Shown piece by piece: positions 1-48,745 of a DNA stretch of 48,745 bases (positions are counted from its first letter, which is position 1; every line of letters begins with the position of its first letter). The translations under genes and the position numbers were made by a program. This DNA is from an uncultured Naasia sp. GTDB taxonomy: Bacteria; Actinomycetota; Actinomycetes; Actinomycetales; Microbacteriaceae. The stretch lies in NCBI GenBank assembly GCA_913778905.1, contig CAJYYA010000022.1, forward strand, positions 1 to 48,745, written 5' to 3'. The notes below the pieces were generated by a model that was given only the letters and a program-made list of their open reading frames with translations, was not told the DNA's origin and did not search any database.

Positions 1-92
1 GGCCTCTCACGCACGTCTCCTCGTCGCCTCACGAACGACTCCGAGAGTGGTCATCACAGCCCGAGAGACACTCGGCAGCTGGGAAGGACATC

Positions 93-602
93 ATGAAGAA
101 GAACTCTCGTCTGGCCGTCATCGGAACGGCGACGATCATCGGAGTCGGTCTGGCTGCAGGCGGCGCCCTGATGGGTGCGAGCGCGTTCGATGCCACCTCG
201 GCCTCGATCGTCGCTCCGATGGACGGATCGGGTACCCCCAGCGAGGCGCCGAGCGGCGCACCGACGGATGCCCCCACTCCCCCGGCACCGGCCACCGGTG
301 CCGACGGAACGACCACGCCTCCCGCCCCTCCGGCGCCCGGCGCAGCCACCCCGGGCGCACCCGCCGGGCCCGGGGCCGCAGGATGCGCGCCCGGCGCGGC
401 AGCCCCGGCACCCACGGACGGCAAGACTGCGCCCACGCCCCCGGCACCCCCGGTACCTGCCGACGGCAAGACCCCGCCGGCCCCGCCCGCTCCGGCGGAC
501 GGTCAGACGCCTCCTGCTCCCCCGGCGGCACCTGCTGCCCCCGGCACGAACGGCGACCAGGGCACCCCGGCTCCCTCGGAGTCGACGGGCACCGGTTCCT
601 GA
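93..602 (+). CDS. Pro/Ala-rich exported protein of unknown function
   Basis: Encodes 169 residues. Residues 1-5 (MKKNS) are basic and are followed by a hydrophobic stretch (about 8-30), consistent with a signal peptide or N-terminal anchor. The rest is low-complexity sequence of Pro, Ala, Gly and Thr. Three imperfect copies of a unit like ADGKTPPAPPAP lie at about residues 108-150. No catalytic motif is seen. The start is ATG at 93, with a purine-rich GGAAGGA about 6 bases upstream. A strong hairpin follows the stop. The content suggests a wall-spanning linker or surface protein; this is inference from composition only. Confidence 0.7.
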   Translation: MKKNSRLAVIGTATIIGVGLAAGGALMGASAFDATSASIVAPMDGSGTPSEAPSGAPTDAPTPPAPATGADGTTTPPAPPAPGAATPGAPAGPGAAGCAPGAAAPAPTDGKTAPTPPAPPVPADGKTPPAPPAPADGQTPPAPPAAPAAPGTNGDQGTPAPSESTGTGS

Positions 603-613
603 ACTCCGCTCAC

Positions 614-653
614 AGGGCGGGTGGCTTCGCTTCGGCGAGGGCACCCGCCCTTT
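614..653 (+). terminator. Rho-independent terminator after the Pro-rich gene
   Basis: Ten-base arms AGGGCGGGTG and CACCCGCCCT enclose a GC-rich loop and are followed by TT. It lies 11 bases after the stop codon at 602. Confidence 0.75.
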
Positions 654-843
654 CGCGCGCCTCGACCGATCCCCGTGGCCGTTCAGCGAACGCGCCGGGC
701 CGCACGAGGGCGAGTCTGCGAGTCTTCTGCCGATCGGCGCAAGGCCGGCTGTGACAGAGCCTCATCTCCATGCATGCGTATTAGACAGGTCATGGGGAGG
801 GGCGCTGGGCCGCTCCCCGTTCCACAGCAGGAGCACTTCGATC

Positions 844-1158
844 ATGACAATCCTCGACTCGCCACCGCTCGACTCCGAGTTCGCGGGCGACGGCAACGGC
901 GACGATGAATGCGTCGCACTGCTCCGGTCGACCGCAACGGGTGACGGAGCAGCCTTCGCTCGTCTCTACGATCGACTGGCCCCCGGTGTCTACGGGACTA
1001 TCACAGGTCTCGTTTCCGACCAGGTCCGCGCCGAGGCCCTCCTGCACGAGGTGTTCCTCGAGGTCTGGCGGCATGCCCCGCGACTGGCCCGGACGGGCGT
1101 ATCGGCTTCTGCCTGGTTGCGGGAGATCGCCCACATCCGCTGCGGGTCGTACGCCTAG
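844..1158 (+). CDS. Truncated ECF-like sigma factor (region 2 only)
   Basis: Encodes 104 residues. Residues about 21-97 (from ECVALLRSTATGDGAAFARL to SASAWLREIAHIRCGSYA) match the region 2 pattern of SigK-like sigma-70 factors: the FARLYDRLAPGVYG helix, then the EALLHEVFLEVWRHAP core-binding helix. The protein stops where region 2 ends. Region 4, the DNA -35 reader, is absent, and the response regulator gene ends only 45 bases further on, so there is no room for it. It may be a remnant or a small sigma-like regulator. The start is ATG at 844, with AGGAG at 830-834 as a possible but distant ribosome site. Confidence 0.65.
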   Translation: MTILDSPPLDSEFAGDGNGDDECVALLRSTATGDGAAFARLYDRLAPGVYGTITGLVSDQVRAEALLHEVFLEVWRHAPRLARTGVSASAWLREIAHIRCGSYA

Positions 1159-1203
1159 AAGAAATCGACGACGGCCGATGTCCGATCGCCGGACCGGACG
1201 CGA

Positions 1204-1860
1204 TCACGTCAGGCGGTAGCCGACGCCCCTGACGGTCTCGATCCGCGCGGCTCCTAGTTTCGCTCTCAGGTACCGCACGTAGACGTCGACGACGTTGGAA
1301 CCCGGATCGAAATCCATCCCCCAGACCCGGCTGAGCAGCTGTTCGCGGCTGAGCACCTGGTCCGGGTGGCGGAGGAACTCCTCGGCGAGCGAGAACTCCC
1401 GTGCCGACAGCTCGACTGTTCGATCGGCGACCCGGACCCGTCGGGATCGGAGGTCGAGCGTGAGGTCGCCGCGGGACAGCTCCATACCCGTCCGTTCGCC
1501 GGACTCGCGCAGTCGAAGTCGGACCCGCGCCAGCAGCTCGTCGAACTTGAACGGCTTCGCCACATAGTCGTTGGCGCCGTTCTCCAGACCGTGAACCGTG
1601 TCCTCGACGCCCGACCGCGCTGTCAGCATGATGACGACTAGGTCGTCTCCGTCGGCGCGAATGCGGCGGAGCACCTCGAAACCGTCGACGCCGGGCAGAC
1701 CGACGTCGAGGATGAGCAGGTCGAACTGTCCGGACCTCGTGTACGACAGCGCGTCCGGTCCGGTGGTCGCGACCGTGACCGCGTATCCGGCGGACCGGAG
1801 ACCCTTCTCGACGAACGACGCGATCCGTTCCTCGTCCTCGGCCAGGAGGATCCGACTCAT
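1204..1860 (-). CDS. OmpR/PhoB-type response regulator
   Basis: Encodes 218 residues. The N-terminal receiver domain (1-115) has acidic residues E8/D9, phospho-acceptor D52 in LLILDVGLPG and the conserved Lys in YVAKPF. The C-terminal winged helix (about 125-218) ends in the typical YVRYLRAKLG...VRGVGYRL pattern that binds promoter DNA. The ATG at 1860 overlaps the kinase TGA as ATGA, so the two are translationally coupled. The partner kinase is encoded immediately upstream. The kinase-first order is less common than regulator-first. Confidence 0.93.
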   Translation of the reverse strand: MSRILLAEDEERIASFVEKGLRSAGYAVTVATTGPDALSYTRSGQFDLLILDVGLPGVDGFEVLRRIRADGDDLVVIMLTARSGVEDTVHGLENGANDYVAKPFKFDELLARVRLRLRESGERTGMELSRGDLTLDLRSRRVRVADRTVELSAREFSLAEEFLRHPDQVLSREQLLSRVWGMDFDPGSNVVDVYVRYLRAKLGAARIETVRGVGYRLT

Positions 1861-3401
1861 ACGGCGCCCTCGACAGATCTCGCGCGCGGGGCGCGCTCGG
1901 CGGATACGGGTAGGACGATGGTGAACCGGGATCCTGCGGGAGACGTCTCGACGGAGATGTCGCCGCCGTGCCCGCGTGCGATGGCCCGGGCGATGGCGAG
2001 CCCCAGGCCGGACCCGGCCACTCCCCGCCCATCGGCGGCGCGACCGAATCGCTCGAAGATCTTCGGGAGGGACGCGGCGTCGATGCCGGGACCGGAGTCG
2101 GAGACCCAGAGCTCGACCGAACCGCCGGCCACCTCCGAGCCGATCGTCACCGGTGAACCGGGAGGTGAGTACTTGGCGGCGTTGTCGCAGAGCTGCAGCC
2201 AGGCCTGAGTGATGCGCTGGGGATCCAAGTCCGCGACTGTCGCTGCCGTCGGCGCGAGACGCCACTCGGGCCCGGGTATCGCCACAGCCTTGGCGAAGAC
2301 ATCCCCCGTCAAGTCGGCGACGTCCACGGCACGCAGACTCGGTTCTCGTTCACTGGCGGAGAGCTCGGCGATGTCGGTGACGAGGGTCGCCATCCGATCG
2401 AGCTCGTCGATCGCGAGTGCCCGCGTTGCGGCGACATCCGCCGGCGACTCGGTGTCGACCAGTTCCAGGTGTCCTCTCACGATGGTGATGGGCGTGTTGA
2501 GCTCGTGTCGGACGTCGTCGAGCAGGCGTCGTTGAGACGACAGGGCCTTTTCGAGGCGGTCCAGCATGTCGTTGACCGTGCTGGTGAGCTCGGAGACATC
2601 GTCCCGCCCGGTGACGGGGATCCGCTCGCTCAGGTCGCTCGCCGTGATCCGCGCGGTGGTCTCGCGCAGGGTGCGGATCGGGGCCAGCAGGCGACCGGCG
2701 ACGAACCATCCGGTCGCCGCGATCGCGACCAGGGCGATCAGGGCGACGACCGCGTAGGTGAGGAACGCCGAGCGGAGAGCGGACAGCTCCCCGTTCAGGC
2801 TGAACGCGGTGATGTAAGTTCCGGTCTGCGAGTCGCCTGCGACCGTCACGGGAGCCGCGATCCAGCGGATGGGGCCCTCGGGGGTCTCGTACGTCCCGCG
2901 TGCCACCGAGCCCCCGGCCGTCGCCGAGGAGGCGGCATCGAGCAGCGACTGATAGTCCTGCAGCGCGAAGGGCACCTGCGCGGATGGCACGAATGCGGGT
3001 TGGCCGTCGACCAGGCCCAGGGAGCTCTGAAACGGGGCGGGGAGCACTCGCGCAAGGACCGCTTCCACGGCGCCCTCCGTAGAGGTGATCGCCTCACCGT
3101 CCGAACGCGCGACGAGCGCGCCTCCGCGTTCTTTGCTCGGCTCGTCGGTGAGGACGAAACGCGCCGCCTCGACGCTGGCGGTCAGCCGTGAGTCGACGTC
3201 GGCGAGCTGGCGGTCGCGCTGGACCAGGTAGGAGACCCCTCCGGCGAGCACGAGTCCCGCCGCCGCGATGGCGACCAGAGAGGCCAGGATGCGGACGCGG
3301 ACCGAGAAGGCCGGACGGAGAGGGCGCCGTTTCGGATCCTCCGGGCTCGCGCTCGGAGCGGCAGGTGAGACCCGTCCGGGACGCAGCGGATCCGACGGCA
3401 T
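1857..3401 (-). CDS. Membrane sensor histidine kinase
   Basis: About 514 residues from the ATG at 3401. Order of parts: a basic N-tail, membrane segment 1 (VRILASLVAIAAAGLVLAGG), an extracytoplasmic sensor of about 150 residues, membrane segment 2 (TYAVVALIALVAIAATGWFV), a HAMP domain, the H-box DDVRHELNTPI, the N-box QLCDNAAKYSPPG, and ATP-lid glycine motifs SDSGPGI and GSGLGLAIARA. The frame stays open up to 3536, but that longer start would lie inside the pnp terminator stem, so MPSDPLRP at 3401 is preferred. No strong ribosome site is visible there. The ligand is unknown. Confidence 0.88.
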   Translation of the reverse strand: MPSDPLRPGRVSPAAPSASPEDPKRRPLRPAFSVRVRILASLVAIAAAGLVLAGGVSYLVQRDRQLADVDSRLTASVEAARFVLTDEPSKERGGALVARSDGEAITSTEGAVEAVLARVLPAPFQSSLGLVDGQPAFVPSAQVPFALQDYQSLLDAASSATAGGSVARGTYETPEGPIRWIAAPVTVAGDSQTGTYITAFSLNGELSALRSAFLTYAVVALIALVAIAATGWFVAGRLLAPIRTLRETTARITASDLSERIPVTGRDDVSELTSTVNDMLDRLEKALSSQRRLLDDVRHELNTPITIVRGHLELVDTESPADVAATRALAIDELDRMATLVTDIAELSASEREPSLRAVDVADLTGDVFAKAVAIPGPEWRLAPTAATVADLDPQRITQAWLQLCDNAAKYSPPGSPVTIGSEVAGGSVELWVSDSGPGIDAASLPKIFERFGRAADGRGVAGSGLGLAIARAIARGHGGDISVETSPAGSRFTIVLPVSAERAPRARSVEGAV

Positions 3402-3501
3402 CTCATGATTATCGGGCCGGGAAGGCTGCGAAACCCCTTGGATGAGAACATCCTCACCCGACTCCGCAGGCGCTCGCGCTCGGGCGGGAGGCGCGAACGG
3501 C

Positions 3502-3555
3502 GAAGGCCCGCCCCGCACGAGCGTCCTGATGGACACCCGTGCGGAACGGGCCTTC
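3502..3555 (-). terminator. pnp terminator hairpin
   Basis: Arms GAAGGCCCG (3502-3510) and CGGGCCTTC (3547-3555) pair perfectly. Inner arms CCGCACG (3513-3519) and CGTGCGG (3538-3544) extend the stem. It begins 18 bases after the pnp stop and lies upstream of the kinase start. Confidence 0.8.
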
Positions 3556-3572
3556 AGCGGTTACGACTCGAG

Positions 3573-5834
3573 TCAGATCGCGGCGTCGGTCGCTTCGACG
3601 GTCTCGGGGGCCTCTGCGGCCTCCTCCTCGACGACGGGCGCCAGCGAGAGCTTTCCGCGGTCGTCGACCTTGGTGATCTCGACCTGGATCTTCTGGCCGA
3701 CACCGAGCACGTCTTCGACGTTCTCGACACGCTTGCCACCGGCGAGCTTGCGCACCTCGCTGATGTGCAGCAGACCGTCACGGCCCGGCATGAGCGACAC
3801 GAACGCGCCGAACGCCGCGAGCTTGACGACGGTTCCGAGGAACCGCTCGCCCACCTCGGGGTTGTGCGGGTTGGCGATCGCGTTGACCGCGCTGCGGGCG
3901 GCCTCAGCCGAGGGTCCGTCGACGGCGCCGATGTAGACGGTGCCGTCCTCCTCGATGGAGATGTCGGCGCCGGTGTCGTCCTGGATCTGGTTGATCGTCT
4001 TGCCCTTGGGGCCGATCAGCTCACCGATCTTGTCGACGGGGATCTGCACGCTGATGACGCGGGGCGCGGTGGGCGCCATCTCGTCGGGGGCGTCGATCGC
4101 GGCGTTCAGCACGGCGAGGATCGCGGTGCGAGCCTCCTTGGCCTGCTTCAGCGCTCCGTCGAGCACGGCCGACGGAATTCCGTCGAGCTTGGTGTCGAGC
4201 TGGATGGCAGTGACGAACTCGCTAGTACCGGCGACCTTGAAGTCCATGTCGCCCAGCGCGTCCTCGGCACCCAGGATGTCGGTCAGAGCCGCGTAGCGGG
4301 TCTCACCGTCGACGGTGTCGGAGACGAGGCCCATGGCGATACCCGCGACGGGCGCGCGCAGCGGCACACCGGCGTTGAGCAGGGACAGGGTCGAGGCGCA
4401 GACGGAGCCCATCGACGTCGAGCCGTTGGAGCCGAGAGCCTCGGACACCTGGCGGATCGCGTAGGGGAAGTCCTCGCGGGCCGGCAGCACCGGCACGAGG
4501 GCGCGCTCGGCGAGGAAGCCGTGCCCGATCTCCCGACGCTTCGGCGATCCGACGCGGCCGGTCTCACCGGTCGAGTAGGGCGGGAAGTTGTAGTGGTGCA
4601 GGTAGCGCTTCTTCGTGACCGGGGCCAGCGAGTCGATCTGCTGCTCCATCTTGAGCATGTTCAGCGTGGTGACACCCATGATCTGGGTCTCGCCGCGCTG
4701 GAAGATCGCGGAGCCGTGCACGCGCGGGATGACCGCGACCTCGGCGTCGAGGGGGCGGATGTCCGCGAGCCCACGACCGTCGATGCGGACGCCCTCGGTC
4801 AGGATGCGGCCGCGGACGACCTTCTTCGTGACCGACTTGTAGGCGGCGGAGACCATCGGCGGGATGTCGCCGCCGAGCTCGCCGGCCTCGACCTTCGCGT
4901 TGATGGCGAGCTTGACGCGCTCCTTGAGGGCGTCGTCCGCGTTCTGGCGCTCGATCTTGTCGGCGATCTGGTAGATCTTCGACAGCTCGTCCTGCGCCTC
5001 GGCGGCGACGGCGTCGAACGCCTCCTGCGAGTAGGGCAGGAAGACCGGGTAGTCCTGGACCTCCTTGGCAGCCTGAGCGGCCATCTCGGCCTGGGCCTTG
5101 ATGAGCTGCTTCAGGAACGGCTTGGCGGCTTCGAGGCCCGCGGCGACGACACCCTCGTCGGGCTTGGTGGCGCCGGCCTTGATGAGGTCCCAGCTGTGCT
5201 CGGTGGCCTCGGCCTCGACCATCATGATCGCGACGTCCTCGTTGCCCTGGGCGTCGGTGACGAGACGGCCCGCGACGGTGAGGTCGAACACGGCGCGCTC
5301 GAGCTGCTCGAACGTCGGGAAGGCGACCCACTGGTCATCGATGAGCGCGAGGCGGATGCCGCCGATCGGGCCGCTGAAGGGCAGGCCGGAGATCTGGGTG
5401 GACGCCGACGCGGCGTTGATGGCGAGGGCGTCGTAGAACTCGCCCGGCGCGATCGACAGGACGGTGACGACGATCTGGACCTCGTTACGGAGGCCGTCGA
5501 CGAACGACGGGCGCAGCGGCCGGTCGATGAGGCGGCAGACGAGGATCGCCTCGGTCGAGGGGCGGCCCTCGCGGCGGAAGAACGAGCCGGGGATCTTGCC
5601 GGCGGCGTAGGAGCGCTCCTCGACGTCCACCGTGAGGGGGAAGAAGTCGAAGTTGTCCTTGGGGTGCTTGCTGACCGAGGTGGCCGACAGCAGCATGGTC
5701 TCCTCGTCGAGGTACGCGGCGACCGCGCCCTGGGCCTGCTGCGCGAGACGACCGGTCTCGAAGCGGATGGTGCGCGTACCGAACTTGCCGTTGTCGAGGA
5801 CTGCCTCGGCGAACTTGATCTCGGGACCTTCCAT
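3573..5834 (-). CDS. pnp: Polyribonucleotide nucleotidyltransferase (PNPase)
   Basis: Encodes 753 residues. PNPase degrades RNA from the 3' end with phosphate and can add tails in reverse. Two RNase-PH-like core domains are visible; the first begins [20 protein letters not shown] and includes [20 protein letters not shown], and the second begins [20 protein letters not shown]-like sequence near residue 350. A KH domain ([20 protein letters not shown]) and an S1 domain ([21 protein letters not shown]) follow. The start ATG at 5834 has AAAGGAG 8 bases upstream. The usual upstream partner rpsO is not adjacent here; it lies about 42 kb away at 47862-48131 on the same strand. Confidence 0.98.
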
Positions 5835-5853
5835 AGGTCTTTCTCCTTTGCTT

Positions 5854-5894
5854 GCCGCTTCGCTAGCGGCGTACGTATGCACCCTCGCGGGTGC
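5854..5894 (-). promoter_or_regulatory. pnp leader with two hairpins
   Basis: Two perfect short hairpins sit just upstream of the pnp ribosome site. One is GCCGCT/AGCGGC with a 5-base loop (5854-5870); the other is GCACCC/GGGTGC with a 4-base loop (5879-5894). PNPase autoregulates through leader hairpins in enterobacteria. A similar role here is inference. Confidence 0.45.
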
Positions 5895-6170
5895 GTGTCG
5901 CACGAAGGAGCAGGAGCTAAGCAGGAAGGGCTGCAGACCGATAAGGCTCGATCCGCGGCATGCTCTGGCCAGCAGTAGAAGTGCTCCGGCTCCGCCGAAA
6001 CCCTCGCTCTGTTCTCGACAGAGGGGGCCGGATCCGGAAGACCACCACCGATGACCAGCTTCGTGCCGGCCTGCTCCGTAGTGCTCGGCTCAAGTGAGCC
6101 AGGCGCCATGTTACCAGTGGACCCCGCCCGGGCCGCTTCCCCGTTCGCGGGGCGCGTCGGATCCCCCGCC
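5895..6170. other. Intergenic region between pnp and dedA
   Basis: No gene is supported here. The region should hold the pnp promoter on the minus strand and the dedA promoter on the plus strand. A small hairpin GGCTC/GAGCC lies at 6087-6100. No tRNA-like cloverleaf was recognised. Confidence 0.4.
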
Positions 6171-6247
6171 CTCAGCAGGAAGCTCGACGCCTCAGCAGGA
6201 GCGGATCGGCGATTCACTCCTGCTGAGCCGCTGTTCCTCCTGCTGAG
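6171..6247. repeat. Direct-plus-inverted repeat element, core CTCAGCAGGA (copy 1)
   Basis: Four perfect core copies: direct at 6171-6180 and 6191-6200, inverted (TCCTGCTGAG) at 6218-6227 and 6238-6247. Start-to-start spacings are 20, 27 and 20. The same core and the same spacings recur at 35536-35612. It lies between divergent pnp and dedA. Confidence 0.9.
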
Positions 6248-6320
6248 TGCAAGGGACGGCCATGTGCGCGCCGAAGGTCCGCCATCTGACGTTCATCCCG
6301 TCCCGGTAGTACTGGTCCGC

Positions 6321-6980
6321 ATGGGCCAGTGGGTGACGGATTTCGAGCACGGCCTGATCGCGGCCGCCGGAGAGCCGTGGGCGCTCGTGGCGCTCTTCGC
6401 CCTCGTGGTCGCCGATGCGTTCCTCGTGGTGCTACCGAGCGAGACGGTCGTGGTCGCGTTGGGGGCACTCGCCCTCTCGACCGGAACTCCGGCGCTGGGA
6501 TGGCTCCTCCTCGTGGCGGCGTCGGGCGCGGTCACGGGCGACAGCCTGTGCTACCTGCTCGGGCGACTCACACGACGGGCCCCGCTCCCTCGCTGGCGCC
6601 CCCTGCAGTCGGCGCTCGAGCGGGCCGATCGGCTGCTGGCAACGCGTGCCGCGACGCTCATCGTGACCGCTCGCTACATCCCGTTCGCCCGGATCGCGGT
6701 CAACCTCACGGCGGGAGCGCGGGAGTTCCCTTACCGCCGATTCCTGCCGCTCTCGGCTCTCGCGGGGATGGGCTGGGCATGCGTGACAGCCTTGAGCGGC
6801 GCGGCGGTCGGAGCGCTTGTCGGCAACTCCCCCCTGATCGCCGTGGCCGCGTCGATCGCCGTGGCGCTGGTGGTGGGCCTCGGCGTGGACGCCATCACCT
6901 CTCGCCTCTCCCGCCGCACGGCTTCTCCGGTGGTGAGTCCCTCGACGAATGAAGGAATTCTTCCGCCCCAGCAGCCGTGA
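6321..6980 (+). CDS. DedA family membrane protein
   Basis: Encodes 219 residues, the usual DedA (SNARE-associated/VTT) length. DedA proteins act in membrane homeostasis, and some are undecaprenyl-phosphate or lipid translocases. Hydrophobic segments at about 20-70 (LVALFALVVADAFLVVLPSE) precede GDSLCYLLGR and the conserved amphipathic region TARYIPFARIAVNLTAGA, which carries the typical R-[FY]-x-P-x-[AV]-R signature. Two further membrane spans follow. The start is ATG at 6321 (MGQWVTDFEHGL). The frame is open further upstream, but the repeat element at 6171-6247 falls inside that extension. The gene stands alone, and its 3' end meets the pseudogene region. Confidence 0.85.
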   Translation: MGQWVTDFEHGLIAAAGEPWALVALFALVVADAFLVVLPSETVVVALGALALSTGTPALGWLLLVAASGAVTGDSLCYLLGRLTRRAPLPRWRPLQSALERADRLLATRAATLIVTARYIPFARIAVNLTAGAREFPYRRFLPLSALAGMGWACVTALSGAAVGALVGNSPLIAVAASIAVALVVGLGVDAITSRLSRRTASPVVSPSTNEGILPPQQP

Positions 6981-7065
6981 GGCCAGGAAACATGCGGGAG
7001 GTCCGGCGGATCTCCTTCATCCCGCTCAGAAAGTCCTTCATCTGTTTCGCCGACACCGGGCACCA

Positions 7066-7505
7066 GCGCGAGGTGGGGTCGGCGAGGAGTTCGGCGTTGC
7101 GGATGTCGATCAGGCGACGCAGGTAGCGGCCCAGTACGAGACGCTCGGCGATTGAGACGAGCGGACCGAACGGCGGCGTGAACTCGACGACGTCGACCAG
7201 GGCGCAGCCCGTCGCGGTCGGGATGAAGCCGTGCTCGTGGCGCAGGCTCCGGAACGGGCCGCGCACCTGATCATCGACGAAGCGGCGCGGACGGAACGCA
7301 TTCGACGATCCGGCCGGTCATGCGGAACGGGTTACCGAAGTGCCGCGCCCGTCACGTCACCGTCTTGCCCGACCAGATGCGCCCCGATGTCACCCCCACG
7401 ACCGCCCGACTTCGACCTCACGTGCAGGTCGATGTCGAGCGACAGGTCGAAGAGGGTCTCGGCGGACACGGGTGCGGATACCCGCCGAACGAAGCGGACC
7501 GGCAT
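7066..7505 (-). pseudogene. Decayed SRPBCC-family gene (paralogue of 22151-22600)
   Basis: The ATG at 7505 opens MPVRFVRRVSAPVSAETLFD, matching MTIRFTRVTALPVPVERAFD of the intact SRPBCC gene at 22600. Around 7400-7370 the frame shifts. The matching continuation reads IWSGKTVT, then a TGA where the intact gene has Trp, then RARHFGNPFRMTGRIVEC. A second frameshift near 7285 restores FRPRRFVDDQVRGPFRSLRH...RLVLGRYLRRLIDIRN in the frame ending at 7066 and beyond. That makes two frameshifts and one stop, so no full protein is possible. The start lies 4 bases after the ThuA stop, so it was probably once part of that operon. Confidence 0.8.
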
Positions 7506-7509
7506 CGGG

Positions 7510-8244
7510 TCACGCGGACCAGTCGCGAGCTGCGGGGTTGGTCACCTCGGGCAGGGCTCGCCCGGAGGACGTCGGCGCCGCCCACCGCACACCGTTCGCG
7601 AGCACGCGACGGATCTGCGCGTGGAAGTAGACGGGGTACTCCTGGTCGCCGGGACTGAAGTAGAAGATCCGCCCGCGGCCGCGCGTGAAGGTCACCCCGG
7701 AGCGGAAGACCTCTCCCCCGGCGAACGAACTGACGAAGACCAACTCGTCGGGGTCGGGGATGTCGAAGTGCTCGCCGTACATCTCCTGCTGGCCGATGAC
7801 GATCGGTTGCTCGACCCCCTCGGCGATCGGGTGCCCCGGTTTGACGGTCCATACCAGCTCGCGTTCGGCGTCGTTGCGCCAGGCCAGCGAGCACGTGGTG
7901 CCCATGAGCCGGATGAAGATCTTCGAGAAGTGCCCCGAGTGCAGGACGAGGAGGCCCATGCCAGCGAGGACGTGCCGCTGCACGCGCTCGACGACCTCGT
8001 CGCTCACCTCGCCGTGGGCCATGTGGCCCCACCACGTGAGGACGTCGGTGTCGGCGAGGATCTCCTCCGTGAGACCGTGCTCGGGCTCCTGCAGGGTCGC
8101 GGTGCGCACGACGGCGTCGTCTCCGAGCAGGTCCGAGAGCCCGGCGGCGATCGCGCCGTGGATGCCGTCGGGGTATATCGCGGCGATGTCGGGCTGGGTG
8201 GTCTCGTGGACGTTCTCGTTCCACACGGTCACGCGGATGGTCAC
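7510..8244 (-). CDS. ThuA-like domain protein
   Basis: Encodes 244 residues of the trehalose-utilisation (ThuA) family, a glutamine-amidotransferase-like fold. Visible pieces are [13 protein letters not shown] at the N-terminus, [35 protein letters not shown] in place of the nucleophile elbow, and a C-terminal [19 protein letters not shown]. In Rhizobium, ThuA acts with an oxidoreductase (ThuB) in disaccharide oxidation. Here too it is paired with an adjacent Gfo/Idh/MocA enzyme. The GTG start at 8244 overlaps the upstream TGA as GTGA. It is the last intact gene of the carbohydrate operon. Confidence 0.88.
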
Positions 8245-9380
8245 AGTGCAGCTCCCTCGGTGTCGATGAGGATCAGGGCGGGTCCGGCGTCGAGCCGCAC
8301 CTCCGCCCCCGCGGCGGCGGAGGCGTAGCAGGCGTCGATGATCCGGGCGCGGCCGAGTGCGAGCGAGCCGTCCTGCTCCGCCCACGAACTCTCGTCGCGG
8401 ACGTGCTCGAGGAAGCGCTCGACGACCGCGGTGTGGCCGCGCCCCTCCGCCGCGACGATCGCGTCGTCCATAGCCTCGGTGCCATAGCCCGTGAAGATGG
8501 TCAGCTCGCCGACGGGCGCGTAGTCGACCACTGAGAGCTCGGCGCCGCCGTCGGTACCGTAGAGCGTGATGCCGAACTCGTCGCCCGACGACCGGTGCGC
8601 GGCCCAGCTGGTCTCGAGGACGAGCGATCCACCGCCGTCGAGACGCAGCAGGACCGTCGCGAAGTCCTCGACCTCGTAGGCGGACCTGACCTGCTGCTTC
8701 GCATCCGATCCACCGCCGAGACCGCGCGGGCCGAGCGCGGCGTGCGTGACAGCCGAGACGGCGACCACCTGCGGCTCGCCCATGAGGTGCAGCGCGTAGT
8801 CGAGGAGGTGCACGCCGAGGTCGATGAGCGGACCGCCGCCCGCCATCTCCTTATTCGTGAACCAGGACCCGAGCGCGGGGATGCCCGCGCGCCGCAGCCA
8901 GGTGGCGCGTGCGTGGTACGGCGTGCCGATGGTGCCCGCGTCGACCGCGGCGCGGATGGCCTCGATGTCGCCGCGGCGCCGGTGGTTGAAGGCGACCTCG
9001 AGCACACGCCCGGCCTGCCGGGCGGCGGCGACCATGCCCTCCGCCTCCGCTCCGTCGCGCGCGATGGGCTTCTCGCACAGCACGTGGATGCCGGCGTCGA
9101 GCGCCCCGATCGTGATGGGCGCGTGCAGGAAGGTGGGGACCGCGACGCTCACGACGTCGAGGCCGCCCGCGGCGACGAGGTCCTTCCAGTCGCGGTAGGT
9201 GCGCTCGACGCGATAGGTCTCGGCGAGCTCGGCGCGCACCTCATCCTCCATGCCCGCGATGGCGACGAGATCGACCCCCGGGAGGTCGGCGAAAGCCTGC
9301 ATGTGCTGCTGTCCCGCCCAGCCGAGACCGATCACGCCGGCGCGCAACCGGATCGCTTCTTGAGACGTCACGTCATTCAT
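8241..9380 (-). CDS. Gfo/Idh/MocA family NAD(P)-dependent oxidoreductase
   Basis: Encodes 379 residues. The N-terminal Rossmann fold has [12 protein letters not shown], followed by [11 protein letters not shown] and the signature VLCEKPIAR whose Lys is catalytic. A C-terminal alpha/beta domain includes [19 protein letters not shown]. Such enzymes oxidise or epimerise sugars and sugar acids. The ATG at 9380 has AAGGA just upstream and lies 3 bases after the kinase stop. It is paired with the ThuA-like gene downstream, suggesting oxidation of a glycoside or its sugar. The substrate cannot be read from the sequence. Confidence 0.92.
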
Positions 9381-9383
9381 CCT

Positions 9384-10367
9384 TCACGAGTCGAGTAGCG
9401 CGGAGAACTCCTCCGCCATGGTTGGGAGATCGCTCGGGACCGCAGTGGGAGCGGGCAGCAGGTCGTGCGCGAGAAGCACGGCCCCGACGATGGGCGGCAC
9501 GGACGCGACGTGGACGTCGAACGGCAGGCCGCCGTGGAGCGCCGTGCGGATGTTCTCCAGAAGCCGAGGCGGGCGGGCGTGCAGGATGCCGCCGCCCAGC
9601 AGGACGGGCATGGTCTCGTCGTCCGGCCACGCCAGGCGCTGTCTCGTCGCCTGAGCGAACAGCACGACCTCGTCCGCCAGCCGGTCGACGATGGTCTGCG
9701 CAGCGGGATCGCCCTCGTCGGCCAGACGGAACACGGCGGGAGTGACCTCGATCAGACGCATGCTGTCCAGCGAGCCGAAGGCGACGGCCTCGCTCACCTC
9801 GAGAGCGGACGCGTGCCCGAAGTGGTCGGCGATCGTCCGAGACAGTCGCGTCGGCGGCCGCCGACCGTCCTCGCCCCGGCAGGCCTCGAAGAGGGCCGCA
9901 CGCCCGACGTCGAGACCACCGCCCCAGTCCCCACTCGTCTCGCCGAAGGAGTGGAAGCGCACGCGCTCGCCGCCGCGCACCCCGACCGCGTTGATCCCCG
10001 CCCCGCACACCACGGCGACACCGTCACCCCCGAGAGGGTCCGTGCGCAGGAGAGCGAAGACGTCGTTGACCACCGAGAGCCGGTCCGCCACCTCGGCGGA
10101 CCGCACCTCGGCCTCATAGGCCGCGTCCTGGAAAGGCCGGTCGAGCCCCGCGACGGCGAAGGCCGCGGCGGAAAAGCGGACGTCGCCCCGCAATCCCGCC
10201 TGGAGCAGGCGCTCGCGCGTCCACCGGAGCAGCGACGCGGGATCCCCGTTGCCCCTCAGCACTCCCGGCCCGTCGGCCGCGGCGATCACTCGACCCGATG
10301 TGTCGGCGACGGCGAGGTGCGTCTTCGAGTTGCCGACGTCGATCCCGAGGATCAGACCCGCCGTCAT
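9384..10367 (-). CDS. BadF/BadG-type sugar kinase (N-acetylglucosamine kinase-like)
   Basis: Encodes 327 residues of the ASKHA ATPase fold. The phosphate-1 motif is LILGIDVGNSKTHLAV (4-19), with VVCGAGINAVG and GDWGGGLDVGRAA in the middle and MPVLLGGGILHARPP near the C-terminus. BadF-family members in sugar clusters usually phosphorylate N-acetylhexosamines or related sugars. The ATG at 10367 overlaps the GH4 stop as ATGA. Beside a GH4 glycosidase, which normally handles phosphorylated or uronic substrates, a role in preparing the sugar phosphate is plausible. Confidence 0.88.
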   Translation of the reverse strand: MTAGLILGIDVGNSKTHLAVADTSGRVIAAADGPGVLRGNGDPASLLRWTRERLLQAGLRGDVRFSAAAFAVAGLDRPFQDAAYEAEVRSAEVADRLSVVNDVFALLRTDPLGGDGVAVVCGAGINAVGVRGGERVRFHSFGETSGDWGGGLDVGRAALFEACRGEDGRRPPTRLSRTIADHFGHASALEVSEAVAFGSLDSMRLIEVTPAVFRLADEGDPAAQTIVDRLADEVVLFAQATRQRLAWPDDETMPVLLGGGILHARPPRLLENIRTALHGGLPFDVHVASVPPIVGAVLLAHDLLPAPTAVPSDLPTMAEEFSALLDS

Positions 10368-11662
10368 TCCGTGTCCGTCCCCTGACCGGCGACGTTGCGG
10401 ACGAACCGCGGGAGGTAGGGGGCCGACGTCTCCAGCAGGCGGCTGACGAGCCCGTCCACCCGATCCCACTGGCCGACGAGCGGGTGGGCGAGCAGGGCGC
10501 GGCGCACGTCGTCCCGCTGTCCGCTCAAGGCCGCGGCGACCGCGATCCGCTCGTAGGCGCTGACATGCTGGATCGGTCCGAGCATCACCGGGGGCACCGG
10601 CGCCTGAGGCTGCGGGACGATGCCCGCGGAGCTGACGAGGCACCGGGTCTCGATCACGTCGTCGTCCGCCAGCCCCGGCACGATGCCCGCGTTGCGCACG
10701 TTCAGCACGTGGGCGGTGGGCTGAGGGTCGTACAGAGAGGCGAGGAGATCCACGGCCGCCTCGCTGTAGAACGCGCCGCCACGGTGGGACAACTGCTCGG
10801 GCTTCTCGGTGAGCTCGGGCGATCGGTAGAGCTCGAGGAGTTCGGCTTCCAGTCGGGCCACATCCTGCGCTCGCGGCGTCGAGACGCGCTGCCTCTCGAG
10901 AGTCGCGTCGTGGAAGTAGTAGTACTGGAGGTAGTAGGACGGGACAGCACCCAGCAGACGTACGAGTTCCTCCGGGAACGAGTACTGCTCGAGGACCTCG
11001 GGCATGCGAGAGGCGAACAACCCGGGGAGCACGTTCTCGCCGTCGAGCAGGATCCGGCGCGTCCACGAGAAGTGATTGAGGCCGACCGGGTCGACCTGCA
11101 CGCGCTCGGGGGCGACCTCGAGCAGGCGCGCAGCCCATCGCTGCACTCCGATCGCGTAGTTGCAGAGGCCGACGGCCCGATGGCCTGCGTCCAGCAGGGC
11201 GCGGGTGACGATGCCGACGGGGTTGGTGAAGTCGACGATCCACGCGTCGGGTTTGGCGATGCGCCGCACCTCGTCCGCGATGTCGAGGACGATCGGCACG
11301 GTGCGGAGCGCCTTCGCGAGCCCGCCGGCCCCCGTCGTCTCCTGCCCGATGCACCCGCATTCGAGGGGGAAGGTCTCGTCCGCCAGTCGCGCGGTCTGTC
11401 CCCCCACCCGCAGCTGGATGAGGACGGCATCCGCATCTCGGACCGCCTCGGTGCGGTCTGTCGTCAGGCGGACGTCGATGTCGAGCCCCGCGCGTTTGAG
11501 CATGCGCCTCGCGAAACCTCCGACGACGTCGAGACGCTCGCCGTGGACGTCCATGAGGACGAGTTCGTCGACCGCGATCCGGTGGGCTTGAGCTGCGAGG
11601 CCGGAGACCAGTTCGGGAGTGTAGGTGGATCCGGCACCGATGACAGCGACCTTCATGAACAT
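10364..11662 (-). CDS. Family 4 glycoside hydrolase (6-phospho-beta-glucosidase-like)
   Basis: Encodes 432 residues. GH4 enzymes use NAD+ and a divalent metal and cleave by redox-assisted elimination. Visible signatures are the NAD-binding VAVIGAGSTYTPELVSGL, the DFTNPVGIVTRAL segment, the metal-Cys motif VGLCNYAIG, and GLNHFSWTRRI. ATG codons at 11662 and 11656 are both possible. GGAAAG is 7 bases from the first, which is preferred. The gene follows the ABC importer and precedes the sugar kinase, so it probably cleaves the imported disaccharide or glycoside. Confidence 0.9.
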   Translation of the reverse strand: MFMKVAVIGAGSTYTPELVSGLAAQAHRIAVDELVLMDVHGERLDVVGGFARRMLKRAGLDIDVRLTTDRTEAVRDADAVLIQLRVGGQTARLADETFPLECGCIGQETTGAGGLAKALRTVPIVLDIADEVRRIAKPDAWIVDFTNPVGIVTRALLDAGHRAVGLCNYAIGVQRWAARLLEVAPERVQVDPVGLNHFSWTRRILLDGENVLPGLFASRMPEVLEQYSFPEELVRLLGAVPSYYLQYYYFHDATLERQRVSTPRAQDVARLEAELLELYRSPELTEKPEQLSHRGGAFYSEAAVDLLASLYDPQPTAHVLNVRNAGIVPGLADDDVIETRCLVSSAGIVPQPQAPVPPVMLGPIQHVSAYERIAVAAALSGQRDDVRRALLAHPLVGQWDRVDGLVSRLLETSAPYLPRFVRNVAGQGTDTE

Positions 11663-11693
11663 GCCTGCGCTTTCCGCGAGTGGGTGGTGGGTG

Positions 11694-12599
11694 TCATTCC
11701 TTGATCCCCGTCAAAGCGATCCCCTGGACGAACTGCTTCTGGGCGAAGAAGAACAGCACGATGACCGGGAGGACGAAGAGCAGAGTCGCCGCCATCGCGA
11801 GGTTCCATTGCACGGCGTAGACGGTGCGGAACTGGGCGAGTCCTAGCGAGAGGGTGTACCAGTCCTGGTTCGACCCCAGGTAGAGCAGCGGGTTGAAGAA
11901 GTCGTTCCACGCCGAGAAGAACGAGAAGAGCGCGGCAGCGGCGATGGCCGGACGCACCATCGGCAGGAATACCGACCACAACACGCGCAGCTCGCCTGCA
12001 CCGTCCAGATGGGCGGAGTCGATGTACGCCCGCGGCACCGACACGAAGAACTGCCGCAGGAGGAAGATCGTGAAAGCGTCGCCGAACAGCGAAGGCAGGA
12101 TGAGCGGCAGCGGGGTCCCGACGAGACCCGCCTGCGCCCACATGACGTAGAGCGGGACGATGGTCACCTGACCGGGCAGCATCATGGCCGCGATGATCCC
12201 GATCCACAGCGCACGCCTGCCGCGGAACCGGAACGCCGCGAGAGCGTAGGCGACCGGGACGCTGCTGACCACCGTGAAGACGGTCGACGAGACCGCGATG
12301 AGCACGGTGTTCGCCACGTAGCGGACCAGGGGGATGCGCTCGAACACCTCGGCGAAGTTCGCCCAGTTGATCGGGTGCGGCAGGATGTCGCTCGTCAGCG
12401 CCTGCTGATCCGTCATGAGCGCGGTCATGACCATGAAGAACAGGGGTGCGAGGAACGCGATGAGCAGCGCGATCAGGATGGAGTGGTTCGCGACGCTCGC
12501 GAGCACCTTGTGCGGCGCGCGACGCCGCGCACCGGAATTGGCCTGACGCGAGCCGTCGAGCCGGCCACGGCTGACGGTGCGGGCGAGAACGCTGGTCAC
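11694..12599 (-). CDS. Carbohydrate ABC transporter permease (MalG type)
   Basis: Encodes 301 residues with six predicted membrane segments, the first at SILIALLIAFLAPLFFMVM. The EAA loop that docks the ATPase reads YIDSAHLDGAGELRVLWSVF, and the C-terminus VQGIALTGIKE is typical of MalG-like subunits. The GTG start at 12599 overlaps the TGA of the other permease as GTGA. No ATPase gene is found in the cluster, so a shared MsmK-type ATPase encoded elsewhere is expected. Confidence 0.93.
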   Translation of the reverse strand: MTSVLARTVSRGRLDGSRQANSGARRRAPHKVLASVANHSILIALLIAFLAPLFFMVMTALMTDQQALTSDILPHPINWANFAEVFERIPLVRYVANTVLIAVSSTVFTVVSSVPVAYALAAFRFRGRRALWIGIIAAMMLPGQVTIVPLYVMWAQAGLVGTPLPLILPSLFGDAFTIFLLRQFFVSVPRAYIDSAHLDGAGELRVLWSVFLPMVRPAIAAAALFSFFSAWNDFFNPLLYLGSNQDWYTLSLGLAQFRTVYAVQWNLAMAATLLFVLPVIVLFFFAQKQFVQGIALTGIKE

Positions 12600-13555
12600 G
12601 AGCTCTCCTCCGAGTAGACGCTCTTGCGCGTCGCGGCGATCATGCCGATCGTGATGATCAGCGTGGCCGCGAACAGCGCCATCGACAGAGCGGCCGCGTA
12701 CCCCATGTTGAAGTAGCGGAAACCCTGCTGATACAGGACTTGGGTGAAGAACAGCAGGCTGTTCTGCGGGTATCCGATCTGGGTGCTGCCCCCCACGACC
12801 GTGCTCACGATGTAGGGCTGCGAGAACAGCTGCAGGCTGCCGATGACGCCCGTGATGGTCGCGAAGAGGAGCACGGGCGAGATCGAGGGCACCGTGATGC
12901 TCCAGAACCTGCGGAAGGGGCCGGCCCCGTCGAGCTGCGCCGCTTCGAGCTGTTCGAGCGGAACCTCGTTGATGGCGGCCAGGAAGATGACGATGGTGTT
13001 GCCGACACCCCACGTCATGAGCATCAGGAGCGAGAGCTGCGAGGTGTCGGGATCGTCGAACCAGAGCGGCTGCGGCAGCCCGAGCGAGCGCAGGATGGCG
13101 TTGACCGGTCCGGTCCCCGGGTTGAGGATGAACGCGAAGGCCACCGCCGTGGCCGCCGGGGGCAGCAGCGTGGGCAGGTAGAAGAGGGTGCGGTAGAAGC
13201 CGGCCCCCGAGCGGATGCGGGCGAGGACGGCCGCGATCCCGAGCGCGAACACCAGGGTGGTCGGCACCGAGACGAGGCAGAACACCACGGTGTTGCGGAG
13301 CGCGTCGCCGATCTGCCGGTCGCCGTCGAACATGAACTGGTAGTTGGCCAGTCCGATGAACTGGGCCGGGTTCACGAGGTTGTACCGGGTGAACGAGTAG
13401 TAGAAGTTCGCCAGCAGCGGATAGACGAAGAAGATCGACAACCCGATGAGTCCCGGCGCGAGGAACGCGAGGATCGTCAGACGAGAGCGCCAGACGGCGC
13501 CCCGCCGGGCCCGGCGGATGCCGGGCTCGACGGGGCGGATGGTGGAGCTGGTCAC
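12596..13555 (-). CDS. Carbohydrate ABC transporter permease (MalF type)
   Basis: Encodes 319 residues. The first membrane span is LTILAFLAPGLIGLSIFFVY, and the protein continues as a six-span CUT1-family permease. The EAA loop reads LEAAQLDGAGPFRRFWSITV. The GTG start at 13555 overlaps the stop of the binding-protein gene (GTGA). It forms the membrane channel with the permease at 11694-12599. Confidence 0.93.
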   Translation of the reverse strand: MTSSTIRPVEPGIRRARRGAVWRSRLTILAFLAPGLIGLSIFFVYPLLANFYYSFTRYNLVNPAQFIGLANYQFMFDGDRQIGDALRNTVVFCLVSVPTTLVFALGIAAVLARIRSGAGFYRTLFYLPTLLPPAATAVAFAFILNPGTGPVNAILRSLGLPQPLWFDDPDTSQLSLLMLMTWGVGNTIVIFLAAINEVPLEQLEAAQLDGAGPFRRFWSITVPSISPVLLFATITGVIGSLQLFSQPYIVSTVVGGSTQIGYPQNSLLFFTQVLYQQGFRYFNMGYAAALSMALFAATLIITIGMIAATRKSVYSEESS

Positions 13556-14901
13556 GGCGCGATCCCGCCCGCGGCCTGCTCGATCTGGCTGTCGATCTGC
13601 TTCGCGACGTCCTGCAGACCGCTGGTCAGATCCGTGGTCGCCCCGGACTGCCAGCCCTGCGCGAACTGGCCGACCAACTCACGCGGTGCGCTGCCCGCGG
13701 GAGAGCCGGGGATGGCGCTGGTCGCCGGGTTGGCCGCGATGTCGAGCATGGTGTTGAACTGCTCGTCGGTCCGCACCTCGGGTGAGGCGAGCGCCGCACT
13801 CGTCGTGGGCACGTTGCGCAGACCGAGGGTCATCTGCACGAGGCTGTCAGTGTCGGTCGCCAGGTACTTCGCGAGCAGCCAGGCCGCCTCGGGGTGCTTC
13901 GACCCCTTCGGGATGCCGACAGTGGTGCCGCTGATAGCTCCGGCGCCGTAGGCGCTGGGATCGACGTTCGGGATCGGGGCGGTGCCGTAGTTCATCCCCG
14001 GCGCCTGGTCCTGGATGAACGCCACCCGCCACTCACCGTCGACGTTCATCGCGATCTTGCCGGTCTGGAAGGGGTTCTCCGCCGAGAACTCGTTGCCGAG
14101 GCCCGCGACGAAGCGCTGGAGGTTGTCGTAGCCGTACCAGTCGACGAGGTCCTTCTGCCACTTGAACATGGCGGCCCACTGCGGGTCGGTGGCCATCGCC
14201 GCGGCGCCGCTCTCGTCATACCAGTCGAGCCCCCAACCCGGCGTCCAGGTCGAAGCGTTGCTCTGGGAGAAGTCGAGGAAGGGCACGAAGCCGGCGCGCT
14301 CGATGGTGCCGTCGGCGTCGCGGACCGTCAGCTTCTTCGCGACCTCGGCGAGTTCGTCCCAGGTCTTCGGCGGCGCGGAGATGTCGGCCTCGGCGAAGAG
14401 GTCCTTGTTGTAGTACAGCCCGTACACGTCGGCGAGCATGGGCATCGCGCAGCGCGTGTCGCCCGACGAGGTGTACGCGAGGGTGGAGGGCAGAATCGTG
14501 TCGACCGCGGCCTGGGACTTCTCGATGAAGGGTCCGAGATCCTGGAACACCCCGGTCGAGCAGTAGCTCGGCACGGCCTCGCTCGCGCCGGACAGGTCGA
14601 CGTCGGGGCCTGTGCCTCCGCGGACCGCCTGCAGCATGGTGTCGTCGCTCTGTCCGCCGACGTGCTTGACGGTGATCCAGGGGTACTTCTGAGTGAACGC
14701 GTCGAGTTGGGTGTCGATGACCGCCTTCTCGCGGTCACCGAAGAAGCTCCACAGGGTGAGCGTGACGGGGGTCTTGTCGTCCTCTCCGCCGTCCGTGTTG
14801 CCGCCGCCGCCCACGCCGGCGGTGCAGCCGGTGAGGATCAGCGCGGCCGCGGCCAGCGGGGCGATGAACAGGGTGTGTCGCAAGAATGGCTCCTTCTTCA
14901 T
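13552..14901 (-). CDS. Sugar ABC transporter substrate-binding lipoprotein
   Basis: Encodes 449 residues. The signal peptide ends in a lipobox (LILTGC, Cys at about 26), so it is anchored outside the cell. A Gly/Asp-rich linker follows. The mature part is a family 1 solute-binding protein: VTLTLWSFFGDREKAVID, ADVYGLYYNKDLF, GKIAMNVDGEW. It captures the sugar for the two downstream permeases, and its gene is first in the transporter block. No clear ribosome site precedes the ATG at 14901. Confidence 0.92.
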   Translation of the reverse strand: MKKEPFLRHTLFIAPLAAAALILTGCTAGVGGGGNTDGGEDDKTPVTLTLWSFFGDREKAVIDTQLDAFTQKYPWITVKHVGGQSDDTMLQAVRGGTGPDVDLSGASEAVPSYCSTGVFQDLGPFIEKSQAAVDTILPSTLAYTSSGDTRCAMPMLADVYGLYYNKDLFAEADISAPPKTWDELAEVAKKLTVRDADGTIERAGFVPFLDFSQSNASTWTPGWGLDWYDESGAAAMATDPQWAAMFKWQKDLVDWYGYDNLQRFVAGLGNEFSAENPFQTGKIAMNVDGEWRVAFIQDQAPGMNYGTAPIPNVDPSAYGAGAISGTTVGIPKGSKHPEAAWLLAKYLATDTDSLVQMTLGLRNVPTTSAALASPEVRTDEQFNTMLDIAANPATSAIPGSPAGSAPRELVGQFAQGWQSGATTDLTSGLQDVAKQIDSQIEQAAGGIAP

Positions 14902-14958
14902 TGATGGTGCTGTGGTTGTTGCGGGGCGTGAGGGTCGCATGAAGCGCCCACGGGTCCC

Positions 14959-14984
14959 CCACCGCGGGTGTGCGCCGACGGTGG
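14959..14984. promoter_or_regulatory. Hairpin in the gap before the transporter block
   Basis: Arms CCACCG (14959-14964) and CGGTGG (14979-14984) lie in the 110-base gap between the NagB-like stop and the binding-protein start. It may attenuate or stabilise the mRNA between the two operon halves. No poly-T follows on either strand. Confidence 0.3.
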
Positions 14985-15011
14985 AGTGAACCGGCCTTGT
15001 GGGCCGTGAGA

Positions 15012-15827
15012 TCAGGGGGTGCTGGCTGCCGGACTCGTCGTCTCCACGATCCGGCTCGCGGCGGCGGCGTCGAGGAACAGGCGCGCGTTGGCATGCCGGA
15101 ACGCGAACGTGGCAGGCCACTCGGGGGCGAAGTCGCCGTGGCTCAGCATGGTCTCGACGGCGGGGGCCTTGTGCTCTCCGAAGGCGAGCATCACGATCTC
15201 GCCTGCGTCGGCGATGGTCGCCAGGCCGACGCTCACGCCGAAGCGGGGCACCTCGTCGAGGCTCGCGAACCCGGGGAAGGTGCTGAGCGAGTCGGTGCGC
15301 GTGCTGTCGGCGAGTCGGATGATGCGGGTGCGGGAGTCGAGCGGCGACGCCGGCGGGTTGAAGGCGACGTGCCCGTCGGATCCGCCGACCGCGACGTAGA
15401 ACAGGTCGATGCCGCCAATCTCGCGGATGCGCTCGTCGTAGCGGCCCGGGTAGGTGGCGTCCGGCGACCACAGCGATTCCACGGGGATACCGGGAAGCGG
15501 CGCGACGGCGGCGTTCAACTCCTGCCGCATCCATTCGCCGAACCGGCGGCAGCTGTTGTGCGCGGACTCGTCCGGGATGGTCCACATCCCACCGTCCAGG
15601 GGGATCGCGTAGTCGTCCATCAGCACGAGCACTACGTGGTCGAGCGCGACCGGTTCGCGGCGCAGCAGGTCGACGACGGCCTCGACGACGGGCACAAGCG
15701 TGCGTCCGGCGGGGATGCCGACGACGAACTTCCCGCCGGCGCTCGCCACGCATCGCCTGCGCAGTTCGGCGGCCAGCTCGGCTCCGACCGTCTCGGCATC
15801 GGCGCCCACGATCACGGGGATGCTCAT
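15012..15827 (-). CDS. NagB/6-phosphogluconolactonase-family aminosugar isomerase-deaminase
   Basis: Encodes 271 residues, similar to glucosamine-6-phosphate deaminases. GIPAGRTLVPVVEAVVDLL occupies the sugar-phosphate binding loop, DDYAIP and DESAHNSCRRFGEWM match the catalytic Asp region, and YVAVGGSDGHVAFNPPASPL matches the conserved GxGxDGHxxFNEP segment with Pro-Pro in place of Glu-Pro. The ATG at 15827 has AAGGAG about 6 bases upstream. With a BadF kinase and an importer, it points to an amino-sugar or similar substrate. The altered catalytic segment leaves the reaction uncertain. Confidence 0.82.
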   Translation of the reverse strand: MSIPVIVGADAETVGAELAAELRRRCVASAGGKFVVGIPAGRTLVPVVEAVVDLLRREPVALDHVVLVLMDDYAIPLDGGMWTIPDESAHNSCRRFGEWMRQELNAAVAPLPGIPVESLWSPDATYPGRYDERIREIGGIDLFYVAVGGSDGHVAFNPPASPLDSRTRIIRLADSTRTDSLSTFPGFASLDEVPRFGVSVGLATIADAGEIVMLAFGEHKAPAVETMLSHGDFAPEWPATFAFRHANARLFLDAAAASRIVETTSPAASTP

Positions 15828-15859
15828 ATCCGCTCCTTCCCTCTGTGGAGATCGATCGG

Positions 15860-16993
15860 TCATCGCTCGGTACGGGTTGCCGCGAGGGGGTCGAAGCCGT
15901 CGGGAAGAAGCGGAACGGGCCCGACGGTGCTGGCCACGGACACGAACCCGCCCGTGTCGATCGACTCCTGGGCGGCGAGCAACACGTCCACGACGTGCAG
16001 ACCCAGCTCCCCCGACGCCACGTGGGGGCGGTCCTCGGCGATGGCACGAACCATGTCGAGCACGCCGAGACCGCGACCGACGGCCGGTCCGTGCTCGGCG
16101 ATCTCCACGAGCGGCTGATCGACGCTCATCCCGTCGCGCAGGACCCCGAGGGGACGGACGTAGGTGCTGCGTCCGGTGAACCCGTTCGGGTCCGGGAGGA
16201 AGATCGACCCTTCCGTGCCGTGGACCTCGAGCACTCCGTGCCGTTCGAGCGCCGAGTCGAAGCTCAAGAGACTCTGCGACTGACGGCCCGATTCGAAGGC
16301 CGCCACGACCTGCACCGTCGAGGGCACCTCGACCGGGAAGGTCGATCCGGCTATCGGGCCCGTGTGCACCACGCGCTCGTCCTGCTTCCGGGTGCCGACG
16401 GCGGCGACGCGGTCGATGGGGCCGAGGAGGCTGACGAGGGCCGAGAAGTAGTACGGGCCCATGTCGAACAGCGGTCCGGCGCCCTTCGCGAAGAGGAAGG
16501 CGGGGTTGGGGTGCCAGAGATCGGGTCCCTGCGTCTGGAACGCCGTCTGTGCGAAGAGCGGTTCGCCGATGACGCCGTCCGCGATGGCGCGGCGCGCGCT
16601 TTGGAAGCCGGAGCCGAGCAGCGTGTCCGGGGCGGATCCGACGCGCACGCCCGCCTCGCGCGCACGGGCGAGCAGAGCAGCGACAGCGTCTCGGTCGAGC
16701 CCGAGCGGCTTCTCGCTCCACACGTGCTTGCCCGCCGCGACGGCCGCGCTCGACACCTCGACGTGGGATGCCGGCACCGTGAGGTTGACGACCAGTTGCA
16801 CGTCCGGGTGCGCGAGCACGTCCTCGGCGGTCCCGTGCGCGGGCACACCCCACTTCTCCGCCTGGGCGCGGGCTCGGTCGCCGACGAGATCGCCGACGAT
16901 CACGACGTCCACATCGGGGAAGGACGTGAGGTTCTCGAGATACGTGTCGCTGATGACACCGGCACCGATGACACCGATACCCATGGCGCTCAT
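15860..16993 (-). CDS. Gfo/Idh/MocA family oxidoreductase (second copy)
   Basis: Encodes 377 residues. The Rossmann motif is GIGVIGAGVISDTYLENL, with VNLTVPASHVEVSSAAVAAG and the catalytic VWSEKPLGLDRD. The C-terminal domain includes AGPLFDMGPYYFSALVSLLG. It diverges strongly from the copy at 8241-9380. The ATG at 16993 overlaps the upstream TGA as ATGA. It is paired with a sugar isomerase/epimerase, a combination common in inositol, keto-sugar and glycoside 3-keto pathways. Confidence 0.92.
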   Translation of the reverse strand: MSAMGIGVIGAGVISDTYLENLTSFPDVDVVIVGDLVGDRARAQAEKWGVPAHGTAEDVLAHPDVQLVVNLTVPASHVEVSSAAVAAGKHVWSEKPLGLDRDAVAALLARAREAGVRVGSAPDTLLGSGFQSARRAIADGVIGEPLFAQTAFQTQGPDLWHPNPAFLFAKGAGPLFDMGPYYFSALVSLLGPIDRVAAVGTRKQDERVVHTGPIAGSTFPVEVPSTVQVVAAFESGRQSQSLLSFDSALERHGVLEVHGTEGSIFLPDPNGFTGRSTYVRPLGVLRDGMSVDQPLVEIAEHGPAVGRGLGVLDMVRAIAEDRPHVASGELGLHVVDVLLAAQESIDTGGFVSVASTVGPVPLLPDGFDPLAATRTER

Positions 16994-17814
16994 CGCGCGT
17001 ATCCGCCCTCGACGAGGAATGCGTAGGACGCCGCGATGTCGTCGAAGACGTCGCCGGGGGCGTTGTCGTACTCGATGACGGCGTACTGGAGGGCGGTTGC
17101 CGATGTGAGCGCCTCGACGAGCGGGACGTCTCCGGTGCCCGCGTGGCGCTGATCGAGGTCGGCGCCGCTGAACGACGGGGCGCCGGGTGCGAAGGGGTTG
17201 GCCGTGGGGGCGACACCGTCCTTGATGTGCTGGGCGACGAGACGGTCGCCGATCCTCTCGACCAGGGCGGGAACGTCCTGCCCGCCGGTGAGGGCCCAGA
17301 AGAGGTCGAGCTCGATGGCGACCCGGTCGTCGGTCCACTCCAGGAAGAGGTCGAAGGCCGTGCGTCCGTCGAAGTCGGCGACGAATTCCTGGGCGTGGTT
17401 GTGATACCCGACGGAGAGTCCGAAGCCGGCGGCGAGCTCCGCCGCGGAGTTCAGGCGGTCGGCGATGTCGCGCACCCCTGCCTCGGTCTGCCACCGCTCG
17501 ACGGGGACGAACGGATCGAACACGGTCGCGATGCCGATCATCGCTGCAGCTTCGAAGACGGCCTCGGGCTTCGGGGTCGAGATCGAGCCGTCCGGAGTCC
17601 AGAGCTCGTCGGACAGGAGGGGCGCGTGGCCCGTCGGCGACGCGAGTCCCGCGGCGTCGAGCGCCGAACGGATCTCGGCAGGGCGGCCCACGAAATCGAA
17701 GGCCTCGACGTTGCGGAGACCGATGGCCGCGAGCCGGTCGAGCGAGCCGCTCATGTCGGCCGAGAAGCGATCGGCGAGGGTGTACAGCTGCACGGAGGCT
17801 GCGGGGAGGACCAT
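16990..17814 (-). CDS. Sugar phosphate isomerase/epimerase (TIM barrel)
   Basis: Encodes 274 residues of the xylose-isomerase-like/AP-endonuclease-2 family. Metal-ligand regions seen are GLSVGYHNHAQEF, VAIELDLFWALTGGQD, LVAQHIKDG and YAVIEYDNAPGD. It is the first gene of the minus-strand catabolic operon and faces the TetR gene. The ATG at 17814 has AAGGAAAG just upstream. It probably interconverts keto or epimeric forms produced by the adjacent oxidoreductase. Confidence 0.88.
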   Translation of the reverse strand: MVLPAASVQLYTLADRFSADMSGSLDRLAAIGLRNVEAFDFVGRPAEIRSALDAAGLASPTGHAPLLSDELWTPDGSISTPKPEAVFEAAAMIGIATVFDPFVPVERWQTEAGVRDIADRLNSAAELAAGFGLSVGYHNHAQEFVADFDGRTAFDLFLEWTDDRVAIELDLFWALTGGQDVPALVERIGDRLVAQHIKDGVAPTANPFAPGAPSFSGADLDQRHAGTGDVPLVEALTSATALQYAVIEYDNAPGDVFDDIAASYAFLVEGGYAR

Positions 17815-17877
17815 CTCTTTCCTTCGTTCGTCACGTGATCATGTCGGGGCACTGAGCGGTGCATCGGCGACAGTACA

Positions 17878-17903
17878 CCAAAACCTCCACTTGGAGGTAT
17901 TGG
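17878..17903. promoter_or_regulatory. TetR-type operator palindrome
   Basis: Arms CCAAAACCTCCA (17878-17889) and TGGAGGTATTGG (17892-17903) are separated by CT and match at 11 of 12 paired positions. It sits between the divergent isomerase and tetR genes, 25 bases before tetR and 63 bases before the isomerase start. It probably controls both. Confidence 0.75.
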
Positions 17904-17916
17904 CGATTTTCACAGG

Positions 17917-17922
17917 TAGGAT
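17917..17922 (+). promoter_or_regulatory. -10 box of tetR (leaderless)
   Basis: TAGGAT ends 6 bases before the ATG at 17929, where transcription would start. The palindrome at 17878-17903 covers the -35 area, fitting autorepression. Confidence 0.5.
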
Positions 17923-17928
17923 CAACAC

Positions 17929-18552
17929 ATGTCGGAATCGGATACGTCCTCCCCGCGCTCCCGCGGCGCCTATGCCAAGAGTGAGGCGCGCAAGCAGGCG
18001 ATCCTCGATTCGGCCATCGCGGTCTTCGCCTCGCGGGGTGCCGGACGCACGAGCCTCCGCGCGATCGCCCAGGAGGTGGGCGTCACGCACGCGGCGCTGA
18101 CCCACCACTTCGGATCGCTCGAACACCTGCTCGTCGAGGTCTATCGCGAGTCCGTCCGCCAACTCGACCGCCAGCAACCCAACCCACCCGACGCCTCCCC
18201 CGTCGAGCTCATGCGCGTCGCCTCGCAGCGCAACCACGGCGTCCCGGGGCTCGTGCAGCTCTACACCTCGCTGGTCGCTGCGGCGCTCGAAGTGGACCGT
18301 CCCACGGCCACGGAGTTCGCGACCGGGCGCTACCGGGACCTCCGGCGCAAGATGGCCGAGCTGGTCCGCGTGCATCAGGCCCGAGGCGACATCCGACCGG
18401 ATCTGGACCCTGCCCTCGTGGCGGCTCTCGTCATCGCCGCGTCGGACGGTCTGCAGACGCAGTGGCTTCTCGACGAGAGGGTCGACCAGGACGGCGCGCT
18501 TACGATGCTCGAACGCCTCCTCGCCGTCCCGGAGCCATCGCCGGACGCCTGA
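17929..18552 (+). CDS. TetR family transcriptional regulator
   Basis: Encodes 207 residues. The N-terminal helix-turn-helix domain spans about 20-66: KQAILDSAIAVFASRGAGRT, then LRAIAQEVGVTHAALTHHFG and SLEHLLVEVY. The C-terminal ligand domain is helical and less conserved. It is divergent from the sugar operon, with a strong palindrome in the intergenic space. It is the likely repressor of the catabolic cluster, and its inducer is presumably a pathway sugar. Confidence 0.92.
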   Translation: MSESDTSSPRSRGAYAKSEARKQAILDSAIAVFASRGAGRTSLRAIAQEVGVTHAALTHHFGSLEHLLVEVYRESVRQLDRQQPNPPDASPVELMRVASQRNHGVPGLVQLYTSLVAAALEVDRPTATEFATGRYRDLRRKMAELVRVHQARGDIRPDLDPALVAALVIAASDGLQTQWLLDERVDQDGALTMLERLLAVPEPSPDA

Positions 18553-18617
18553 GCGGAGCGGCAGGAACGGGAGTATCCTGACCCCGCGCACCGGCGCGCG
18601 ATGAGGATTCGCCCACG

Positions 18618-19844
18618 ATGGTCAACCCCTGGATGGCTCTGCCCGGTCTGGAGCGCGCCCGCACGCTGGTCGCCGAGTCATGGTCGCGTGCCGAGCAGGG
18701 TCGCCTCGATCCCGAGCGTGTCAGCGCCCCGCTCCGGCTGGACGGAGACGGCCTTCGGGCGTACCGCGACAGCCACCCCCTCGCCTCTGCGATGCCCGCC
18801 ATCCGGCGTCTACTCGTCGACGACGCGGAAGGCGACAGCGGAATCCTCGTCGCCGTCGGCGACTCTCGAGGACGCCTCCTGTGGGTCGAGGGCGACGCGG
18901 CACTGAAATCGCGGGCGGAACACATGCTGTTCGTGGAGGGGGCCGATTGGTCCGAGCAGGCCGTCGGCACGTCCGCACCCGGCACCGCCCTCGCGCTGGA
19001 CCACGGATTGCAGATCCATGCGGGTGAGCACTTCGCGCACCGGGTGCAGCAGTGGAGTTGCACGGCGGTGCCGATCCACGACCTGCAGACGGGTGCGGTT
19101 CTCGGAGTGCTCGACATCACGGGCGGCGCGGAGGCCGTCGGACCGCGAACGCTCTCACTCGTCGAGGCCACGGCCGAGGTCGTCGAGCGCGAGATACTCC
19201 TCACACGGCTTCTCGCGGCACCACCACCTCGGCGACGCCGCCGCGCGGCCATCGCCCAGCCTGCGACGCCGCGCTTGCGGATCCTGGGACGCGACACCGG
19301 GCGCCTTGATGTCGGCGGCACGTCGGTCGAGCTGTCGACCCGGCATGCGGAGATCCTCGCCCTGCTGAGCCGTCACCCCGAGGGCCTGTCGGCCGAGGCG
19401 CTCGCCGACGCCGTGTACGGGACCGACGCGGCACCCGTCACGCTGCGCGCCGAGATGGTGCGGCTCCGCAAGCGCCTCGCGTCCGTGGCACCCGACCTCA
19501 TCCCCCTCACGCGCCCCTACCGGCTGCCGACGCCCCTCGCCACCGACGCGCACGGCCTGCTCGCGCTACTCGACCGCGGCGCGCACCGTGCCGCCCTCGC
19601 GGCGGCGGCCCCCGTGCTGCCGGGATCGTCGGCGCCCGGGATCGAGGAGATCCGCGCCGAACACCGACAGCGGCTGCGGGAATCACTGCTCGAATGCGCC
19701 TCCGTCGACATCCTCATCTCTTACGCGCAGACACCCGAAGGCGCGAACGACGCCGAGATCCTCTCCACGGCGCTGCAACTGCTCCCGCGCCGCTCACCCC
19801 GTCGAGCCGCGCTCGTCACGCAGCTCGCCGCTCTCGAGTCCTGA
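18618..19844 (+). CDS. GAF-domain transcriptional regulator of the aldehyde dehydrogenase
   Basis: Encodes 408 residues. A GAF domain covers about 75-195 (ILVAVGDSRGRLLWVEGD ... QQWSCTAVPIHDLQTGAVLG). A winged-helix-like segment follows at about 240-300 (RHAEILALLSRHPEGLSAEA ... LRAEMVRLRKRLASVAPDLI). Proteins of this type sit next to acetaldehyde/aldehyde dehydrogenase genes in actinobacteria and activate them. ATG at 18618 is chosen; an earlier ATG at 18601 is in another frame. A repeat element separates it from the dehydrogenase gene. Confidence 0.85.
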   Translation: MVNPWMALPGLERARTLVAESWSRAEQGRLDPERVSAPLRLDGDGLRAYRDSHPLASAMPAIRRLLVDDAEGDSGILVAVGDSRGRLLWVEGDAALKSRAEHMLFVEGADWSEQAVGTSAPGTALALDHGLQIHAGEHFAHRVQQWSCTAVPIHDLQTGAVLGVLDITGGAEAVGPRTLSLVEATAEVVEREILLTRLLAAPPPRRRRRAAIAQPATPRLRILGRDTGRLDVGGTSVELSTRHAEILALLSRHPEGLSAEALADAVYGTDAAPVTLRAEMVRLRKRLASVAPDLIPLTRPYRLPTPLATDAHGLLALLDRGAHRAALAAAAPVLPGSSAPGIEEIRAEHRQRLRESLLECASVDILISYAQTPEGANDAEILSTALQLLPRRSPRRAALVTQLAALES

Positions 19845-19867
19845 CGGGCACGCCCGCCTCTCCCCCG

Positions 19868-19935
19868 CGACTGCGGTGTGTCGCGCCGACTGCGGTGTAT
19901 CCAGGCCCCGCACTCGCGGTGACACACCGCAGTCG
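19868..19935. repeat. Direct-plus-inverted repeat element, core CGACTGCGGTGT
   Basis: Direct cores are at 19868-19879 and 19887-19898. A degenerate inverted core is at 19905-19916 (9 of 12 matches) and a perfect inverted core ACACCGCAGTCG is at 19924-19935. Spacings are 19, 18 and 19. It fills the gap between the GAF regulator and the dehydrogenase gene. Confidence 0.85.
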
Positions 19936-20042
19936 CCGGGGATGCAACGAGGTGCAACGTGCGCGCTCGTAACGTGCATGCGCGGTCGGGGTAGATCCGC
20001 TCACGGCCGCCCCGCGAAATCCGATGTCGAAGGAGACACACC

Positions 20043-21623
<1,581 letters not shown>

Positions 21624-21631
21624 AGGGGGTA

Positions 21632-21694
21632 TTCCGGCTCAGTGGATGCGTTCCGGCGTGCCAACTGAGCCGGAACACCCTTGCTGGGCCGGAA
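21632..21694. repeat. Direct-plus-inverted repeat element, core TTCCGGC (copy 1)
   Basis: Direct cores at 21632-21638 and 21651-21657; inverted GCCGGAA at 21669-21675 and 21688-21694. Spacings are 19, 18 and 19, the same as the element at 19868. Flanks extend the pairing (TTCCGGCTCAGT against ACTGAGCCGGAA). It lies inside the dehydrogenase-DUF779 gap. Confidence 0.88.
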
Positions 21695-21738
21695 CACCCG
21701 GGCAACTATCGGAGCAGGGCGAGAGTGAGGAACGGGTG

Positions 21739-22158
21739 ATGAGCGAACGGGTGGATGTGACGGCGGCCGCGACGGGGATGCTGCGAACGCTGACCGAGCG
21801 GCACGGGCCGCTGATGTTCCATCAGTCGGGTGGCTGCTGCGACGGCTCGTCGCCCATGTGCTACCCGAAGGGGATGTTCCGCACCGGCGCATCGGACGTG
21901 CATCTCGGCGACCTGCACGTCGACGGCCTCGCCCCCATCGAGGTCTACATGTCGGCGTCGCAATTCGAGTACTGGAAGTACACGCACCTCACGATCGACC
22001 TGGTCGACGGGCGCGGCAGCGGCTTCTCGGTCGAGGCGCCGGAAGGCAAGCGGTTCATGATCCGCTCGCGGATGCTCACCGACGCCGAGCTGGTCGAATT
22101 CGACCTGCTCCCTGCCGCCGCGACTCCTTCGCCTCCCTCGGCGGCCCGGATCAGCTGA
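21739..22158 (+). CDS. DUF779 domain protein
   Basis: Encodes 139 residues. The family signature is clear: GPLMFHQSGGCCDGSSPMCY near the N-terminus and VYMSASQFEYWKYTHLTIDL later. DUF779 proteins are repeatedly found beside acetaldehyde dehydrogenases, and their biochemical role is not established. The conserved His and Cys pair suggests metal or redox binding (inference). The ATG at 21739 has GAGG 8 bases upstream. The 3' end overlaps the convergent SRPBCC gene by 8 bases. Confidence 0.9.
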   Translation: MSERVDVTAAATGMLRTLTERHGPLMFHQSGGCCDGSSPMCYPKGMFRTGASDVHLGDLHVDGLAPIEVYMSASQFEYWKYTHLTIDLVDGRGSGFSVEAPEGKRFMIRSRMLTDAELVEFDLLPAAATPSPPSAARIS

Positions 22159-22600
22159 GCGCGTCCCGCAGAGTGCGATTGCGCTGGTCGATCAGCTTCT
22201 CCATGTAACGGCCGAGGACCAGCCGTTCGACAACTCGACCGAGCAGACCGAATGGTGCCTCGAACTCGATGTCGTCGAACATGTCGCACCCGGCGGGCGT
22301 CGGGACGAACCGGTGCTCGTGCCGCAGTCGCCGGAACGGCCCCCGCAGCTGACTGTCGACGAATCGGACCGGCCGTTCGAACTCGACGATCCGACTCGTC
22401 ATCCGGAATCGCACTCCGAGGTGCCACGCCTGCCAGGTGACGGTCTCGCCCGGGCCGATGAGCCCCGACGTGGTGCCCGCGATGGCGCGCTCCTTCGACT
22501 TCGTCATCGAGGCGACGTGCAGGTCGATATCGCGCGACGCGTCGAAGGCTCGCTCGACGGGGACGGGCAGAGCGGTCACGCGAGTGAAGCGTATGGTCAT
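22151..22600 (-). CDS. SRPBCC-family (START-like) protein
   Basis: Encodes 149 residues. The START/Bet v1-like pattern is FTRVTALPVPVERAFDASRD, GPGETVTWQAWHLGVRFRMT, FVDSQLRGPFRRLRHEHRFV and a final helix RVVERLVLGRYMEKLIDQRN. Such proteins hold hydrophobic ligands in a deep pocket; no catalytic residues can be assigned. The ATG at 22600 has GGGGAG 10 bases upstream and is preferred over the ATG at 22609. A broken paralogue lies at 7066-7505. Confidence 0.85.
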   Translation of the reverse strand: MTIRFTRVTALPVPVERAFDASRDIDLHVASMTKSKERAIAGTTSGLIGPGETVTWQAWHLGVRFRMTSRIVEFERPVRFVDSQLRGPFRRLRHEHRFVPTPAGCDMFDDIEFEAPFGLLGRVVERLVLGRYMEKLIDQRNRTLRDALS

Positions 22601-22660
22601 GGCACTCATACTCCCCGGCTGCATGGCCCGGGCCTGCATCCGCCCGCGTCGACCGCACGT

Positions 22661-22704
22661 TCCGGCGGAATCCGCTCGCCGGAACGTGCGGTATGTGCCG
22701 GAAT
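22661..22704. repeat. Direct-plus-inverted repeat element, core TTCCGGC (copy 2)
   Basis: One direct core at 22661-22667 and inverted cores GCCGGAA at 22679-22685 and 22698-22704. Spacings are 18 and 19, the same as the last three positions of the element at 21632-21694. The expected first direct core at 22642 is degenerate (4 of 7). Flanks extend the central pairing (CCGCACGTTCCGGC against GCCGGAACGTGCGG). Confidence 0.8.
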
Positions 22705-22771
22705 ATCCGACCCAGGCGTCATATTGCGTCACGTCCGGGCGTGGGAGCACGGCACGGAGTAACGTCGACAT

Positions 22772-22834
22772 ATGCGCAATTCCGAGGTCGACGGCTCAGC
22801 CTCCCTCGTCGTGCGCGCCTGTATGTGTCTGTAG
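22772..22834 (+). CDS. Possible Cys-rich leader peptide
   Basis: A 20-residue reading frame, MRNSEVDGSASLVVRACMCL, ends with Cys-Met-Cys-Leu just before TAG. Short leader frames with clustered C-terminal Cys are known upstream of sulfur-related genes in actinobacteria, where ribosome stalling senses cysteine. This one precedes the oxygenase gene by 127 bases. A weak ribosome site (GGAG) lies 13 bases upstream. It could also be a chance frame. Confidence 0.35.
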   Translation: MRNSEVDGSASLVVRACMCL

Positions 22835-22961
22835 CGGATGCGCTCAGCCGACGCCCGATCCCCTATCGCCTGTTCGAGGCACCTGGAGATCGATGTCCTC
22901 GACGGTTCGACTCATCCGCCACCGCCGTCTCCTCTTCCGGCTCACCTCGACAGGACCTCCC

Positions 22962-24017
22962 ATGAGCGACACCTCGCAGACCCAGACCCCCGAATTCTCC
23001 TCCGCCCTCTTCGCGACCTCCGACAAGACGCTGCCGATCCTCGACTTCTCCCGGCTCACCACTGGCGACGCCGAAGGCTTCCGTGCCGACCTGCTCGCCG
23101 CGACCCACGACTTCGGGTTCTTCTACCTGACCGGGCACGGGATCGACGACGACCTCCAGTCGCGCGTGCACACCACGATCCGCCGCTTCTTCGAGCTCCC
23201 CGAAGAGCAGAAGCTCGCCATCGAGAACCTCAAGAGCCCGCAGTTCCGCGGCTACACCCGCGTGGGCGGCGAGCTGACGCAGGGCCAGATCGACTGGCGC
23301 GAGCAGATCGACATCGGCGCCGAACGCCCTGCCGTGCCCGAGCGCTACGGCGAGGCCGACTACTGGCGCCTCGAGGGTCCCAATCAGTGGCCCGAGGCTC
23401 TGCCCGAACTTCGCGAGGTCATCACGGAGTGGCACGACCGCCTCAGCGATGTCGCCCTGACGCTCATGCAGTCATGGGCCCAGGCGCTGGGAGCCGACCC
23501 GCATGTCTTCGACGAGGCGTTCGCGACCGCCCCGTCGACGCTCATCAAGGTCGTCCGCTACCCCGGCAAGAGTGACCCCGAGCCCAAGCAGGGCGTCGGC
23601 GCGCACAAGGACTCCGGCGTGCTGACATTGCTATGGGTGGAGCCCGGTAAGGGCGGCCTGCAGGTCGAGAACGATGGCGAGTGGATCGACGCTCCCCCAG
23701 TGCCCGGCGCGTTCGTCGTCAACATCGGCGAATTGCTCGAGTACGCGACCGACGGATACCTCAAGGCCACCGTGCACCGCGTCATCTCGCCGCGTCTCGG
23801 TGACGACCGCATCTCGATCCCGTTCTTCTACAACCCGGCGCTCGACGCGCGCGTACCGCAGATCGAGTTGCCCGCCGCGCTTCGAGCCGAGGCGAACGGC
23901 ATCACCCAGGATCCCGACAACGTCATCTTCGCCACCTACGGCGAGAACTCGCTCAAGAGCCGACTGCGCGCACACCCCGACGTCGCTGCGATCCACCACC
24001 CGGATCTCCTCGGCTGA
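22962..24017 (+). CDS. Isopenicillin N synthase-family 2OG-Fe(II) oxygenase
   Basis: Encodes 351 residues. The N-terminal DIOX_N domain is LPILDFSRLTTGDAEGFRAD and THDFGFFYLTGHGI. The iron ligands appear as GVGAHKDSGVLTLL (HxD) and the distal His in KATVHRVISP. The 2-oxoglutarate RxS motif is DRISIPFF. These enzymes couple 2-oxoglutarate decarboxylation to oxidation of a small molecule; the substrate is unknown. The ATG at 22962 follows AGGA by 6 bases. The frame is open upstream, including an ATG at 22893. Confidence 0.88.
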   Translation: MSDTSQTQTPEFSSALFATSDKTLPILDFSRLTTGDAEGFRADLLAATHDFGFFYLTGHGIDDDLQSRVHTTIRRFFELPEEQKLAIENLKSPQFRGYTRVGGELTQGQIDWREQIDIGAERPAVPERYGEADYWRLEGPNQWPEALPELREVITEWHDRLSDVALTLMQSWAQALGADPHVFDEAFATAPSTLIKVVRYPGKSDPEPKQGVGAHKDSGVLTLLWVEPGKGGLQVENDGEWIDAPPVPGAFVVNIGELLEYATDGYLKATVHRVISPRLGDDRISIPFFYNPALDARVPQIELPAALRAEANGITQDPDNVIFATYGENSLKSRLRAHPDVAAIHHPDLLG

Positions 24018-24052
24018 GACGGGCAGCGGGCTCGGCTGATCGGGGCCCCGCA

Positions 24053-24147
24053 TTTCGCTCCGCTCAATGGGCGGGCGGTCCTCGGCCCGTTGAGCGGAGC
24101 GAAACGCAGGGCCCGAGCGTCAGGCCCGCCCGTTGAGCGGAGCCAAA
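24053..24147. repeat. Inverted repeat element, core TTTCGCTCCGCTCAA (copy 1)
   Basis: A direct core at 24053-24067 is mirrored by a perfect inverted core at 24090-24104 and a near-perfect one (one mismatch) at 24133-24147. It fills the space between the oxygenase and the next gene. The same core recurs at 26312-26421. Confidence 0.85.
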
Positions 24148-24201
24148 CCCAGCCCCGCGCGTCGAGCGTGGCCGCTCAGCCTCCTCCGGGTCGTCCCTCC
24201 T

Positions 24202-24207
24202 AGCGTG
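24202..24207 (+). promoter_or_regulatory. -10 box of the gene at 24213 (leaderless)
   Basis: TAGCGT lies 5 bases before the ATG at 24213. That spacing places the transcription start at or next to the start codon. Confidence 0.45.
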
Positions 24208-24212
24208 AGCGG

Positions 24213-24815
24213 ATGCCAGGCGACGAGATGACATTCACCGGACGAATCGCCGGCGTCGGCACGACCTCGGGCATCCGCCTCGTCGTCGGCATGTGGCAAC
24301 GTTCACCGTTCGGCACCTTCGCGGACGTCATGGTCGAGGAACCGGACGGAACCCGGACTCTGCTCGCGCCGTCGGCGGAAGTGGCCGAGCTCATCTCGAG
24401 CACCTATTCATTCGATCGAGTCGACATCCTGCCGGTGACGGCGAGCGGGCGAGCGCGTGTTCTCTACGTGCGTTCGTCGCGACTCTCTGTGGACCTCGCA
24501 ATCGGCAGGGTCTCGCCGCTGGGGGTCCTGCTCCGATTCATCCCCGCTCCGATCGCGCGCTCCTGGCGTTGGGCGGCGCTGATCAACCCGTTCGCGCGGA
24601 TCCTCGTGCCCGGCGCTCAGACCGCTGGGAGTGCAGGCGGTGGACGCCGCGAGTATTACGGCGTGAACGACGCCCGGGCCGTGACCGCGCTCACCGGGCG
24701 GTTCGACGGAAGGGACCTCGGTGACCTCGCGCCGCTCGATCCCCCCGTGCGGTTCGGGTTCGCTCAGACTCCCGCCGCCCCGACCATGGTGGATGTGACC
24801 ACGACCATCAGGTGA
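24213..24815 (+). CDS. Hypothetical protein
   Basis: Encodes 200 residues and was not recognised as a named family. It begins MPGDEMTFTGRIAGVGTTSG. Its middle (VSPLGVLLRFIPAPIARSWR) is mildly hydrophobic with no clear membrane span, and a Gly-rich loop precedes the conserved-looking REYYGVNDARAVTALTGRFD. Composition and codon use match the neighbours, so it is probably a real lineage-specific gene. The ATG at 24213 is preceded by a close -10 box. Repeat elements flank it on both sides. Confidence 0.65.
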   Translation: MPGDEMTFTGRIAGVGTTSGIRLVVGMWQRSPFGTFADVMVEEPDGTRTLLAPSAEVAELISSTYSFDRVDILPVTASGRARVLYVRSSRLSVDLAIGRVSPLGVLLRFIPAPIARSWRWAALINPFARILVPGAQTAGSAGGGRREYYGVNDARAVTALTGRFDGRDLGDLAPLDPPVRFGFAQTPAAPTMVDVTTTIR

Positions 24816-24842
24816 GGCGATGTGGCGCTCGCTGGCTGAACA

Positions 24843-24979
24843 AATGCAGGAGTCGCGTGACGAATGCAGGAAACGCCTATCACTCAGCGGCCCGGTGCCG
24901 CGTCATTCCGGGGGCCCGCTTCCATCCGTCCTGCATTCGGGTCAGCGAATCCTGCATTTGTTTTTCACACTCCTGAATT
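24843..24979. repeat. Direct-plus-inverted repeat element, core AATGCAGGA
   Basis: Direct cores at 24843-24851 and 24863-24871 (spacing 20). Inverted TCCTGCATT at 24929-24937 and 24950-24958, and the variant TCCTGAATT at 24971-24979 (spacing 21). The central gap is 57 bases. It occupies the whole space between two convergent genes. Confidence 0.85.
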
Positions 24980-24989
24980 TGTTCAGGAG
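24970..24989 (-). terminator. Hairpin at the convergent junction
   Basis: Perfect 8-base arms CTCCTGAA (24970-24977) and TTCAGGAG (24982-24989) enclose TTTG. It is 5 bases after the stop of the minus-strand monooxygenase gene. It has grown out of the last repeat core of the element at 24843-24979. Confidence 0.5.
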
Positions 24990-24994
24990 CGAAG

Positions 24995-26074
24995 TCAGGA
25001 CGCGGCGAGAACGGGCGCCGTCTGAGAGCTGATAAGTGCCGAGCCCAGGAGCTCGAGGGTGCGCTCGCGCCCGGGGACGCGGTCGAGGGGGTCGACGTTG
25101 CGGGAACCGGCGCCCGGGACAACCATGACCTCATCGACGCCGAGGCGACTGGCGATGTCGGTGAGACGCTCAGCGGCCGCGGCGGGCTCGTCGATGACCC
25201 ACTTGACGCGCATCATGTCGATCATTTCGTTCTGCGCGGGAGTCATCGCGGTCGCGAGCGCCTGTTCGACGCTCGGCGTGGCCAGCATGGGAGCCCCCGT
25301 GCGAAGGCGCGCCATCTGCTGCAGCTGCGGAAGGGCGAGCTCCTCGGCTTCGGCGCGGGTGTCGGCGACGACGGTGTTGACCGTCACGAGCGAACGCGGC
25401 TCGGGGTGCCGCTCGGAGGGCTGATAGGTGCTGCGGTACAGCTGGAGCGCCGCCGCGGTGCCCTCGCCCGAGAAGTGGTGGGCGAAGACGTATGGCACAC
25501 CTGTCGCGGCCGCGAGCTTGGCGGAGTAGTCGCTCGATCCGAGCAGCCAGACCGTCGCCACGGACGAAGCCGCCGGCGTCGCACGGACCGTGTACGGGTT
25601 CGCACCGCGAAGGCTCAGCGCTGCGCCTTCGGCGTCCATGAGAGCGAGGATGTCGTGCACGTTCTGCGGGAACGAGTCGACGTCGCTCGTGTGGCCGGTG
25701 GATCGCAGGAGTGCGGAGATGACGGGGTCGCTGCCGGGGGCGCGTCCTATGCCGAGGTCGATCCGGCCCGGCGCCGCCGCTTCGAGCATGGCGAACTGCT
25801 CGGCCAGGACGAACGGGGAATGGTTCGGCAGCATCACCCCGCCGGAGCCGAGCGAGATCCGCTCGGTGCGACCAGCCGCCAGCGCGATGAGCACCGGCGG
25901 AGTGGTCGATGCCACAGACGGCATGTTGTGGTGCTCCGCGAACCAGTAGCGCGTGTATCCCAGTCGATCAGCGAGCCGGGCCAGCTCCAGAGACGCGTAT
26001 ACGGCGTCGGCGGAGGTCTGCCCCTCGCGGACGGGAACGAGGTCGAGCACGGAGAGTCGCAGCGAAGAAGTCAT
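24995..26074 (-). CDS. LLM-class flavin-dependent oxidoreductase
   Basis: Encodes 359 residues of the bacterial luciferase-like TIM-barrel family. Signature parts are LSVLDLVPVREGQTSADAVY, YTRYWFAEHHNMPSVASTTP, ISLGSGGVMLPNHSPFVLAE and GRIDLGIGRAPGSDP. These enzymes use reduced FMN and oxygen to oxidise organic substrates; the substrate is unknown. The ATG at 26074 is chosen because LRLSVLDL starts the domain right after it. It is separated by repeats from the FMN reductase pair upstream. Confidence 0.92.
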   Translation of the reverse strand: MTSSLRLSVLDLVPVREGQTSADAVYASLELARLADRLGYTRYWFAEHHNMPSVASTTPPVLIALAAGRTERISLGSGGVMLPNHSPFVLAEQFAMLEAAAPGRIDLGIGRAPGSDPVISALLRSTGHTSDVDSFPQNVHDILALMDAEGAALSLRGANPYTVRATPAASSVATVWLLGSSDYSAKLAAATGVPYVFAHHFSGEGTAAALQLYRSTYQPSERHPEPRSLVTVNTVVADTRAEAEELALPQLQQMARLRTGAPMLATPSVEQALATAMTPAQNEMIDMMRVKWVIDEPAAAAERLTDIASRLGVDEVMVVPGAGSRNVDPLDRVPGRERTLELLGSALISSQTAPVLAAS

Positions 26075-26129
26075 CGAATACGTCAACCGTCGGAGAGGCG
26101 GTGGCATTCCGGGGCGGATGCCGGGGCCT

Positions 26130-26169
26130 CCATTTCGCTGGATTCAATGAGTGGAACACCGCGCGCCCG
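26130..26169. repeat. Degenerate copy of the TTTCGCTCCGCTCAA repeat
   Basis: CATTTCGCTGGATTCAATGA followed by GTGGAACACCG resembles the 26309-26348 unit over about 40 bases. A partial inverted counterpart (CGCCCGTTGAGGAGG) begins at 26231. Confidence 0.6.
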
Positions 26170-26290
26170 TTACGCAGGGGCCGCTTCGCGACGGTCGCAG
26201 AGCGACCTCCTCAGCGACCGGAACCGTCAACGCCCGTTGAGGAGGGCCGCCAGGGTCGTCGGGGAACTCGCATGAGGCAGCACTCGCCCG

Positions 26291-26406
26291 AACGGCGCCC
26301 CCACTCCTTCATTTCGCTCCGCTCAATGGGCGGAACACCGCCCGCCCGAACGACGCCCCCACTCCTTCATCTCGCTCCGCTCAATGGGCGGAACACCGCC
26401 TGCCGG
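26291..26406. repeat. 58-bp tandem duplication with TTTCGCTCCGCTCAA core
   Basis: Bases 26291-26348 and 26349-26406 are two adjacent 58-base copies matching at 54 of 58 positions. Each contains the core at 26312-26326 and 26370-26384 (one mismatch). An inverted core TTGAGCGGAGCGAAA follows at 26407-26421. The core is shared with 24053-24147. It lies downstream of the FMN reductase stop. Confidence 0.9.
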
Positions 26407-26438
26407 TTGAGCGGAGCGAAACGAAAAGGCCGGACGGA

Positions 26439-27035
26439 TCAGAGGGGCGGGAGGGCCCAGGGGTCAATGATGTCCTTCGACCGGGTCGAGACGCGGATGA
26501 GGCCCGCAAACTCGGTCGCTGCCTTCGCGATGCGGTCCGGGAGGGTGGCCACACCGTCGTCCGAGGCACCCCAGTCGTCCGTCGCCGCGAAGACGCCCGT
26601 GGAGGCGACCGTCGCGTGCAGGTACGAGAAGAGTGGCCGCATCGCGAAGTCGATCGCGAGCGAGTGCCGCGCCGTCCCGCCCGTCGCGGCGAGCAGCACC
26701 GGCAACGACCGGAGCGCGTCGGGCTCGATGACATCGAAGAACGACTTGAACAGCCCGCTGTAGCTAGCCGAAAAGATCGGCGTCACCGCCACGAGACCGT
26801 CGGACGCGCGCACCGTCTCGACCGCATCGGCGAGCGCCGCGCTCGGGAAGCCGGTCAGCAGGTTGTTCGTGATGTCCTGTGCGAGGTCGCGCAGTTCTAC
26901 GACCTTCACCTCGACGTCGTCGCCGTCGAGGCGGAGCTGGTCGGCGACCGACTCGCCCAGGCGGTCGGCGAGCATGCGGGTGCTCGACGGCTTGCTGAGC
27001 CCGGCGGAGATGACCGCGATGGTGCGGGCGGTCAT
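26439..27035 (-). CDS. FMN reductase (CE1759-like)
   Basis: Encodes 198 residues of the NADPH-dependent FMN reductase/flavodoxin-like fold. TIAVISAGLSKPSSTRMLAD is the phosphate-binding loop. VAVTPIFSASYSGLFKSFFD and LLAATGGTARHSLAIDFAMR match the family. It supplies reduced flavin to the adjacent luciferase-like monooxygenase. The ATG at 27035 overlaps that gene's TGA as ATGA, so the pair is made together. Confidence 0.9.
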   Translation of the reverse strand: MTARTIAVISAGLSKPSSTRMLADRLGESVADQLRLDGDDVEVKVVELRDLAQDITNNLLTGFPSAALADAVETVRASDGLVAVTPIFSASYSGLFKSFFDVIEPDALRSLPVLLAATGGTARHSLAIDFAMRPLFSYLHATVASTGVFAATDDWGASDDGVATLPDRIAKAATEFAGLIRVSTRSKDIIDPWALPPL

Positions 27036-28249
27036 CGCACGACTCCCTGGCCTGCAGCGCGCTGCGCGGCGGGGCCGAAGCTCGATCCCGCGGCGGCCGG
27101 AACGCGAGCCGCGGCAGAAGCGGCGGTGACGGGGGCGACCGGCGCAGACGTCGGCGCCACACCCGCGGCAACGGATGCGTCCCGAGCCGCGACGAGCGAC
27201 GCATGGGTCGGCGCGTCCGGAACGTGGGCGGGGCGCCCCTCCGCCATCTCTCGACGCAGAACCGGCACGACCTCTTCGCCGAGCAGGTCGAGCTGTTCGA
27301 GAACGGTCTTGAGCGGCAGGCCGGCGTGATCCATGAGGAACAGCTGGCGCTGGTAGTGCCCGAAGTTATCCTTCATCGCGGCGTAGCGGTCGATGACCTC
27401 CTGAGGCGACCCCACCGTGAGCGGGGTCTGCGCGGTGAAGTCCTCCATGCTCGGCCCATGCCCGTAGACGGGCGCGTTGTCGAAGTAGGGCCGGAACTCG
27501 TTCTTCGCGTCCTGCGAGTTCTTGCGCATGAACGCCTGGCCACCGAGACCGACGATCGCCTGGTCGGCACTGCCATGACCGAACTGCTCGAATCGCGCTC
27601 GGTAGTAACCGATGAGGCGCATGTAGTGCTCCTTCGGCCAGAAGATGTTGTTCGCGAAGAAGCCGTCGCCGTAGAACGCGGCCTGCTCGGCGATCTCGGG
27701 GCTGCGGATCGAGCCGTGCCAGACGAACGGCGGCACGTCGTCGAGCGGACGCGGAGTGGAGGTGAAGCCCTGCAGCGGGGTGCGGAACTTGCCCGACCAG
27801 TCGACGTTCTCCTCACGGAAGAGGCGGTGCAGCAGCTGGTAGTGCTCAATGGCGAGCGGAATGCCTTGGCGGATGTCCTGGCCGAACCACGGGTAGACCG
27901 GGCCGGTGTTGCCGCGGCCGAGCATGAGGTCGGTGCGGCCGTCCGAGACGTGCTGGAGCATCGAGAAGTCTTCGGCGATCTTCACGGGGTCGTTCGTGGT
28001 GATGAGCGTCGTCGAGGTCGAGAGCTGCAGCGTCGAGGTCTTCGCGGCGATGTAGCCGAGCATCGTCGTCGGGCTCGACGGCACGAACGGCTTGTTGTGG
28101 TGCTCACCGAGGGCGAAGACGTCGAGACCGACCTCCTCGGCCTTCTGCGCGATGGTAAGGATCGCCTTGATGCGCTCGTTCTCGGTGGGCTCACGGCCGG
28201 TGGTGGGGTCGGGCGTGACGTCTCCGACCGTGAAGATTCCGAACTGCAT
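27032..28249 (-). CDS. Luciferase-like monooxygenase (CE1758-like)
   Basis: Encodes 405 residues. The LLM barrel is seen from MQFGIFTVGDVTPDPTTGRE through GLDVFALGEHHNKPFVPSSP, LMLGRGNTGPVYPWFGQDIR and FVWHGSIRSPEIAEQAAFYG. After about residue 340 an Ala/Pro/Val-rich tail of about 60 residues follows, longer than needed for the fold. The ATG at 28249 has GGAGG about 6 bases upstream. It is coupled to the FMN reductase gene and probably forms a two-component monooxygenase. Confidence 0.92.
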   Translation of the reverse strand: MQFGIFTVGDVTPDPTTGREPTENERIKAILTIAQKAEEVGLDVFALGEHHNKPFVPSSPTTMLGYIAAKTSTLQLSTSTTLITTNDPVKIAEDFSMLQHVSDGRTDLMLGRGNTGPVYPWFGQDIRQGIPLAIEHYQLLHRLFREENVDWSGKFRTPLQGFTSTPRPLDDVPPFVWHGSIRSPEIAEQAAFYGDGFFANNIFWPKEHYMRLIGYYRARFEQFGHGSADQAIVGLGGQAFMRKNSQDAKNEFRPYFDNAPVYGHGPSMEDFTAQTPLTVGSPQEVIDRYAAMKDNFGHYQRQLFLMDHAGLPLKTVLEQLDLLGEEVVPVLRREMAEGRPAHVPDAPTHASLVAARDASVAAGVAPTSAPVAPVTAASAAARVPAAAGSSFGPAAQRAAGQGVVR

Positions 28250-28273
28250 GATGGCCTCCGCCGCTCTCTTTTC

Positions 28274-28287
28274 CATGCGTTTGCATG
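28274..28287. promoter_or_regulatory. Small palindrome upstream of the monooxygenase operon
   Basis: Arms CATGC (28274-28278) and GCATG (28283-28287) enclose GTTT, 25 bases before the start at 28249. It could be an operator. No cognate regulator gene is adjacent. Confidence 0.3.
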
Positions 28288-28345
28288 AACATTATGTCAG
28301 AACCCGGACTCGGCGTCGACTATTCCATCGCGAGTTGCGACAGTG

Positions 28346-28768
28346 TCAGCGGGTCTGCCCCATCAGCAGGTCGACGCGGATCCCGTGTCTCGTCTGGACG
28401 ACCCGAACCGGAATCCGGGGCTTCTTCCCGGCCTGCTCGAGCCGGCTCAGGGTCTCGGAGACCACGGCTTCCAGGCCGCGAGGCACCGTGCCCACGACCC
28501 CGGTGACCTTCGTCCCGGTGAAAAGGCGGATGAGCGTGGGCGCGTCGGTCCTCTCATCCTCGAGAGACCGTTGTCCGCCAGCGGTGGTCAGCTCGTCCTC
28601 GCCGATGAGCGTGGCGAGGTCGGCCTGGTACGGGTCGCTCCCGGCGAGCCGCATGGTGACTCTGTTGTTACGCGGAATGAGATCGAAGGCGTAGTCGTCC
28701 AACGATCCGGATCCGCTGTCCCCCCTGGGGAATCCACTGTCGTCCGCCTGCTTACGCCACCATGCCAT
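28346..28768 (-). CDS. Hypothetical protein
   Basis: Encodes 140 residues and was not recognised. It begins MAWWRKQADDSGFPRGDSGS, has an acidic linker, then a compact region LDDYAFDLIPRNNRVTMRLA and a C-terminal IPVRVVQTRHGIRVDLLMGQ that reads like a small beta-rich fold. There is no signal peptide or membrane span. A TACCAT -10 box at 28776-28781 ends 7 bases before the ATG at 28768, suggesting a leaderless mRNA and supporting this start over the upstream frame. Confidence 0.6.
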   Translation of the reverse strand: MAWWRKQADDSGFPRGDSGSGSLDDYAFDLIPRNNRVTMRLAGSDPYQADLATLIGEDELTTAGGQRSLEDERTDAPTLIRLFTGTKVTGVVGTVPRGLEAVVSETLSRLEQAGKKPRIPVRVVQTRHGIRVDLLMGQTR

Positions 28769-28968
28769 TGGGCGATGGTACCGGCGGGCTCCGCCGACGG
28801 GCGTCGACGCGAGCGGACCTCGTCTCATCCGACGCGATGTTGCGTTTCGGTGAACAGGATGTCCCGAGGGTTCCGATTTCCGAAGAGTGTGCTTAGCGTC
28901 GATGAAGAGTCCGCGTCTTCCGCGGGCCGACGTCCATCAGACGTCACCTCGACCCCCGGAGGCCCTCC

Positions 28969-31236
28969 GTGCGACAACGCGCGCTCGACATCCATCCGTC
29001 CACCCGTCGCAGACCGGTTCGCACCGCGCTGTCGGCGACCGCCGCGGCAGCGCTCGCCGCAGGCCTGGCCCTGACCGGCGCCGGCGCCGCTCAGGCCGCA
29101 CCGGTCACGATCGACATCGTCGACATCAACGACTTCCACGGCCGCATCACCCAGTCGCGAACCGCCCCTGCCGCGGGTGCCGCGTCGCTGGCCGGCTACC
29201 TCGATTCGGTGCGGGCGCAGAACGCGAACACCCTCTTCGTGTCCGCGGGCGACAACATCGGCGCGTCGACATTCGAGTCGGCCGTCCAGAAGGACACCCC
29301 GACGCTGCAGATCCTCGATCAGATGGGCCTGGTCGCCAGCTCCGCCGGCAACCACGAATTCGACCTGGGCGCCGACGACCTGGTCGGCCGCGTCGACCGC
29401 GAGGCGACCTTCCCCTACCTGGCCGCCAACGTCTTCCGCAACGGCGCCCCTCTCCTCCAGGAGTACTTCGTCAAGGAGGTCGCCGGAGTCCGCGTCGGGT
29501 TCATCGGGGCAGTCACGGAGGACCTGCCGTCCCTCGTCGCCTCGAGCGGCCTGGCGGGCGTCGAGGTGCGTGACATCGTCTCCAACGTCAACAGGGTCGC
29601 GGACGCGCTGCAGGACGGCGACACCGCCAACGGTGAAGCGGACGTCGTCATCGCGCTGGTCCACGAGGGTCCGGCGTCCGGCAGCCTCGCCGACTCGACC
29701 AATGACTCGGCGTTCGGCGAGATCGTCACGGGGCTCAACAGCAACGTCGATGTGATCTTCGGCGCCCACACCCATCAGGTCGTCGATCACGTGATCGGCG
29801 GGCGCCCCGTCATGTCGGCCGGCCAGTACGGCGAGAACGCAGCGCGCCTGTCGTTCACCTACGACCCGGACTCCGACGCGCTGACCTTCCCGGTCACCGA
29901 TGTGGTTCCTCTCAGCGTCGACACCGACCCCTCGCCGACCGTCTCCAACTGGGCTCCGATCTACCCGGCGAATCAGGCTGTGGCGGACTCGGTCGCACGA
30001 GCTGTCACGGTCGCCAACGAGCGCGGCGCGGTACCGGTGGGGAACATCACCCAGAGCTTCAATCGTGCACGCCAGGCTGACGGCACCAGCGAGAACCGTG
30101 GCGGTGAGTCGACCATCGGCAACTTCATCGCGGACGTCCACCTCGCGGCGACTCGGGAGCTCGGGACGCAGGTCGCGTTCATGAACCCGGGCGGTATCCG
30201 CGACAACCTCGGCTTCGCCAGCTCGGGGACCGCGGGCGACGCCGACGGAGTCGTCACCTACCGCGAGGCCGCCACGGTGCAGCCCTTCGCGAACACTCTC
30301 GTCACGCTCGACCTCACCGGGGCTCAGATCAAGGAGGTCCTGGAGAATCAATGGCAGCCGTCGGGCGCACGCAACGCGTTCCTCAAGCTCGGGCTGTCCG
30401 CGGACCTCACCTACATCTACGACCCCCAGGCCCCTGCCGGCTCGCATGTCACCCAGGTCTTCTTCAAGGGCGAGCCGCTGGGTTCCGACACAGTGCTCAA
30501 GGTCGTGGCGAACTCGTTCCTCGCGGCGGGCGGCGACAACTTCACCGGCTTCCGTGCCGGGACATCGCGCGCCGACTCCGGCCGAGTGGACCTTCAGGCG
30601 ACGGTCGACTACTTCGCGTCCCAGACCGCGGCGGTCGCACCCCCGCTGACCCAGCGGGCCGTCGGCGTTCGTGTGCCCGACGCTCCCGAGGATGGGTACG
30701 AACCGGGCGACACGATCACGATGGGCCTCTCGTCGCTGCTGTTCAGCACCAATGAGCCCAAGGCGACAACGGTCGAGGCACGTATCGGCAGCCAGCTGGT
30801 CGGCTCGGCCCCCATCGATCCGACCGTGGTCAATGGAACAGACGAGACCGGCCGCGCAACTCTGACCATCACGATTCCGGAGTCGGCTGCACCCGGCGAC
30901 TACGACGTCGACATCACGACTGTCGGGGCCACTGGCGGCAACACGGGGTTCTCCCTTCCCATCACGGTCGCCGGCGAGCTCCCGGGTGAGGGCGGCGGCA
31001 CCGACCCGGGCGCGGGTTCGGGCTCCGGCTCCGGCTCCGGCTCTGGGGAGGGCGCAAGCGCAGGCGGCTCCGCCCCGGCGGGCTCGGCCACCGGCGCGAA
31101 CGGCGGCCTCGCCAGCACAGGGTTCGACTCGGCCACCCTCGTCGGCCCGTCGATCGCAGGCGCACTGCTGATGCTTCTCGGAGCCGGGCTCATCGTCGCC
31201 CGTCGTGCCTGCGCCAAGGCGGTCACGAAGGCCTGA
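28969..31236 (+). CDS. Surface-anchored bifunctional metallophosphatase/5'-nucleotidase
   Basis: Encodes 755 residues. A signal peptide (1-44, ending GAAQAA) is followed by a calcineurin-like domain with DIVDINDFHGRI, FVSAGDNIGAS, SSAGNHEFDLG and VIFGAHTHQVVD. The 5'-nucleotidase C domain follows (GESTIGNFIADVHLAATREL, MNPGGIRDNL, NSFLAAGGDNFTGF). A Gly/Ser linker precedes a sortase-type motif GLASTGFD, a membrane span and a basic tail. LAxTG is the motif read by actinobacterial class E sortases. The enzyme should release phosphate from extracellular nucleotides at the wall. The GTG at 28969 follows GGAGG by 6 bases. Confidence 0.92.
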   Translation: MRQRALDIHPSTRRRPVRTALSATAAAALAAGLALTGAGAAQAAPVTIDIVDINDFHGRITQSRTAPAAGAASLAGYLDSVRAQNANTLFVSAGDNIGASTFESAVQKDTPTLQILDQMGLVASSAGNHEFDLGADDLVGRVDREATFPYLAANVFRNGAPLLQEYFVKEVAGVRVGFIGAVTEDLPSLVASSGLAGVEVRDIVSNVNRVADALQDGDTANGEADVVIALVHEGPASGSLADSTNDSAFGEIVTGLNSNVDVIFGAHTHQVVDHVIGGRPVMSAGQYGENAARLSFTYDPDSDALTFPVTDVVPLSVDTDPSPTVSNWAPIYPANQAVADSVARAVTVANERGAVPVGNITQSFNRARQADGTSENRGGESTIGNFIADVHLAATRELGTQVAFMNPGGIRDNLGFASSGTAGDADGVVTYREAATVQPFANTLVTLDLTGAQIKEVLENQWQPSGARNAFLKLGLSADLTYIYDPQAPAGSHVTQVFFKGEPLGSDTVLKVVANSFLAAGGDNFTGFRAGTSRADSGRVDLQATVDYFASQTAAVAPPLTQRAVGVRVPDAPEDGYEPGDTITMGLSSLLFSTNEPKATTVEARIGSQLVGSAPIDPTVVNGTDETGRATLTITIPESAAPGDYDVDITTVGATGGNTGFSLPITVAGELPGEGGGTDPGAGSGSGSGSGSGEGASAGGSAPAGSATGANGGLASTGFDSATLVGPSIAGALLMLLGAGLIVARRACAKAVTKA

Positions 31237-31264
31237 TCCCTGGTCATTCATCCGATGCACTCGG

Positions 31265-31292
31265 AACGGCGGTCGCTCAGGCGGCCGCCGTT
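31265..31292. terminator. Bidirectional terminator between convergent genes
   Basis: AACGGCGG(T)CGC (31265-31276) pairs with GCGGCCGCCGTT (31281-31292) with a 4-base loop and one G-T pair. It lies 29 bases after the nucleotidase stop and before the end of the NERD gene. Confidence 0.7.
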
Positions 31293-31356
31293 CTGCGTTC
31301 CGCGGCACCTGATGCCAGGACCGCAGTCCACCGGCCCGGCCAAGCGCGCGAAGCGC

Positions 31357-32181
31357 TCAGCGAGCGCCGACGAGCAGGGCGGGAACCGTGAGCAGCAGCA
31401 CACCCGCTGCTGCGACCGTCGCGGACAGAGCACCGGCGAAAAGGGTCATTCCCCAGCGCCGGCCGGCCTCGTCGACCTCGGATCGCAGACGGTCGAAGCG
31501 CGGCATGAGCCGCCGAAGGTTCTCGCCGCTCGCCGATCCGTTCTGCCAGGTGTCGACGGCGTCGGCCGCGTCCGCCAGCTCTCGGATCCGAGACGCCGGA
31601 TAGATCCGCTCCTGACTGTGGAGCCAATCGACCAGCTCCTCGTCGGTGAGCACGTCCACGGTCGCAGGTTGGGTCCGGACCGAGATGCGGTCGGGCTGCA
31701 CGAACACGAGGAGGGGCCTGACGAAGACGCTTTCACCGGTGACGCGGGAGAGCTCGGCGTGGACACGGCGAGCCACCCGCTCGGCCCAGGGTGCGAAGTC
31801 CACCCGTCGTGGTCCGATGAGGATCTTGGAGCCGCCGACCCACACCGGGCCGCGAACGGCTCGCGAGTCGATGGTGAACACTCCGGGCGGGCCGATGAGG
31901 AGATGGTCCACGTCGGCCCCGCGAGTCGCCAGCGGCACGGAGTGGAAGACGGTCCACTCGTCCCCCAGTCCGCTGAGGACTTCAGCGACACGGATCTCGC
32001 CCACGGCGTCCTGGTAGAGCGGTTTCGCACGCGACGAGAGCGGACTCAAACCCAACTGGCGGCCGAGCCATGACGGCGGCGCGGCGTCCATCTGGGTCTG
32101 CAGGCAGCGCTCGATGACGGAGTAGCCGGCGGGCCGAGCACGCAGACCGGCGGCCGCGTCGGCGGCGTCGATACTGCCCAT
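31357..32181 (-). CDS. NERD-domain membrane protein
   Basis: Encodes 274 residues. The NERD (nuclease-related) domain covers about 55-170: GEIRVAEVLSGLGDEWTVFH, GADVDHLLIGPPGVFTIDSR and VFVRPLLVFVQPD. The Asp in the DHLLIGP segment is kept. The usual Lys of the T-K pair after the xG-FxID segment is changed to Ser-Arg, so activity is uncertain. A C-terminal membrane span (LFAGALSATVAAAGVLLLTV) anchors it. The gene is convergent with the nucleotidase gene. Confidence 0.82.
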   Translation of the reverse strand: MGSIDAADAAAGLRARPAGYSVIERCLQTQMDAAPPSWLGRQLGLSPLSSRAKPLYQDAVGEIRVAEVLSGLGDEWTVFHSVPLATRGADVDHLLIGPPGVFTIDSRAVRGPVWVGGSKILIGPRRVDFAPWAERVARRVHAELSRVTGESVFVRPLLVFVQPDRISVRTQPATVDVLTDEELVDWLHSQERIYPASRIRELADAADAVDTWQNGSASGENLRRLMPRFDRLRSEVDEAGRRWGMTLFAGALSATVAAAGVLLLTVPALLVGAR

Positions 32182-32278
32182 GTCGTCCCCCGGTTCTCCT
32201 GCGGTGAAGCCAGATTAGAACGGGGCTCGATTGGCTCGCGCCCCCCGATGGGGGACCTTCGCGAGCCGTCTTAGGGGG

Positions 32279-33130
32279 TCATCGAGCGGGCGCGATCGTG
32301 TTCTTCTGCTCGCCCAGTCCTTCGATACCCAGTTCGATGCAGTCGCCCGGCTGCAGGTAGGCGAATCGCCCCGACATCGCGACTCCTTCCGGAGTCCCGG
32401 TGTTGATGAGATCGCCCGGCTCGAGCACGCAGTACTGGGAGAGATGGTGCACGAGCTCGGCGATCGAGAAGACCATGTCGGCGGTCGTCGAATCCTGCCG
32501 CGTCTCACCGTTGACGCGCGACCAGATGCGCAGGTTCTGGCCGTCCACCTCGTCGGCCGGCACCAGCCAGGGCCCCAGAGGGTTGAAGGTCGCCCCGATC
32601 TTGCCCTTGGACCACTGGCCGCCGGACTCCTCCTTCTGCCAGACGCGCTCCGACACGTCGTGCGACACGACGTACCCCGCGATGTGATCCGCCGCGTCCT
32701 CCGCGGAGGCGAGGTCCGCGGTTCGACGTGAGATGACGACACCCAGCTCGACCTCCCAGTCCAGCTGGGTCGCGCGCTTCGGGTAGACGATGTCGTCGTT
32801 CGGCCCCACGACCGTGTTGGGGTGCTTGAAGAAGAGGATCGGCACCTTCGGCGGCGGGTTGCCCGACTCGGCCGCGTGCGCCGCGTAGTTCTGGCCGATG
32901 CAGAGCACCGCCATGGGCCGGGCTATGGGACTTCCGAGTCGCTTCTCGCGCCAGTCGGCGATCTCGGGCAGACCTTCGGCGAGCGCCGCACGCACCCGGG
33001 CGATGCCGTCGGAGGCCAGGAACCCGCCGTCGATGTCGGCCGTGACGGAGGACAGGTCGTAGACGCGGCCGTCCTGTTCGACGACGGGCGTCTCCTGTCC
33101 GGGCTCCCCCAGGCGTCCGATCCGGATCAT
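32279..33130 (-). CDS. Fumarylacetoacetate hydrolase family protein
   Basis: Encodes 283 residues. Family signatures are VLCIGQNYAAHAAESGNPPP, VPILFFKHPNTVVGPNDDIV, the metal-binding LDWEVELGVVISRR, AGYVVSHDVSERVWQKEESG and LINTGTPEGVAMSG. Members hydrate or cleave diketo acids in aromatic and sugar-acid catabolism. The ATG at 33130 has AAGGGA 8 bases upstream and is preferred over the ATG at 33148. A perfect palindrome lies in its leader. Confidence 0.92.
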   Translation of the reverse strand: MIRIGRLGEPGQETPVVEQDGRVYDLSSVTADIDGGFLASDGIARVRAALAEGLPEIADWREKRLGSPIARPMAVLCIGQNYAAHAAESGNPPPKVPILFFKHPNTVVGPNDDIVYPKRATQLDWEVELGVVISRRTADLASAEDAADHIAGYVVSHDVSERVWQKEESGGQWSKGKIGATFNPLGPWLVPADEVDGQNLRIWSRVNGETRQDSTTADMVFSIAELVHHLSQYCVLEPGDLINTGTPEGVAMSGRFAYLQPGDCIELGIEGLGEQKNTIAPAR

Positions 33131-33153
33131 GTGCTCGTCCCTTCGCATCGCCG

Positions 33154-33170
33154 ATGAGCGCTGCGCTCAT
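33154..33170. promoter_or_regulatory. Perfect 17-bp palindrome before the FAH gene
   Basis: ATGAGCGC and GCGCTCAT flank a single T, 24 bases before the start at 33130. A second, looser dyad (ATCG-TCAC-CGAT) begins at 33184. These are a likely regulator site or leader hairpin. Confidence 0.4.
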
Positions 33171-33247
33171 ACAGACGTCGGATATCGTCACCGATACGTT
33201 ATCGAGGGCGGCTGGTGGGCGGCACTTGGCGGGTGCGAACATCCACC

Positions 33248-33970
33248 ATGCCCCTTCGCGTCGGCGCTTCCGCAGCCGCCCTCCTCGTACTAGGTGCCCT
33301 TCTCGCCGGGTGCACCATTCCTCCATCCCCGGTGGAGCCCACGACGGCGCCGGTTGTCAAAACGACACCGAGTGCGACGCCCGTTGCGACACCGAGCGCC
33401 GAAGCCACAACTGCTTCCGCGGTCGACGAGTTGGTACTGCGACCCACAGCGATGGAATTGTGGAGCGGCGGCCGGGTCGTCGAGTCACTCGCTTACATGA
33501 GCCCCTCCACCTCCGCGATCGCACGCCTGAGTCAGGTCTTCGGGCGGGAGCCGCGAGTCGAATGGTACGAGGGCGGAAACCACTTCCCCGATGGGAACGA
33601 TTACACCTGGGGCGCGGTCACCCTGCGCGTCGAAGATCTCGAGTCCGAATGGGGCACCCGGCCTCGGTCCCTTCTCAATCCGGAGTTCAAAGTAATCTTC
33701 AGCGGGCCGTCGGAAGGCCCGGTCGGGCTGCGCGCGTCGAACGGGACGCGAGCGGGTGATGTTTGGTCGGCCGTCGAGCGGATCGCTCCCGCCGACGGTT
33801 ACGTCAATTGCGCAGGCGACCCGGTGGAGCGGCAGCGCGCCGACACCCCCGATGGGCTCGGCGGGTCTTCTGTCGTCGTGACGCCGGACTGGGTAGACGG
33901 TCGGCCCGGGGATGTGGTCAGGTGGCTACGCGCTCCAGATGTCGAGAGCCCAACCGGCGGCTGCGCCTGA
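33248..33970 (+). CDS. Hypothetical lipoprotein
   Basis: Encodes 240 residues. The signal peptide ends in the lipobox LLAGC (Cys at about 22), so it should be lipid-anchored on the cell surface. A Thr/Pro/Ala linker of about 45 residues follows, and then a globular region beginning VDELVLRPTAMELWSGGRVV. Two Cys late in the sequence (NCAGD, GGCA end) may pair. No family is recognised. The ATG at 33248 sits 13 codons ahead of the hydrophobic core; an upstream in-frame start at 33215 is possible. Confidence 0.7.
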   Translation: MPLRVGASAAALLVLGALLAGCTIPPSPVEPTTAPVVKTTPSATPVATPSAEATTASAVDELVLRPTAMELWSGGRVVESLAYMSPSTSAIARLSQVFGREPRVEWYEGGNHFPDGNDYTWGAVTLRVEDLESEWGTRPRSLLNPEFKVIFSGPSEGPVGLRASNGTRAGDVWSAVERIAPADGYVNCAGDPVERQRADTPDGLGGSSVVVTPDWVDGRPGDVVRWLRAPDVESPTGGCA

Positions 33971-34027
33971 CCCACCCAACCCGGCGGCGCCGCCGAGCCA
34001 CCCCGGGTTCTCCCACGGAGCGCTTCG

Positions 34028-34033
34028 TACGAT
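34028..34033 (+). promoter_or_regulatory. -10 box of the hydrolase pair (leaderless)
   Basis: TACGAT ends 6 bases before the GTG at 34040. A GC-rich palindrome GGCGGCGCCGCC at 33983-33994 lies upstream and may end the lipoprotein transcript. Confidence 0.45.
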
Positions 34034-34039
34034 GCACGG

Positions 34040-34813
34040 GTGCGTTGGCGGGAGCGGGTCGAGTATCGGGTCGATGATCGGGTCCTGGTCGTCAACCGCT
34101 CCGGGTCGACGGACACCCACGCTCCGCTCATAGTCCTGGTGCACGGGATCGGGGCGGGGCCCGCCTACTGGGAACGCCTCGCGGTCGCGATCGGGCTGCG
34201 CGCTCGTGTCGAGGTCGTGGAACTGCCCGGGCACGCGACCTCCCCGCGGCCGGCGTCGAGCATGTCGATCGCCGATCATGCCGAGTTCCTCGTGTCCTAC
34301 CTCCGCCGCGCCGGCCATCGTGACGTTCTCCTCGCGGGGCACTCGATGGGTGCGCAGATCGTCTCTCGTGCGGCGAACCTCGCACCCGACCTGTTGGCTC
34401 GCGTGCTGCTCCTCGGTCCTGTCGTCGACCCGAAGGCTCCGACCGCGGTCGGACAGGCACTCCTGCTGACACTGGACACCCTGCGGGAGAGTCCGGGCGC
34501 CAATCGCGGCGTGTTCCTCGATTACCTGCGATGCGGACCGCGATGGTACGCCGAGACCCTCCCCGGCATGCTCGAATTCGACACGCTCGCCGAGGCGCGT
34601 CGGTTGAGAGACACCGGTCTCCCGGTCACGCTGATCCGCGGCGCGCGCGACCCGATCTCGAGCCGTGAATGGTGCGGCCACCTCGCCCGCGCCGCCGGCG
34701 GCACGGGCCCCGTCGAGTTCGACGGCAGCTCGCACGTGGTCATGTGGACATCCGCCCACGAGGTCGCTCACGAGATCATCCGGGACATGTCGAAGCCGCG
34801 GAACCTCGCGTGA
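34040..34813 (+). CDS. Alpha/beta hydrolase
   Basis: Encodes 257 residues. The fold is clear: LIVLVHGIGAGPAYWERLAV (oxyanion region), nucleophile elbow AGHSMGAQ with the Ser, the acid in LIRGARDPIS and the His in GSSHVVMW. It is an esterase or lipase-like hydrolase of unknown substrate. The GTG at 34040 is preceded by a close -10 box. Its stop overlaps the next gene's start as GTGA, so two hydrolases are made together. Confidence 0.88.
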   Translation: MRWRERVEYRVDDRVLVVNRSGSTDTHAPLIVLVHGIGAGPAYWERLAVAIGLRARVEVVELPGHATSPRPASSMSIADHAEFLVSYLRRAGHRDVLLAGHSMGAQIVSRAANLAPDLLARVLLLGPVVDPKAPTAVGQALLLTLDTLRESPGANRGVFLDYLRCGPRWYAETLPGMLEFDTLAEARRLRDTGLPVTLIRGARDPISSREWCGHLARAAGGTGPVEFDGSSHVVMWTSAHEVAHEIIRDMSKPRNLA

Positions 34814-35523
34814 GTCGGGCTGTCCGCAGCATCCGTCACCTCCCGCGCAACTGGTGGTGGTGGACCCTGGACTACGTCTACGCCTTCTACTGGCAGGTGC
34901 AGGGGGCGCTCTTCCGCGTCGAACCCGACGACTATCTCGTCCCTGACTCCGTCAAGCAGCCCGTGGTCCTACTCCCGGGCGTCTACGAGACCTGGCAGTT
35001 CCTCCGCCCCCTCGCCGACCATCTGAAGGAGGCGGGTCACTCCGTCCACGTGGTCCCCCTGCTCGGGCGCAACGTCGGCAGTGTTCCGGATGCGGCTGAG
35101 ATCGCGACCGATCTCATCCGCCGGCGAGACCTTCGCGACGTCATCATCGTCGCCCACAGCAAGGGTGGTCTCATCGGGAAGATGGCCATGCTCGACGACG
35201 ACGACGCGCGCATCGACCGCATGGTCGCGATCGCCACGCCGTTCTCCGGATCTGTCTACGCCCGCTACCTGGTCGGCGACGTCCTGCGCGCCTTCTCCCC
35301 CGGCGACCCGACGCTCGTGATGCTCGGCAAACATCTCGACACCAACAGACGCATCACGTCGGTATGGGCGGAGTTCGACCCGCACATCCCGGGCGGGAGC
35401 CGCCTCGAGGGCGCGACGAACGTCGAGATTCCGACGGGCGGACACTTCCGGGTGATGGGCTCGCCGCTCACGCTGGAAGCGCTCGACACGGCCCTCGCAG
35501 ACGACGACCGCGGCAGCGACTGA
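34810..35523 (+). CDS. Alpha/beta hydrolase, lipase-like
   Basis: Encodes 237 residues. An unusual N-terminus with four Trp in a row (NWWWWTLDYVYAFYWQVQGA) may insert in the membrane. The hydrolase core follows: PVVLLPGVYETWQFLRPLAD, nucleophile elbow IIVAHSKGGLIG, IATPFSGSVYAR and the late His in GGHFRVMGSP. The GTG at 34810 overlaps the upstream stop (GTGA). The pattern resembles triacylglycerol-lipase-like proteins; the substrate is unknown. Confidence 0.85.
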   Translation: MSRAVRSIRHLPRNWWWWTLDYVYAFYWQVQGALFRVEPDDYLVPDSVKQPVVLLPGVYETWQFLRPLADHLKEAGHSVHVVPLLGRNVGSVPDAAEIATDLIRRRDLRDVIIVAHSKGGLIGKMAMLDDDDARIDRMVAIATPFSGSVYARYLVGDVLRAFSPGDPTLVMLGKHLDTNRRITSVWAEFDPHIPGGSRLEGATNVEIPTGGHFRVMGSPLTLEALDTALADDDRGSD

Positions 35524-35535
35524 CCACCCCCTACG

Positions 35536-35612
35536 CTCAGCAGGAACGACGACGCCTCAGCAGGAGGAATCGGCGGGATTCCTCCTGCTGAGGCGTCGGA
35601 AGTACTGCTGAG
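35536..35612. repeat. Direct-plus-inverted repeat element, core CTCAGCAGGA (copy 2)
   Basis: Direct cores at 35536-35545 and 35556-35565; inverted at 35583-35592 and 35603-35612 (last one with one mismatch). Spacings 20, 27 and 20 equal those of copy 1 at 6171. It fills the gap between two convergent genes and could also act as their terminator. Confidence 0.92.
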
Positions 35613-35626
35613 CGCGAGGACCCGGA

Positions 35627-36013
35627 TCAGGAGTCGCTGTCGTCCTCGTCGTCGTCCTCGGGCTCGCCCATGTACCACTCGGTGAACGATTCGGCGCGAC
35701 CCTCGGAGTCGAACTCGATGATCCAGAGATTGCGGTAGGTCTGCTCGTCGAAGTACTCGGTGCGCGCCTCGATGATGCCGGTGTCGCCATCGATGGCGAT
35801 GGGCTGCCACTCGAAGTCCCAGGCATCGGGCTCGTCGCGACCGTCGAGCCACTCGGTGACGATGTCCTCGTGCCCGACCACGGGCTCCTCGAACGGAGCG
35901 AACCGGTACTCGGCGTCCTCCGTGAAGATCGCCCGGATGTCCTCCGGATCGTTGCTCTTCCAGGCCTTCAGATAGCCGTTCACGAACTTCTCGACAGTCG
36001 CGGAATCCACCAT
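35627..36013 (-). CDS. SnoaL/NTF2-like protein
   Basis: Encodes 128 residues with the cone-shaped NTF2-like pattern: VEKFVNGYLKAWKSNDPEDI, IFTEDAEYRFAPFEEPVVGH and IEARTEYFDEQTYRNLWIIE. A highly acidic C-terminal tail (EPEDDDEDDSDS) follows. Members include small isomerases, hydrolases and non-enzymatic binding proteins; no catalytic residue can be assigned. The ATG at 36013 is chosen because the fold begins directly after it. Confidence 0.82.
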   Translation of the reverse strand: MVDSATVEKFVNGYLKAWKSNDPEDIRAIFTEDAEYRFAPFEEPVVGHEDIVTEWLDGRDEPDAWDFEWQPIAIDGDTGIIEARTEYFDEQTYRNLWIIEFDSEGRAESFTEWYMGEPEDDDEDDSDS

Positions 36014-36198
36014 GGCTACAGGTCTACCGTCTCCCGGACCGCCGAGACAGCCAATCGGCTGGATTTCACGCAAGATTCGCTGAACGACGGGCCGGAATCG
36101 GAATGATCGGGCCCGCTCGAAGGTTATTTGAGTCGGGTTCTTAGACGGCTCCGAACTCTATGCAACATCATCGAAGCCGACCCTTGTGGAGGGAGAGC

Positions 36199-36606
36199 AT
36201 GAGCAAGACATTCGTAGAGATAGAGGACGACCGCGGCGGCGTCTCCAAGTACCGCCGGCACATCAACGGACGCGGCTACACCGAGGCTTCGGCATCGGTC
36301 GACCAGACCGCGTTCATCGCAGACAGCAGCTATGTCGAAGCCGAGGCGACCGTCGGTCGTGCGGTGAAGATCGGCAACGGCAGCTGGGTCGGTCGCGGCG
36401 CGGCCGTCCTTCCCGGTGTGGTCATCGGCGCGAACGTGACCATCGGCGTGGGAGCTGTCGTAGGGGCAGGCGCGCAGATCGGCAGCCACTGCCGTATCGG
36501 CGACAACGCCCGCATCGGATCCGGCGCTCGCGTCGCGGCCGACAGCACCATCGAGCGTGGGGCCGTGGTGGCGCCTCGCGGACGTGGACTGGCACACGCG
36601 GCCTGA
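36199..36606 (+). CDS. Left-handed beta-helix (hexapeptide repeat) protein
   Basis: Encodes 135 residues. Hexapeptide repeats run from about residue 40 to 125 (VKIGNGSWVGRGAAVLPGVV, IGANVTIGVGAVVGAGAQIG, CRIGDNARIGSGARV). That is the acyltransferase-type beta-helix, without a recognisable acyl-acceptor catalytic domain. It is probably a small trimeric transferase-like or structural protein. The ATG at 36199 follows GGAGGGAG by 3-5 bases. Confidence 0.8.
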   Translation: MSKTFVEIEDDRGGVSKYRRHINGRGYTEASASVDQTAFIADSSYVEAEATVGRAVKIGNGSWVGRGAAVLPGVVIGANVTIGVGAVVGAGAQIGSHCRIGDNARIGSGARVAADSTIERGAVVAPRGRGLAHAA

Positions 36607-36791
36607 TCCGAGGAGAGTCGTCCGGGCTGCTGGGGCCCGACGACATCACCATTCAGATGCCTCCGTCCTTCGGGCCGGGGGCATTTTCGTTGCAGTCGGC
36701 TCGTCTGCCATCCGGACCGAAAGTCCGCCACGGCGATTCGAGACGATCCGCCGCTCCCCGACACTGACAAGGTGAGAGGGAGGTGAGGCGA

Positions 36792-37349
36792 GTGACGACC
36801 GACGAGATGACCGACGCCGTCCTGGTGCGCCGTGCCGCGAGCGGCGATGAGCAGGCGTTCCGCGAGCTCTACCGGGCCTACGTCCGGCCCGTGTACTGGG
36901 TCGCCCACGGGCTGCTCCGCGACAGCGACGATGCACACGATGTGACGCAGGAGTCGTTCATCGTCGCGTGGGACAAGCTGGGTTCGCTCGAACTGGCCGG
37001 GGATTCGCTCCTGCCGTGGCTCGTGACCATCTGCCGCTTCCAGGCCGCCAACCGCCTCCGCGCTCGGAGCAGGGATCGCGCCCGCCGCGCTCCGCTCGAC
37101 GACCGCCTGCCGTCGGAAGTCGATCTCGAGCATCAGGTCATCACCTCGGAGCTGGCCGATCTGATCCTCCACGAGACCGAGTCCCTCGGCGAACTCGACC
37201 GCGAGATCTTCCGTCTGTGCGCCACCGAGGGACGCGACTACGCCGCAGCCGCCCGCGAGCTAGGTGTGACGCACGCCACCGTCCGCAACCGCCTGTCCCG
37301 CGTGCGCCACCGCCTCCGCGTGGTCGTGGGCGACTTCACTGGGAGCTGA
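36792..37349 (+). CDS. ECF RNA polymerase sigma factor
   Basis: Encodes 185 residues. Region 2 covers FRELYRAYVRPVYWVAHGLL and DDAHDVTQESFIVAWDKLGS. Region 4 covers LGELDREIFRLCATEGRDYA and AAARELGVTHATVRNRLSRV. The GTG at 36792 has GGAGG 8 bases upstream; the GTG at 36783 would have poorer spacing. It lies 6 bases before the DUF4349 membrane protein, which may act as its partner or anti-sigma, like other ECF operons. Confidence 0.9.
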   Translation: MTTDEMTDAVLVRRAASGDEQAFRELYRAYVRPVYWVAHGLLRDSDDAHDVTQESFIVAWDKLGSLELAGDSLLPWLVTICRFQAANRLRARSRDRARRAPLDDRLPSEVDLEHQVITSELADLILHETESLGELDREIFRLCATEGRDYAAAARELGVTHATVRNRLSRVRHRLRVVVGDFTGS

Positions 37350-37355
37350 GCAGCC

Positions 37356-38462
37356 ATGTCATCCACCAACGACCTCCCCGCGCTCGATCCGAACCGCATC
37401 GACTCCATGGAGCAGCAGATCGTCACCGCTCACCGAGGCGCGCGAACGATACGCCGCCGCCGCGTCCTCGGGATCACGGGAGCAGCCGCCGGCGTGCTGG
37501 TGCTGGCTGCCGTGGCCGGTCCCGTCGTCTCCAACGCGGGCAGGCTCCCCTCCTTCGGCACGGGGACGGCGGAATCCGGCGCCGTGTCGGCCGACATGCC
37601 CTCGATGCCCGAGCAGTTCGGAACCGAAGAGGCGCCCGGGTCAGGGCTCACCGACATGTCGGGCCGGTCAGTAGAAGGATCGAATACCGCCGGCGTCGAG
37701 TCCGGTGCGAACGGGACCTCGGTCTCGGGTGCGGCGTCCGCCGACGGGACGGTCGGCCGCGAGATCATCACCTCCGCGACGGCCGGCGTCCGGGTGAGCG
37801 ACGTCGTGGGAGCACTCGCGCAGATCTCCGCGACGGCGGAAGCTCTCGGCGGCTACGTCGAGTCATCCGACAGCAGCTCCAACCCGAGCTTCGTGGACGG
37901 GTCGTCGCGACTCCCCGCCGCCCCCGCCATCGACTCGGGCTACATCACGATCCGGGTACCGGCCGACAGACTGAGCGAGGCGCAGAGCAGCCTCGCCGAC
38001 CTCGGCGAGGTCACCTCCTCGAGCACCAACCGCCAGGACGTGACGACCCAGGCGGTCGACCTGCGGGCACGCATCGAGGCCACCCAGGCATCGGTCGACC
38101 GCCTGCAGACGCTCATGTCGCAGGCCGCGAACGTCGCCGACCTGCTCGCCGCCGAGACACAGCTCGCCGACCGACAGGCCACGCTCGAGTCCTACCAGCA
38201 ACAGCTCACGGCCCTGGAGAGTCAGGTGTCACTGTCGAGTCTCACCATCTCGCTGACGGCCGATCGGCCGGTTCAGGCGGCCGAGCCGAGCGGCTTCCTC
38301 GACGGCCTGCTCGCCGGCTGGAACGGCCTCGTCGCCTCGGCGAACGGGTTGTTCATCGGCCTCGGGTTCCTGCTCCCCTGGCTGGTGGTCGTCGCCGTCG
38401 TGGTCGCGGTGGTCGTGACGCTCCGTCGGGCCCGCCGTCGCCGCCGGGGCGGATCGCTCTGA
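37356..38462 (+). CDS. DUF4349 membrane protein, possible sigma partner
   Basis: Encodes 368 residues. One membrane span lies at about 36-58 (RRVLGITGAAAGVLVLAAVA), with a short cytoplasmic N-tail. A Ser/Gly-rich linker follows, then the DUF4349 region with GRLPAAPAIDSGYITIRVPA-like sequence, TSSSTNRQDVTTQAVDLRAR and a coiled-coil stretch (LRARIEATQASVDRLQTLMS ... LESYQQQLTALESQVSLSSL). A second span (LFIGLGFLLPWLVVVAVVVA) and a basic tail end it. The short N-tail could bind the sigma factor encoded just upstream; this is inference from gene order. Confidence 0.85.
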   Translation: MSSTNDLPALDPNRIDSMEQQIVTAHRGARTIRRRRVLGITGAAAGVLVLAAVAGPVVSNAGRLPSFGTGTAESGAVSADMPSMPEQFGTEEAPGSGLTDMSGRSVEGSNTAGVESGANGTSVSGAASADGTVGREIITSATAGVRVSDVVGALAQISATAEALGGYVESSDSSSNPSFVDGSSRLPAAPAIDSGYITIRVPADRLSEAQSSLADLGEVTSSSTNRQDVTTQAVDLRARIEATQASVDRLQTLMSQAANVADLLAAETQLADRQATLESYQQQLTALESQVSLSSLTISLTADRPVQAAEPSGFLDGLLAGWNGLVASANGLFIGLGFLLPWLVVVAVVVAVVVTLRRARRRRRGGSL

Positions 38463-38469
38463 CGTCGAG

Positions 38470-39642
38470 TCAGGCGGTGGCGCCGCCGGCCACCGACCCG
38501 CCCGTCACGACGGTCGAGATCCGGCGTACCGCATCCTCGAGCACCTCGGACGAGCAGGCGAAGTTGAGCCGGACGAAGCCTCGTCCCTCGGTTCCGAAGG
38601 TGGGGCCAGACGACAGCGCGACGCGACCGCGCTCGAGGATCGGCTCGGCCGGGTCGTCGCCCAGATCATAGGCGCGGAGGTCGATCCAGGCCAGGTAGCT
38701 GGCCGAGGGCTCGCGGTAGACGGCCTCCGGCAGGTGTTCGGCCACGAGCTCACTGAGCAGGCGGCGACTCGCCTCGATCGCCGCGACCGTCTCGTCGAGC
38801 CAGGGCTCGCACTCCGCATAGGCCACGCCGCTCGCGTGCAAGCCGAAGTGGGCGGTCCGGTACGTGACCTCGTAGGGCATGCCTTCGACGCGAGCCGCCA
38901 TCTCGTCGGAATCGGTCACGAAGACGGCGCACTTGAGGCCGGCGAGGTTCCACCCCTTGCTCGCCGCGGTGACCGTGATGCCCGTCGCGCGCGCGGCGTC
39001 GGACACCGAGAGGTACGGGGTGAAGGTGGCGTCGGAGTGCGTGAGGGGTCCGTGGATCTCGTCGCTCACGACGGTGGCGCCGTGACGGGCCGCTGCCTCG
39101 GCCACCGCTCGAAGCGCATCCGCGTCGTGCACCAGTCCGAGGGGGTTGTGCGGGTTGCAGAGCAGGAGCGCCCGGGCCCCCGCGGCGAAGGCGGCTTCGA
39201 TGCCTTCGACGTCGAGCGAGTATCGCCCGTCGTCGTTCCCCAGAGGCACCTCGACGACGACGCCGCCGGCCTCCGGGATCAGGTCGAAGAAGGGCGTGTA
39301 GACAGGCGGTGTGATGACGACCCCGTCTCCCGGCCGGATCGAGGCTCGGAGGCTCTCGACGATGGCGACACTGACATCCGTCGTCGGGGACACCTTGGCC
39401 GCGTCGACCCGCCACCCCCAGCGCCGCTCCGCGAAGCTCGCGAACGCGGTGCGCAGCTCTTCGGTCGAGCCGATGTAGCCCGTGTCCGATCGGTCGACGA
39501 GGTCGTGCAGGCGTCGTCGCACGGCGTCGGCGATCGGGTAGTCCATCTCGGCGACGAAGAGGGGTAGCACGTCCGGCGGGTAGGTCGCCCACTTGGCGCT
39601 CGTGCGCCGGCGGAGGTCGGAGAGGGGCTCAGCGGAGATCAC
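38470..39642 (-). CDS. MalY/PatB-type aminotransferase (cystathionine beta-lyase-like)
   Basis: Encodes 390 residues of fold-type I PLP enzymes. Visible parts: WATYPPDVLPLFVAEMDYPI, the cofactor pocket NPHNPLGLVHDADAL, VVSDEIHGPLTHSDATFTPY and the Schiff-base Lys in TAASKGWNLAGLKCA. The family cleaves C-S bonds and also includes transcription-modulating members. The GTG at 39642 is used as the start. It is convergent with the DUF4349 gene, with 7 bases between stops. Confidence 0.92.
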   Translation of the reverse strand: MISAEPLSDLRRRTSAKWATYPPDVLPLFVAEMDYPIADAVRRRLHDLVDRSDTGYIGSTEELRTAFASFAERRWGWRVDAAKVSPTTDVSVAIVESLRASIRPGDGVVITPPVYTPFFDLIPEAGGVVVEVPLGNDDGRYSLDVEGIEAAFAAGARALLLCNPHNPLGLVHDADALRAVAEAAARHGATVVSDEIHGPLTHSDATFTPYLSVSDAARATGITVTAASKGWNLAGLKCAVFVTDSDEMAARVEGMPYEVTYRTAHFGLHASGVAYAECEPWLDETVAAIEASRRLLSELVAEHLPEAVYREPSASYLAWIDLRAYDLGDDPAEPILERGRVALSSGPTFGTEGRGFVRLNFACSSEVLEDAVRRISTVVTGGSVAGGATA

Positions 39643-39698
39643 TCGCCCAGCCTGTCATCACGACCTGGGATGGAGAACCCTCCCGCCCCTGCATCCGG

Positions 39699-40646
39699 TC
39701 AGGTCCAGGGCCGATCGGATCGCGCACGCCAATAGACGGCCGGATCCTCGGCCAGTGCTGTGAGCGTCTCGTCCTCGACGACCGCCGGGCGGATGGCGGC
39801 GTCGTGTCTCACCTGGGCGGGGGTCACCGCTCCCACCAGGACGATGTCGGCCCAGGGCCGGTCGAGTGCGACCGCCAGGCCTCCGAGCTCGCCCGCGTCC
39901 GATCCGATGACCTCTGCGATCCGTCCCGCGGTCTCGGTGTCGAAGAGCCGCCCGTTGGCGAAGACCTCCTTGACCACGATGAGCCACCCGCTGCGGTCCG
40001 CCTCGCGCAGGGCCTCCCCCGCCGCCTGCTCGAGCACGTTCCAGGTCGACTGGACCGCGGAGAACGGAGAATCGTCCAGCGCCAGGGCCGTCTCGATGAC
40101 CTCGGCCTGTGCCGGCCCGCTGGTGGAGAAGCCGACGCGGACGCCGGTGTCTGCGACGGCCCGGAGGCCGTCGAGGAGGGCCGGGTCGGTCAAGGCGGGA
40201 CTCTCGGGAGTGACGGAGTGGACGAGGTAGACGTCGGGTGGGCCGCCGAGCGCGGCCAGCGTCTCCGGCCACTGCTCGTCGAGGGCGGATCGGGAGTGCT
40301 CCTTGATCTCGTGCTGGGCGGCGTCCATCCGCCACCCGCCCGTGTAGCGGTAGCCCCACTTGGAGCCGATGGTCAGCTCGTCACGGCGGTTCGGATTCGC
40401 CGTCAGCCAGCTTCCGAGGAACGCCTCGGCGCGGCCGTAGGAGCGAGCCGCGTCCACGTAACGGATCCCCGCATCCCAGGCCGCGTCGAGGACGGCGTGC
40501 GCGCGTCGCTCGAGGGCGGCCTCGCTGCGATCGGTACCGAGATCGTCGTCCCGACCGCCGGTGATGTAGGCGGGACGCCCGAGGGCAGCGAGTCCGATGC
40601 CGAGCCTGGCGACGACGGCGGGATCGGGCGATATCGCGGAGCTCAT
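39699..40646 (-). CDS. Aldo/keto reductase
   Basis: Encodes 315 residues with the TIM-barrel AKR pattern: RLGIGLAALGRPAYITGGRD, AWDAGIRYVDAARSYGRAEA with the catalytic Asp and Tyr, LTIGSKWGYRYTGGW with Lys, and DVYLVHSVTPESPAL. The last third contains WNVLEQAAGEALREADRSGW and a cofactor-type C-terminus. It reduces carbonyls using NADPH; the substrate is unknown. The ATG at 40646 has TACGCT (40653-40658) 6 bases upstream, suggesting a leaderless transcript divergent from the next gene. Confidence 0.9.
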   Translation of the reverse strand: MSSAISPDPAVVARLGIGLAALGRPAYITGGRDDDLGTDRSEAALERRAHAVLDAAWDAGIRYVDAARSYGRAEAFLGSWLTANPNRRDELTIGSKWGYRYTGGWRMDAAQHEIKEHSRSALDEQWPETLAALGGPPDVYLVHSVTPESPALTDPALLDGLRAVADTGVRVGFSTSGPAQAEVIETALALDDSPFSAVQSTWNVLEQAAGEALREADRSGWLIVVKEVFANGRLFDTETAGRIAEVIGSDAGELGGLAVALDRPWADIVLVGAVTPAQVRHDAAIRPAVVEDETLTALAEDPAVYWRARSDRPWT

Positions 40647-40652
40647 CGTGTC

Positions 40653-40687
40653 AGCGTACGAGGCTCGTCTTCCCTCGGCGGTAGGGT
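40653..40687. promoter_or_regulatory. Back-to-back -10 boxes of two leaderless divergent genes
   Basis: On the minus strand TACGCT (40653-40658) lies 6 bases from the ATG at 40646. On the plus strand TAGGGT (40682-40687) lies 6 bases from the GTG at 40694. Only 47 bases separate the two start codons. Confidence 0.5.
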
Positions 40688-40693
40688 CACCGC

Positions 40694-41671
40694 GTGAGCA
40701 CACCGCAAGCCTCCTCCGAGTTCGCCCCGCCCACTCCCCCGCCCCCCACCGCCTCCGCCCGTGGCGGCGGGGACGGATTCGCGGTCACCGCTCTCATCCT
40801 CGGTCTGAGCGCTCTCGTCCTCGCGACCATCCCGTTCGCCTGCTTCGCCGCTTTCCCCGTCATCGTCGCAGCTGCTGTCTGCGGCATCGTCGGCGCTGTG
40901 CGCGGCACCGGGCGCCGCACCGAATCCTTCCTGGGCCTCGGCGCGAGCGGACTCGCGCTCCTCATCGCCGCCCTCGTCGGGGTATCCACCTTCCAGCAGT
41001 TGCCCGCGATCGCACGTGGTTTCGACGACGCAGGAGGGTTGAGGAGCCTGGGCGAAGAGCTCGACCAGCTCACCGAGCCGGATACGGGTCCTCTCCTCAC
41101 CCCCGACCCCGTCGAGTTGCGAGGGACGGGGGACGACACGGTGGCCGTCGTACCGGCCGACGGTGCCGACCAGTACGGGTACGCGCACATCACCGCCCAG
41201 GGCACGGGTGTCTTCAGCGTCGTCGGGCTGGACGCCGCCGGCGACGATGTCGAGTACATCGTCGACGTGCAGGCCCCCTACGACGGCTACGTGCTGTGGA
41301 ACACGGATGCGGAGGCCGTGGTGACGACATTCGAAGTGGTCGCCGACGACGCGTGGGGCATCTCGATCATGGGCCTCGGGACCATCCCGGAATTGGCCGG
41401 CGACAGCTCGCGGCGCGGTGTCGGCGACGTGGTGTTCGTTTACTACGACGAAGCCACGGAGGCGACCCTCGAGACGGATGACGAGTCGGACACGTCGACG
41501 TGGATGTGGTCGACCTCGGGCCCGCCCGGCGGTCTCTGCGACGCCTTCGTGTCGGCGGTGTGTCGCGGCTCACTGGACGGCGAGGGACAGGCCGAGCTGC
41601 TTCAGATCTACGCCGACAGCGGCTGGACTCTCACCGTGGGCGGAGCGCCGGCGGGCTCATCGACCACCTGA
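40694..41671 (+). CDS. Hypothetical membrane protein (DUF4190-like N-terminus)
   Basis: Encodes 325 residues. A Pro-rich N-tail is followed by two membrane spans (VTALILGLSALVLATIPFAC and LGASGLALLIAALVGVSTF) like DUF4190 proteins. The remaining 230 residues form an extracytoplasmic acidic domain of mainly beta strands with two Cys (GGLCDAFVSAVCRG) that could pair. Function unknown. The GTG start at 40694 has a -10 box 6 bases upstream. Confidence 0.78.
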   Translation: MSTPQASSEFAPPTPPPPTASARGGGDGFAVTALILGLSALVLATIPFACFAAFPVIVAAAVCGIVGAVRGTGRRTESFLGLGASGLALLIAALVGVSTFQQLPAIARGFDDAGGLRSLGEELDQLTEPDTGPLLTPDPVELRGTGDDTVAVVPADGADQYGYAHITAQGTGVFSVVGLDAAGDDVEYIVDVQAPYDGYVLWNTDAEAVVTTFEVVADDAWGISIMGLGTIPELAGDSSRRGVGDVVFVYYDEATEATLETDDESDTSTWMWSTSGPPGGLCDAFVSAVCRGSLDGEGQAELLQIYADSGWTLTVGGAPAGSSTT

Positions 41672-41737
41672 AGTCCGGTCGCGCCATCGCCGTTCGCCCA
41701 ACCTTCGCGGCGGACCGACCGGGCCCCGTCCCGATCC

Positions 41738-42295
41738 TCACTCCCAGACGCTGGGGGCCTCAGCCCGGGACGGGGGCAGGACGACGCTGTCAGACCAGGC
41801 GCGCAGCCAGTCCGGCAGATCGAATCCCTCCGTCGAGATGCCGGTGATCTCCGACAGTTCGGCCGTCGAGACGGTGCCGCCCGAGCGGCGGACGAAACGG
41901 CCTTTGACGAAACCGCGCGCCCAAATCTCGCCCTCGACGACGAATCTCTGCTCGATGTAGACGGCCCGCTCGTCGTAGCCGATGATGCGGGTCTCGATGT
42001 CGAAGCGCTGCCAGAGCGTCAGCGACCGGCGGTACGTGATCGTCTGCGAGGCGACGACCGGGTACACGCCCGCCTTCTTCATCCGCCGCCAGGCGTCGCT
42101 GCGCTGGAGCAGGTCGTAACGAGGCAGGTCCATCATGGACAGGTAGACGCCGTTGTTCACGTGGCGGAGCTCGTCGAGATCGCTCGGCCAGACCCGCATC
42201 GGGAAGCGGGCCACGTCGTGGATGTCGAGACGCGGCCGACGCCGCTTGGTCGCGGTCAACCAGAACAAGCGGAAGAAGCGGCGGAACGGATTCAC
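41738..42295 (-). CDS. Acyl-CoA thioesterase-like (hotdog fold)
   Basis: Encodes 185 residues. The 4HBT-like pattern shows DLDELRHVNNGVYLSMMDLP, YPVVASQTITYRRSLTLWQR and RAVYIEQRFVVEGEIWARGF. It resembles thioesterase-like proteins of the THEM6 type. The GTG at 42295 (VNPFRRFFRLF) is preferred. The upstream open frame runs into the methyltransferase gene, which ends at 42327. It marks the left edge of the low-GC island. Confidence 0.82.
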   Translation of the reverse strand: MNPFRRFFRLFWLTATKRRRPRLDIHDVARFPMRVWPSDLDELRHVNNGVYLSMMDLPRYDLLQRSDAWRRMKKAGVYPVVASQTITYRRSLTLWQRFDIETRIIGYDERAVYIEQRFVVEGEIWARGFVKGRFVRRSGGTVSTAELSEITGISTEGFDLPDWLRAWSDSVVLPPSRAEAPSVWE

Positions 42296-42326
42296 CTTTG
42301 AGACACACCCTTCGCTTTGCGTTGCC

Positions 42327-43232
42327 TCATACGCGCTCGCCGGGACGGGCGGCATCCGAGATGAGGCGGCCGATCTCAGCCTCATTGTCTGGAATCTCGA
42401 TGCCGAGCCCGGGCCAAGCTGAGCCTCCGCCGACAACCATCACTTCGCCGGCAGGCAATCGCCGCGAGAAGCGTGCACTGAGAAGTTTCCATCCAGCGTA
42501 AAGCGAGAGAACCTCCGGGCTGCCCGGCAACGTTGCGACTGCCAGCGCCCCTCCCTCAACGGAAGTACGAGCACGTGTAGCAAGAGCGCCGTGACTAGCA
42601 AAATCGAACACCTCAGGCCCATAGCGGGTAAAGGTTCGCCGACCGGGACTGAAATATGGAGGGTCTAAAAATAGAAGGTCGCCTGACGATATATCACCAA
42701 GAGCATCACCAAAATCCGATGTTGATAGGTCCACTCTCGACAGGCGCGACGCGTGGGCGTCGATAGCCGCCGATAGGACGTCTATCTTGAAGCGACCTCC
42801 CCCGCCATATGGGACGTTGAAGACACCCTGACGATTGACACGATAAATTCCCCCGTAAGAGGTACGGTTCAGGAACAGAAAACGCGCCGCCCGCTCAATG
42901 TTGTCTTCGTCGGCCGTTTTCTCAGTGTACATCCGCCGTGTCGCGTAAAACGCTTCCTTGGAATCTTCGAATCGGCTGACACGAGCCTTCAGCGCAGCAC
43001 TGTCATCACGGCAAGCAACGTGGAAATTCATCAGCTCATCGTTGCTGTCGGATACCGTGAATCGGGAGGCCGGGAACAGGCTGAGCGTCGACCCCCCTCC
43101 GAAGAATGGGTCGACCACACGCCCCGACCAGCTGACGCTGAGTCCGACGAGCTCACGAAGAACATGTCTGGAGTTGAACTTTCCGCCCATCCACCTGAGG
43201 GGAGGGCGAACATCAGCCAGCGTCGGACCCAA
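42327..43232 (-). CDS. D12-class adenine-N6 DNA methyltransferase
   Basis: Encodes 301 residues. Dam-like D12 signatures are RWMGGK (13-18), the SAM-binding DPFFGGGSTL (41-50), NRTSYGGIYRVNRQGVFNVP (122-141) and catalytic DPPY (190-193). It should methylate adenine in a short site. The start is TTG at 43232, supported by TAGGAG about 8 bases upstream; no ATG in frame precedes the WMGGK motif. It overlaps the upstream unknown gene by 20 bases. No restriction endonuclease gene is recognised nearby. It is probably the self-marking arm of the four-gene system. Confidence 0.9.
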   Translation of the reverse strand: MGPTLADVRPPLRWMGGKFNSRHVLRELVGLSVSWSGRVVDPFFGGGSTLSLFPASRFTVSDSNDELMNFHVACRDDSAALKARVSRFEDSKEAFYATRRMYTEKTADEDNIERAARFLFLNRTSYGGIYRVNRQGVFNVPYGGGGRFKIDVLSAAIDAHASRLSRVDLSTSDFGDALGDISSGDLLFLDPPYFSPGRRTFTRYGPEVFDFASHGALATRARTSVEGGALAVATLPGSPEVLSLYAGWKLLSARFSRRLPAGEVMVVGGGSAWPGLGIEIPDNEAEIGRLISDAARPGERV

Positions 43233-44244
43233 CGAAGCTCCTACTCCAGGGTAACTTCACTTCCACAACGGCATACCGGTCCACCCCAAGGACGGCTACC
43301 TCCTCGTAACGGTCCGGTGAGACATAGAACAGATTGGACAGGTCGCCCTCCAGAGCACAAATGGCCAGAGCTAGGGAAGTGGTTTTCGGACCAACCAACA
43401 ACGCGGACCGCCCTCGGCCCTCACTTCCGTCCGCTAGTACCACACCCCTGCGCAGTGCAGATGATATCTGCTTAGCACTGGCTGCCACATCGAGGATATC
43501 CACGTCCAACTCTTCGACTCGACCAGCGGGAAGGGTATCGACAAGAGCGAGAAGAGCATTGTCGCGCGCATCGTTGTTCATTGCGCTTCTTCCGTGAGAC
43601 CGGACAAGCAGTAATTCGTCAGGTTCGAGGAGATCAATCAGACGTCGAGTGCGTCTTCCTTCAAACCCCACGGACACAGTCAGCATTTGTCGCGCGCCAG
43701 TGGCAGACGTAGCCGTCAAGCCCGGAATCGGAGTCGGCTTCCAATCACCACTCCTGAAGACCCATTGCTCATTTTCCGAGGTAACAGTCGCACGGTATTC
43801 CGACGCGGAAGCATAAAGAAAATGCACCTCAACTGCACGCCCCGACTTCAATAGCCACCCAAGGAGGCCCAGGGACCAATAACGGGACAGGCCAACCAGA
43901 TCTACAAGAACTTTCAAAGGGCGGCGTGTGGGAAGGTCCGACACGATCCCGACCAGGCCCTCGAGAACATCGCGAAGGGACTTCCCCCCAGCCGACAGGT
44001 AGTTCACCTCGTCGGAAACAGTCGGCAAGTATCTACCGAGGAGCTTAAGATGCCGCGTCTGAGCACTTTCCTCCGTAGCCTCCGGATAGGTAATCAGAAT
44101 CGACCTCCCGATCCTCACCGGACCAGCATTCACCAACCATGCACAGCGAGAGTCCCACCCAGCGGCGAACACGCCTAGGTCATACCGTTCGGAGAGCAGT
44201 CCGCTCGGCGACTCGGACACCCTTTGCTCAACCTCGAGCTTCAT
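43213..44244 (-). CDS. Unknown protein of the island operon
   Basis: Encodes 343 residues; no family is recognised. Alternating hydrophobic strands and helices run throughout (IGRSILITYPEATEESAQTR, RPLKVLVDLVGLSRYWSLGL, VEVHFLYASASEYRAT). A repeated-looking second half starts MLTVSVGFEGRRTRRLIDLL and includes ELLLVRSHGR and ALLVGPKTTSLALAICALEG. This suggests two Rossmann-like halves (inference). There are no membrane spans. The ATG at 44244 overlaps the ATPase stop as ATGA. It may be a sensor or adaptor for the ATPase. Confidence 0.85.
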   Translation of the reverse strand: MKLEVEQRVSESPSGLLSERYDLGVFAAGWDSRCAWLVNAGPVRIGRSILITYPEATEESAQTRHLKLLGRYLPTVSDEVNYLSAGGKSLRDVLEGLVGIVSDLPTRRPLKVLVDLVGLSRYWSLGLLGWLLKSGRAVEVHFLYASASEYRATVTSENEQWVFRSGDWKPTPIPGLTATSATGARQMLTVSVGFEGRRTRRLIDLLEPDELLLVRSHGRSAMNNDARDNALLALVDTLPAGRVEELDVDILDVAASAKQISSALRRGVVLADGSEGRGRSALLVGPKTTSLALAICALEGDLSNLFYVSPDRYEEVAVLGVDRYAVVEVKLPWSRSFVGSDAG

Positions 44245-46247
44245 TCGTCTGCTTCCTCCAGTGAGAAGAGTGTCGCCGAGTCCTCTGTACTCGCCTGCGC
44301 AGGCATCTTCGATGAACCGAGGGGCCTTGTGTTCGTTAGGGCGCGAACCGCCTCGGAAGTCAACTCAGCCATGGTTCCCTCACTCCCGTGGTCCACCACC
44401 CTCTCCAAGATCGACCATGGCACCGACGTGGTGTATTGCGGCAAGCGGTAGGAAAAGCCGTGGAGCTTGGCGAGAGTGCGATTGACCCTGACAACTAATT
44501 CGTCTGGACGCCTCGGATCGACACCCCCAACCAAATAACCTTCACGGGTACAGCTACTCACCGCTGCAACAATCGCATCTACACGCGCACCCTTTTCACG
44601 CCGATCGCCAGTACCCACCTTGCCCCGATCGGGAATAGTGAAAGCGAAATAGGTTCTCTCCGGACGGGTGATCGCGCCGCCTTTCTCATTCATGTCCAAG
44701 TGATGCGAAAGCCGACTGAGGAACTCTACTAATGCATAGGAAATCGACGTTAGTGTCACAATGCGATCATCGAGGCCAGCCATTTTTCTCACCGAAAGAG
44801 CCTTGAAAGCCGCGTCCTGCGTTCGAATAGGAAGCCCCTGGCGTCCCAGAAATCTCGGCACCGCCTCGGACACTTCCACTTGGGGATATAGATGCTGGAA
44901 GCAGTGTTCGATCAATATGAAAACATCTCGAAGCGAGTTTTCCATAGCGCGCAGGATCTTAGTGTATCCGGCATAGGTTGGCTCCTTCACTCCGAGCTCG
45001 GCTAGCAGGTTCAAATAACCGGCGACTGACTTCTTTCGCACACCTGCGCTTTTTTGCAACCGCTCATCGAATCGATCCAGAGACCCGACAGTCAAAGGAA
45101 CGCGAACACTCCCAGTTCTCACCAGATACTCAACGATGAAACTTCGGTCAGACACGTTGGACTGATCCCGCATTTGCAGAATCTGCCGCCTAGAGGATGG
45201 CCGCTCGGTTGAGCTCGCCAGAAGGAGTTGGTCGAGCGAATACTCTCCGAGGAGCCGCTTGATAGAGAACGAATAAGGGCCATTTACACTGGACTTGAGC
45301 CGCTCATTTACAATACCATCGATGAGAGCAGCAAATTGATTGATTGTTCTCTTTCTCAAGTCCAGGACAATCCTGTCATGGACAGTGAGGCGTACATTAG
45401 GATTGAGAGTTTCAACTCCCAGATCATCGAGCGATGCCACCGTCATCAAAAGAGGACTGGTGCATTCGCGGACCATAGTGCGAATTGTGCTCTTACCTCT
45501 ACCGGAGAGATACTCCCCTTCGTCTATGCACATTTGGAATACCCATGCATCCGACGCTTGAGAAGGCAGTAACTTGGCTAAGCCGAGAAAGATCTCATTC
45601 ACGAGACTGGGTAAGCGATGCATGCTCAGCACGCTCGCGGCGCGCCCTGGGCTGCTCCCTAGGGCGTTAGCGGCGTTGAAGATAAAGGAAGAGAGCTTCG
45701 CCATATGCGTGATCAGCACCTGCAGCGAAAGGTGCTCAGGTCTGGGATCACCCCCGTCAATGAGCTCATCCGGCAACCAAAGTGAGAACTCCTCCCAAAT
45801 ACCGGACAATACCTCAACCTCTTCAGCGAGGGATTGCATCCCCAATTCCCGCCGGAGGTCTCGCGTCGCCCTTGCCGCCTCCTCTAGCCAAAGCCCTCTG
45901 AGATAGGTCGAAATGAGCTGGTGAGAAAGTTGATCATCTTCTTTGCGGAGCCAAGCATCCAACGTTTCAAGCTGGATATATTGGAGACCAAAGTAACAAC
46001 CGACTATACCGTCCTGGAAGGCGTCGAGAAGAGCCGTGCCCTCCTCTGCCGCCCCCCTACGCCTCTCGCGCCAATTGAGCGCCTTGAGTATTGACGTCTT
46101 CCCCGTTCCGCGATGCCCGATCACAAAGCAATGTTTGCGACTCTCGCGGATCACCTTGAAATCACTCGTGTTGAGGTAGTAATAGTGTCGAGCATCCTCG
46201 TTTTCCCACCTATTCAAACGGAAGGGCGAAGTCATAGGTTGAGTCAT
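44241..46247 (-). CDS. ORC/STAND-like P-loop ATPase of the island operon
   Basis: Encodes 668 residues. Residues 39-52 contain the Walker A HCFVIGHRGTGKTS (Lys50), and 236-245 the Walker B VFQMCIDEGE (Asp242-Glu243). A sensor-1-like PLLMTVASLDDLG follows. The C-terminal 350 residues are helical with no recognised domain. ORC/Cdc6-like and STAND ATPases act as switches, often in phage defence. The ATG at 46247 overlaps the metallophosphoesterase stop (ATGA). Base use is AT-rich for this window: 44701-44760 has 27 G+C of 60, against 41 of 60 at 39181-39240. Confidence 0.88.
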   Translation of the reverse strand: MTQPMTSPFRLNRWENEDARHYYYLNTSDFKVIRESRKHCFVIGHRGTGKTSILKALNWRERRRGAAEEGTALLDAFQDGIVGCYFGLQYIQLETLDAWLRKEDDQLSHQLISTYLRGLWLEEAARATRDLRRELGMQSLAEEVEVLSGIWEEFSLWLPDELIDGGDPRPEHLSLQVLITHMAKLSSFIFNAANALGSSPGRAASVLSMHRLPSLVNEIFLGLAKLLPSQASDAWVFQMCIDEGEYLSGRGKSTIRTMVRECTSPLLMTVASLDDLGVETLNPNVRLTVHDRIVLDLRKRTINQFAALIDGIVNERLKSSVNGPYSFSIKRLLGEYSLDQLLLASSTERPSSRRQILQMRDQSNVSDRSFIVEYLVRTGSVRVPLTVGSLDRFDERLQKSAGVRKKSVAGYLNLLAELGVKEPTYAGYTKILRAMENSLRDVFILIEHCFQHLYPQVEVSEAVPRFLGRQGLPIRTQDAAFKALSVRKMAGLDDRIVTLTSISYALVEFLSRLSHHLDMNEKGGAITRPERTYFAFTIPDRGKVGTGDRREKGARVDAIVAAVSSCTREGYLVGGVDPRRPDELVVRVNRTLAKLHGFSYRLPQYTTSVPWSILERVVDHGSEGTMAELTSEAVRALTNTRPLGSSKMPAQASTEDSATLFSLEEADE

Positions 46248-47563
46248 AGGAATCTGAACTCCTGCGATAGGAATGAAAGGCTCGAAGAACCAAGAGCCCT
46301 GAAGTGGCCTTGCCAGCAAAAAGACATCACGAGATCCTCGATTTCGAGTCCCGAGAGATTTACGCCCAAGCTCTTCGCCTTGGTCAAGATGTCGTAACCG
46401 GAACCAATTTTCGACTCGACGAGGGACACCAAGAGCTTGTGAGCCACATCGGGGAACCTGTACCGATTCACAAAAGACACCCGTTCGGGGCTCCCCGAAA
46501 GGGCTACAGTCCCCGACATGTCGTTCACCCTGAACCGACTGATAGAGATGCCCAGCAGCTGCCCCCCTGTCATGAATTCCAAGTCGATTCGATTAAACCC
46601 CTCGCCAAGCTGTGGCGCGGCGACGGATATCAGGGGAGGACGGTCTGCCTTATCTCCTCCGCCCGGTCCGTGAATAATCTCCACAACGTCTCTATGTATA
46701 TGACCGTGCAAATACAGGACAGGTCGCTGCAGGTCCAACAGACGCCGGCGAACCTGACCGCCATTGATCATTTCCGTGTACGGCCCCAACCGAGGGGTAT
46801 GTTGCGGAAGGAAGCCGTGGTGCGCGATCATAACCGGGAGATGAGTCTGATCCACCTCTCCGCAGAGCTGATCGAAGTAATCGAGAGATTCCGGGTCGAT
46901 CATAGGAATATCCAATACCTCTTGCAAAGTCAGAAGAGGCTGTTGATCTGCTATACGACTGGCTAGAGCACCCGAATTGGTGAGGAGCCCTTGTCGGTCC
47001 GCTTGACGGAGCTCTTCGGCAATCGGGTCCGGCATGTTTAGTTCACTGAGCAATCGAGGAGCCCCGTTTGCCAGCGCGGTGTTGACACTCAGCACAGCTA
47101 CCTTTGCCTCACCCGCATGAGACAACGTCCTTCGTGAATTAGTGGTGACGACGAACTTCAGGCCCGCTGCATCCATCAGGTCTTGCAGGTGAGCAAACCT
47201 ATCCGATTCCAGATCGACGAACGCCATATCCTCGCTCAAATCGACGTCATGATTTCCGGGCACGAGGTGAGCGACCTCCACTCCCCCGGGCCCAAGCGCG
47301 TCCGATAGGAAGCGTGCGGCTTTGCTGAACTGGTCGAGATCGCCTCGGTTGGCGAGATCCCCGCAAATCGCAACTAAAACTGGCTTAGCCGCATCGACCT
47401 GTTCCTGGAGCGCCTGAGCTATGAGCGTTGGAACCGACTTTCGGAGGGCGGTTCCAACGTTGCCAGGACTTGCCAACACATCTTTGTCATCTACGTCTGT
47501 CTCGCGGTCGATGAAGTGCTCGAAGTGGACGTCACCGATTTGAATAATAGAGATCCGGTGCAT
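46244..47563 (-). CDS. Calcineurin-like metallophosphoesterase of the island operon
   Basis: Encodes 439 residues. All metal-ligand motifs are present: IIQIGDVHF (D11, H13), ICGDLANRGD (from residue 66), VPGNHDVD (N104, H105), VMIAHHGFLP and LYLHGHIHRD. About 150 further residues follow with no recognised fold. Members hydrolyse phosphodiesters in DNA, RNA or nucleotides; Mre11/SbcD nucleases use the same motif set. As first gene of the operon and coupled to an ATPase, it is the likely effector nuclease or phosphodiesterase (inference). The start is ATG at 47561-47563. Confidence 0.92.
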   Translation of the reverse strand: MHRISIIQIGDVHFEHFIDRETDVDDKDVLASPGNVGTALRKSVPTLIAQALQEQVDAAKPVLVAICGDLANRGDLDQFSKAARFLSDALGPGGVEVAHLVPGNHDVDLSEDMAFVDLESDRFAHLQDLMDAAGLKFVVTTNSRRTLSHAGEAKVAVLSVNTALANGAPRLLSELNMPDPIAEELRQADRQGLLTNSGALASRIADQQPLLTLQEVLDIPMIDPESLDYFDQLCGEVDQTHLPVMIAHHGFLPQHTPRLGPYTEMINGGQVRRRLLDLQRPVLYLHGHIHRDVVEIIHGPGGGDKADRPPLISVAAPQLGEGFNRIDLEFMTGGQLLGISISRFRVNDMSGTVALSGSPERVSFVNRYRFPDVAHKLLVSLVESKIGSGYDILTKAKSLGVNLSGLEIEDLVMSFCWQGHFRALGSSSLSFLSQEFRFL

Positions 47564-47768
47564 CGCTGCGTCACACCCCCCAGACGTCCTGGTCGGCCGC
47601 CCGACCTCCGCCTGTCACCGCGAAGATCTGCATAACGAATATTCGGACGCTTGCGACAGGGACACTTTTAGAGAGTACCGGCACCCCACAGCGCCAACTA
47701 CTAGCGACTGTCGCTTGGCGACACGAGCCCTGCAGACGCCCGGCTCCACCGTGCCGGAGAAACACGAC
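47564..47768. promoter_or_regulatory. Probable promoter region of the island operon
   Basis: No supported gene. The AT-rich palindrome CGAATATTCG (47636-47645) lies about 75 bases before the metallophosphoesterase start in an otherwise featureless stretch. A minus-strand promoter is expected here, but -35/-10 boxes are not clear. Confidence 0.35.
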
Positions 47769-47795
47769 GGGCCGCCCACCTGAGGTGGACGGCCC
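47769..47795 (-). terminator. rpsO terminator
   Basis: Arms GGGCCGCCCACC and GGTGGACGGCCC enclose TGA. The single mismatch becomes a G-U pair on the minus-strand RNA, so it fits termination after rpsO, whose stop is at 47862. Confidence 0.75.
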
Positions 47796-47861
47796 GAAGG
47801 AAGAAGCTCGCGTTGTCACGCGAAGAGGCGCAGTCTCGACGGCCCCTGACGGATCAGGAGG

Positions 47862-48131
47862 TCAGCGACGCAGACCGAGGCGCTCGATGAGCGAACGGTA
47901 GCGGCTGATGTCGATGTTCTGCAGGTAACCCAGCAGGCGGCGACGCTGGCCCACGAGGAGCAGCAGACCACGACGCGAGTGGTGGTCGTGCTTGTGCTCC
48001 TTGAGGTGCTCGGTCAGGTCCTTGATACGACGCGTCAGCATCGCGACCTGGACCTCAGGGGATCCGGTGTCACCGGGGTGGGTTGCGTACTCTTCGATGA
48101 TCGCCTTCTTGACGTCTGCTTCCAGTGCCAT
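47862..48131 (-). CDS. rpsO: 30S ribosomal protein S15
   Basis: Encodes 89 residues, the full usual length. [60 protein letters not shown] and [12 protein letters not shown] are the conserved rRNA-binding segments. S15 binds 16S rRNA early in 30S assembly. The ATG at 48131 has GAGAGGGGA upstream. It is followed by its own terminator and not by pnp, which lies about 42 kb downstream on the same strand. Confidence 0.98.
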
Positions 48132-48241
48132 AGATTCGATCCCCTCTCTGCTCGTTGCGCGGCGTCGACCACACAGCGTGGCGACTCTCTTTATCCGCGG
48201 CCGTTGGACGGCAACCGCAACAGCCTAGCACCGATGGCGGC

Positions 48242-48745
48242 TCAGGCGTGCGGCGAGCGGATCACGTACCGCACGTGCGGCCTCAGCGGAGAGTCCGGCG
48301 GGAGCCGAGGGTGGTCGAAGCGCCCATGCAGGTGCATCCCGATCCGCTCCATCACGCGACGCGAACGCAGGTTGCCGACAGCGGTGATGCTGTTCAGCTC
48401 GGGGAGTCCCAGGACGGAGAATCCGAAGCTCAGCGACTCGCGAGCCGCCTCGCTCGCGAAGCCGTGGCCCCAATGCTCGGCGGCGAGACGCCAGCCGACC
48501 TCGATGCCATCCGATCCGGGCACCCCGTCGGGCATGGGGATGAGACCCGTGAAGCCGATGAACTCGGCCGTGTCGCGGCGCTCGAGCGCCCAGACGCTGT
48601 ACCCGTCGGAATCGAAGCGCGCATCGAGACGGTGAGCGAGTGCCTCCGCCTCGTCGAAGGTCAGGGGCGCCGGGAAGAACTCCATGACCCGTGGGTCGGC
48701 GCACATCGCCGCGAACGGGACGATGTCCTCGTCCCGCCAACGCCG
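48242..48745 (-). CDS. GNAT acetyltransferase (cut by window end)
   Basis: The readable part gives 167 residues. The frame is open to the window end, where it reads RRWRDEDIVPFAAMCADPRV, the usual beginning of RimJ/RimL-like acetyltransferases. The true start is therefore beyond 48745 and not the ATG at 48706. Acetyl-CoA binding region: GWRLAAEHWGHGFASEAARE; later NLRSRRVMERIGMHLHGRFD. It transfers acetyl groups to an amine; the substrate is unknown. Confidence 0.9.
   Translation of the reverse strand, partial: RRWRDEDIVPFAAMCADPRVMEFFPAPLTFDEAEALAHRLDARFDSDGYSVWALERRDTAEFIGFTGLIPMPDGVPGSDGIEVGWRLAAEHWGHGFASEAARESLSFGFSVLGLPELNSITAVGNLRSRRVMERIGMHLHGRFDHPRLPPDSPLRPHVRYVIRSPHA

What the first reader, a model, noticed from the sequence alone, without database searches (positions are those of the whole stretch)
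6171..26421. Family of intergenic elements with fixed geometry but different core sequences
At least five intergenic elements carry a short core in two direct copies, then inverted copies. Start-to-start spacings are 20/27/20 at 6171 and 35536, and 19/18/19 at 19868 and 21632. The element at 22661 fits the last three slots of 19/18/19, with its first slot degenerate. The element at 24843 is looser (20/66/21/21). Cores differ (CTCAGCAGGA, CGACTGCGGTGT, TTCCGGC, AATGCAGGA), so geometry rather than sequence is conserved. Spacing near two helical turns suggests protein binding on one DNA face or a fixed folded structure. Ordinary terminators and REP elements do not predict this.
Basis: seen in the sequence. 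Interest (0 to 1): 0.85.

Follow-up and report, generated by a model that had tools for sequence, protein, structure and literature searches.

The report
REP-like repeats paired with DUF559 nucleases
The window holds members of several families of short palindromic DNA repeats, the best studied of which sits mostly just after genes; at least some such families go with their own predicted DNA-cutting enzyme, whose gene is flanked on both sides by the same repeat, a pairing that resembles the known REP/RAYT repeats but uses an unrelated enzyme.

Summary
Six window elements belong to four repeat families. CTCAGCAGGA (F1) occurs at about 35 places in this genome; 24 of 25 exact pairs are spaced 20 bp though 16-24 was allowed. 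Different cores share a 19-21 bp arm step; shuffled DNA gives almost none. F1 elements lie a median 32 bp from a stop codon and avoid divergent promoters, like REP elements, but the genus has no RAYT. Instead, genes for DUF559 proteins (Vsr/homing-type nuclease fold) are flanked on both sides by one repeat: 29 of 57 in Microbacteriaceae, 5 of 820 control genes, 0 of 27 in other families. Cores follow the enzyme tree. A core read from one enzyme's flanks (GATCAGGA) predicted a repeat family with 51 pairs in a genome without F1; AATGCAGGA pairs occur only in the genome with the matching gene (52 against 0 in 8). Best reading: REP-like repeats bound, and probably spread or homogenised, by cognate DUF559 nucleases. 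The pairing is well supported; binding, cutting and copying are inferred. Some families, two in the window, have no enzyme found, and the F1 enzyme is broken here. My searches found no paper describing this.

The parts
6171..6247. F1 element, cores CTCAGCAGGA at 6171, 6191 and inverted at 6218, 6238; the only divergent-context F1 copy among 33 own-genome copies
   Evidence: model match 74.2 bits
35536..35612 (.). F1 element between two convergent genes, 12 and 14 bp from their stop codons
   Evidence: model match 84.6 bits; RNA fold z -11.0
19868..19935 (.). F5 element, core CGACTGCGG(A/T)GT, 23 bp after a stop codon; two further copies, with degenerate inner cores, at L010 3334 and L019 1434
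21631..21695 (.). F4b element, core (A/G)TTCCGGC, 7 bp after the aldehyde dehydrogenase stop codon; relatives at L011 5057 and L069 965
22651..22705 (.). F4 element ACCGCACGTTCCGGCG...CGCCGGAACGTGCGGT plus a third half copy; further copies in L012, L019 and L022
24837..24985 (.). F2 element, TGAACAAATGCAGGA...TGTTCA, two plus three cores, between convergent genes
   Evidence: 52 exact F2 direct pairs in own genome, 0 in 8 congeners

Best explanation
The elements are REP-like dispersed palindromic repeats. At least some families have a cognate DUF559 protein whose gene lies between two copies of the repeat. The protein (AbiEi-like N-terminus, Vsr/I-Bth0305I-like nuclease C-terminus) is inferred to bind the core, one unit per about two helical turns, which would fix the 19-21 bp step and the two-fold symmetry. 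Shown: the families, the geometry, the 3'-end placement of F1, the enzyme-repeat pairing, and the match of core to enzyme. Inferred: that the protein binds the repeat, nicks or cuts it, and that repair from another copy spreads and homogenises the family, while the hairpin is tolerated or used as a 3'-end structure.
For: DUF559 genes with a 9-mer at least twice in both 400-bp flanks, inverted copies included: genus 18 of 30, other genera of the family 11 of 27, other families of the class 0 of 27, control genes 5 of 820 (Fisher p 2e-33, which treats related genes as independent). Without the inverted-copy rule: 18, 13, 0 and 8. Prediction test: GATCAGGA, seen at DUF559 flanks of G132 and G185, was then found as 51 direct pairs in G132, which has no F1 match. 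F2: 52 pairs in own genome, 0 in 8 congeners; own genome holds the F2-flanked gene. F1-clade enzyme: present in six of six genomes at least 90% complete that have F1 (broken in G000), absent in two of two without F1. Core similarity follows the enzyme tree: 21 pairs sharing a core 7-mer have mean patristic distance 1.72 against 3.16, 0 of 2000 permutations as low. F1 context: convergent 51, tandem 63, divergent 9 of 123; background 119, 308, 155. Nuclease part resembles I-Bth0305I. Within-species spacer identity 0.636, between species 0.577, and 15 pairs at orthologous gene ends show no excess, -0.014.
Against: No binding, cutting or movement was observed. F4 and F5 of the window have no partner among the three DUF559 loci found in the own genome. 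The own F1 enzyme is broken although its elements are well conserved. G232 has 6 GATCAGGA pairs, G132 9 CCAAATCANGGAGAT sites, and incomplete G300 7 F1 matches, with no matching enzyme found. In G068 and G299 the F1-clade gene is flanked by CAACAGG, not CAGCAGG. 28 of 57 family DUF559 genes fail the flank test, and none of 27 outside passes. F2 is not clearly 3'-placed (2 of 6 divergent); tandem GATCAGGA clusters are nearer the stop in only 5 of 8. Lack of ortholog excess could be plain saturation of spacers. AbiEi_4 matches are under the curated cut-off; the model is middling (pLDDT 71) and no Foldseek hit reached E 0.001.
Confidence: 0.7

Rival explanations
1. The elements are bidirectional transcription terminators or mRNA 3'-end hairpins, kept for that function; the DUF559 link is secondary.
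For: Median 32 bp to the nearest stop codon for the 115 of 124 F1 elements with a stop facing them; convergent enrichment and divergent depletion; strong hairpins, z -4.5 to -11.0 for six window elements. In G000 the loop stem pairs better than shuffled (0.700 against 0.626), and pooled across species arms match better than shuffled.
Against: A terminator needs no genome-wide identical core, no doubled core, no fixed 19-21 bp step and no cognate enzyme. Spacer pairing within species is not above shuffles. By eye the two F1 copies in the window have no T-run behind the hairpin; T-runs were not scanned.
Confidence: 0.35
2. DUF559 proteins are autoregulated repressors of AbiEi type; the elements are their operators, and dispersed copies form a regulon.
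For: Weak AbiEi_4 match in 5 of 10 proteins, below its cut-off; an AbiEi antitoxin among the structure hits; elements lie upstream of the gene.
Against: Elements also lie downstream of the enzyme gene, and F1 elements avoid promoter regions (9 of 123 divergent; in tandem gaps 51 of 63 nearer the upstream stop).
Confidence: 0.15
3. The elements are miniature transposons of a Mu/Tn7/IS21-like element, whose ends carry repeated 19-22 bp binding sites in direct, then inverted order (layout recalled, from no call).
For: ++ -- and +++ -- layout; F2 ends TGAACA...TGTTCA.
Against: The gene repeatedly found between two elements is DUF559. Such transposases were not searched for, and target duplications were only looked at by eye, so this is weak.
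Confidence: 0.1
4. Known REP elements moved by a RAYT transposase.
For: Same placement and flanked-gene layout as described for REPtrons (PMC3733652, sections 15 and 16 read).
Against: 0 of 9 genus genomes have a Y1_Tnp match, while 5 of 14 control genomes do; no GTAG or CGTC tag at the element feet in the F1 consensus (by eye).
Confidence: 0.02

Closest known systems
REP/REPIN repeats with RAYT (REPtrons)
   Same: Short palindromic intergenic repeats in many copies, next to 3' ends, in dimers and clusters; enzyme gene flanked by its own repeat; repeat-specific enzymes
   Different: Enzyme is a DUF559 Vsr-like predicted nuclease, not a HUH tyrosine transposase; two cores per arm at 19-21 bp in many families; no GTAG/CGTC tag in F1
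Vsr-like homing endonucleases (I-Bth0305I)
   Same: Nuclease fold by Foldseek; site-specific cutting could drive copying by repair
   Different: Not seen inside an intron or intein; the target would be a dispersed repeat family
AbiEi antitoxin family
   Same: Weak match of the N-terminal domain; AbiEi antitoxins bind DNA (recalled)
   Different: Nuclease domain at the C-terminus; no toxin partner was looked for
DUF559 protein VsrA of Caulobacter (PMC12907096, passages seen)
   Same: DUF559, PD-(D/E)XK fold
   Different: Proposed there to act in mismatch repair with a methyltransferase; the passages seen mention no flanking repeat family

Membership tests
REP/REPIN-RAYT | Multicopy short intergenic palindrome | tested here: met
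   F1: 70 two-strand matches, 34 distinct places in the capped listing; F2: 52 direct pairs
REP/REPIN-RAYT | Located after 3' ends, depleted between divergent genes | tested here: met
   F1. F2 and GATCAGGA only partly
REP/REPIN-RAYT | RAYT (Y1_Tnp) gene present | tested here: not met
   0 of 9 genus genomes
REP/REPIN-RAYT | GTAG or CGTC tag at the foot | tested here: not met
   F1 consensus, by eye; other families not checked
REP/REPIN-RAYT | Cognate enzyme gene flanked by the repeat | tested here: met
   met with DUF559 in place of RAYT: 29 of 57 against 5 of 820
Vsr/EDxHD homing endonuclease | PD-(D/E)XK Vsr-like catalytic fold with conserved acidic residues | tested here: met
   E191, D218, D241 invariant in 18 sequences; Foldseek 3r3p_B, probability 1.00, TMt 0.75, E 0.011, so modest
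Vsr/EDxHD homing endonuclease | Encoded in an intron or intein | tested here: not met
   free-standing gene between sdhB and BrkB in the loci looked at
Vsr/EDxHD homing endonuclease | Cuts a specific site | not testable with these tools
   needs biochemistry
Intrinsic terminator | Stable hairpin after the gene | tested here: met
Intrinsic terminator | T-run behind the hairpin | not tested
   only looked at by eye for the two window F1 copies
Intrinsic terminator | Hairpin maintained by compensatory changes | tested here: inconclusive
   spacers not above shuffles within species; loop stem above in G000; pooled species above
Mu/Tn7/IS21-type miniature element | Target-site duplication and matching transposase | not tested
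   no close strain pair at hand; transposase families other than Y1_Tnp not searched

The most novel reading that the evidence does not exclude
DUF559 nucleases act as homing-type drivers of private intergenic repeat families: each cuts its own repeat, repair from another copy converts or inserts a copy, so the family is homogenised within a species, and changes of nuclease specificity found new families with new cores but the same two-turn geometry.
Probability: 0.35. Interest if true: 0.92.

Novelty: new variant of a known kind. Interest (0 to 1): 0.8.

Why it matters
It offers a candidate role for DUF559, an uncharacterised domain found in 187 of 295 sampled genomes of the class, although the repeat link was seen only in Microbacteriaceae. 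It would show that the REP/RAYT arrangement arose more than once with unrelated enzymes. It also gives a natural set of paralogs with different apparent recognition sequences, so specificity and its change can be studied directly.

Tried and rejected
RAYT as the enzyme: rejected. Base-pair covariation as the maintaining force: not supported for spacers within species. F4 pair in L019: the stretch between them holds two called ORFs that look like a split NAD-binding protein by eye, not DUF559; the Pfam check failed and was not repeated. DUF559 loci of other families of the class: 0 of 27 with flanking repeats; of 29 loci, one had no gene found and one a short flank, both dropped. These proteins score lower with the HMM (48-108 bits), so they are another subfamily. 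The first flank test (21 of 54 against 9 of 770) used some wrong gene ends and is replaced. The PF04480 scan missed F1-clade genes in G299 and G232 that the protein search found. In one search, for L088/L152 only one of three possible pairs was used.

Literature, full-text searches: DUF559 + palindromic gave 2 papers, seen as listing only, on CRISPR/quorum sensing and on NAD; DUF559 + mobile + repeat + endonuclease gave 3; Microbacteriaceae + repetitive extragenic palindromic gave 2 unrelated by title; Vsr + REP elements + transposase + palindromic 0; REPIN + RAYT terms 5; AbiEi + DUF559 0; DUF559 + inverted repeat 0; Vsr + repetitive extragenic palindromic 0. None was seen to describe this pairing; the library lacks most subscription papers.
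Full report
Setting. The window is contig 22 of a 3.2 Mb genome. The window genome itself has no name here.

Observation. All six reported elements are present. The F1 core CTCAGCAGGA forms 25 exact direct pairs genome-wide, 24 of them spaced 20 bp although 16-24 was allowed, 0 for the reversed control pattern. Twenty F1 elements align over 107 columns without a gap: cores nearly invariant, spacers variable. A sequence-only model gives 70 two-strand matches, about 35 places, in the own genome and 58, 42, 43, 144, 29 and 7 in G068, G185, G299, G232, G301 and the 68% complete G300; G132 and G273 have none (150 candidates scored per genome, so G232 may be a lower bound). With free spacing the own genome gives 20/28/20 in 30 of 30; in relatives 37 of 65 are 20/28/20 and 22 of 65 are 19/28/19; shuffles give 0. 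A scan for any core finds 134 intergenic elements, 4 coding, 1 in shuffles: 110 F1, 6 F2, 18 others. The 18 have left arm steps of 19 (16) or 20 (2) although 14-26 was allowed; 7 are a CAACAGG variant of F1, and the 11 with other cores (CGACTGCG, GTTCCGGC, TGTCGCAAC-like, CCGAGCGC and others) all have 19. F2 has 20 or 21. So the step is shared, while core and centre are family-specific. Most stretches were picked around F1, which enriches F1 only.

Position. Of 123 F1 elements with two flanking genes, 51 are convergent, 63 tandem and 9 divergent, against 119, 308 and 155 for intergenic gaps of 90-800 bp in the same loci; in tandem gaps 51 of 63 lie nearer the upstream stop than the downstream start (Fisher tests). 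Genes were called with a home-made codon model, so distances are approximate. This matches the published description of REP placement (PMC3733652, section 15). GATCAGGA clusters in G132 are 14 convergent, 8 tandem, 3 divergent, but only 5 of 8 tandem ones are nearer the stop, and a few of the 25 look like chance. F2: 2 of 6 divergent.

Structure. Six window elements and two from enzyme loci fold better than all 200 shuffles, z -4.1 to -11.0. Within species the spacer arms pair no better than arms of different elements (own genome 0.679 against 0.665, 30 elements); the loop stem does (0.700 against 0.626, 0.5% of shuffles) and inner cores slightly (0.956 against 0.945, 3%). Pooled across species, pairing exceeds shuffles, because each species has its own spacer sequence in both arms. 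Recognition of each half explains this better than selection on pairing alone, though recent common origin within a species could also hide covariation.

Turnover. Fifteen pairs of elements lie at orthologous gene ends in two species (from; six of the fifteen are at the sdhB locus); the spacing class differs in ten. Their spacers and loops are no more alike than other pairs from the same species (excess -0.014), while identity within species is 0.636 and between species 0.577. This fits homogenisation within species or repeated insertion at the same places, but spacers may also simply be saturated between species.

The enzyme. No RAYT was found in the genus (0 of 9). At the sdhB-BrkB locus F1 elements lie on both sides of a DUF559 gene. 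DUF559 loci were then scanned: both-sided F1 in G185, G232 and G000, both-sided F2 in G000. With the gene placed by an HMM, a 9-mer present at least twice in both 400 bp flanks, inverted copies included, occurs in 18 of 30 genus genes, 11 of 27 from other genera of the family, 0 of 27 from other families, and 5 of 820 control genes. The loci are the best-scoring ones returned, not a random sample; some are orthologs of each other; two class loci were dropped. The two elements beside one gene share core and spacing, for example 73/73, 75/75, 43/43, 66/66 and 57/57 bp.

Core follows enzyme. GATCAGGA was read from DUF559 flanks and then found as 51 direct pairs in G132 (2 beside the gene, 9 in one array), 20 in G068, 11 in G185, 8 in G299, 6 in G232, 1 each in G273 and G300, 0 in G000 and G301, 0 in the control pattern of every genome. 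In G132 47 same-strand steps are 19 bp. F2 is confined to G000 (52 pairs, 5 of them beside the enzyme gene, against 0 in 8). CCAAATCANGGAGAT: 8 in G000 (4 beside its gene), 15 in G299 (3 beside its gene), 9 in G132, 1 in G232, 1 in G300, 0 in four; G132 has no gene with that core among its three PF04480 hits. Searched with the G185 protein, F1-clade enzymes of 49-60% identity appear in G232 (two), G068, G299 and G301 and two broken pieces (67%, 73%) in G000; G132 and G273, which lack F1, have only 33-39% relatives; G300 has none at E 1e-15. In G068 and G299 that gene is flanked by the CAACAGG variant. On a tree of 54 genus and family proteins plus six sdhB-linked ones, genes with related cores group together; among the 31 of 54 with cores the link is beyond 2000 permutations. 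The sdhB-linked gene of other genera has other flanking cores: Herbiconiux around GACGACGGAG, Amnibacterium GTAGGCCGA, by eye.

Protein. About 290 residues. DUF559 is above its cut-off in 10 of 10 proteins; AbiEi_4 is seen in 5 of 10, below its cut-off (20.8-24.5 against 25 bits); MTES_1575 is above cut-off in 1. S188, E191, D218 and D241 are invariant in 18 sequences. The model of the Naasia RYN_89 protein (pLDDT 71, five sequences) is closest to the I-Bth0305I catalytic domain (E 0.011, probability 1.00) and an AbiEi antitoxin (E 0.032, probability 0.80); none reaches E 0.001.

Reading. The best account is a REP-like system with a DUF559 nuclease in the place of RAYT. The pairing is well supported. 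Binding and the two-turn spacing are a natural inference. Cutting and copying are inferred from fold, conserved residues and within-species similarity. Several families, including F4 and F5 of the window, have no known partner here and may be orphans, as F1 now seems to be in this genome.

Noticed in passing
window 24043-24152 and 26310-26426: Another palindromic repeat family (TTTCGCTCCGCTCAATGGGC / GCCCGTTGAGCGGAGCGAAACG), six half copies in the window; no DUF559 link seen.
   Followed up: no
L010 2631, L014 975, L016 13935, L019 278, L020 4960: A further palindromic family with core CTACTCG, between convergent genes in 4 of 5, with wider arm spacing (27-64).
   Followed up: no
L023 8717-9349 (G000:C8): The DUF559 gene of the F1 family is broken and shortened in the window genome, open at the same locus in G185 and G232.
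   Followed up: yes
G132:C1:2578508-2578765: Tandem array of GATCAGGA units every 19 bp, like a short satellite.
   Followed up: no
L078 5066-5613 (G185): Five F1 elements of two alternating subtypes (20 and 19 bp arms) in tandem between convergent genes.
   Followed up: partly
L250, L265, L266, L271, L273 and tree neighbours: A second DUF559 subfamily whose flanking repeats are single inverted pairs about 39-48 bp apart with related cores.
   Followed up: partly
window 42296-47861: The codon model called no genes here although long minus-strand ORFs exist; possibly foreign DNA.
   Followed up: no
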